Shown here piece after piece: positions 1 to 52,165 of a DNA stretch of 52,165 bases. The stretch comes from Saccoglossus kowalevskii. Taxonomy: Eukaryota > Hemichordata > Enteropneusta > Harrimaniidae. A program made the position numbers and the translations under genes. Position 1 is the stretch's first letter, and every line of letters begins with the position of its first letter. Below the pieces are notes generated by a model. The model ran no database searches. It was not told where the DNA came from and saw only the letters and a list, made by a program, of their open reading frames with translations. The stretch is from positions 1-52,165 of the forward strand of contig NW_003123617.1 in NCBI RefSeq assembly GCF_000003605.2. The letters are read 5' to 3'.

Positions 1-316
1 TAGGCTGATATTCGTCAGAATTGCATGTCGTTTAAAGCTTCGGCAAGGCAAAAAATCCCAGGAAAAAGTTGGTATGTACGGTGGAATAAAAATGTTGATA
101 AGCCTACTACATGTGGTATTCCCAGCAGGTCTCCCATGCAAGTACTAACCACGCCCGATGCATCCTAACTTCTGTGATCTGACAAGAACTGGTGTTTTCT
201 ACAATGGTTTGGCAGTAGGCTGAATATTCGTCGGAATTGGATGTAATTTAATACTGCGGCTAGGCAACAAATCCCGGGAAAAAGTTTGTATGTACAGTGG
301 AATAAAAATGTTGATA

Positions 317-436
317 AGCCTACTGCTCGTGGTATTCCCAGCAGGTCTCCCATGCAAGTACTAACCACGCCCGATGCAGCTTAACTTCTATGATCGGACG
401 AGAACTGGTGTATTCTACAATGGTTTGCAGTAGGCT
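317..436 (-). rRNA. 5S rRNA-like unit, class G
   Basis: A class G unit with a single-base deletion in plus TTTGCAG (usual TTTGGCAG), giving 120 nt. The same deletion-tagged unit recurs near 6,842, 8,137 and 17,820, which marks shared ancestry. Helix I is perfect. Its spacer has GGAATAATAATG, which interrupts the downstream T5 found in other classes, and the monomer ends at a CATGTAAGTAC variant of the C-box anchor. Confidence 0.5.
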
Positions 437-531
437 GAATATTCGTCGGAATTGGATGTAATTTAATATTCCGGCTAGGCAACAAATCCCGGGAAAAAGT
501 TTGTATGTACGGTGGAATAATAATGTTGATA

Positions 532-652
532 AGCCTACTGCTCGTGGTATTCCCAGCCGGTCTCCCATGTAAGTACTAACCATGCCTGATGCAGATTAAC
601 TTCAGTGATCGGACGAGAACTGGTGTATTCAGCATTGGCTTAGCAGTAGGCT
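532..652 (-). rRNA. 5S rRNA-like unit, class H
   Basis: A class H unit recognised by plus ATTCAGCATTGGCTTAGC. On the RNA strand this gives CCAATGCTGAATAC, which is nearer to the CCA..GCTGAATAC of invertebrate 5S, as I recall it, than the CCATTGCAGAATAC of other classes. However, helix II then mismatches its own 3' strand (CTGCAT). The anchor reads CATGTAAGTAC, so the helix IV strand is ACATGG instead of GCATGG. Its plus-strand head is CATGCCTGATGCAGATT. Confidence 0.5.
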
Positions 653-675
653 GAATATTCGTCGGAATTGGATGT

Positions 676-683
676 AATTTAAT
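676..683 (-). promoter_or_regulatory. TATA-like AT element about -25 to -32 upstream of a 5S-like unit
   Basis: On the minus strand ATTAAATT lies about 25-32 nt upstream of the 5' end of the unit at 532-652. The motif recurs at the same distance in most monomers with the GTAATTTAATAC spacer (classes C, F, G and H). Upstream TATA-like elements near this distance are known in 5S genes of plants, insects and some fungi. In class D and I spacers the equivalent is CATTTAAT in plus. This may simply be AT-rich spacer. Confidence 0.3.
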
Positions 684-746
684 ACTTCGGCTAGGCAACA
701 AATCCCGAGAAATGTTAGTATGTACAGTGGAATTAAAATGTTGATA

Positions 747-867
747 AGCCTACTGCAGGTGGTATTCTCAGCCGGTCTCCCATGCAAGTACTAACCACGC
801 CCGATGCAGCTTAACTTCAGTGATCCGACGAGAACTGGTGTATTCTGCAATGGTTTGGCAGTAGGCT
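747..867 (-). rRNA. 5S rRNA-like unit, class I
   Basis: A representative of the class whose plus-strand head reads GATCCGACGAG. The 3' terminus (CTGCAGG in plus) and 5' terminus (GCAGTAGGCT in plus) give a perfect 10-bp helix I. The adjoining spacer is the most distinctive of the array, with an A-run followed by TTGGGTTAAAGTTAATATG. This class marks the start of the higher-order repeat used in this annotation. No expression evidence exists in the sequence. Confidence 0.55.
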
Positions 868-963
868 GAATATTCGTCGGAATTCGATGTCATTTAATGC
901 TACGGCTATGCAAAAAAAATTTGGGTTAAAGTTAATATGTAATGTGGAATAAAAATGTTGATG

Positions 964-1084
964 AGCCTACTGCACGTGGTATTCCCAGCCAGTCTCCCAT
1001 GCAAGTACTAACCACGCCTGATGCAGCTTAACTTCAGTGATCGGACAAGAACTGGTGTGTTCTGCAATGGTTTGACAGTAGGCT
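964..1084 (-). rRNA. 5S rRNA-like unit, class A
   Basis: A representative of class A, recognised in plus orientation by GGACAAGAACTGGTGTGTTC and TTTGACAGTAGG. Helix I ends with a U-G wobble (AGCCTACTGT against GCAGTAGGCT) but is otherwise complete. The downstream spacer (TCAGAATTGCATGTCG) is shared with class E. Class A almost always follows class I along the plus strand. Confidence 0.55.
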
Positions 1085-1179
1085 GAATATTCGTCAGAAT
1101 TGCATGTCGTTTAACGCTTCGGCAAGGCAAAAAATCCCGGGAAAAATTTGGTATGTACGGTGGAATAAAAATGTTGATA

Positions 1180-1300
1180 AGCCTACTGCAGGTGGTATTC
1201 CCAGCCGGTCTTCCATGCAAGTACTAACCACGCGCGATGCAGCTTAACTTCAGTGATCGGACGAGAACTGGTGTATTCTGCAATGGCTTGGCAGTAGGCT
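1180..1300 (-). rRNA. 5S rRNA-like unit, class B
   Basis: A representative of class B, which has the class C 5' end (TAGGCTGGATATTCG in plus) but the class A spacer middle (AACGCTTCGGCAAGGC). That suggests B arose by exchange between A-type and C-type monomers. In many B copies the anchor that ends the monomer is AGTTCT instead of AGTACT (for example 1436 and 2945), which changes the RNA in the conserved TTAGTACTTG segment of the next unit. Confidence 0.5.
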
Positions 1301-1395
1301 GGATATTCGTCGGAATTGGATGAAATTTAACGCTTCGGCAAGGCAAAAAATCCCGGGAAAATGTTGGTATGTACGGTGGAATAAAAATGTTGATA

Positions 1396-1516
1396 AGCCT
1401 ACTGCACATGGTATTCCCAGCCGGTATTCCATGCAAGTTCTAACCACGCCCGATGCAGCTTAACTTCAGTGATCGGACGAGAACTGGTGTATTCTGCAAT
1501 GGTTTGGCAGTAGGCT
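1396..1516 (-). rRNA. 5S rRNA-like unit, class C (AGAACT anchor variant)
   Basis: This full-length unit has the sequence AAGTTCTAAC in plus in place of AAGTACTAAC, so the RNA would carry UUAGAACUUG where 5S normally has UUAGUACUUG. The changed base lies in the conserved loop E/helix IV segment. Helix I is intact. The following spacer leads into the GATGAGCCTAATGCACG terminus and a GTCTGCC variant of the C-box (GGCAGACC on the RNA strand). Confidence 0.45.
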
Positions 1517-1611
1517 GGATATTCGTCGGAATTGGATGTAATTTAATACTTCGGCTAGGCAAAAAATCCCGGGAAAATGTTAGTATGTACGGTGGAATAA
1601 AAATGTTGATG

Positions 1612-1732
1612 AGCCTAATGCACGTGGTATTCCCAGCCGGTCTGCCATGCAAGTACTCACCACGCCCGATGCAGCTTAACCACAGTGATCGGACGAAAAC
1701 TGGTGTATTCTGCAATGGTTTGGCTGTTGGCT
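1612..1732 (-). pseudogene. 5S rRNA-like unit, class D, helix I degraded
   Basis: Class D units have plus-strand GGCTGTTGGCT at the 5S 5' end and CCTAATGCACG at the 3' end. The RNA termini AGCCAACAGC and GCATTAGGCT leave about three mismatches in helix I. The GTCTGCC variant also alters the C-box. The adjoining spacer is unique to this class (GATTATTCGTCCGACTTG and AAAATCATGGG). The class recurs regularly (for example 2297, 3161, 12218, 13926, 15870 and 47635 anchors), so the change has spread by array turnover. I call it pseudogene-like on structural grounds only. Confidence 0.5.
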
Positions 1733-2472
1733 GATTATTCGTCCGACTTGTATGTCATTTAATGCTTCGTCTAGGCAAAAAATCATGGGAAAAAGATAGT
1801 ATGTAATGTGGAATAAAAATGTTGATGAGCCGACTGAACGTGGTATTCCCAGCCAGTCTCCCGTGCAAGAACTAACCACGCCCGATGCAGCTTACTTCAG
1901 TGATCGGACGAGAACTGGTGTGTTCTGCAATGGTTTGACAGTAGCTGACTATTCGTCAGAATTGCATGTCGTTTAACGCTTCGGCAAGGCAAAAATCCCG
2001 GGAAAAAGTTGGTATGTACGGTGGAATAAAAATGTTGATAAGCCTAATGCATGTGGTATTCCCAGCAGGTCTCCCATGCAAGTACTAACCACGCCCGATG
2101 CATCTTAACTTATGTGATCGGACGAGAACTGGTGTATTCTGCAATGGTTTGGCAGTAGGCTGGATATTCGTTGGAATTGGATGTAATTTAATACTTCGGC
2201 TAGGCAAAAAATCCCGGGAAAAAGTTAGTATGTACGGTGGAATAAAAATGTTGATGAGCCTAATGGACGTGGTATTCCCAGCCGGTCTGCCATGCAAGTA
2301 CTAACCACGCCCGATGCAGCTTAACTACAGTGATCGGACGAGAACTGGTGTATTCTGCAATGGTTTGGCTGTTGGCTGATTATTCGTCCGACTTGTATGT
2401 CATTTAATGCTTCGTCTAGGCAAAAAATCATGGGAAAAATTTAGTATGTAATGTGGAATAAAAATGTCGATG

Positions 2473-2593
2473 AGCCGACTGAACGTGGTATTCCCAGCCG
2501 GTCTCCCGTGCAAGAACTAACCACGCCCGATGCGCCTTAACTTCAGTGATCGGACGAGAACTGGTGTGTTCTGCAACGGTTTGACAGTAGGCT
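2473..2593 (-). pseudogene. 5S rRNA-like unit, class E, helix I degraded
   Basis: Class E units have the 3' terminus AGCCGACTGAACGTGG and the anchor AGAACT in plus, with head GATGCGCC. Helix I (AGCCTACTGT against TTCAGTCGGCT) has two mismatches. The GCAAGAAC variant places a change in the conserved GUACUUG segment, and the ...CCCGTGC variant replaces the helix IV GCATGG by GCACGG. The unit is still full length. E regularly follows D along the plus strand. Confidence 0.5.
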
Positions 2594-4200
2594 GAATATT
2601 CGTCAGAATTGCATGTCGTTTAAGGCTTCGACAAGGCAAAAAATCCCGGGAAAAAGTTGGTATGTACGGTGGAATAAAAATGTTGATAAGCCTACTGCAG
2701 GTGGTATTCCCAGCCGGTCTTCCATGCAAGTACTAACCACGCGCGATGCAGCTTAACTTCAGTGATCGGACGAGAACTGGTGTATTCTGCAATGGCTTGG
2801 CAGTAGGTTGGATATTCGTCGGAATTGGATGTAATTTAACGCTTCGGCAAGGCAAAAAATCCCGGGAAAATGTTGGTATGTACGGTGGAATAAAAATGTT
2901 GATAAGCCTACTGCACATGGTATTCCCAGCCGGTATTCCATGCAAGTTCTAACCACGCCCGATGCAGCTTAACTTCAGTGATCGGACGAGAACTGGTGTA
3001 TTCTGCAATGGTTTGGCAGTAGGCTGGATATTCGTCGGAATTGGATGTAATTTAATACTTCGGCTAGGCAAAAAATCCCGGGAAAATGTTAGTATGTACG
3101 GTGGAATAAAAATGTAGATGAGCCTAATGCACGTGGTATTCCCAGCCGGTCTGCCATGCAAGTACTCACCACGCCCGATGCAGCTTAACCACAGTGATCG
3201 GACGAGAACTGGTGTATTCTGCAATGGTTTGGCTGTTGGCTGATTATTCGTCCGACTTGTATGTCATTTAATGCTTCGTCTAGGCAAAAAATCATGGGAA
3301 AAAGTTAGTATGTAATGTGGAATAAAAATGTTGATGAGCCGACTGAACGTGGTATTCCCAGCCGGTCTCCCGTGCAAGAACTAACCACGCCCGATGCGGC
3401 TTAACTTCAGTGATCGGACGAGAACTGGTGTGTTCTGCAATGGTTTGACAGTAGGCTGAATATTCGTCAGAATTGCATGTCGTTTAAGGCTTCGGCAAGG
3501 CAAAAAATCCAGGGAAAAATTTGGTATGTACGGTGGAATAAAAATGTTGATAAGCCTACTGCATGTGGTATTCCCAGCAGGTCTCCCATGCAAGTACTAA
3601 CCACGCCCGATGCAGCTTAACTTCTGTGTTCGGACGAGAACTGGTGTATTCTACAATGGTTTGGCAGTAGGCTGAATATTCGTCGGAATTGGATGTAATT
3701 TGATACTTCGGCTAGGCAACAAATCCCGGGAAAAAGTTTGTATGTACGGTGGAATTAAAATGTTGATAAGCCTACTGCTCGTGGTATTCCCATCAGGTCT
3801 CCCATGCAAGTACTAACCACGCCCGATGCAGCTTAACTTCTGTGTTCGGACGAGAACTGGTGTATTCTACAATGGTTTGGCAGTAGGCTGAATATTCGTC
3901 GGAATTGGATGTAATTTAATACTTCGGCTAGGCAACAAATCCCGGGGAAAAGTTTGTATGTACGGTGGAATAATAATGTTGATAAGCCTACTGCTCGTGG
4001 TATTCCCAGCCGGTCTCCCATGTAAGTACTAACCATGCCTGATGCAGATTAACTTCAGTGATCGGACGAGAACTGGTGTGTTCTGCAATGGTTTGACAGT
4101 AGGCTGAATATTCGTCAGAATTGCATGTCGTTTAAAGCTTCGGCAAGGCAAAAAATCCCGGGAAAAAGTTGGTATGTACGGTGGAATAAAAATGTTGATA

Positions 4201-4321
4201 AGCCTACTACATGTTGTATTCCCAGCAGGTCTCCCATGCAAGTACTAACCACGCCCGATGCATCCTAACTTCTGTGATCTGACAAGAACTGGTGTATTCT
4301 ACAATGGTTTGGCAGTAGGCT
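4201..4321 (-). rRNA. 5S rRNA-like unit, class F
   Basis: A representative of class F: plus-strand head GATGCATCCTAAC, then GATCTGACAAG and TTCTACAATGG. The RNA has GTTAGGATGCATCG in the A-box area, which departs from the consensus GTTAAGCTGCATCG, and helix II is weakened. The C-box has AGCAGGTCTCCC in plus, so the helix IV strand is CCTGC instead of CCGGC. The downstream spacer carries AACAAATCCCGGG and GTACAGTGG. Most other F copies have a perfect helix I, but this one has CTACATG at its 3' end. Confidence 0.45.
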
Positions 4322-5104
4322 GAATATTCGTTGGAATTGGATGTAATTTAATACTGCGGCTAGGCAACAAATCCCGGGAAAAAGTTTGTATGTACAGTGG
4401 AATAAAAATGTTGATAAGCCTACTACATGTGGTATTCCCAGCCAGTCTCCCATGCAAGTACTAACCACGCCTGATGCAGCTTAACTTCAGTGATCGGACA
4501 AGAACTGGTGTGTTCTGCAATGGTTTGACAGTAGGCTGAACGTTCGTCAGAATTGCATGTCGTTTAACGCTTCGGCAAGGCAAAAAATCCCGCGAAAAAG
4601 TTGGTATGTACGGTGGAATAAAAATGTTGATAAGCCTACTGCAGGATTTATTCCCAGCCGGTCTTCCATGCAAGTACTAACCACGCGCGATGCAGCTTAA
4701 CATCAGTGATCGGACGAGAACTGGTGTATTCTGCAATGGTTTGGCAGTAGGCTGGATATTCGTCGGAATTGGATGTAATTTAATACTTCGGCTAGGCAAA
4801 AAATCCCGGGAAAAAGTTGGTATGTACGGTGGAATAAAAATGTTAATAAGCCTACTGCACATGGTATTCCCAGCCGGTCTCCCACGCAAGTACTAACCAC
4901 GCCCGATGCAGCTTAACTTCAGTGATCGGACGAGAACTGGTGTGTTCTGCAATGGTTTGACAGTAGGCTGACTATTCGTCAGAATTGCATGTCGTTTAAC
5001 GCTTCGGCAAGGCAAAAAATCCCGGGAAAAATTTGGTATGTACGGTGGAATAAAAATGTTGATAAGCCTACTACATGTGGTATTCCCAGCAGGTCTCCCA
5101 TGCA

Positions 5105-5320
5105 AGTACTAACCACGCCCGATGCATCCTAACTTCTGAGATCTGACAAGAACTGGTGTATTCTACAATGGTTTGGCAGTAGGCTGAATATTCGTCCGAC
5201 TTGTATGTCATTTAATGCTTCGTCTAGGCAAAAAATCATGGGAAAAAGTTAGTATGTAATGTGGAATAAAAATGTTGATGAGCCGACTGAACGTGGTATT
5301 CCCAGCCGGTCTCCCGTGCA
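5105..5320. repeat. Chimeric monomer F/D
   Basis: The 5S-like 5' half is class F (GATCTGACAAG-like, TTCTACAATGG, TTTGGCAGTAGGCTGAATATTCG). After the shared ATTCGTC the spacer switches to class D (CGACTTGTATGTCATTTAATG and ATCATGGG). Confidence 0.7.
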
Positions 5321-6185
5321 AGAACTAACCACGCCCGATGCAGCTTAACTTCAATGATCGGACGAGAACTGGTGTGTTCTGCAATGGTCTGACAGTAGGC
5401 TGAATATTCGTCAGAATTGCATGTCGTTTAAAGCTTCGGCAAGGCAAAAAATCCCGGGAAAAAGTTGGTATGTACGGTGGAATAAAAATGTTGATAAGCC
5501 TACTACATGTGGTATTCCCAGCAGGTCTCCCATGCAAGTACTAACCACGCCCGATGCATCCTAAATTCTGTGATCTGACAAGAACTGGTGTATTCTACAA
5601 TGGTTTGGCAGTAGGCTGAATATTCGTCGGAATTGGATGTAATTTAATACTGCGGCTAGGCAACAAATCCCGGGAAAAAGTTTGTATGTACAGTGGAATA
5701 AAAATGTTGATAAGCCTACTGCTCGTGGTATTCCCAGCAGGTCTCCCATGCAAGTACTAACCACGCCCGATGCAGCTTAACTTCTGTGATCGGACGAGAA
5801 CTGGTGTATTCAGCATTGGCTTAGCAGTAGGCTGAATATTCGTCGTAATTGGATGTAATTTAATACTTCGGCTAGGCAACAAATCCCGGGAAATGTTAGT
5901 ATGTGCGGTGAAATATGAATGTTGATAAGCCTACTGCAGGTGGTATTCCCAGCCGGTCTCCAATGCAAGTACTAACCACGCCCGATGCAGCTTAACTTCA
6001 GTGATCCGACGAGAACTGGTGTATTCTGCAATGGTTTGGCAGTAGGCTGAATATTCGTCGGAATTGGATGTCATTTAATGCTACGGCTAGGCAAAAAAAA
6101 ATTTGGGTTAAAGTTAATATGTAATGTGGAATAAAAATGTTGATGAGCCTACTGCACGTGGTATTCCCAGCCAGTCTCCCATGCA

Positions 6186-6401
6186 AGTACTACCCACGCC
6201 TGATGCAGCTTAACTTCAGTGATCGGACAAGAACTGGTGTGTTCTGCAATGGTTTGACAGTAGGCTGGATATTCGTCGGAATTGGATGTAATTTAACGCT
6301 TCGGCAAGGCAAAAAATCCCGGGAAAATGTTGGTATGTTCGGTGGAATAAAAATGTTGATAAGCATACTGCACATGGTATTCCCAGCCGGTCTTCCATGC
6401 A
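6186..6401. repeat. Chimeric monomer A/B
   Basis: The head and 5S-like 5' end are class A (GGACAAGAAC, GTGTGTTC, TTTGACAGTAGG). The spacer from GGCTGGATATTCGTCGG onward is class B. The switch falls within the 5S 5' terminus. Confidence 0.7.
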
Positions 6402-6499
6402 AGTTCTAACCACGCGCGATGCAGCTTAACTTCAGTGATCGGACGAGAACTGGTGTATTCTGCAATGGTTTGCAGTAGCTGGATATTCGTCGGATTGGA

Positions 6500-7160
6500 T
6501 GTAATTTAATACTTCGGCTAGGCAAAAAATCCCGGGAAAAAGTTAGTATGTACGGTGGAATAAAAATGTTGATAAGCCTACTGCTCGTGGTATTCCCAGC
6601 AGGTCTCCCATGCAAGTACTAACCACGCCCGATGCAGCTTAACTTCTGTGATCGGACAAGAACTGGTGTATTCTACAATGGTTTGGCAGTAGGCTGAATA
6701 TTCGTCGGAATTGGATGTTATTTAATACTGCGACTAGGCAACAAATCCCGGGAAAAAGTTTGTATGTACAGTGGAATAAAAATGTTGATAAGCCTACAGC
6801 TCGTGGTATTCCCAGCAGGTCTCCCATGCAAGTACTAACCACGCCGATGCAGCTTAACTTCTGTGATCGGACGAGAACTGGTGTATTCTACAATGGTTTG
6901 CAGTAGGCTGAATATTCGTCGGAATTGGATGTAATTTAATATTTCGGCTAGGCAACAAATCCCGGGAAAAAGTTTGTATGTACGGTGGAATAATAATGTT
7001 GATAAGCCTACTGCTCGTAGTATTCCCAGCCGGTCTCCCATGTAAGTACTAACCATGCCTGATGCAGATTAACTTCAGTGATCGGACGAGAACTGGTGTA
7101 TTCAGCATTGGCTTAGCAGTAGGCTGAATATTCGTCGGAATTGGATGTAATTTAATACTT
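6500..7160. repeat. Recent segmental duplication, copy 1 (offset 1,295 bp)
   Basis: This block of F, G and start of H monomers matches 7795-8455. Both carry the same rare changes: GTTATTTAATACTGCG, CCTACAGCTCG, the CACGCCGATG deletion, the TTTGCAG deletion, and CTCGTAGTATTCCC. Shared deletions make common origin by unequal exchange of six monomers the simplest explanation. Confidence 0.85.
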
Positions 7161-7794
7161 CGGCTAGGCAACAAATCCCGAGAAATGTTAGTATGTACAG
7201 TGGAATTAAAATGTTGATAAGCCTACTGCAGGTGGTATTCTCAGCCGGTCTCCCATGCAAGTACTAACCACGCCCGATGCAGCTTAACTTCAGTGATCCG
7301 ACGAGAACTGGTGTATTCTGCAATGGTTTGGCAGTAGGCTGAATATTCGTCGGAATTCGATGTCATTTAATGCTACGGCTATGCAAAAAAAAATGTGGGT
7401 TAAAGTTAATATGTAATGTGGAATAAAAATGTTGATGAGCCTACTGCACGTGGTATTCCCAGCCAGTCTCCCATGCAAGTACTAACCACGCCTGATGCAG
7501 CTTAACTTCAGTGATCGGACAAGAACTGGTGTGTTCTGCAATGGTTTGACAGTAGGCTGAATATTCGTCAGAATTGCATGTCGTTTAACGCTTCGGCAAG
7601 GCAAAAAATCCCGGGAAAAATTTGGTATGTACGGTGGAATAAAAATGTTGATAAGCCTACTGCAGGTGGTATTCCCAGCCGGTCTTCCATGCAAGTACTA
7701 ACCACGCGCGATGCAGCTTAACTTGAGTGATCGGACGAGAACTGGTGTATTCTGCAACGGTTTGGCAGTAGGCTGGATATTCGTTGGAATTGGA

Positions 7795-8455
7795 TGTAAT
7801 TTAATACTTCGGCTAGGCAAAAAATCCCGGGAAAAAGTTAGTATGTACGGTGGAATAAAAATGTTGATAAGCCTACTGCTCGTGGTATTCCCAGCAGGTC
7901 TCCCATGCAAGTACTAACCACGCCCGATGCAGCTTAACTTCTGTGATCGGACAAGAACTGGTGTATTCTACAATGGTTTGGCAGTAGGCTGAATATTCGT
8001 CGGAATTGGATGTTATTTAATACTGCGGCTAGGCAACAAATCCCGGGAAAAAGTTTGTATGTACAGTGGAATAAAAATGTTGATAAGCCTACAGCTCGTG
8101 GTATTCCCAGCAGGTCTCCCATGCAAGTACTAACCACGCCGATGCAGCTTAACTTCTGTGATCGGACGAGAACTGGTGTATTCTACAATGGTTTGCAGTA
8201 GGCTGAATATTCGTCGGAATTGGATGTAATTTAATATTTCGGCTAGGCAACAAATCCCGGGAAAAAGTTTGTATGTACGGTGGAATAATAATGTTGATAA
8301 GCCTACTGCTCGTAGTATTCCCAGCCGGTCTCCCATGTAAGTACTAACCATGCCTGATGCAGATTAACTTCAGTGATCGGACGAGAACTGGTGTATTCAG
8401 CATTGGCTTAGCAGTAGGCTGAATATTCGTCGGAATTGGATGTAATTTAATACTT
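7795..8455. repeat. Recent segmental duplication, copy 2 (offset 1,295 bp)
   Basis: Partner of 6500-7160, with the same set of private variants. After about 8,460 the H monomer diverges (AGGCACAAATCC and GTTTTTATG). The duplicate continues from there into a class F monomer instead of class I. Confidence 0.85.
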
Positions 8456-10779
8456 CGGCTAGGCACAAATCCCGAGAAATGTTTTTATGTACAGTGGAAT
8501 TAAAATGTTGATAAGCCTACTGCTCGTGGTATTCCCAGCAGGTCTCACATGCAAGTACTAACCACGCCCGATGCAGCTTAACTTCAGTGATCGGACGAGA
8601 ACTGGTGTATTCTACAATGGTTTGGCAGTAGGCTGAATATTCGTCGGAATTGGATGTAATTTAATACTGCGGCTAGGCAACAAATCCCGGGAAAAAGTTT
8701 GTATGTACAGTGGAATAAAAATGTTGATAAGCCTACTGCTCGTGTTATTCCCAGCAGGTCTCCCATGCAAGTACTAACCACGCCCGATGCAGCTTAACTT
8801 CTGTTATCGGACGAGAACTGGTGTATTCTACAATGGTTTGGCAGTAGGCTGAATATTCATCGGAATTGGATGTAATTTAATACTTCGGCTAGGCAACAAA
8901 TCCCGGGAAAATGTTTGTATGTACGGTGGAATAATAATGTTGATAAGCCTACTGCTCGTGGTATTCCCAGCCGGTCTCCCATGTAAGTACTAACCATGCC
9001 TGATGCAGATTAACTTCAGTGATCGGACGAGAACTGGTGTATTCAGCATTGGCTTAGCAGTAGGCTGAATATTCGTCGTAATTGGATGTAATTTAATACT
9101 TCGGCTAGGCAACAAATCCCGGGAAATGTTAGTATGTACGGTGAAATATAAATGTCGATAAGCCTACTGCAGGTGGTATTCCCAGCCGGTCTCCCATGCA
9201 AGTACTAACCACGCCCGATGCAGCTTAAATTCGGTGATCCGACGAGAACTGGTGTATTCTGCAATGGTTTGGAAGTAGGCTGAATATTCGTCGGAATTGG
9301 ATGTCATTTAATGCTACGGCTAGGCAAACAATCATGTGTAAATGTTAATATGTAATGTGGAATAAAAATGTTGATGAGCCTACTGCACGTGGTATTCCCA
9401 GCCAGTCTCCCATGCAAGTACTAACCACGACTGATGCAGCTTAACTTCAGTGATCTGACAAGAACTGGTGTGTTCTGCAATGGCTTGACAGTAGCCTGAT
9501 TATTCGTCGGAATTGGATGTAATTTAACGCTTCGGCAAGGCAAAAAATCCCGGGAAAAAGTTGGTATGTACGGTGAATAAAAATGTTGATAAGCCTAATG
9601 CATGTGTATTCTCAGCAGTCTTCCCATGCAAAGTACTATTCCACGCCCGATGCATCTTAACTTCTGTGATCGGACAAGAACTGGTGTATTTTACAATGGT
9701 TTGGCAGTAGGCTGAATATTCGTCGTAATTGGATGTAATTTAACACTTCGGCTAGGCAACAAATCCCGGGAAATGTTAGTATGTACGGTGAAATATAAAT
9801 GTTGATACGCCTACTGCAGGTGGTATTCCCAGCCGGTCTCCCATACAAGTACTAAGCACGCCCGATGCAGCTTAACTTCAGTGATCCGACGAGAACTGGT
9901 GTATTCTGCAATGGTTTGGCAGTAGGCTGAATATTCGTCGGAATTGGATGTCATTTAATGCTACGGCTAGGCAAAAAAAAAATGGGTTAAAGTTAATATG
10001 TAATGTGGAATAAAAATGTTGATGAGCCTACTGCACGTGGTATTCCCAGCCAGTCTCCCATGCAAGTACTAACCACGCCTGATGCAGCTTAACTTCAGTG
10101 ATCGGACAAGAACTAGTGTGTTCTGCAATGGTTTGACAATAGGCTGAATATTCGTCAGAATTGCATGTCGTTTAACGCTTCGGCAAGGCAAACAATCCCG
10201 GGAAAATGTTGGTATGTACGGTGGAATAAAAATGTTGATAAGCCTACTGCACATGGTATTCCCAGCCGGTCTTCCATGCAAGTTCTAACCACGCGCGATG
10301 CAGCTTAACTTCAGTGATCGGACGAGAACTGGTGTATTCTGCAATGGTTTGGCAGTAGGCTGGATATTCGTCGGAATTGGATGTAATTTAATACTTCGGC
10401 TAGGCAAAAAATCCCGGGAAAAAGTTAGTATGTAATGTGGAATAAAAATGTTGATGAGCCTAATGCACGTGGTATTCCCAGCCGGTCTGCCATGCAAGTA
10501 CTAACCACGCCCGATACAGCTTAACTACAGTGATCGGACGAGAACTGGTGTATTCTGCAATAGTTTGGCTGTTGGCTGATTATTCGTCCGACTTGTATGT
10601 CATTTAAATCTTCGTCTAGGCAAAAAATCATGGGAAAAAGTTAGTATGTAATGTGGAATAAAAATGTTGATGAGCCTAATGCATGTGGTATTCCCAGCAG
10701 GTCTCCCATGCACGTACTAACCACGCCCTATGCATCTTAACTTCTGTGATCGGACGAGAACTGGTGTATTCTGCAATGG

Positions 10780-10940
10780 TTTGGAAGTAGCTGGATATTC
10801 GTTGGAATTGGATGTAATTTAATACTTCGGCTAGGCAAAAATCCCGGGAAAAGTTAGTATGTACGGTGAATAAAAATGTTGATGAGCCTATGGACGTGGT
10901 ATTCCCAGCCGGTCTGCCTTGCAAGTACTACCACGCCCGA
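10780..10940. other. Deletion-rich patch in class C monomer
   Basis: Many one-base losses are clustered here, mostly within runs of identical bases: GAAGTAGCTGG, CAAAAATCCC, GGTGAATAAAAATG, GCCTATGGACG and TACTACCACGCC. Neighbouring monomers are intact. This looks more like uncorrected read error than biological decay. Confidence 0.6.
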
Positions 10941-12689
10941 TGCAGCTTACTACAGTGATCGGACGAGAACTGGTGTATTCTGCATTGGTTTGGCTGTTGG
11001 CTGATTATTCGTCCGACTTGTATGTCATTTAATGCTTCGTCTAGGCAAAAAATCATGGGAAAAAGTTAGTTTGTAATGTGGAATAAAAATGTTGATGAGC
11101 CGACTGAACGTGGTATTCCCAGCCGGTCTCCCGTGCAAGAACTAACCACGCCCGATGCGCCTTAACTTCAGTGATCGGACGAGAACTGGTGTGTTCTGCA
11201 ATGGTTTGACAGTAGGCTGAATATTCGTCAGAATTGCATGTCATTTAAGGCTTCGGCAAGGCAAAAAATCCCGGGAAAAAGTTGGTATGTACGGTGGAAT
11301 AATAATGTTGATAAGCCTACTGCATGTGGTATTCCCAGCAGGTCTCCCATGCAAGTACTAACCAAGCCCGATGTATCTTAACTTCTGTGATCTGACAAGA
11401 ACTGGTGTATTCTATAATGGTTAGGCAGTAGGCTGAATGTTCGTCGGAATTGGATGTAATTTAATACTTCGGCTAGGCAATAAATCCCGGGAAAAAGTTT
11501 GTATGTACAGTGGAATAAAAATGTTGATAAGCCTACTGCTCGTGGTATTCCCCGCAGGTCTCCCATGCAAGTACTAACCACGCCCGATGCATCTTAACTT
11601 CAGTGATCGGACAAGAACTGGTGTGTTCAGCAATGGTTTGACAGTAGGCTGAATACTCGTCAGAATTGCATGTCGTTTAACGCTTCGGCAAGGCAAAAAA
11701 TCCCGGGAAAAAGTTGGTATGTACGGTGGAATAAAAATGTTGATAAGCCTACTGCAGGTGGTATTCCTAGCCGGTCTTCCATGCAAGTACTAACCACGCG
11801 CGATGCAGCTTAACTTCAGTGATCGGACGAGAACTGGTGTATATTTACAATGGTTTGGCAGTAGGCTGGATATTCGTCGGAATTGGATGTAATTTAACGC
11901 TTCGGCAAGGCAAAAAATCCCGGGAAAATGTTGGTATGTACGGTGGAATAAAAATGTTGATAAGCCTACTGCACATGGTATTCCCATCCGGTATTCCACG
12001 CAAGTTCTAACCACGCCCGATGCAGCTTAACTTCAGTGATCGGACGAGAACTGGTGTATTCTGCAATGGTTTGGCAGTAGGCTGGATATTCGTCGGAATT
12101 GGATGTAATTTAATACTTCGGCTAGGCAAAAAATCCCTGGAAAAGTTTGTATGTACGGTGGAATAAAAATGTTGATGAGCATAATGCACGTGGTATTCCC
12201 AGCCGGTCTGCCATGCAAGTACTAACCACGCCCGATGCAGCTTAACTACAGTGATCGGACGAGAACTGGTGTATTCTGCAATGGTTTGGCTGTTGGCTGA
12301 TTATTCGTCCGACTTGTATGTCATTTAATGCTTCGTCTAGGCAAAAAATCATGGGAAAAAGTTAGTATGTAATGTGGAATAAAAATGTTGATGAGCCGAC
12401 TGAACGTGGTATTCCCAGCCGGTCTCCCGTGCAAGAACTAACCACGCCCGATGCAGCTTAACTTCAGTGATCGGACGAGAACTGGTGTGTTCTGCAATGG
12501 TTTGACAGTAGGCTGACTATTCGTCAGAATTGCATGTCGTTTAACGCTTCGGCAAGGCAAAAAATCACGGGAAAAAGTTGGTATGTACGGTGGAATAATA
12601 ATGTTGATAAGCCTAATGCATGTGGTATTCCCAGCAGGTCTCCCATGCAAGTACTAACCACGCCCGATGCATCTTAACTTCTGTGATCG

Positions 12690-12855
12690 GACGAGAACTG
12701 GTGTATTCTGCATGGTTTGGCAGTAGCTGATATTCGTTGGAATTGGATGTAATTTATACTTCGGCTAGCAAAAATCCCGGGAAAAGTAGTATGTACGTGA
12801 TAAAATGTGATGGAGCTATGACGTGGTACTCCAGCGTCTGCATGCAGTACTAACC
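12690..12855. other. Deletion-rich patch, most severe in the window
   Basis: The class C monomer here is about 20 bp short of 216 through about a score of small losses, nearly all reducing a doubled or repeated base (for example GTAGCTGATATTCG, TAGCAAAAATCCC, TACGTGATAAAATGTGATGG and CCAGCGTCTGCATGC). Adjacent monomers are full length. Confidence 0.65.
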
Positions 12856-13029
12856 ACGCCCGATGCAGCTTAACTTCAGTGATCCGACGAGAACTGGTGT
12901 ATTCTGCAATGGTTTGGCAGTAGGCTGAATATTCGTCGGAATTGGATGTCATTTAATGCTACGGCTAGGCAAAAAAAATTGGGTTAAAGTTAATATGTAA
13001 TGTGGAATAAAAATGTTGATGAGCCTACT

Positions 13030-13930
13030 GCACGTGGTATTCCCAGCCAGTCTCCCATGCAAGTACTAACCACGCCTGATGCAGCTTAACTTCAGTGATC
13101 GGACAAGAACTGGTGTGTTCTGCAATGGTTTGACAGTAGGCTGAATATTCGTCAGAATTGCATGTCGTTTAACGCTTCGGCAAGGCAAAAAATCCCGGGA
13201 AAAAGTTGGTATGTACGGTGGAATAAAAATGTTGATAAGCCTACTGCAGGTGGTATTCCCAGCCGGTCTTCCATGCATGTACTAACCACGCGCGATGCAG
13301 CTTAACTTCAGTGATCGGACGAGAACTGGTGTATTCTGCAATGGTTTGGCAGTAGGCTGGATATTCGTCGGAATTGGATGTAATTTAATACTTCGGCTAG
13401 GCAAAAAATCCCGGGAAAAAGTTGGTATGTACGGTGTAATAAAAATGTTAATAAGCCTACTGCACATGGTATTCCCAGCCGGTCTCCCATGCAAGTACTA
13501 ACCACGCCCGATGCAGCTTAACTTCAGTGATCGGACGAGAACTGGTGTGTTCTGCAATGGTTTGTCAGTAAGGCGAATATTCGTCAGAATTGCATGTCGT
13601 TTAACGCTTCGGCAAGGCAAACAATCCCGGGAAAAAGTTGGTATGTACGGAGGAATAAAAATGTTGATAAGCCTAATGCATGTGGTATTCCCAGCAGGTC
13701 TCCCATGCAAGTACTAACCACGCCCGATGCATCTTAACTTCTGTGATCGGACGAGAACTGGTGTATTCTGCAATGGTTTGGCAGTAGGCTGGATATTCGT
13801 TGGAATTGGATGTAATTTAATACTTCGGCTAGGCAAAAAATCCCGGGAAAAAGTTAGTATGTACGGTGGAATAAAAATGTTGATGAGCCTAATGGACGTG
13901 GTATTCCCAGCCGGTCTGCCATGCAAGTAC
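13030..13930. repeat. Block I-A-C-A-C, copy 1 (offset 11,702 bp)
   Basis: Shared with 24732-25632. Private marks are CATGCATGTACTAACC, GTGTAATAAAAATGTTAAT, TTTGTCAG, and CGGAGGAATAAAAATG. The order of monomers is the same over about 0.9 kb. Confidence 0.75.
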
Positions 13931-15005
13931 TAACCACGCCCGATGCAGCTTAACTACAGTGATCGGACGAGAACTGGTGTATTCTGCAATGGTTTGGCTG
14001 TTGGCTGATTATTCGTCCGACTTGTATGTCATTTAATGCTTCGTCTAGGCAAAAAATCATGGGAAAAATTTAGTATGTAATGTGGAATAAAAATGTCGAT
14101 GAGCCGACTGAACGTGGTATTCCCAGCCGGTCTCCCGTGCAAGAACTAACCACGCCCGATGCGCCTTAACTTCAGTGATCGGACGAGAACTGGTGTGTTC
14201 TGCAACGGTTTGACAGTAGGCTGAATATTCGTCAGAATTGCATGTCGTTTAAGGCTTCGACAAGGCAAAAAATCCCGGGAAAAAGTTGGTATGTACGGTG
14301 GAAATAAAAATGTTGATAAGCCTACTGCACATGGTATTCCCAGCCGGTATTCCACGCAAGTTCTAACCACGCCCGATGCAGCTTAACTTCAGTGATCGGA
14401 CGAGAACTGGTGTATTCTGCAATGGTGTGGCAGTAGGCTGGATATTCGTCGGAATTGGATGTAATTTAATACTTCGGCTAGGCAAAAAATCCCGGGAAAA
14501 GTTAGTATGTACGGTGGAATAAAAATGTTGATGAGCATAATGCACGTGGTATTCCCAGCCGGTCTGCCATGCAAGTACTAACCACGCCCGATGCAGCTTA
14601 ACTACAGTGATCGGACGAGAACTGGTGTATTCTGCAATGGTTTGGCTGTTGGCTGATTATTCGTCCGACTTGTATGTCATTTAATGCTTCGTCTAGGCAA
14701 AAAATCATGGGAAAAAGTTAGTATGTAATGTGGAATAAAAATGTTGATGAGCCGACTGAACGTGGTATTCCCAGCCGGTCTCCCGTGCAAGAACTAACCA
14801 CGCCCGATGCAGCTTAACTTCAGTGATCGGACGAGAACTGGTGTGTTCTGCAATGGTTTGACAGTAGGCTGACTATTCGTCAGAATTGCATGTCGTTTAA
14901 CGCTTCGGCAAGGCAAAAAATCCCGGGAAAAAGTTGGTATGTACGGTGGAATAAAAATGTTGATAAGCCTAATGCATGTGGTATTCCCAGCAGGTCTCCC
15001 ATGCA

Positions 15006-15221
15006 AGTACTAACCACGCCCGATGCATCTTAACTTCTGTGATCGGACGAGAACTGGTGTATTCTGCAATGGTTTGGCAGTAGGCTGGATATTCGTTGGA
15101 ATTGGATGTAATTTAATACTTCGGCTAGGCAAAAAATCATGGGAAAAATTTAGTATGTAATGTGGAATAAAAATGTCGATGAGCCGACTGAACGTGGTAT
15201 TCCCAGCCGGTCTCCCGTGCA
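15006..15221. repeat. Chimeric monomer C/D
   Basis: The monomer begins as class C (GATGCATCTTAACTTCTG, GGATATTCGTTGG, TACTTCGGCTAGGC) and changes to class D at the AAAAAATCATGGG segment, ending with GAGCCGACTGAACG. It replaces a C plus D pair and shortens the local order by one monomer. Confidence 0.7.
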
Positions 15222-17009
15222 AGAACTAACCACGCCCGATGCGCCTTAACTTCAGTGATCGGACGAGAACTGGTGTGTTCTGCAACGGTTTGACAGTAGG
15301 CTGAATATTCGTCAGAATTGCATGTCGTTTAAGGCTTCGACAAGGCAAAAAATCCCGGGAAAAAGTTGGTATGTACGGTGGAATAAAAATGTTGATAAGC
15401 CTACTGCAGGTGGTATTCCCAGCCGGTCTTCCATGCAAGTACTAACCACGCGCGATGCAGCTTAACTTCAGTGATCGGACGAGAACTGGTGTATTCTGCA
15501 ATGGCTTGGCAGTAGGCTGGATATTCGTCGGAATTGGATGTAATTTAACGCTTCGGCAAGGCAAAAAATCCCGGGAAAATGTTGGTATGTACGGTGGAAT
15601 AAAAATGTTGATAAGCCTACTGCACATGGTATTCCCAGCCGGTATTCCATGCAAGTTCTAACCACGCCCGATGCAGCTTAACTTCAGTGATCGGACGAGA
15701 ACTGGTGTATTCTGCAATGGTTTGGCAGTAGGCTGGATATTCGTCGGAATTGGATGTAATTTAATACTTCGGCTAGGCAAAAAATCCCGGGAAAATGTTA
15801 GTATGTACGGTGGAATAAAAATGTTGATGAGCCTAATGCACGTGGTATTCCCAGCCGGTCTGCCATGCAAGTACTCACCACGCCCGATGCAGCTTAACCA
15901 CAGTGATCGGACGAGAACTGGTGTATTCTGCAATGGTTTGGCTGTTGGCTGATTATTCGTCCGACTTGTATGTCATTTAATGCTTCGTCTAGGCAAAAAA
16001 TCATGGGAAAAAGTTAGTATGTAATGTGGAATAAAAATGTTGATGAGCCGACTGAACGTGGTATTCCCAGCCGGTCTCCCGTGCAAGAACTAACCACGCC
16101 CGATGCAGCTTAACTTCAGTGATCGGACGAGAACTGGTGTGTTCTGCAATGGTTTGTCCGTAGGGTGAATATTCGTCAGAATTGCATGTCGTTTAACGCT
16201 TCGGCAAGGCAAAAAATCCCGGGAAAAAGTTGGTATGTACGGAGGAATAAAAATGTTGATAAGCCAAATGCATGTGGTATTCCCAGCAGGTCTCCCATGC
16301 AAGTGCTAACCACGCCCGATGCATCTTAACTTCTGTGATCGGACGAGAACTGGTGTATTCTGCAATGGTTTGGCAGTAGGCTGGATATTCGTCGGAATTG
16401 GATGTAATTTAATACTTCGGCTAGGCAAAAAATCCCGGGAAAAAGTTAGTATGTACGGTGGAATAAAAATGTTGATAAGCCTAATGCACGTGGTATTCCC
16501 AGCCGGTCTGCCATGCAAGTACTAACCACGCCCGATGCAGCTTAACTTCAGTGATCGGACGAGAACTGGTGTATTCTGCAATGGTTTGGCTGTTGGCTGA
16601 TTATTCGTCCGAATTGTATGTCATTTAATGCTTCGTCTGGGCAAAAAATCATGGGAAAAAGTTAGTATGTAATGTGGAATAAAAATGTTGATGTGCCGAC
16701 TGAACGTGGTATTCCCAGCCGGTCTCACGTGCAAGAACTAACCACGCCCGATGCGCCTTAACTTCAGTGATCGGACGAGAACTGGTGTGTTCTGCAATGG
16801 TTTGACAGGAGGCTGAATATTCGTCAGAAATGCATGTCGTTTAACGCTTCGGCAAGGCAAAAAATCCCGGGAAAAAGTTGGTATGTACGGTGGAATAAAA
16901 ATGTTGATAAGCCTACTGCATGTGGTATTCCCAGCAGTCTCCCATGCAAGTACTAACCACGCCCGATGCATCTTAACTTTCTGTGATCTGACAAGAACTG
17001 GTGTATTCT

Positions 17010-17180
17010 ATAATGGTTGTCAGTAGCTGAATGTTCGTCCGAAATGGATGTAATTTAATACTTCGCTAAGCACAAATCCCGGGAAATGTTAGTATGTACG
17101 GTGGAATAAAAATGTTGATAAACCTACTGCAGGTGGTATTCCCAGCCGGTCTCCATGCAAGTACTAACTACGCCCGATGC
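17010..17180. other. Deletion-rich patch in class F monomer
   Basis: Losses cluster in GGTTGTCAGTAGCTG, CTTCGCTAAGCACAAATCC, GTCTCCATGC and CGATGCTTTAAC. The following unit is also short by a few bases at its head. The 5S-like sequence is affected as well as the spacer. Confidence 0.5.
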
Positions 17181-18359
17181 TTTAACTTCAGTGATCCGAC
17201 GAGAACTGGTGTATTCTGCAATGGTTTGGCAGTAGGCTGAATATTCGTCGGAATTGGATGTAATTTAATACTGCGGCTAGGCAACAAATCCCGGGAAAAA
17301 GTTTGTATGTACGGTGGAATAATAATGTTGATAAGACTACTGCTCGTGGTATTCCCAGCCGGTCTCCCATGTAAGTACTAACCATGCCTGATGCAGATTA
17401 ACTTCAGTGATCGGACGAGACCTGGTGTGTTCTGCGATGGTTTGACATTAGGCTGAATATTCGTCAGAATTGCATGTCGTTTAAAGCTTCGGCAAGGCAA
17501 AAAATCTCGGGAAAAAGTTGGTATGTACGGTGGAATAAAAATGTTGATAAGCCTACTACATGTGGTATTCCCAGCAGGTCTCCCATGCAAGTACTAACCA
17601 CGCCCGATGCATCCTAACTTCTGTGATCTGACAAGAACTGGTGTATTCTACAATGGTTTGGCAGTAGGCTGAATATTCGTCGGAATTGGATGTAATGTAA
17701 TACTGCGGCTAGGCAACAAATCCCGGGAAAAAGTTTGTATGTACAGTGGAATAAAAATGTTGATAAGCCTACTGCTCGTGGTATTCCCAGCAGGTCTCCC
17801 ATGCAAGTACTAACCACGCCCAATGCAGCTTAACTTCTGTGATCGGACGAGAACTGGTGTATTCTACAATGGTTTGCAGTAGGCTGAATATTCGTCGGAA
17901 TTGGATGTAATTTAATATTTCGGCTAGGCAACAAATCCCGGGAAAACGTTTGTATGTACGGTGGAATAATAATGTTGATAAGCCTACTGCTCGTGGTATT
18001 CCCAGCCGGTCTCCCATGTAAGTACTAACCATGCCTGATGCTGATTAACTTCAGTGATCGGACGAGAACTGGTGTATTCAGCATTGGCTTAGCAGTAGGC
18101 TGAATATTCGTCGGAATTGGATGTAATTTAATACTTCGGCTAGGCAACAAATCCCGAGAAATGTTAGTATGTACGGTGTAATTAAAATGTTGATAAGCCT
18201 ACTGCAGGTGGTATTCCCAGCCGGTCTCCCATGCAGGTACTAACCACGCCCGATGCAGCTTAACTTCAGTGATCCGACGAGAACTGGTGTATTCTGCAAT
18301 GGTTTGGCAGTAGGCTGAATATTCGTCGGAATTGGATGTCATTTAATGCTACGGCTATG

Positions 18360-18960
18360 CAAAAAAAAATTGGGTTAAAGTTAATATGTAATGTGGAATA
18401 AAAATGTTGATGAGCCTACTGCACGTGGTATTCCCAGCCAGTCTCCCATGCAAGTACTAACCACGCCTGATGCAGCTTAACTTCAGTGATCGGACAAGAA
18501 CTGGTGTGTTCTGCAATGGTTTGACAGTAGGCTGAATATTCGTCAGAATTGCATGTCGTTTAACGCTTCGGCAAGGCAAAAAATCCCGGGAAAAATTTGG
18601 TATGTACGGTGGAATAAAAATGTTGATAAGCCTACTGCATGTGGTATTCCCAGCCGGTCTTCCATGCAAGTACTAACCACGCGCGATGCAGCTTAACTTC
18701 AGTGATCGGACGAGAACTGGTGTATTCTGCAATGGTTTGGCAGTAGGCTGGATATTCGTCGGAATTGGATGTAATTTAATACTTCGGCTAGGCAAAAAAT
18801 CCCGGTAAAAAGTTGGTATGTACGGTGGAATAAAAATGTTAATAAGCCTACTGCATATGGTATTCCCAGCCGGTCTCCCATGCAAGTACTAACCACGCCC
18901 GATGCAGCTTAACTTCAGTGATCGGACGAGAACTGGTGTGTTCTGCAATGGTTTGACAGT
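18360..18960. repeat. Block I-A-C, copy 1 (offset ~14,729 bp)
   Basis: Shared with 33089-33690. Marks are CTATGCAAAAAAAAA in the class I spacer, TGCATGTGGTATTCCCAGCC joined to a GTCTTCC C-box variant, ATCCCGGTAAAAAG (loss of the CCCGGG site), and GCATATGG. Confidence 0.75.
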
Positions 18961-19748
18961 AGGCTGAATATTCGTCAGAATTGCATGTCGTTTAACGCTT
19001 CGGCAAGGCAAAAAATCCCGGGAAAAAGTTGGTATGTACGGTGGAATAAAAATGATGATAAGCCTAATGCATGTGGTATTCCCAGCAGGTCTCCCATGCA
19101 AGTACTAACCACGCCCGATGCATCTTAACTTCTGTGATCGGACGAGAACTGGTGTATTCTGCAACGGTTTGGCAGTAGGCTGGATATTCGTTGGAATTGG
19201 ATGTAATTTAATACTTCGGCTAGGCAAAAAATCCCGGGAAAAAGTTAGTATGTACGGTGGAATAAAAATGTTGATGAGTCTAATGCACGTGGTATTCCCA
19301 GCCGGTCTCCCGTGCAAGAACTAACCACGCCCGATGCGCCTTAACTTCAGTGATCGGACGAGAAATGGTGTGTTCTGCAATGGTTTGACAGTAGGCTGAA
19401 TATTCGTCAGAATTGCATGTCGTTTAACGCTTCGGCAAGGCAAAACATCCCGGGAAAAAGTTGGTATGTACGGTGGAATAAAAATGTTGATAAGCCTACT
19501 GCATGTGGTATTCCCAGCAGGTCTCCCATGCAAGTACTAACCACGCCCGATGCATCTTAACTTCTGTGATCTGACAAGAACTGGTGTATTCTATAATGGT
19601 TTGGCAGTAGGCTGAATGTTCGTCGGAATTGGATGTAATTTAATACTTCGGCTATGCAACAAATCCCGGGAAAAAGTTTGTATGTACAGTGGAATAAAAA
19701 TGTTGATAAGCCTGCTGCTCGTGGTATTCCCAGCAGGTCTCCCATGCA

Positions 19749-20002
19749 AGTACTAACCACGCCCGATGCAGCTTAACTTCTGTGATCGGACGAGAACTGG
19801 TGTATTCTACAATGGTTTGGCAGTAGGCTGAATATTCGTCGGAATTGGATGTCATTTAATACTACGGCTAGGCAAAAAAAAAAATTGGGTTAAAGTTAGT
19901 ATGTAATGTGGAAAAAATCATGGGAAAAAGTTAGTATGTAATGTGTAATAAAAATGTTGATGAGCCTACTGCACGTGGTATTCCCAGCTGGTCTCTTACG
20001 CA
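19749..20002. repeat. Overlong monomer (~254 bp) with internal 35-bp-offset duplication
   Basis: GTTAGTATGTAATGTG occurs at 19895-19910 and again at 19930-19945. The left part of the spacer is class I (A-run then TTGGGTTAAAG) and the right part is class D (AAAATCATGGGAAAAAG). The junction is consistent with a staggered recombination between the two spacer classes at the shared motif. This is the only clear large length change in the array. Confidence 0.8.
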
Positions 20003-21927
20003 AGTACTAACCACGCCCGATGCATCCTAACTTCTGTGATCTGACAAGAACTGGTGTATTCTACAATGGTTTGGCAGTAGGCTGAATATTCGTCGGAATT
20101 GGATGTAATTTAATACTGCGGCTAGGCAACAAATCCCGGGAAAAAGTTTGTATGTACAGTGGAATAAAAATGTTGATAAGCCTACTGCTCGTGGTATTCC
20201 CAGCAGGTCTCCCATGCAAGTACTAACCACGCCCAATGCAGCTTAACTTCTGTGATCGGACGAGAACTGGTGTATTCTACAATGGTTTGGCAGTAGGCTG
20301 AATATTCGTCGGAATTGGATGTAATTTAATACTGCGGCTAGGCAACAAATCCCGAGAAAAAGTTTGTATGTACAGTGGAATAAAAATGTTTATAAGCCTA
20401 CTGCTCGTGGTATTCCCAGCAGGTCACCCATGCAAGTACTAACCACGCCCGATGCAGCTTAACTTCTGTGATCGGACGAGAACTGGTGTATTCAGCATTG
20501 GCTTAGCAGTAGGCTGAATATTCGTCGTAATTGGATGTAATTTAATACTTCGGCTAGGCAACAAATCCCGGGAAATGTTAGTATGTACGGTGAAATATAA
20601 ATGTTGATAAGCCTACTGCAGGTGGTATTCCCAGCCGGTCTCCCATGCAAGTACTAACCACGCCCGATGCAGGTTAACTACAGTGATCGGACGAGAACTG
20701 GTGTATTCTGCAATGGTTTGGCTGTTGGCTGATTATTCGTCCGACTTGTATGTCATTTAATGCTTCGTCTAGGCCAAAAATCATGGGAAAAAGTTAGTAT
20801 GTAATGTGGAATAAAAATGTTGATGAGCCGACTGAACGTGGTATTCCCAGCCGGTTTCCCGTGCAAGAACTAACCACGCCCGATGCGCCTTAACTTCAGT
20901 GAACGGACGAGAACTGGTGTGTTCTGCAATGGTTTGACAGTAGGCTGAATATTCGTCAGAATTGCATGTCGTTTAAAGCTTCGGCAAGGCAAAAAATCCC
21001 GGGAAAAAGTTTGTATGTACAGTGGAATAAAAATGTTGATAAGCCTACTGCTCGTGGTATTCCCAGCAGGTCTCCCATGCATGTACTAACCACGCCCGAT
21101 GCAGCTTAACTTCTGTGATCGGACGAGAACTGGTGTATTCTACAATGGTTTGGCAGTAGGCTGAATATTCGTCGGAATTGGATGTAATTTAATACTTCGG
21201 CTAGGCAACAAATCCCGGGAAAAAGTTGGTATGTACGGTGGAATAATAATAATGTTGATAAGCCTACTGCTCGTGGTATTTCCAGCCGGTCTCCCATGTA
21301 AGTACTAACCATGCCTGATGCAGATTAACTTCAGTGATCGGACGAGAACTGGTGTATTCAGCATTGGCTTAGCAGTAGGCTGAATATTCGTCGTAATTGG
21401 ATGTAATTTAATACTTCGGCTAGGCAACAAATCCCGGGAAATGTTAGTATGTACGGTGAAATATAAATGTTGATAAGCCTACTGCAGGTGGTATTCCCAG
21501 CCGGTCTCCCATGCAAGTACTAACCACGCCCGATGCAGCTCAACTTCAGTAATCCGACGAGAACTGGTGTATTCTGCAATGGTTTGGCAGTAGGCTGAAT
21601 ATTCGTCGGAATTGGATGTCATTTAATGCTACGGCTAGGCAAAAAAAAATTTGGGTTAAAGTTAATATGTAATGTGGAATAAAAATGTCGATGAACGTAC
21701 TGCACGTGGTATTCCCAGCCAGTCTCCCATGCAAGTACTAACCACGCCTGATGCAGCTTAACTTCAGTGATCGGACAAGAACTGGTGTGTTCTGCAATGG
21801 TTTGACAGTAGGCTGAACATTCGTCAGAATTGCATGTCGTTTAACGCTTCGGCAAGGCAAAAAATCCCGGGAAAAAGTTGGTATGTATGGTGGAATAAAA
21901 ATGTTGATAAGCCTACTGCATGTGGTA

Positions 21928-22666
21928 TTCCCTGTCGGGTCTTCCATGCAAGTACTAACCTCGCCCGATGCAGCTTAACTTCAGTGATCCGACAAGAACT
22001 GGTGTATTCTGCAATGGTTTGGCAGTAGGCTGAATATTCGTCGGAATTGGATGTCATTTAATGCTACGGCTAGGCAAAAAAAACTTGGGTTAAAGTTGGT
22101 ATGTACGGTGGAATAAAAATTTGATAAGCCTACTGCAGGTGGTATTCCCAGCCGGTCTCCCAAGCAAGTACTAACCACGCCCGATGCAGCTTAACTTCAG
22201 TGATCCGACGAGAACTGGTGTATTCTGCAATGGTTTGGCAGTAGGCTGAGTATTCGTCGGAATTGGATGTCATTTAATGCTACGGCTAGGCAAAAAAAAA
22301 ATTGGGTTAAAGTTAATATGTAATGTGGAATAAAAATGTTGATGAGCCTACTGCACGTGGTATTCCCAGCCAGTTTCCCATGCAAGTACTAACCACGCCT
22401 GATGCAGCTTAACTTCAGTGATCGGACAAGAACTGGTGTGTTCTGCAATGGTTTGACAGTAGGCTGAATATTCGTCAGAATTGCATGTCGTTTAACGCTT
22501 CGGCAAGGCAAAAAATCCCGGGAAAAAGTTGGTATGTACGGTGGAATAAAAATGTTGATAAGCCTACTGCAGGTGGTATTCCCAGCCGGTCTTCCATGCA
22601 CGTACTAACCACGCGCGATGCAGCTTAACTTCAGTGATCGTACGAGAACTGGTGTATTCTGCAATG
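21928..22666. repeat. Segmental duplication, copy 1 (offset 4,756 bp)
   Basis: The block contains two successive class I-spacer monomers, then class A, then the start of the next unit. It matches 26683-27422. Shared private marks are CCCTGTCGG, AACCTCGCCCGATG, GATCCGACAAG, AAAAATTTGATAAGCC, CCAAGCAAGTAC, GGCTGAGTATTCG, CAGTTTCCC, and GATCGTACGAG at the end. Confidence 0.85.
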
Positions 22667-24731
22667 GTTTGACAGTAGGCTGACTATTCGTCAGAATTGC
22701 ATGTAATTTAACGCTTCGGCAAGGCAAAAAATCCCGGGAAAAAGTTGGTATGTACGGTGGAATAAAAATGTTGATAAGCCTAATGCATGTGGTATTCCCA
22801 GCAGGTCTCCCATGCACGTACTAACCACGCCCGATGCATCTTAACTTCTGTGATCGGACGAGAACTGGTGTATTCTGCAATGGTTTGGCAGTAGGCTGGA
22901 TATTCGTTGGAATTGGATGTAATTTAATACTTCGGATAGGCAAAAAATCCCGGGAAAAAGTTAGTATGTACGGTGGAATAAAAATGTTGATGAGCCCAAT
23001 GGACGTGGTATTCCCAGCCGGTCTGCCATGCAAGTACTAACCACGCCCGATGCAGGTTAACTACAGTGGTCGGACGAGAACTGGTGTATTCTGCAATGGT
23101 TTGGCTGTTGGCTGATTATTCGTCCGACTTGTATGTCATTTAATGCTTCGTCTAGGCAAAAAATCATGGGAAAAATTTAGTATGTAATGTGGAATAAAAA
23201 TGTTGATGAGCCGACTGAACGTGGTATTCCCAGCCGGTCTCCCGTGCAAGAACTAACCACGCCCGATGCGCCTTAACTTCAGTGATCGGACGAGAACTGG
23301 TGTGTTCTGCAATGGTTTGGCAGTAGGCTGAATATTCGTCGGAATTGGATGTAATTTAATACTTCGGCTAGGCAACAAATCCCGGGAAAAAATTTGTATG
23401 TACGGTGGAATTAAAATGTTGATAAGCCTACTGCTCTTGGTATTCCCAGCAGGTCTCCCATGCAAGTACTAACCACGTCCGATGCAGCTTAACTTCTGTG
23501 TTCGGACGAGAACTGGTGTATTCTACAATGGTTTGGCAGTAGGCTGAATATTCGTTGGAATTGGATGTAATTTAATACTTCGGCTAGGCAACAAATCCCG
23601 GGGAAAATTTTGTATGTACGGTGGAATAAAAATGTTGATAAGCCTACTGCAGGTGGTATTCCCAGCCGGTCTCCCAAGCAAGTACTAACCACGCCCGATG
23701 CAGCTTAACTTCAGTGATCCGACGAGAACTGGTGTATTCTGCAATGGTTTGGCAGTAGGCTGAACATTCGTCGGAATTGGATGTCATTTAATGCTATGGC
23801 TAGGCAAAAAAAAAATTGGGTTAAAGTTAATATGTAATGTGGAATAAAAATGTTGATGAGCCTACTGCACGTGGTATTCCCAGCCAGTCTCCCATGCAAG
23901 TACTAACCACGCCTGATGCAGCTTAACTTCAGTGATCGGACAAGAACTGGTGTGTTCTGCAATGGTTTGACAGTAGGCTGAATATTCGTCAGAATTGCAT
24001 GTCGTTTAACGCTTCGGCAAGGCAAAAAATCCCGGGAAAAAGTTGGTATGTACGGTGGAATAAAAATGTTGTTAAGCCTACTGCAGGTGGTATTCCCAGC
24101 CGGTCTTCCATGCACGTACTAACCACGCGCGATGCAGCTTAACTTCAGTGATCGGACGAGAACTGGTGTATTCTGCAATGGTTTGGCAGTAGGCTGGATA
24201 TTCGTCGGAATTGGGTGTAATTTAACGTTTCGGCAAGGCAAAAAATCCCGGGAAAAAGTTGGTATGTACGGTGGAATAAAAATGTTGATAAGCCAACTGC
24301 ACATGGTATTCCCAGCCGGTCTTCCATGCAAGTTCTAACCACGCGCGATGCAGCTTAACTTCAGTGATCGGACGAGAACTGGTGTATTCAGCATTGGCTT
24401 AGCAGTAGGCTGAATATTCGTTGGAATTGGATGTAATTTAATACTTCGGCTAGGCAACAAATCCCGGGAAATGTTAGTATGTACGGTGGAATAAAAATTT
24501 GATAAGCCTACTGCAGGTGGTATTCCCAGCCGGTCTCCCAAGCAAGTACTAACCACGCCCGATGCAGCTTAACTTCAGTGATCCGACGAGAACTGGTGTA
24601 TTCTGCAATGGTTTGGCAGTAGGCTGAATATTCGTCGGAATTGGATGTCATTTAATGCTACGGCTAGGCAAAAAAAAAAATTGGGTTAAAGTTAATATGT
24701 AATGTGGAATAAAAATGTTGATGAGCCTACT

Positions 24732-25632
24732 GCACGTGGTATTCCCAGCCAGTCTCCCATGCAAGTACTAACCACGCCTGATGCAGCTTAACTTCAGTGA
24801 TCGGACAAGAACTGGTGTGTTCTGCAATGGTTTGACAGTAGGCTGAATATTCGTCAGAATTGCATGTCGTTTAACGCTTCGGCAAGGCAAAAAATCCCGG
24901 GAAAAAGTTGGTATGTACGGTGGAATAAAAATGTTGATAAGCCTACTGCAGGTGGTATTCCCAGCCGGTCTTCCATGCATGTACTAACCACGCGCGATGC
25001 AGCTTAACTTCAATGATCGGACGAGAACTGGTGTATTCTGCAATGGTTTGGCAGTAGGCTGGATATTCGTCGGAATTGGATGTAATTTAATACTTCGGCT
25101 AGGCAAAAAATCCCGGGAAAAAGTTGGTATGTACGGTGTAATAAAAATGTTAATAAGCCTACTGCACATGGTATTCCCAGCCGGTCTCCCATGCAAGTAC
25201 TAACCACGCCCGATGCAGCTTAACTTCAGTGATCGGACGAGAACTGGTGTATTCTGCAATGGTTTGTCAGAAGGCTGAATATTCGTCAGAATTGCATGTT
25301 GTTTAACGCTTCGGCAAGGCAAAAAATCCCGGGAAAAAGTTGGTATGTACGGAGGAATAAAAATGTTGATAAGCCTAATGCATGTGGTATTCCCAGCAGG
25401 TCTCCCATGCAAGTACTAACCACGCCCGATGCATCTTAACTTCTGTGATCGGACGAGAACTGGTGTATTCTGCAATGGTTTGGCAGTAGGCTGGATATTC
25501 GTCGGAATTGGATGTAATTTAATACTTCGGCTAGGCAAAAAATCCCGGGAAAAAGTTAGTATGTACGGTGGAATAAAAATGTTGATAAGCCTAATGCACG
25601 TGGTATTCCCAGCAGGTCTGCCATGCAAGTAC
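24732..25632. repeat. Block I-A-C-A-C, copy 2 (offset 11,702 bp)
   Basis: Partner of 13030-13930 with the same marks. Part of the pattern (CGGAGGAATAAAAATG followed by a class C then D monomer) also appears near 16,240, so a third related copy exists. Confidence 0.75.
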
Positions 25633-26682
25633 TAACCACGCCCGATGCAGCTTAACTTCAGTGATCGGACGAGAACTGGTGTATTCTGCAATGGTTTGGC
25701 TGTTGGCTGATTATTCGTCCGAATTGTATGTCATTTAATGCTTCGTCTGGGCAAAAAATCATGGGAAAAAGTTAGTATGTAATGTGGAATAAAAATGTTG
25801 ATGAGCCTACTGAACGTGGTATTCCCAGCCGGTCTCACGTGCAAGAACTAACCACGCCCGATGCGCCTTAACTTCAGTGATCGGACGAGAACTGGTGTGT
25901 TCTGCAATGGTTTAACAGTAGGCTGAATATTCGTCAGAATTGCATGTCGTTTAACGCTTCGGCAAGGCAAAAAATCCCGGGAAAAAGTTGGTATGTACGG
26001 TGGAATAAAAACGTTGATAAGCCTACTGCATGTGGTATTCCCAGCAGGTCTCCCATGCAAGTACTAACCACGCCCGATGCATCTTAACTTCTGTGATCTG
26101 ACAAGAACTGGTGTATTCTATAATGGTTTGGCAGTAGGCTGAATGTTCGTCGGAATTGGATGTAATTTAATACTTCGGCTAGGCAACAAATCCCAGGGAA
26201 AAGTTTGTATGTACAGTGGAATAAAAATGTTGATAAGCCTACTGCTCGTGGTATTCCCAGCAGGTCTCCCATGCAAGTAGTAACCGCGCCCGATGCAGCT
26301 GAACTTCTGTGATCGGACAAGAACTGGTGTATTCTACAATGGTTTGGCAGTAGGCTGAATATTCGTCGGAATTGGATGCAATTTAATACTTCGGCTAGGC
26401 TACAAATCCCGGGAAAAAGTTTGTATGTACGGTGGAATAATAATGTTGATAAGCCTACTGCTCGTGATATTCCCAGCCGGTCTCCCATGTAAGTACTAAC
26501 CATGCCTGATGCAGATTAACTTCAGTGCTCGGACGAGAACTGGTGTATTCAGCATTGGCTTAGCAGTAGGCTGAATATTCGTCGGAATTGGATGTAATTT
26601 AATACTTCGGCTAGGCAACAAATCCCGGGAAATGTTAGTATGTACGGTGGAATAAAAATGTTGATAAGCCTACTGCAGGAGG

Positions 26683-27422
26683 TATTCCCTGTCGGTCTCC
26701 CATGCAAGTACTAACCTCGCCCGATGCAGCTTAACTTCAGTGATCCGACAAGAACTGGTGTATTCTGCAATGGTTTGGCAGTAGGCTGAATATTCGTCGG
26801 AATTGGATGTCATTTAATGCTACGGCTAGGCAAAAAAAACTTGGGTTAAAGTTGGTATGTACGGTGGAATAAAAATTTGATAAGCCTACTGCAGGTGGTA
26901 TTCCCAGCCGGTCTCCCAAGCAAGTACTAACCACGCCCGATGCAGCTTAACTTCAGTGATCCGACGAGAACTGGTGTATTCTGCAATGGTTTGGCAGTAG
27001 GCTGAGTATTCGTCGGAATTGGATGTCATTTAATGCTACGGCTAGGCAAAAAAAAAATTGGGTTAAAGTTAATATGTAATGTGGAATAAAAATGTTGATG
27101 AGCCTACTGCACGTGGTATTCCCAGCCAGTTTCCCATGCAAGTACTAACCACGCCTGATGCAGCTTAACTTCAGTGATCGGACAAGAACTGGTGTGTTCT
27201 GCAATGGTTTGACAGTAGGCTGAATATTCGTCAGAATTGCATGTCGTTTAACGCTTCGGCAAGGCAAAAAATCCCGGGAAAAAGTTGGTATGTACGGTGG
27301 AATAAAAATGTTGATAAGCCTACTGCAGGTGGTATTCCCAGCCGGTCTTCCATGCACGTACTAACCACGCGCGATGCAGCTTAACTTCAGTGATCGTACG
27401 AGAACTGGTGTATTCTGCAATG
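26683..27422. repeat. Segmental duplication, copy 2 (offset 4,756 bp)
   Basis: Partner of 21928-22666, sharing the same private changes. After about 27,422 the two differ: this copy enters a deletion-rich class B monomer, whereas the first enters a class A monomer. The offset equals 22 monomers. Confidence 0.85.
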
Positions 27423-27429
27423 GTTTGGC

Positions 27430-27780
27430 AGTAGCTGGATATTCGTCGGATTTGGATGTAATTTAACGCTTCGGCAAGGCAAAAATCCCGGGAAAAAGTT
27501 GGTATGTACGGTGGATAAAATGTTGATAAGCCTACTGCACATGGTATTCCCAGCCGGTCTGCCATGCAAGTTCTACACGCGCATGCAGCTTACTTCAGTG
27601 ATCGGACGAGAACTGGTGTATCAGCATTGGGTTAGCAGTAGGCTGAATATTTTGTCGGAAATTGGATGTAATTTAATACTTCGGATAGGAAACAAATCCC
27701 GGGAAAAAGTTTGTATGTACGGTGGGAATAATAATGTTGATAAGCTACTGCTCGTGGTATTCCCAGCCGGTCTCCCATCT
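27430..27780. other. Patch with clustered deletions and a few insertions
   Basis: The two monomers here show losses (GTAGCTGG, GGTGGATAAAATG, GTTCTACACGCGC, AGCTTACTTC) and some gains (AATATTTTGTCGGAAATTGG, GGTGGGAATAATAATG). The mixture of run-length errors in both directions contrasts with the clean neighbours. Confidence 0.6.
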
Positions 27781-28899
27781 AAGTACTAACCATGCCTGAT
27801 GCAGATTAACTTCAGTGATCGGACGAGAACTGGTGTATTCAGCATTGGCTTAGCAGTAGGCTGAATATTCGTCGGAATTGGATGTCATTTAATGCTACGG
27901 CTAGGCAAACAAAAAATGTGGGTTAAAGTTAATATGTAATGTGGAATAAAAATGTTGATGAGCCTACTGCACTTGGTATTCCCAGCCGGTCTCCCATGCA
28001 AGTACCAGCCACGCCCGATGCAGCTTAACTTCAGTGATCGGACAAGAACTGGTGTGTTCTGCAATAGTTTGACAGTAGGCTGAATATTCGTCAGAATTGC
28101 ATGTCGTTTAACGCTGCGGTAAGGCAAAAAATCCCGGGAAAAAGTTGGTATGTACGGTGGAATAAAAATGTTGATAAGCCTACTGCAGGTGGTATTCCCA
28201 GCCGGTCTCCCATGCGAGTACTAACCACGACCGATGCAGCTTAACTTCAGTGATCGAACGAGAACTGGTGTATTCTGCAATGGTTTGGCAGTAGGCTGAA
28301 TATTCGTCGGAATTGGATGTCATTTAATGCTACGGCTAGGCAAAAACAAATTGTGTGTAAAAGTTAGTTTGTAATGTGGAATAAAAATGTTGATGAGCCT
28401 TCTGCACGTGGTATTCCCAGCCGGTCTCACATGCAAGTACTAACCACGCCCGATGCAGCTTAACTTCAGTGATCGGACAAGAACTGGTGTGTTCTGCAAT
28501 GGTTTGACAGTAGGCTGAATATTTGTCAGAATTGCATGTCGATTAACGCTTCGGCAAGGCAAAAAATCCCGGGAAAAAGTTGGTATGTACGGTTGAATAA
28601 AAATGTTAATAACCCTACTGCACATGGTATTCCCAGCCGGTCTCCCATGCATGTACTAACCACGCCCGATGCAGCTTAACTTCAGTGATCGAACGAGAAC
28701 TGGTGTGTTCTGCAATGGTTTGACAGTAGGCTGAATATTCGTCAGAATTGCATGTCGTTTAACGCTTCGGCAAGGCAAACAATCCTGGGAAAAAGTTGGT
28801 ATGTACGGTGGAATAAAAATGTTGATAAGCCTACTGCATGTGGTATTCCCAGCAGGTCTCCCATGCAAGTACTAACCACGCCTGATGCATCTTAACTTC

Positions 28900-29275
28900 T
28901 GTGATCGGACGAGAACTGGTGTATTCTGCAATGGTTTGGTAGAAGGCTGGATATTCGTTGGCATTGGATGTAATTTAATACTTCGGCTAGGTAAAAAATC
29001 CCGGGAAAAAGTTAGTATGTACGGTGGGATAAAAATGTTGATGAGCCTGATGCACGTGGTATTCCCAGCCGGTCTGCCATGCAAGCACTAACCACGCCCG
29101 ATGCAGCTTAACTACAGTGATCGGACGAGAACTGGTGTATTCTGCAATGGTTTGGCTGTTGGCTGATTAGTCGTCCGACTTGTATGTTATTTAATGCTTC
29201 GTCTAGGCAAAAAATCATGGGAAAAAGTTAGTATGTAATGTGGAATAAAAATGTTGATGAGCCGACTGAACGTGG
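28900..29275. repeat. Class C-D duplicated pair, copy 1 (offset ~7,753 bp)
   Basis: Private variants TTTGGTAGAAGGCTGG, CGTTGGCATTGG, AGGTAAAAAATCCC, GTGGGATAAAAATG and GAGCCTGATGCACG, followed by GATTAGTCGTCCG and TGTATGTTATTT in the adjoining D monomer, recur together at about 36655-37030. Confidence 0.8.
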
Positions 29276-32200
29276 TATCCCAGCCGGTCTCCCGTGCAAG
29301 AACTAACCACGCCCGATGCGGCTTAACTTCAGTGATCGGACGAGAACTGGTGTATTCTACAATGGTTTGGCAGTAGGCTGAATATTCGTCGGAATTGGAT
29401 GTAATTTAATACTGCGGCTAGGTAACAAATCCCGGGAAAAAGTTTGTATGTACAGTGGAATAAAAATGTTGATAAGCCTACTGCTCGTGGTATTCCCAGC
29501 AGGTCTCCCAATGCAAGTCCTAACCACGCCCGATGCAGCTGAACTTCTGTGATCGGACGAGAACTGGTGTGTTCTGCAATGGTTTGACAGTAGGCTGACT
29601 ATTCGTCAGAATTGCATGTCGTTTAACGCTTCGGCAAGGCAAAAAATCCCGGGAAAAAGTTGGTATGTACGGTGGAATAAAAATGTTGATAAGCCTAATG
29701 CATGTGGTATTCCCAGCAGGTCTCCCATGCAAGTACTAACCACGCCCGATGCATCTTAACTTCAGTGATCTGACAAGAACTGGTGTATTCTACAATGGTT
29801 TGGCAGTAGGCTGAATATTCGTCGGAATTGGATGTAATTTAATACTGCGGCTAGGCAACAAATCCCGGGAAAAAGTTTGTATGTACAGTGGAATAAAAAT
29901 GTTGATAAGCCTACTGCTCGTGGTATTCCCAGCAGATCTGCCATGCAAGTACTAACCATGCCCGATGCAGCTTAACTTCTGTGATCGGACGAGAACTGGT
30001 GTATTCTGCAATGGTTTGGCAGTAGGCTGGATATTCGTTGGAATTGGATGTAATTTAATACTTCGGCTAGGCAAAAAATCCCGGGAAAATGTTTGTATGT
30101 ACAGTGGAATTAAAATGTTGATAAGCCTACTGCTCGTGGTATTCCCAGCCGGTCTGCCATGCAAGTACTAACCACGCCCGATGCAGCTTAACTTCTGTGT
30201 TCGGACGAGAACTGGTGTATTCTACAATGGTTTGGCAGTAGGCTGAATATTCGTCGGAAATGGATGTAATTTAATACTGCGGCTAGGCAACAAATCCCGG
30301 GAAAAAGTTTGTATGTACGGTGGAATAATAATGTTCATAAGCCTACTGCTCGTGGTATTCCCAGCCGGTCTCTCATGTAAGTACTAACCATGCCTGATGC
30401 AGATTAACTTCAGTGATCGGACGAGAACTGGTGTGTTCTGCAATGGTTTGACAGTAGGCTGAATATTCGTCAGAATTGCATGTCGTTTAAAGCTTCGGCA
30501 AGGCAAAAAATCCCGGGAAAAAGTTGGTATGTACGGTGGAATAAAAATGTTGATAAGCCTACTACATGTGGTATTCCCAGCAGATCTCCCATGCAAGTAC
30601 TAACCACGCCCGATGCATCCTAACTTCAGTGATCTGACAAGAACTGGTGTATTCTACAATGGTTTGGCAGTAGGCTGAATATTCGTCGGAATTGGATGTA
30701 ATTTAATACTGCGGCTAGGCAACAAATCCCGGGAAAAAGTTTGTATGTACAGTGGAATAAAAATGTTGATAAGCCTACTGCTCGTGGTATTCCCAGCAGA
30801 TCTGCCATGCAAGTACTAACCACGCCCGATGCAGCTTAACTTCTGTGATCGGACGAGAACTGGTGTATTCAGCATTGGCTTAGCAGTAGGCTGAATATTC
30901 GTCGTAATTGGATGTAATTTAATACTTCGGCTAGGCAACAAATCCCGGGAAATGTTAGTATGTACGGTGAAATATAAATGTTGATAAGCCTACTGCAGGT
31001 GGTATACCCAGCCGGTCTCCCATGCAAGTACTAACCACGCCCGATGCTGCTTAACTTCAGTGATCCGACGAGAACTGGTGTATTCTGCAATGGTTTGGCA
31101 GTAGGCTGAATATTCGTCGGAATTGGATGTCATTTAATGCTATGGCTAGGCAAAAAAAAAATTTGGGTTAAAGTTAATATGTAATGTGGAATAAAAATGT
31201 TGATGAGCCTACTGCACGTGGTATTCCCAGCCAGTCTCCCATGCAAGTACTAACCACGCCTGATGCAGCTTAACTTCAGCGATCGGACAAGAACTGGTGT
31301 GTTCTGCAATGGTTTGACAGTAGGCTGAATATTCGTCAGAATTGCATGTCGTTTAACGCTTCGGCAAGGCAAAAAATCCCGGGAAAAAGTTGGTATGTAC
31401 GGTGGAATAAAAATGTTGATAAGCCTACTGCAGGTGGTATTCCCAGCCGGTCTTCCATGCAAGTACTAACCATGCGCGATGCAGCTTAACTTCAGTGATC
31501 GGACGAGAACTGGTGTATTCTGCAATGGTTTGGCAGTAGGCTGGATATTCGTCGGAATTGGATGTAATTTAACGCTTCGGCAAGGCAAAAAATCCCGGGA
31601 AAATGTTGGTATGTACGGTGGAATAAAAATGTTGATAAGCCTACTGCACATGGTATTCCCAGCCGGTCTTCCATGCAAGTTCTAACCACGCGCGATGCAG
31701 CTTAACTTCAGTGATCGGACGAGAACTGGTGTATTCTGCAATGGGTTGGTGGTAGGCTGGATATTCGTCGGAATTGGATGTAATTTAATACTTCGGCTAG
31801 GCAAACAATCCCGGGAAAAAGTTAGTATGTAATGTGGAATAAAAATGTTGATGAGCCTAATGCACGTGGTATTCCCAGCCGGTCTGCCATGCAAGTACTA
31901 ACCACGCCCGATACAGCTTAACTACAGTGATCGGACGAGAACTGGTGTATTCTGCAATGGTTTGGCTGTTGGTTGATTATTCGTCCGACTTGTATGTTAT
32001 TTAATGCTTCGTCTAGGCAAAAAATCATGGGAAAAAGTTAGTATGTAATGTGGAATAAAAATGTTGATGAGCCGACTGAACGTGGTATTCCCAGCCGGTC
32101 TCCCGTGCAAGAACTAACCACGCCCGATGCGCCTCAACTTCAGTGATCGGACGAGAACTGGTGTGTTCTGCAATGGTTTGACAGTAGGCTGAATATTCGT

Positions 32201-32849
32201 CAGAATTGCATGTCGTTTAAGGCTTCGGCATAGCAAAAAATCCCGGGAAAAAGTTGGTATGTACGGTGGAATAAAAATGTTGATAAGCCTACCGCATGTG
32301 GTATTCCCAGCAGGTCTCCCATGCAAGTACTAACCACGCCCGATGCATCTTAACTTCTGTGATCTGACAAGAACTGGTGTTTTCTATAATGGTTTGGCAG
32401 TAGGCTGAATATTCGTCGGAATTGGATGTAATTTAATACTTCGGCTAGGCAACAAATCCCGGGAAAAAGTTTGTATGTACGGTGGAATGATAATGTTGAT
32501 AAGCCTACTGCTCGTGGTATTCCCAGCCGGTCTCCCATGTAAGTACTAACCATGCCTGATGCAGATTAACTTCAGTGATCGGACGAGAACTGGTGTATTC
32601 AGCATTGGCTTAGCAGTAGGCTGAATATTCGTCGGAATTGGATGTAATTTAATACTTCGGCTAGGCAACAAATCCCGGGAAATGTTAGTATGTACGGTGG
32701 AATTAAAATGTTGATAAGCCTACTGCAGGTGGTATTCCCAGCCGGTCTCCCATGCAAGTACTAACCACGCCCGATGCATCCTAACTTCAGTGATCCGACA
32801 AGAACTGGTGTATTCTGCAATGGATTGGCTGTTGGCTGATTATTCGTCC

Positions 32850-32930
32850 GACTGTATGTCATTTATGCTCGTCTAGCAAAAATCATGGGAAAAGTTAGTA
32901 TGTAATGTGAATAAAATGTTGATGAGCCTA
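32850..32930. other. Deletion-rich patch in class D monomer
   Basis: CGACTGTATG, CATTTATGCTCGTCTAGC, AAAAATCATGGG and GTGAATAAAATG each lack one base of a run against other class D copies. The class is otherwise strongly conserved. Confidence 0.6.
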
Positions 32931-33088
32931 CTGCACGTGGTATTCCCAGCCGGTCTCCCATGCAAGTACTGACCGCGCCAGATGCAGCTTAACTTCAGTG
33001 ATCGGACGAGAACTGGTGTATTCTGCAATGGTTTGGCAGTAGGCTGAATATTCGTCGGAATTGGATGTAATTTAATGCTACGGCTATG

Positions 33089-33690
33089 CAAAAAAAAATT
33101 GGGTTAAAGTTAATATGTAATGTGGAATAAAAATGTTGATGAGCCTACTGCACGTGGTATTCCCAGCCAGTCTCCCATGCAAGTACTAACCACGCCTGAT
33201 GCAGCTTAACTTCAGTGATCGGACAAGAACTGGTGTGTTCTGCAATGGTTTGACAGTAGGCTGAATATTCGTCAGAATTGCATGTCGTTTAACGCTTCGG
33301 CAAGGCAAAAAATCCCGGGAAAAATTTGGTATGTACGGTGGAATAAAAATGTTGATAAGCCTACTGCATGTGGTATTCCCAGCCGGTCTTCCATGCAAGT
33401 ACTAAACACGCGCGATGCAGCTTAACTTCAGTGATCGGACGAGAACTGGTGTATTCTGCAATGGTTTGGCAGTAGGCTGGATATTCGTCGGAATTGGATG
33501 TAATTTAATACTTCGGCTAGGCAAAAAATCCCGGTAAAAAGTTGGTATGTACGGTGGAATAAAAATGTTAATAAGCCTACTGCATATGGTATTCCCAGCC
33601 GGTCTCCCATGCAAGTACTAACCACGCCCGATGCAGCTTAACTTCAGTGATCGGACGAGAACTGGTGTGTTCTGCAATGGTTTGACAGTA
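33089..33690. repeat. Block I-A-C, copy 2 (offset ~14,729 bp)
   Basis: Partner of 18360-18960. It carries the extra change CTAAACACGCG at about 33,403. The following monomer is a deletion-rich patch. Confidence 0.75.
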
Positions 33691-33845
33691 GCTGAATATT
33701 CGTCAGATTGCATGTCGTTTACGCTTCGGCAGCAAAAATCCCGGGAAAAGTGTATGTACAGTGGAATAAAATGTGTTAAGCTACTGCTCGTGGTATTCCC
33801 AGCAGTTTCCCATGCAAGTACTAACACGCCCGATGCAGCTTAACT
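33690..33845. other. Deletion-rich patch spanning A and F sequence
   Basis: AGTAGCTGAATATTCG, CAGATTGC, GTTTACGC, CGGCAGCAAAAATCCC, AAAAGTGTATG, AAATGTGTTAAGC and ACTAACACGCCC show clustered losses. The flanking units are normal length. Confidence 0.6.
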
Positions 33846-36654
33846 TCTGTTGATCGGACGAGAACTGGTGTATTCTACAATGGTTTGGAAGTAGGCTGAA
33901 TATTCGTCGGAATTGGATGTAATTTAATACTTCGGCTAGGAAACAAATCCCGGGAAAAAGTTTGTATGTACGGTGGAATAATAATGTTGATAACCCTACT
34001 GCTCGTGGTATTCCCAGCCGGTCTCCCATGTAAGTACTAACCATGCCTGATGCAGATTAACTTCAGTGATCGGACGAGAACTGGTGTATTCAGCATTGGG
34101 TTAGCAGTAGGCTGAATATTCGTCGGAATTGGATGTAATTTAAAACTTCGGCTAGGTAACAAATCCCGAGAAATGTTAGTATGTACGTTGGAATAAAAAT
34201 GTTGATAAGCCTACTGCAGGAGATATTCCCAGCCGGTCTCCCATGCAAGTACTAACCACGCCCGATGCAGCTTAACTTCAGCGATCCGACGAGAACTGGT
34301 GTATTCTGCAATGGTTTGGCAGTAGACTGAATATTCGTCGGAATTGGATGTCATTTAATGCTACGGATAGGCAAAAAAAATTGGGTTAAAGTTAATATGT
34401 AATGTGGAATAAAAATGTTGATGAGCCTACTGCACGTGGTATTCCCAGCCGGTCTCCCATGCAAGTACTAACCACGCCTGATGCTGCTTAACTTCAGTGA
34501 TCGGACAAGAACTGGTGTGTTCTGCAATGGTTTGACAGTAGGCTGAACATTCGTCAGAATTACATGTCGTTTAACGCTTCGGCAAGGCAAAAAATCCCGG
34601 AAAAAACTTGGTATGTACGGTGGAATAAAAATGTTGATAAGCCAACTGCAGGTGGTATTCCCAGCCGGTCTTCCATGCAAGAACTAACCACGCGCGATGC
34701 AGCTTAACTTCAGTGATCGGACGAGAACTGGTGTGTTCTGCAATGGTTTGACAGTAGGCTGAATATTCGTCGGAATTGGATGTAATTTAATACTTCGGCT
34801 AGGCAAAAAATCCCGGGAAAAAGTTAGTATGAACGGTGGAATAAAAATGTTGATGAGCATAATGCACGTGGTATTCCCAGCCGGTCTGCCATGCAAGTAC
34901 TAACCACGCCCGATGCAGCTTAACTACAGTGATCGGACGAGAACTGGTGTATTCTGCAATGGTTTGGCTGTTGGCTGATTATTCGTCCGACTTGTATGTC
35001 ATTTAATGCTTCGTCTAGGAAAAAAATCATGGGAAAAAGTTAGTATGTAATGTGGAATAAAATGTTGATGAGCCGACTGAACGTGGTATTCCCAGCCGGT
35101 CTCACGTGCAAGAACTAACCACGCCCGATGCAGCTTAACTTCAATGATCGGACGAGAACTGGTGTGTTCTGCAATGGTTTGACAGTAGGCTGAATATTCG
35201 TCAGAATTGCATGTCGTTTAAAGCTTCGGCAAGGCAAAAAATCCCGGGAAAAAGTTGGTATGTACGGTGGACTAAAAATGTTGATAAGCCTACTACATGT
35301 GGTATTCCCAGCAGGTCTCCCATGCAAGTACTAACCACGCCCGATGCATCTTAACTTCTGTGATCTGACAAAAACTGGTGTATTCTGCAATGGTTTGGCA
35401 GTAGGCTGAATATTCGTGGGAATTGGATGTAATTTAATACTGCGGCTAGGCAACAAATCCCGGGAAAAGGTTTGTATGTACAGTGGAATAAAAATGTTGA
35501 TAAGCCTACTGCTCGTGGTATTCCCAGCCGGTCTCCCATGTAAGTACTAACCATATCTGATGCAGATTAACTTCAGTGATCGGACGAGAACTGGTGTATT
35601 CAGCATTGGCTTAGCAGTAGGCTGAATATTCGTCGTAATTGGATGTAATTTAATACTTCGGCGAGGCAACAAATCCCGGGAAATGTTAGTATGTACGGTG
35701 AAATATAAATGTTGATAAGCCTACTGCAGGTGGTATTCCCAGCCGGTCTCCCATGCAAGTACTAACCACGCCCGATGCAGCTTAACTTCAGTGATCCGAC
35801 GAGAACTGGTGTATTCTGCAATGGTTTGGCAGTAGGCTGAATATTTGTCGGAATTGGATGTCATTTAATGCTACGGCTAGGCAAAAAAAATTGGGTTAAA
35901 GTTAATATGTAATGTGGAATAAAAATGTTGATGAGCCTACTGCACGTGGTATTCCCAGCCAGTCTCCCATGTAAGTACTAACCACGCCTGATGCAGCTTA
36001 ACTTCAGTGATCGGACAAGAACTGGTGTGTTCTGCAATGGTTTGACAGTAGGCTGAATATTCGTCAGAATTGCATGTCGTTTAACGCTTCGGCAAGGCAA
36101 AACATCCCGGGAAAAAGTTGGTATGTACGGTGGAATAAAAATGTTGATAAGCCTACTGCAGGTGGTATTATCAGCCGGTCTTCCATGCAAGTACTAACCA
36201 CGCGCGATGCAGCTTAACTTCAGTGATCGGACGAGAACAGGTGTATTCTGCAATGGTTTGGCAGTAGGCTGGATATTCGTCGGAATTGGATGTAATTTAA
36301 CGCTTCGGCAAGGCAAAAAATCCCGGGAAAAAGTTGGTATGTACGGTGGAATAAAAATGTTGATAAGCCTACTGCACATGGTATTCCCAGCCGGTCTTCC
36401 ATGCAAGTTCTAACCACGCGCGATGCAGCTTAACTTCAGTGATCGGACGAGAACTGGTGTATTCTGCAATGGTTTGGCAGTAGGCTGGATATTCGTCGGA
36501 ATTGGATGTAATTTAATACTTCGGCTAGGCAAAAAATCCCGGGAAAAAGTTAGTATGTACGGTGGAATAAAAATGTTGATGAGCCTAATGCACGTAGTAT
36601 TCCCAGCCGGTCTGCCATGCAAGTACTAACCACGCCCGATGCAACTTAACTACA

Positions 36655-37030
36655 GTGATCGGACGAGAACTGGTGTATTCTGCAATGGTTTGGTAGAAGG
36701 CTGGATATTCGTTGGCATTGGATGTAATTTAATACTTCGGCTAGGTAAAAAATCCCGGGAAAAAGTTAGTATGTACGGTGGGATAAAAATGTTGATGAGC
36801 CTGATGCACGTGGTATTCCCAGCCGGTCTGCCATGCAAGTACTAACCACGCCCGATGCAGCTTAACTACAGTGATCGGACGAGAACTGGTGTATTCTGCA
36901 ATGGTTTGGCTGTTGGCTGATTAGTCGTCCGACTTGTATGTTATTTAATGCTTCGTCTAGGCAAAAAATCATGGGAAAAAGTTAGTATGTAATGTGGAAT
37001 AAAAATGTTGATGAGCCGACTGAACGTGGT
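36655..37030. repeat. Class C-D duplicated pair, copy 2 (offset ~7,753 bp)
   Basis: Partner of 28900-29275 with the same private variants in C and D. The preceding monomer here is another class C and the following one is class E, so only a short block was exchanged or copied. Confidence 0.8.
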
Positions 37031-39059
37031 ATTCCCAGCCGGTCTCCCGTGCAAGAACTAACCACGCCCGATGCGCCTTAACTTCAGTGATCGGACGAGA
37101 ACTGGTGTGTTCTGCAATGGTTTGACAGTAGGCTGAATATTCGTCAGAATTGCATGTCGTTTAACGCTTCGGCAAGGCAAAAAATCCCGGAAAAAAGTTG
37201 GTATGTACAGTGGAATAAAAATGTTGATAAGCCTACTGCATGTGGTATTCCCAGCAGGTCTCCCATGCAAGTACTAACCACGCCCGATGCATCTTAACTT
37301 CTGTGATCTGACAAGAACTGGTGTATTCTACAATGGTTTGGCAGTAGGCTGAATATTCGTCGGAATTGGATGTAATTTAATACTTCGGCTAGGCAACAAA
37401 TCCCGGGAAAATGTTTGTATGTACAGTGGAATAAAAATGTTGATAAGCCTACTGCTCGTGGTATTCCCAGCAGGTCTCCCATGCAAGTACTAACCACGCC
37501 CGATGCAGCTTAACTTCTGTGATCGGACGAGAACTGGTGTATTCTACAATGGTTTGGCAGTAGGCTGAATATTCGTCGGAATTGGATGTAATTTAATACT
37601 TCGGCTAGGAAACAAATCCCGGGAAAAAGTTTGTATGTACGGTGGAATAATAATGTTGATAAGCCTACTGCTCGTGGTATTCCCAGCCGGTCTCCCATGT
37701 AAGTACTAACCATGCCTGATGCAGATTAACTTCAGTGATCGGACGAGAACTGGTGTATTCAGCATTGGCTTAGCAGTAGGCTGAATATTCGTCGGAATTG
37801 GATGTAATTTAATACTTCGGCTAGGAAACAAATCCCGGGAAAAAGTTTGTATGTACGGTGGAATAATAATGTTGATAAGCCTACTGCTCGTGGTATTCCC
37901 AGCCGGTCTCCCATCTAAGTACTAACCATGCCTGATGCAGATTAACTTCAGTGATCGGACGAGAACTGGTGTATTCAGCATTGGCTTAGCAGTAGGCTGA
38001 ATATTCGTCGGAATTGGATGTCATTTAATGCTACGGCTAGGCAAAAAAAAAATGTGGGTTAAAGTTAATATGTAATGTGGAATAAAAATGTTGATGAGCC
38101 TACTGCACTTGGTATTCCCAGCCGGTCTCCCATGCAAGTACCAGCCACGCCCGATGCAGCTTAACTTCAGTGATCGGACAATAACAGGTGTGTTCTGCAA
38201 AGGTTTGACAGTCGGCTGAATATTCGTCAGAATTGCATGTCGTTTAACGCTTCGGCAAGGCAAAAAATCCCGGGAAAAAGTTGGTATGTACAGTGGAATA
38301 AAAATGTTGATAGGCCTAATGCATGTGGTATTTCCAGCAGGTCTCCCATGCAAGTACTAACCTCGCCCGATGCATCTTAACTTCTGTGATCGGACGGGAA
38401 CTGGTGTATTCTGCAATGGTTTGGCAGTAGGCTGGATATTCGTTGGAATTGGATGTAATTTAATACTTCGGCTAGGCAAAAAATCCCGGGAAAAAGTTAG
38501 TATGTACGGTGGAATAAAAATGTTGATGAGCCTAATACACGTAGTATTCCCATCCGGTCTGCCATGCAAGTACTAACCACGCCCGATGCAGATTAACTAC
38601 AATGATCGGACGAGAACTGGTGTATTCTGCACTGGTTTGGCAGTTGGCTGATTATTCGTCCGACTTGTATGTCATTTAATGCTTCGTCTAGGCAAAAAAT
38701 CATGGGAAAAAGTTAGTATGCAATGTGGAATAAAAATGTTGATGAGCCGACTGAACGTGGTATTCCCAGCCGGTCTCCTGTGCAAGAACTAACCACGTCC
38801 GATGCGCCTTAACTTCAGTGATCGGACGAGAACTGGTGAGTTCTGCAATGGTTTGACAGTAGGCTGAATATTCGTCAGAATTGCATGTCGTTTAACGCTT
38901 TAGCAAGGCAAAAAATCCCGGGAAAAATTTTGTATGTACAGTGGAATAAAAATGTTGATAAGCCTACTGCTCGTGGTATTCCCAGCAGGTCTACCATGCA
39001 AGTACTAACCACGCCCGATTCATCTTAACTTCTGTGATCGGACGAGAACTGGTGTATTC

Positions 39060-39150
39060 TACTATGGATTGGCAGTAGCTGGATATTACGTCGGAATTGG
39101 ATGTAATTTAACGCTTCGGCAAGCAAAAAATCCCGGGAAAAGTTGGTATG
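39060..39150. other. Deletion-rich patch in B-like monomer
   Basis: Losses at AGTAGCTGG, CAAGCAAAAAATCC and GGGAAAAGTTGG, with one gain at GATATTACGTCGG. It is milder than the patches at 12.7 and 39.9 kb. Confidence 0.4.
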
Positions 39151-39430
39151 TACAGTGGAATAAAAATGTTGATAAGCCTACTGCATGTGGTATTCCCAGC
39201 AGGTCTCCCATGTAAGAACTAACCACGCCCGATGCATCTTAACTTCTGTGATCTGACAAGAACTGGTGTATTCTACAATGGTTTGGCAGTAGGCTGAATA
39301 TTCGTCGGAATTGGATGTAATTTAATACTTCGGCTAGGAATCAAATCCCGGGAAAAAGTTTGTATGTACAGTGGAATAAAAATGTTGATAAGCCTACTGC
39401 TCGTGGTATTCCCAGCCGGTCTCCCATGTA

Positions 39431-40936
39431 AGTACTAACCATGCCTGATGTAGATTAACTTCAGTGATCCGACGAGAACTGGTGTATTCTGCAATGGTTT
39501 GGCAGTAGGCTGAATATTCGTCGGAATTGGATGTCATTTAATGCTACGGCTAGGCAAAACAAAAATTTGGGTTAAAGTTAATAAGTAATGTGGAATAAAA
39601 TTGTTGATGAGCCTACTGCACGTGGTGTTCCCAGCCGGTCTCCCATGCAAGTACTAACCACGCCCGATGCAGCTTAACTTCAGTGATCGGACAAGAACTG
39701 GTGTGTTCTGCAATGGTTTGACAGTAGGCTGAATATTTGTCAGAATTGCATGTCGATTAACGCTTCGGCAAGGCAAAAAATCCCAGGAAAAAGTTGGTAT
39801 GTACGGTGGAATAAAAATGTTAATAAGCCTACTGCACATGGTATTCCCTCCCGGTCTCTCATGCAGTGCTAACCACGCCCGATGCATCTTACTTCATTGA
39901 TCGGACGAGAACTGGTGTGTTCTGCAATGGTTTGATAGTAGCTGATTATTCGTCAGAATTGCATGTCGTTTACGCTTCGGCAGGCAAAAATCCCGGGAAA
40001 AAGTTGGTAGTAAGGTGGAATGAAAATGTTAATAAGCTACTGCACATGGTATTTCCCAGCCGGTCTCCCATGCAAGTACTAACAACGCCCGATGCAGCTT
40101 AACTTCAATGATCGGACGAGAACTGGTGTGTTCGGCAATGGTTTGACAGTAGGCTGAATATTCGTCAGAATTGCATGTCGTTTAAAGCTTCGGCAAGGCA
40201 AAAAATCCCGGGAAAAAGTTGGTATGTACGGTGGACTAAAAATGTTGATAAGACTACTACATGTGGTATTCCCAGCAGGTCTCCCATGCAAGTACTAACC
40301 ACGCCCGATGCATCTTAACTTCTGTGATCTGACAAGAACTGGTGTATTCTACAATGGTTTGGCAGTAGGCTGAATATTTGTCGGAATTGGATGTAATTTA
40401 ATACTGCGGCTAGGCAACAAATCCCGGGAAAAATTTGTATGTACAGTGGAATAAAAATGTTGATAAGCCTACTGCTCGTGGTATTCCCAGCATGTCTCCC
40501 ATGCAAGTACTAACCACGCCCGATGCAGCTTAACTTCTGTGATCGGACGAGAACTGGTGTATTCTACAATGGTTTGGCAGTAGGCTGAATATTCGTCGGA
40601 ATTGGATGTAATTTAATACTTCGGCTAGGCAACAAATCCCGGGAAAAAGTTTGTATGTACGGTGGAATAATAATGTTGATAAGCCTACTGCTCGTGGTAT
40701 TCCCAGCCGGTCTCCCATGTAAGTACTAACCATGCCTGATGCAGATTAACTTCAGTGATCGGACGAGAACTGGTGTATTCAGCATTGGCTTAGCAGTAGG
40801 CTGAATATTCTTCGTAATTGGATGTAATTTAATACTTCGGCTAGGCAACAAATCCCGGGAAATGTTAGTATGTACGGTGAAATATAAATGTTGATAAGCC
40901 TACTGCAGGTGGTATTCCCAGCCGGTCTCCCATGCA
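39431..40936. repeat. 7-monomer higher-order repeat, copy 1
   Basis: Seven monomers in the order I-A-A(degraded)-E-F-G-H span 1,506 bp between the anchors of two class I units. The third monomer (about 39,869-40,075) carries a cluster of single-base deletions, which accounts for the short length. The next copy starts directly at 40,937. Confidence 0.7.
39865..40060. other. Deletion-rich patch in class A monomer
   Basis: GCAGTGCTAACC, CATCTTACTTC, AGTAGCTGATTATTCG, GTTTACGC, CGGCAGGC, GGTAGTAAGG and AATAAGCTACTGC show about ten run-shortening changes in one monomer. Confidence 0.6.
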
Positions 40937-42448
40937 AGTACTAACCACGCCCGATGCAGCTTAACTTCAGTGATCCGACGAGAACTGGTGTATTCTGCAG
41001 TGGTTTGGCAGTAGGCTGAATATTCGTCGGAATTGGATGTCATTTAATGCTACGGCTAGGCAAAAAAAAAATTGGGTTAAAGTTAATATGTAATGTGGAA
41101 TAAAAATGTTGATGAGCCTACTGCACGTGGTATTCCCAGCCAGTCTCCCATGCAAGTACTAACCACGCCTGATGCAGCTTAACTTCAGTGATCGGACAAG
41201 AACTGGTGTGTTCTGCAATGGTTTGACAGTAGGCTGAATATTCGTCAGAATTGCATGTCGTTTAACGCTTCGGCAAGGCAAAAAATCCCGGGAAAAATTT
41301 GGTATGTACGGTGGAATAAAAATGTTGATAAGCCTACTGCAGGTGGTATTCCCAGCCGGTCTTCCATGCAAGTACTAACCACGCGCGATGCAGCTTAACT
41401 TCAGTGATCGGACGAGAACTGGTGTATTCTGCAATGGTTTGGCAGTAGGCTGGATATTCGTCGGAATTGGATGTAATTTAACGCTTCGGCAAGGCAAAAT
41501 ATCCCGGGAAAAAGTTGGCATGTACGGTGGAATAAAAATGTTGATAAGCCTACTGCACATGGTATTCCCAGCCGGTCTTCCATGCAAGTACTAACCACGC
41601 CCGATGCAGCTTAACTACAGTGATCGGACGAGAACTGGTGTATTCGGCAATGGTTTGGCTGTTGGCTGATTATTCGTCCGACTTGTATGTCATTTAATGC
41701 TTCGTCTAGGCCAAAAATCATGGGAAAATTTAGTATGTAATGTGGAATAAAAATGTTGATGAGCCAACTGAACGTGGTATTCCCAGCCGGTCTCCCGTGC
41801 AAGAACTAACCACGCCCGATGCGCCTTAACTTCAGTGAACGGACGAGAACTGGTGTTTTCTGCAATGGTTTGACAGTAGGCTGAATATTCGTCAGAATTG
41901 CATGTCGTTTAAAGCTTCGGCAAGGCAAAAAATCCCGGGAAAAAGTTTGTATGTACAGTGGAATAAAAATGTTGATAAGCCTACTGCTCGTGGTATTCCC
42001 AGCAGGTCTCCCATGCATGTACTAACCACGCCCGATGCAGCTTAACTTCTGTGATCGGACGAGAACTGGTGTATTCTACAATGGTTTGGCAGTAGGCTGA
42101 ATATTCGTCGGAATTGGATGTAATTTAATACTTCGGCTAAGCAACACATCCCGGGAAAAAGTTGGTATGTACGGTGGAATAATAATGTTGATAAGCCTAG
42201 TGCTCGTGGTATTTCCAGCCGGTCTCCCATGTAAGTACTAACCATGCCTGATGCAGATTAACTTCAGTGATCGGACGAGAACTGGTGTATTCAGCATTGG
42301 CTTAGCAGTAGGCTGAATATTCGTCGTAATTGGATGTAATTTAATACTTCGGCTAGGCAACAAATCCCGGGAAATGTTAGTATGTACGGTGAAATATAAA
42401 TGTTGATAAGCCTACTGCAGGTGGTATTCCCAGCCGGTCTCCCATGCT
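40937..42448. repeat. 7-monomer higher-order repeat, copy 2 (1,512 bp)
   Basis: Monomers start at 40937 (I), 41155 (A), 41371 (B), 41587 (D), 41802 (E), 42018 (G) and about 42233 (H). The length is exactly 7 x 216. The G slot carries a private GTATTTCCAGCC variant near 42,210 that is found again one period later near 43,722, which shows the 7-mer was amplified as a unit. Confidence 0.8.
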
Positions 42449-43960
42449 AGTACTAACCACGCCCGATGCAGCTTAACTTCAGTGATCCGACGAGAACTGG
42501 TGTATTCTGCAATGGTTTGGCAGTAGGCTGAATATTCGTCGGAATTGGATGTCATTTAATGCTACGGCTAGGCAAAAAAAAATTTGGGTTAAAGTTAATA
42601 TGTAATGTGGAATAAAAATGTCGATCAACCTACTGCACGTGGTATTCCCAGCCAGTCTCCCATGCAAGTACTAACCACGCCTGATGCAGCTTAACTTCAG
42701 TGATCGGACATGAACTGGTGTGTTCTGCAATGGTTTGACAGTAGGCTGAACATTCGTCAGAATTGCATGTCGTTTAACGCTTCGGCAAGGCAAAAAATCC
42801 CGGGAAAAAGTTGGTATGTACGGTGGAATAAAAATGTTGATAAGCCTACTGCAGGTGGTATTCCCAGCCGGTCTTCCATGCAAGTACTAACCACGCGCGA
42901 TGCAGCTTAACTTCAGTGATCGGACGAGAACTGGTGTATTCTGCAATGGTTTGGCAGTAGGCTGGATATTCGTCGGAATTGGATGTAATTTAATACTTCG
43001 GCTAGGCAAAAAATCCCGGGAAAACGTTAGTATGTACGGTGGAATAAAAATGTTGATGAGCCTAATGCACGTGGTATTCCCAGCCGGTCTGCCATGCAAG
43101 TACTAACCACGCCCGATGCAGCTTAACTACAGTGATCGGACTAGAACTGGTGTATTCTGCAATGGTTTGGCTGTTGGCTGATTATTCGTGCGACTTGTAT
43201 GTCATTTAATGCTTCGTCTAGGCCAAAAATCATGGGAAAATTTAGTATGTAATGTGGAATAAAAATGTTGATGAGCCAACTGAACGTGGTATTCCCAGCC
43301 GGTCTCCCGTGCAAGAACTAACCACGCCCGATGCGCCTTAACTTCAGTGAACGGACGAGAACTGGTGTTTTCTGCAATGGATTGACAGTAGGCTGAATAT
43401 TCGTCAGAATTGCATGTCGTTTAAAGCTTCGGCAAGGCAAAAAATCCCGGGAAAAATTTTGTTTGTACAGTGGAATAAAAATGTTGATAAGCCTACGGCT
43501 CGTGGTATTCCTAGCAGGTCTCCCATGCATGTACTAACCACGCCCGATGCAGCTTAACTTCTGTGATCGGACGAGAACTGGTGTATTCTACAATGGTTTG
43601 GCAGTAGGCTGAATATTCGTCGGAATTGGATGTAATTTAATACTTCGGCTAGGCAACAAATCCCGGGAAAAAGTTGGTATGTACGGTGGAATAATAATGT
43701 TGATAAGCCTACTGCTCGTGGTATTTCCAGCCGGTCTCCCATGTAAGTACAAACCATGCCTGATGCAGATTAACTTCAGTGATCGGACGAGAACTGGTGT
43801 ATTCAGCATTGGCTTAGCAGTAGGCTGAATATTCGTCGTAATTGGATGTAATTTAATACTTCGGCTAGGCAACAAATCCCGGGAAATGTTAATATGTACG
43901 GTGAAATATAAATGTTGATAAGCCTACTGCAGGTGGTATTCCCAGCCGGTCTCCCATGCA
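42449..43960. repeat. 7-monomer higher-order repeat, copy 3 (1,512 bp)
   Basis: Monomers start at 42449 (I), 42667 (A), 42883 (C), 43099 (D), about 43314 (E), 43530 (G) and 43746 (H). Relative to copy 2 only the third slot changes class (B to C). Shared rare variants with copy 2 include TCGATSAACC-type changes near the I terminus, GTGAACGGACGAG in the E slot, and the GGTGTTTTCTGC variant. A third period begins at 43,961 but departs from the pattern after two monomers. Confidence 0.8.
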
Positions 43961-44249
43961 AGTACTAACCACGCCCGATGCAGCTTAACTTCAGTGATCC
44001 GACGAGAACAGGTGTATTCTGCAATGGTTTGGCAGTAGGCTGAATATTCGTCGGAATTGGATGTCATTTAATGCTACGGCTAGGCAAAAAAAAAATTGGG
44101 TAAAAGTTAATATGTAATGTGGAATAAAAATGTCGATGAACCTACTGCACGTGGTATTCCCAGCCAGTCTCCCATGCAAGTACTAACCACGCCTGATGCA
44201 GCTTAACTTCAGTGATCGGACAAGAACTGGTGTGTTCTGCAATGGTTTG

Positions 44250-44405
44250 ACAGTAGCTGAACATTCGTCAGAATTGCATGTCGTTTAACGCTTCGGCAAA
44301 GCAAAAAATCTCGGGAAAAAGTTGGTATGTACGGTGGATAAAAATGTTGATAAGCCTACTGCAGTGGTATTCCAGCCGGTCTCCCATGCAAGTACTAACA
44401 CGCCC
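44250..44405. other. Deletion-rich patch in class A monomer
   Basis: AGTAGCTGAAC, GGTGGATAAAAATG, TGCAGTGGTATTCCAGCC and ACTAACACGCCC are run-shortening changes in one monomer at the point where the 7-monomer period breaks down. Confidence 0.5.
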
Positions 44406-44568
44406 GATGCAGCTTAACTTCAGTGATCGGACGAGAACTGGTGTATTCTGCAATGGTTTGGCAGTAGGCTGAATATTCGTCGGAATTGGATGTCATTTAA
44501 TAATACGGCTAGGCAAAAAAAAAATTTGGGTTAAAGTTAGTATGTAATGTGGAATAAAAATGTTGATG

Positions 44569-44689
44569 AGCCTACTGCACGTGGTATTCCCAGCCGGTCT
44601 CCCATGCAAGTACTAACCACGCGCGATGCAGCTTAACTTCAGTGATCGGACGAGAACTGGTGTATTCTGCAATGGTTTGGCAGTAGGCT
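44569..44689 (-). rRNA. 5S rRNA-like unit with canonical loop C
   Basis: A full-length 121-nt 5S-like unit on the minus strand. Helix I is perfect (AGCCTACTGC with GCAGTAGGCT), loop C keeps CTCGTCCGATC, and the C-box keeps GCATGGGAGACCGGC. A CGCGC variant at about 44620 alters the helix II/V junction (GATCGCGCG instead of GATCGGGCG region on the RNA strand), so it is slightly less canonical there than the unit at 46945-47065. The flanking spacers are of the I class upstream in plus coordinates and C-like downstream. Confidence 0.6.
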
Positions 44690-46931
44690 GGATATTCGTC
44701 GGAATTGGATGTCATTTAATGCTACGGCTAGGCAAAAAATCATGGGAAAAAGTTTGTATGTACAGTGGAATAATAATGTTGATAAGCCTACTGCTCGTGG
44801 TATTCCCAGCCGGTCTCCCATGTAAGTACTAACCATGCCTGATGCAGATTAACTTCAGTGATCGGACGAGAACTGGTGTATTCAGCATTGGCTTAGCAGT
44901 AGGCTGAATATTCGTCGGAATTGGATGTAATTTAATACTTCGGCTAGGCAACAAATCCCGAGAAATGTTAGTATGTACGGTGGAATTAAAATGTTGATAA
45001 GCCTACTGCAGGTGGTATTCTCAGCCGGTCTCCCATGCAAGTACTAACCACGCCCGATGCAGCTTAACTTCAGTGATCCGACGAGAACTGGTGTATTCTG
45101 CAATGGTTTGGCAGTAGGCTGAATATTCGTCGGAATTGGATGTCATTTAATGCTACGGCTATGCAAAAAAAAATTTGGGTTAAAGTTAATATGTAATGTG
45201 GAATAAAAATGTTGATGAGCCTACTGCACGTGGTATTCCCAGCCAGTCTCCCATGCAAGTACTAACCACGCCTGATGCAGCTTAACTTCAGTGATCGGAC
45301 AAGAACTGGTGTGTTCTGCAATGGTTTGACAGTAGGCTGAATATTCGTCAGAATTGCATGTCGTTTAACGCTTCGGCAAGGCAAAAAATCCCGGGAAAAA
45401 TTTGGTATGTACGGTGGAATAAAAATGTTGATAAGCCTACTGCAGGTGGTATTCCCAGCCGGTCTTCCATGCAAGTACTAACCACGCGCGATGCAGCTTA
45501 ACTTCAGTGATCGGACGAGAACTGGTGTATTCTGCAATGGTTTGGCAGTAGGCTGGATATTCGTCGGAATTGGATGTAATTTAATACTTCGGCTAGGCAA
45601 AAAATCCCGGGAAAAAGTTGGTATGTACGGTGGAATAAAAATGTTAATAAGCCTACTGCATATGGTATTCCCAGCCGGTCTCCCATGCAAGTACTAACCA
45701 CGCCCGATGCAGCTTAACTTCAGTGATCGGACGAGAACTGGTGTGTTCTGCAATGGTTTTACAGTAGGCTGAATATTCGTCAGAATTGCATGTCGTTTAA
45801 CGCTTCGGCAAGGCAACAAATCCCGGGAAAAAGTTGGTATGTACGGTGGAATAAAAATGTTGATAAGCCTAATGCATGTGGTATTCCCAGCAGGTCTCCC
45901 ATGCAAGTACTAACCATGCCTGATGCATCTTAATTTCTGTGATCGGACGAGAACTTGTGTATTCTGCAATGGTTTGGCAGTAGGCTGGATATTCGTTGGA
46001 ATTGGATGTAATTTAATGCTTCGTCTAGGCAAAAAATCATAGGAAAAAGTTAGTATGTAATGTGGAATAAAAATGTTGATGAGCCGACTGAACGTGGTAT
46101 TCCCAGCCGGTCTCCCGTGCAAGAACTAACCACGCCCGATGCGCCTTAACTTCAGTGATCGGACGAGAACTGGTGTGTTCTGCAATGGTTTGACAGTAGG
46201 CTGAATATTCGTCAGAATTGCATGTCGTTTAACGCTTCGGCAAGGCAAAAAATCCCGGAAAAAAGTTGGTATGTACAATGGAATAAAAATGTTGATAAGC
46301 CTACTGCATGTGGTATTCCCAGCAGGTCTCCCATGCAAGTACTAACCACGCCCGATGCATCTTAACTTCTGTGATCTGACAAGAACTGGTGTATTCTACA
46401 ATGGTTTGGCAGTAGGCTGAATATTCGACGGAATTGGATGTAATTTAATACTTCGGCTAGGCAACAAATCCCGGGAAAAAGTTTGTATGTACAGTGGAAT
46501 AAAAATGTTGATAAGCCTACTGCTCGTGGTATTCCCAGCAGGTCTCCCATGCAAGTACTAACCACGCCCGATGCAGCTTAACTTCTGTGATCGGACGAGA
46601 ACTGGTGTATTCTACAATGGTTTGGCAGTAGGCTGAATATTCGTCGGAATTGGATGCAATTTAATACTTCGGCTAGGAAACAAATCCCGGGAAAAAGTTT
46701 GTATGTATGGTGGAATAAAAATGTTGATAAGCCTACTGCTCGTGGTATTCCCAGCCGGTCTCCCATGTAAGTACTAACCATGCCTGATGCAGATTAACTT
46801 CAGTGATCGGACGAGAACTGGTGTATTCAGCATTGGCTTAGCAGTAGGCTGAATATTCGTCGGAATTGGATGTAATTTAATACTTCGGCTAGGCAACAAA
46901 TCCCGGGAAATGTTAGTATGTACGGTGAAAT

Positions 46932-46936
46932 AAAAA
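46932..46936 (-). terminator. Candidate Pol III T5 terminator after 5S-like unit
   Basis: A TTTTT run on the minus strand starts about 9 nt beyond the 5S-like 3' end (GGCTTATC then ACATTTTTATT region). RNA polymerase III ends 5S transcripts at T-runs of four or more just downstream. The run (plus AAAAA in GGAATAAAAATG) is present in most monomers. It is interrupted to AATAATAATG in class G and some other copies. Confidence 0.4.
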
Positions 46937-46944
46937 TGTTGATA

Positions 46945-47065
46945 AGCCTACTGCACGTGGTATTCCCAGCCGGTCTCCCATGCAAGTACTAACCACGCCC
47001 GATGCAGCTTAACTTCAGTGATCCGACGAGAACTGGTGTATTCTGCAATGGTTTGGCAGTAGGCT
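46945..47065 (-). rRNA. 5S rRNA-like unit, cleanest copy (perfect helices I and V)
   Basis: This 121-nt minus-strand unit aligns end to end with eukaryotic 5S rRNA. The terminal strands AGCCTACTGC and GCAGTAGGCT are exact complements (helix I, 10 bp). CGTGGT and ACCACG form helix V. GC(A)TGG and CCGGC around the GAGA loop form helix IV with the usual bulged A and U-G pair. TGCAG and CTGCA form helix II, and CAGT and ACTG form helix III. The loop E strands TTAGTA and GGGAAT are intact. Against human 5S it has one extra base in the 5' part, near helix II. Loop A reads CAAACCA where canonical 5S has CATACCA. Loop C here has GTCGGAT instead of the GTCCGAT of most copies. A product would be a component of the large ribosomal subunit if transcribed and incorporated. 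It could equally be a well-preserved satellite monomer, since nothing here shows expression. Confidence 0.7.
46967..47014 (-). promoter_or_regulatory. 5S internal control region (A-box, IE, C-box)
   Basis: On the RNA-sense strand, the positions matching the Xenopus/human box A (50-64), intermediate element (67-72) and box C (80-97) are 47000-47014, 46992-46997 and 46967-46984. They read AGTTAAGCTGCATCG, CGTGGT and TGCATGGGAGACCGGCTG. Box C differs from the human TGGATGGGAGACCGCCTG only at two bases, which pair with each other in helix IV. The C-box is among the least variable parts of the monomer across the array. TFIIIA/TFIIIC binding is expected from the 5S family but not shown here. Confidence 0.6.
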
Positions 47066-48490
47066 GAATATTCGTCGGAATTGGATGTCATTTAATGCTA
47101 CGGCTAGGCAAAAAAAAATGTGGGTTAAAGTTAATATGTAATGTGGAATAAAAATGTCGATGAACCAACTGCACGTGGTATTCCCAGCCAGTCTCCCATG
47201 CAAGTACTAACCACGCCTGATGCAGCTTAACTTCAGTGATCGGACAAGAACTGGTGTGTTCTGCAATGGTTTGACAGTAGGCTGAACATTCGTCAGAATT
47301 GCATGTCGTTTAACGCTTCGGCAAGGCAAAAAATCCCGGGAAAAAGTTGGTATGTACGGTGGAATAAAAATGTTGATAAGCCTACTGCACATGGTATTCC
47401 CAGCCGGTCTTCCATGCAAGTTCTAACCACGCGCGATGCAGCTTAACTTCAGTGATCGGACGAGAACTGGTGTATTCTGCAATGGTTTGGCAGTAGGCTG
47501 GATATTCGTCGGAATTGGATGTAATTTAATACTTCGGCTAGGCAAAAAATCCCGGGAAAAAGTTAGTATGTACGGTGGAATAAAAATGTTGATGAGCCTA
47601 ATGCACGTGGTATTCCCAGCCGGTCTGCCATGCAAGTACTAACCACGCCCGACGCAGGTTAACTACAGTGATCGGACGAGAACTGGTGTATTCTGCAATG
47701 GTTTGGCTGTTGGCTGATTATTCGTCCGACTTGTATGTCATTTAATGCTTCGTCTAGGCCAAAAATCATGGGAAAAAGTTAGTATGTAATGTGGAATAAA
47801 AATGTTGATGAGCCGACTGAACGTGGTATTCCCAGCCGGTCTCCCGTGCAAGAACTAACCATGCCCGATGCGCCTTAACTTCAGTGAACGGACGAGAACT
47901 GGTGTGTTCTGCAATGGTTTGACAGTAGCTGAATATTCGTCAGAATTGCATGTCGTTTAAAGCTTCGCAAGGCAAAAATCCGGGAAAAGTTTTGTATGTA
48001 CAGTGAATAAATGTGAATAAGCCTACTGCTCGTGGTATTCCCAGCAAGTCTCCCATGCATGTACTAACCACGCCCGATGCAGCTTAACTTCTGTGATCGG
48101 ACGAGAACTGGTGTATTCTACAATGGTTTGGCAGTAGGCTGAATATTCGTCGGAATTGGATGTAATTTAATACTTCGGCTAGGCAACAAATCCCGGGAAA
48201 AAGTTTGTATGTACGGTGGAATAATAATGTTGATACGCCTACTGCTCGTGGTATTCCCAGCCGGTCTCTCATGTAAGTACTAACCATGCCTGATGCAGAT
48301 TAACTTCAGTGATCGGACGAGAACTGGTGTATTCTACAATGGTTTGGCAGTAGGCTGAATATTCGTCGGAATTGGATGTAATTTAATACTTCGGCTAGGC
48401 AACAAATCCCGGGAAATGTTAGTATGTACGGTGAAATATAAATGGTGATAAGCCTACTGCAGGTGGTATTCCCAGCCGGTCTCCCATGCA
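46985..48490. repeat. 7-monomer higher-order repeat, copy 4
   Basis: The order is I-A-C-D-E(degraded)-G-H, 1,506 bp, starting at 46985, 47203, 47419, 47635, 47851, about 48057 and 48272. The E slot carries GTGAACGGACGAG like copies 2 and 3. Several single-base deletions in that monomer explain the shortfall from 1,512 bp. Confidence 0.7.
47920..48035. other. Deletion-rich patch in class E monomer
   Basis: AGTAGCTGAATATTCG, AGCTTCGCAAGGC, AAAATCCGGG, CAGTGAATAAATGTGAATAAGCC show clustered losses in one monomer. They make the surrounding 7-monomer period 6 bp shorter than 1,512. Confidence 0.6.
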
Positions 48491-50005
48491 AGTACTAACC
48501 ACGCCCGATGCAACTTAACTTCAGTGATCCGACGAGAACTGGTGTATTCTGCAATGGTTTGGCAGGAGGCTGAATATTCGTCGGAATTAGATGTCATTTA
48601 ATGCTACGGCTAGGCAAAAAAAAAATTGGGTTAAAGTTAATATGTAATGTGGAATAAAAATGTTGATGAACCTACTGCACGTGGTATTCCCAGCCAGTCT
48701 CCCATGCAAGTACTAACCACGCCTGATGCAGCTTAACTTCAGTGATCGGACAAGAACTGGTGTGTTCTGCAATGGTTTGACAGTAGGCTGAACATTCGTC
48801 AGAATTGCATGTCGTTTAACGCTTCGGCAAGGTAAAAAATCCCGGGAAAAGGTTGGTATGTACGGTGGAATAAAAATGTTGATAAGCCTACTGCAGGTGG
48901 TATTCCCAGCCGGTCTTCCATGCAAGTACTAACCACGCGAGATGCAGCTTAACTTCAGTGATCGGACGAGAACTGGTGTATTCTGCAATGGTTTGGCAGT
49001 AGGCTGGATATTCGTCGGAATTTGGATGTAATTTAACGCTTCGGCAAGGCAAAAAATCCCGGGAAAAAGTTGGCATGTACGGTGGAATAAAAATGTTGAT
49101 AAGCCTACTGCACATGGTATTCCCAGCCGGTCTTCCATGCAAGTTCTAACCACGCGCGATGCAGCTTAACTTCAGTGATCGGACGAGAACTGGTGTATTC
49201 TGCAATGGTTTGGCAGTTGGCTGGATATTCGTCGGAATTGGATGTAATTTAATACTTCGGCTAGGCAAAAAATCCCGGGAAAAAGTTAGTATGTACGGTG
49301 GAATAAAAATGTTGATGAGCCTAATGCACGTGGTATTCCCAGCCGGTCTGCCATGCAAGTACTAACCACGCCCGATGCAGCTTAACTACAGTGATCGGAC
49401 GAGAACTGGTGTATTCTGCAATGGTTTGGCTGTTGGCTGATTATTCGTCCGACTTGTATGTCATTTAATGCTTCGTCTAGGCCAAAAATCCCGGGAAAAA
49501 GTTAGTATGTAATGTGGAATAAAAATGTTGATGAGCCAACTGAACGTGGTATTCCCAGCCGGTCTCCCGTGCAAGAACTAACCACGCCCGATGCGCCTTA
49601 ACTTCAGTGAACGGACGAGAACTGGTGTTTTCTGCAATGGTTTGACAGTAGGCTGAATATTCGTCAGAATTGCATGTCGTTTAAAGCTTCGGCAAGGCAA
49701 AAAAAAATTGGGTTAAAGTTAATATGTAATGTGGAATAAAAATGTTGATGAGCCTACTGCACGTGGTATTCTCAGCCAGTCTCCCATGCAAGTACTAACC
49801 ACGCCTGATGCAGCTTAACTTCAGTGATCGGACAAGAACTGGTGTATTCTACAATGGTTTGGCAGTAGGCTGAATATTCGTCGGAATTGGATGTAATTTA
49901 ATACTTCGGCTAGGCAACAAATCCCGGGAAATGTTAGTATGTACGGTGAAATATAAATGTTGATAAGCCTACTGCAGGTGGTATTCCCAGCTGGTCTCCC
50001 ATGCA
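48491..50005. repeat. 7-monomer higher-order repeat, copy 5, rearranged
   Basis: The order is I-A-B-C-D-E/I chimera-H over about 1,515 bp. It retains both B and C but has lost G, and the E slot (49574-49790) switches to a class I spacer. It is therefore a seven-monomer period with a different internal make-up, consistent with unequal exchange between out-of-register copies. Confidence 0.65.
49574..49790. repeat. Chimeric monomer E/I
   Basis: The first part is class E (GATGCGCC, GTGAACGGACGAG, GTGTTTTC, TTTGACAGTAGG, TTTAAAGCTTCGGCAAGGC). At the A-run it changes to a class I spacer (AAAAAAAATTGGGTTAAAG) and the CCAGTCTCCC terminus. Confidence 0.7.
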
Positions 50006-52165
50006 AGTACTAACCACGCCCGATGCAGCTTAACTTCAGTGATCCGACGAGAACAGGTGTATTCTGCAATGGTTTGGCAGTAGGCTGAATATTCGTCGGA
50101 ATTGGATGTCATTTAATGCTACGGCTAGGCAAACAAAAAAATTGAGTTAAAGTTAATATGTAATGTGGAATAAAAATGTCGATGAACCTACTGCACGTGG
50201 TATTCCCAGCCAGTCTCCCATGCAAGTACTAACCTCGCCTGATGCAGCTTAACTTCAGTGATTGGACAAGAACTGGTGTGTTCTGCAATGGTTTGACAGT
50301 AGGCTGAACACTCGTCAGAATTGCATGTCGTTTAACGCTTCGGCAAGGCAAAAAATCCCGGGAAAAAGTTGGTATGTACGGTGGAATAAAAATGTTGATA
50401 AGCCTACTGCAGGTGTTATTCCCAGCCGGTCTTCCATGCAAGTACTAACCACGCGCGATGCAGCTTAACTTCAGTGATCGGACGAGAACTGGTGTATTCT
50501 GCAATGGTTTGGCAGTAGCTGGAAATTCGTCGGAATTGGATGTAATTTATACTTCGGCTAGGCAACAAATCCCGGGAAAAAGTTTGTATGTACAGTGGAA
50601 TTAAAATGTGATAAGCCTACTGCTCGTGGTATTCCCAGCAGGTCTCCCATGCAAGTACTAACCACGCCCAATGCAGCTTAACTTCTGTGTTCGGACGAGA
50701 ACTGGTGTATTCTACAATGGTTTGGCAGTAGGCTGAATATTCGTCGGAATTGGATGTAATTTAATACTTCGGCTAGGCAACAAAACCCGGGAAACACTTT
50801 GTATGTACGGTGGAATAATAATGTTGATAAGCCTACTGCTCGTGGTATTCCTAGCCGGTCTCCCATGTAAGTACTAACCATGCCTGATGCAGATTAACTT
50901 CAGTGATCGGACGAGAACTGGTGTATTCAGCATTGGCTTAGCAGTAGGCTGAATATTCGTCGGAATTGGATGTAATTTAATACTTCGGCTAGGCAACAAA
51001 TCCCGGGAAATGTTAGTATGTACGGTGGAATAAAAATGTTGATAAGCCTACTGCAGGTGGTATTCCCAGCCGGTCTCCCATGCAAGTACTAACAACGCCC
51101 GATGCCTTAACTTCAGTGATCTGACGAGAACTGGTGTATTCTGCAATGGTTTGGCAGTAGGCTGAATATTCGTCGGAATTGGATGTAATTTAATACTGCG
51201 GCTAGGCAACAAATCCCGGGAAAAAGTTTGTATGTACGGTGGAATAATAATGTTGATAAGCCTACTGCTCGTGGTATTCCCAGCCGGTCTCCCATGTAAA
51301 GTACTAACCATGCCCGATGCGGCTTAACTTCAGTGATCGGACGAGAACTGGTGTATTCTGCAATGGTTTGGCAGTAGGCTGGATATTCGTCGGAATTGGA
51401 TGTAATTTAACGCTTCGGCAAGGCAAAAAATCCCGGGAAAATGTTGGTATGTACGGTGGAATAAAAATGTTGATAAGCCTACTGCACATGGTATTCCCAG
51501 CCGGTATTCCATGCAAGTTCTAACCACGCCGGATGCAGCTTAACTTCAGTGATCGGACGAGAACTGGTGTATTCTGCAATGGTTTGGCAGTAGGCTGGAT
51601 ATTCGTCGGAATTGGATGTAATTTAATACTTCGGCTAGGCAAAAAATCCCGGGAAAAGTTAGTATGTACGGTGGAATAAAAATGTTGATGAGCATAATGC
51701 ACGTGGTATTCCCAGCCGGTCTGCCATGCAAGTACTAACCACGCCCGATGCAGCTTAACTACAGTGATCGGACGAGAACTGGTGTATTCTGCAATGGTTT
51801 GGCTGTTGGCTGATTATTCGTCCGACTTGTATGTCATTTAATGCTTCGTCTAGGCAAAAAATCATGGGAAAAAGTTAGTATGTAATGTGGAATAAAAATG
51901 TTGATGAGCCGACTGAACGTGGTATTCCCAGCCGGTCTCCCGTTCAAGAACTAACCACGCCCGATTCAGCTTAACTTCAGTGATCGGACGAGAACTGGTG
52001 TGTTCTGCAATGGTTTGACAGTAGGCTGACTATTCGTCAGAATTGCATGTCGTTTAACGCTTCGGCAAGGCAAAAAATCACGGGAAAAAGTTGGTATGTA
52101 CGGTGGAATAATAATGTTGATAGCCTAATGCATGTGGTATTCCCAGCCCGGTCTCCCGTGCAAGA

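Follow-up and report, generated by a model that had tools for sequence, protein, structure and literature searches.

INTRODUCTION

Satellite DNAs derived from 5S ribosomal RNA genes are known from frogs and fish. The PcP190 satellite of hyloid frogs, as characterized in the sections of the report drawn on here, is a tandem repeat with a unit of ~190 bp, in which a conserved 5S-like region of ~120 bp is joined to a region unlike known 5S spacers (PMC11675491). The conserved region is ~70% similar to 5S rRNA and ~79–80% similar between types, several of which occur per genome, apart from the 5S genes; transcription is described for two species (PMC11675491). In the fish Hoplias malabaricus, the satellite 5SHindIII (HmaSat03) is derived from 5S rDNA and was once proposed to be centromeric. 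The relevant part of the same source now favors another Hoplias satellite for that role (PMC11369246).

Two further systems retain 5S genes in short units. Pike (Esox) carry >20,000 copies of 5S rDNA with a unit of ~220 bp, a spacer of mostly 95–116 bp and mixed spacer variants within arrays (PMC5437419). In the sections that concern us, the copies are regarded as potentially functional, their control region does not vary and no significant erosion is reported, and satellite formation is foreseen (PMC5437419, section 26). The 5S arrays of Tribolium, according to the portion of the report used here, are built of short tandem units, which measure 121 + 71 bp in T. castaneum, and have truncated pseudogenes interspersed among them (PMC11202950).

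The locus described below is a new addition to the known 5S-derived satellites, with a 5S part that is unusually close to the gene and that keeps its structure. Like PcP190 as described in the cited sections, it has a tandem unit, a 5S-like part of ~120 bp, a spacer unlike known 5S spacers, several types within one genome and a location separate from the 5S genes. In contrast to PcP190, its 5S part is ~92% identical to the host's own 5S rather than ~70%, its unit is 216 bp rather than ~190 bp, and its host is a hemichordate rather than a frog. Phylum and unit length, set against PcP190's description, separate the two, and the satellite is not classed as PcP190. With 5SHindIII, compared by description only, it shares an origin from 5S rDNA, in a different phylum. 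PcP190 and 5SHindIII, which the first-pass annotation had put forward as comparison families, are of the right kind, although the 5S part here is closer to its own gene than that of PcP190 is to 5S. The satellite resembles pike 5S rDNA in unit size (216 versus ~220 bp), in its similar spacer, in its very high copy number and in its mixed variants, whereas erosion is plain here and not significant in pike as far as the cited sections go (PMC5437419). The Tribolium arrays likewise are short-unit tandem 5S repeats, but as described they hold working genes, which in the present genome lie elsewhere. No hemichordate 5S-derived satellite or 5S rDNA was found in the literature searched, which covered few subscription journals.

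RESULTS

A 52-kb array of 5S-like monomers

The window, by which we mean the whole 52,165-bp stretch of DNA analyzed, is occupied by a single tandem repeat (Table 1). TRF reports one array from 1 to 52164 with a period of 216, 241.7 copies and 87% matches, as expected from the first-pass annotation, which had read the window as a ~216-bp satellite array from end to end. Wraparound alignment resolves the window into 241 full and two partial monomers, all in the same orientation. These are on average 93.2% identical to the consensus in this alignment (range 88.0–97.2%) and 89.5% identical to each other. Full monomers measure 198–254 bp, mostly 215–216 bp, and the unit is made up of a 5S module of 120 bp and, after it, a spacer of 96 bp.

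A search with cmscan against all Rfam families gave 241 matches above the gathering scores in the window. Every one of the best 150 of these 241 matches is to RF00001, on the minus strand, and covers model positions 1–120 of 120. The same 150 are spaced ~216 bp apart and score 77.7–97.7 bits, relative to a gathering score of 38. These are the matches that the claim of a full-length, minus-strand 5S relative in each monomer had predicted for this search, and the box C stretch and GGGAATACC that had been quoted in its favor are both present in the monomer consensus. The top match has an E-value of 3.9e-20, and a 30-base pattern that spans the 5S–spacer junction occurs 3,818 times in the genome (with ≤3 mismatches), versus 0 for its reversed control; a chance origin of the 5S similarity is therefore negligible. 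No tRNA was found in the window.

Table 1. Coordinates of features in the 52,165-bp window
Feature	Position	Strand	Basis
Whole contig (C1639, 52,165 bp), head-to-tail array of ~241.7 monomers	1..52165	minus	cmscan, TRF, wraparound parse
Longest higher-order repeat found, 10 monomers, C-I-A-N-D-F-B-G-H-C, 2,155 bp	6..2160	minus	class assignment
Best-scoring 5S-like module, 97.7 bits	4849..4968	minus	cmscan
Local duplication, 6485–7180 repeated 1,295 bp on, ≥97% identical per 200-bp window	6485..8475		identity scan
Example of an 8-monomer higher-order repeat, I-A-D-F-B-G-H-C, 1,728 bp	46202..47929	minus	class assignment
Representative monomer, 215 bp, 97% identical to consensus	46850..47064	minus	parsed monomers
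Spacer of representative monomer (~96 bp in consensus)	46850..46944	minus	parsed monomers
T5 run starting 9 nt beyond the 5S 3' end, a possible (candidate) Pol III terminator	46932..46936	minus	sequence of representative monomer
5S-like module of representative monomer, RF00001 model 1–120, 97.5 bits	46945..47064	minus	cmscan
Position of internal control region (gene positions 50–97) in representative monomer	46968..47015	minus	arithmetic from cmscan coordinates

The internal control region occupies gene positions 50–97, within which we take box A, the intermediate element and box C to have their customary names and borders. In this region, the satellite consensus differs from the real gene at a single site, 62. 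The spacer shows no similarity beyond chance to either of the real 5S spacers (scores reached by 14–37 of 100 shuffles). Compared with the 5S sequence itself, its score is reached by 4 of 100 shuffles on the plus strand and by 51 of 100 on the minus strand.

Working 5S genes reside in other contigs

A 5S covariance search of the 572-Mb genome (4,830 contigs), in which 47 of 18,217 first-look candidates were scored, revealed real 5S genes that reach up to 112.9 bits. They are found in separate arrays in three other contigs, with a unit of ~1,139 bp in C3485, which is 231 kb long, and units of ~1.3–1.6 kb in C2212 and C3801. Apart from single-base variants, both gene types have a common coding part of 119 nt, and TTTT lies directly at the 3' end in both of the units read. 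The spacers of the two types are largely different (local score 42, relative to a maximum of 38 in 100 shuffles). BLAST with the real gene yielded 40 places at 99–100% identity among the 40 scored of 123 candidates, and no intermediates between gene and satellite were present among these 40. Because the real 5S genes lie elsewhere, are more homogeneous and have other spacers, the satellite is not the main 5S gene locus. This arrangement supports the original reading of the window as 5S-derived satellite.

Early changes preserve the RNA fold

Nine substitutions and one insertion separate the 5S consensus of the satellite from the real gene (~92% identity), with box C and the intermediate element unchanged. 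All 34 pairs of the Rfam structure form in both sequences, and the minimum-energy folds are nearly the same (−47.1 kcal/mol for the consensus and −50.5 kcal/mol for the real 5S). Eight of the nine substitutions are located in stems. Three pairs are altered on both sides, from GC to TA at 7/113, from CG to TA at 18/62 and from GC to AT at 31/48 (gene to satellite), and the change at 7/113 is a pair of transversions. Two single changes, at 20/60 and 26/53, convert a G-U pair to a Watson–Crick pair. Only one of the nine changes falls within positions 50–97, which is only suggestive of protection of the control region during early divergence.

The chance of such a pattern was estimated by simulations that held constant how many changes fell on CpG and on non-CpG sites and how many were transitions or transversions. 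In the direction from gene to satellite, with CpG matching only coarse, P = 0.00012 for three double changes and P = 0.0025 for 34 pairs kept. Without pair 18/62, which adjoins the insertion, the values are 0.0012 and 0.0074. Of the nine substitutions, six fall on CpG sites in the real gene and four are CpG transitions. We also note that the CpG location of these six early substitutions favors paired changes and weighs against a reading in terms of structural constraint.

The sample of monomers numbers 649, which comprise 241 from the window and 408 from 17 other contigs. Overlaps within one contig were removed by position before counting; 11 parsed units with <80% identity (rearranged or short) and the loci L025, L027 and L035 (from the window or overlapping) were left out. 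At eight of the nine sites, the real-gene base is found in 0–9 of the 649 monomers; at site 20 it is found in 56, which belong to classes C and H. Three of the 649 lack the inserted base. Since the real-gene base is this rare, most differences between gene and satellite are older than most monomer classes.

In a comparison of gene and satellite alone, some or all of the pair-preserving changes may belong to the gene branch. A search with a 36-base 5S pattern through viral contigs and prokaryote genomes gave 0 matches. In the extreme case, the satellite would preserve the 5S sequence of the ancestor and the compensated changes would have arisen later in the working gene, which amounts to the same early divergence with its polarity reversed. 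The simulation from satellite to gene is equally extreme for double changes (P = 0.00002; 0.014 for pairs kept). However, the real gene has T at site 12, where the Rfam consensus CAUA has U, and this agreement indicates that the change at site 12 was probably on the satellite branch. Echinoderm and insect 5S sequences also look gene-like at 31/48. We consider this reversed polarity unlikely, although it has a real share of the probability.

Later variants largely disregard RNA pairing

The variants that distinguish copies within the satellite follow another pattern. Of 170 rare stem variants (≤5%), 29 preserve pairing, compared with 36 of 204 for all possible single changes. Common stem variants (>5%) keep pairing in six of 16, somewhat above the 36 of 204 by counts alone. 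The early stem changes end paired in eight of eight cases, which differs from both the common (P = 0.006) and the rare (P = 2e-6) variants; the simulation is the fairer comparison, because double changes counted in their final state favor the early set. Double compensatory cells are fewer than in 200 shuffles (six observed, mean 23). Unpaired cells number 1,573, versus 1,542 in shuffles, or 510 versus 509 for rare variants alone.

These observations bear on the simplest derivation of the satellite, in which a normal 5S gene was amplified as an ordinary pseudogene array, the consensus differences reflect drift and CpG decay, and the paired changes arose by chance. Amplified pseudogenes are common, and the proportion of changes at CpG sites, including the four CpG transitions, fits this scenario. 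However, three double compensatory changes among nine, one of them the transversion pair at 7/113, are not expected from decay (P ~1e-4 with CpG and transition/transversion matching), and the rare later variants lack such a compensatory pattern. A pseudogene array of this kind is accordingly improbable.

Individual copies are heavily eroded. The exact 5S consensus is present in only two of 649 monomers, and a copy has on average 2.7 broken pairs. The control region is the same as the consensus in 67 of 649 and carries at least one change in 582. Most copies (581 of 649) have a T run in the 20 nt downstream, and three have one at the canonical 3' end. The control region, all pairs and the T run are kept together in 10 of 649. 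The description of each monomer as a complete 5S relative consequently holds for the consensus, with its 34 of 34 pairs, and fails for most copies, given that all pairs are intact in only 34 of the 649 monomers sampled.

These counts also weigh on the idea that the monomers are functioning 5S rRNA genes of a second, highly amplified class, comparable to the oocyte-type 5S genes of Xenopus. The intact fold of the consensus, its unchanged box C and intermediate element, and the frequent downstream T run are what such a class would have, and the pike unit and spacer as described are strikingly similar to those of the satellite (PMC5437419). In most copies, however, neither the fold nor the control region is kept, the T run is rarely where the real genes have it, and rare variants in the array disregard pairing. 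The control region of pike 5S is without SNPs in the sections cited (PMC5437419), unlike that of the satellite. We regard a working second class as very improbable.

Some constraint may have acted while the array was being amplified or later, because the 5S part has fewer common variants per site than the spacer, the rare/common contrast differs between the two parts of the unit, and six of 16 common stem variants are paired. Common variants (>5%) amount to 0.21–0.24 per site in the 5S part and 0.43 in the spacer, whereas rare variants (≤2%) per site and monomer amount to 0.0135–0.0149 and 0.0119, respectively. The contrast between 5S part and spacer has an odds value of 2.1 at the 5% cut (P = 0.006; 0.015 without CpG) and is borderline at the 2% cut (P = 0.058; 0.022 without CpG). 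At cuts of 1% or 0.5% there is no difference, and the outcome hinges on the cut-off. With the reservation of these fewer common variants in the 5S part, the copies are not maintained as genes. Rare variants are rich in transversions, and errors in the repeat consensus could add to their number.

The satellite is abundant in the genome

The junction pattern occurs 2,028 times on one strand and 1,790 times on the other, with 218 occurrences in the window. Scaling from these counts gives roughly 4,200 monomers in the genome, or ~0.9 Mb; this figure is probably an underestimate, since arrays of this kind are collapsed in assemblies. The satellite is present in at least 39 contigs, and the 38 with known size span 10–52 kb, the window being the longest. 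Among tiles from contig ends, 13 of 13 sampled, from seven contigs, contain the satellite. None of the satellite contigs was seen joined to other DNA.

A pattern from the 5S part alone is found 3,872 times in the genome and 223 times in the window. Since this is no excess over the junction pattern, dispersed copies of the 5S part alone are not common. SINE3 elements have a 5S head and an unrelated tail, which the unit recalls, but 5S ends that do not outnumber junctions, and 38 contigs of known size that are all 10–52 kb long among 39 named, make a tandemized 5S-derived SINE highly improbable. A contaminant or assembly artefact would suit short contigs of which none was seen joined to other DNA, but is scarcely credible for matches on both strands in at least 39 contigs with partly different monomer classes and a 5S part 92% identical to that of the same assembly, whose gene array sits in a 231-kb contig.

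Monomer classes form an irregular higher-order repeat

With a cut-off of 0.07, the 649 monomers fall into 116 clusters, and only the larger ones were named as classes. Their order is nonrandom (mutual information 1.62 bits, compared with a maximum of 0.44 in 500 shuffles). A chain of classes, C-I-A-(N)-D-F-B-G-(H)-C, recurs, and five complete cycles of 1.7–2.2 kb are present. Mean identity by lag is almost flat, with small peaks at 7, 14, 28 and 42. The higher-order repeat is irregular, given that peaks are absent at 21 and 35. At least one local duplication is recent (Table 1).

Among the ten most populous classes, members of C, F, G and H were sampled in the window alone, as were 23 of the 24 members of class I, whereas E and J were never seen there. 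For 98% of window monomers the nearest relative is inside the window; the corresponding value for the 17 other contigs, with far fewer monomers sampled in each, is 0–92%. Because of these window-limited classes and local relatives, the higher-order repeat looks array-specific.

The mitochondrial contig

The same assembly includes a mitochondrial contig (C4830, 17,037 bp), in which COX1 was identified by Pfam and aligned full-length to solved COX1 chains. The gene order read from translated frames has COX1 inverted, ND2 before ND1, ND5 beside CYTB and ND6 on the opposite strand. Nine ATA codons in the COX1 alignment stand opposite Ile (5), Val (2), Leu (1) and Met (1), and the single AAA codon stands opposite a conserved Lys. 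In the pertinent part of one report, the mitochondria of Saccoglossus kowalevskii and Balanoglossus differ by two steps, inversion of COX1 and transposition of ND1 or ND2, and in the S. kowalevskii code AUA is Ile and AAA is Lys (PMC3121625). A second source, in the section cited, likewise gives AAA as Lys in Saccoglossus and places nd5 next to cob in hemichordates (PMC2697986). The mitochondrial gene order and code thus most likely match those of Saccoglossus-type hemichordates.

DISCUSSION

The best explanation, to which we assign a probability of roughly 75%, is that the window is 5S-derived satellite DNA of a Saccoglossus-type hemichordate that formed in two phases. It is a long head-to-tail array, each unit has a 5S-like stretch of ~120 bp, and it is distinct from the working 5S genes. 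In the first phase, the nine substitutions and one insertion would have come to separate the founder from today's 5S genes while selection acted on the RNA fold. The comparison of gene and satellite points to such selection on one branch or on both. In the second phase, a unit with the unrelated 96-bp spacer would have been amplified into long head-to-tail arrays, presumably via unequal exchange. After amplification, RNA pairing appears to have had little or no influence on how the 5S part changed. Local duplication could have then produced the higher-order repeats, and monomer identity, class order and the observed duplication suggest that unequal exchange and local duplication together keep the array long and locally similar.

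If the founder was itself functional, then the array could be the fossil of a second acorn-worm 5S class, for example, of a germline type. Such a class would have had the short spacer and the three compensated pairs, would have been amplified to thousands of copies and would then have lost selection, with a few intact copies or Pol III transcription perhaps persisting in the germline. This extension of the two-phase reading is tentative, and we rate it as somewhat less than an even chance.

Today, the arrays behave as a structural satellite, and we infer a heterochromatic or pericentromeric place, because the contigs are short and unplaced and have satellite at every sampled end. Initiation by Pol III on some copies is possible, with a predicted RNA of ~134 nt, because the consensus has box C and the intermediate element unchanged and 581 of 649 copies have a T run in the 20 nt that follow. 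Some copies may bind the 5S transcription machinery. A ribosomal role for individual copies is unlikely.

These findings carry a warning that satellites can inflate the RF00001 count of an animal assembly. They also add an independent case from an invertebrate deuterostome to the fish and frog examples. Relative to the pike report as cited, the satellite shows the erosion stage that was foreseen there but not seen (PMC5437419). The likeness between the pike and hemichordate units (~220 versus 216 bp) raises the testable question of whether short-spacer 5S units are prone to satellite formation. The origins of satellites are seldom traceable, but here the state of the founder is largely legible from the consensus, and a single alignment shows the switch from RNA-level constraint to near-neutral decay.

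Variant units of the satellite

A shorter unit of ∼118 bp differs from the 216-bp monomer by the loss of ∼98 bp, with the new junction lying between TTTTTATT in the spacer and GCAG in the 5S part. The trinucleotide ATT is present at each end of this deletion. Outside the window, the short unit is interspersed with 216-bp monomers at three sampled loci of the same genome (L016, L051, and L053; contigs C576, C981, and C2147), and the spacing typical of it is also found in contigs C111, C404, C588, and C629. Rearranged satellite units, in which the 5S part and spacer survive only as pieces, occur twice within contig C1116 (loci L012 and L013).

Other repeats in the genome

Two apparently functional types of 5S rDNA exist side by side in this genome (loci L001 and L003; contigs C3485, C2212, and C3801). 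Their coding sequences are nearly identical and their spacers are largely different, with units of ∼1.14 kb in one type versus ∼1.3–1.6 kb in the other. The tandem repeats that end the mitochondrial contig probably represent the control region.

Tandem repeats of the mitochondrial contig
Feature	Locus and coordinates	Location
Tandem repeats, ∼190 bp each, with G and A runs	L041:7290-8037	Contig C4830, at contig end

Spectrum of rare variants

Within the 5S part, rare variants outside CpG sites show an excess of transversions over transitions (632 versus 406), counted over all monomers of the window and the sampled loci. A transversion-rich spectrum is unusual in animal DNA. This excess may be a property of the genome itself or of the assembly consensus.
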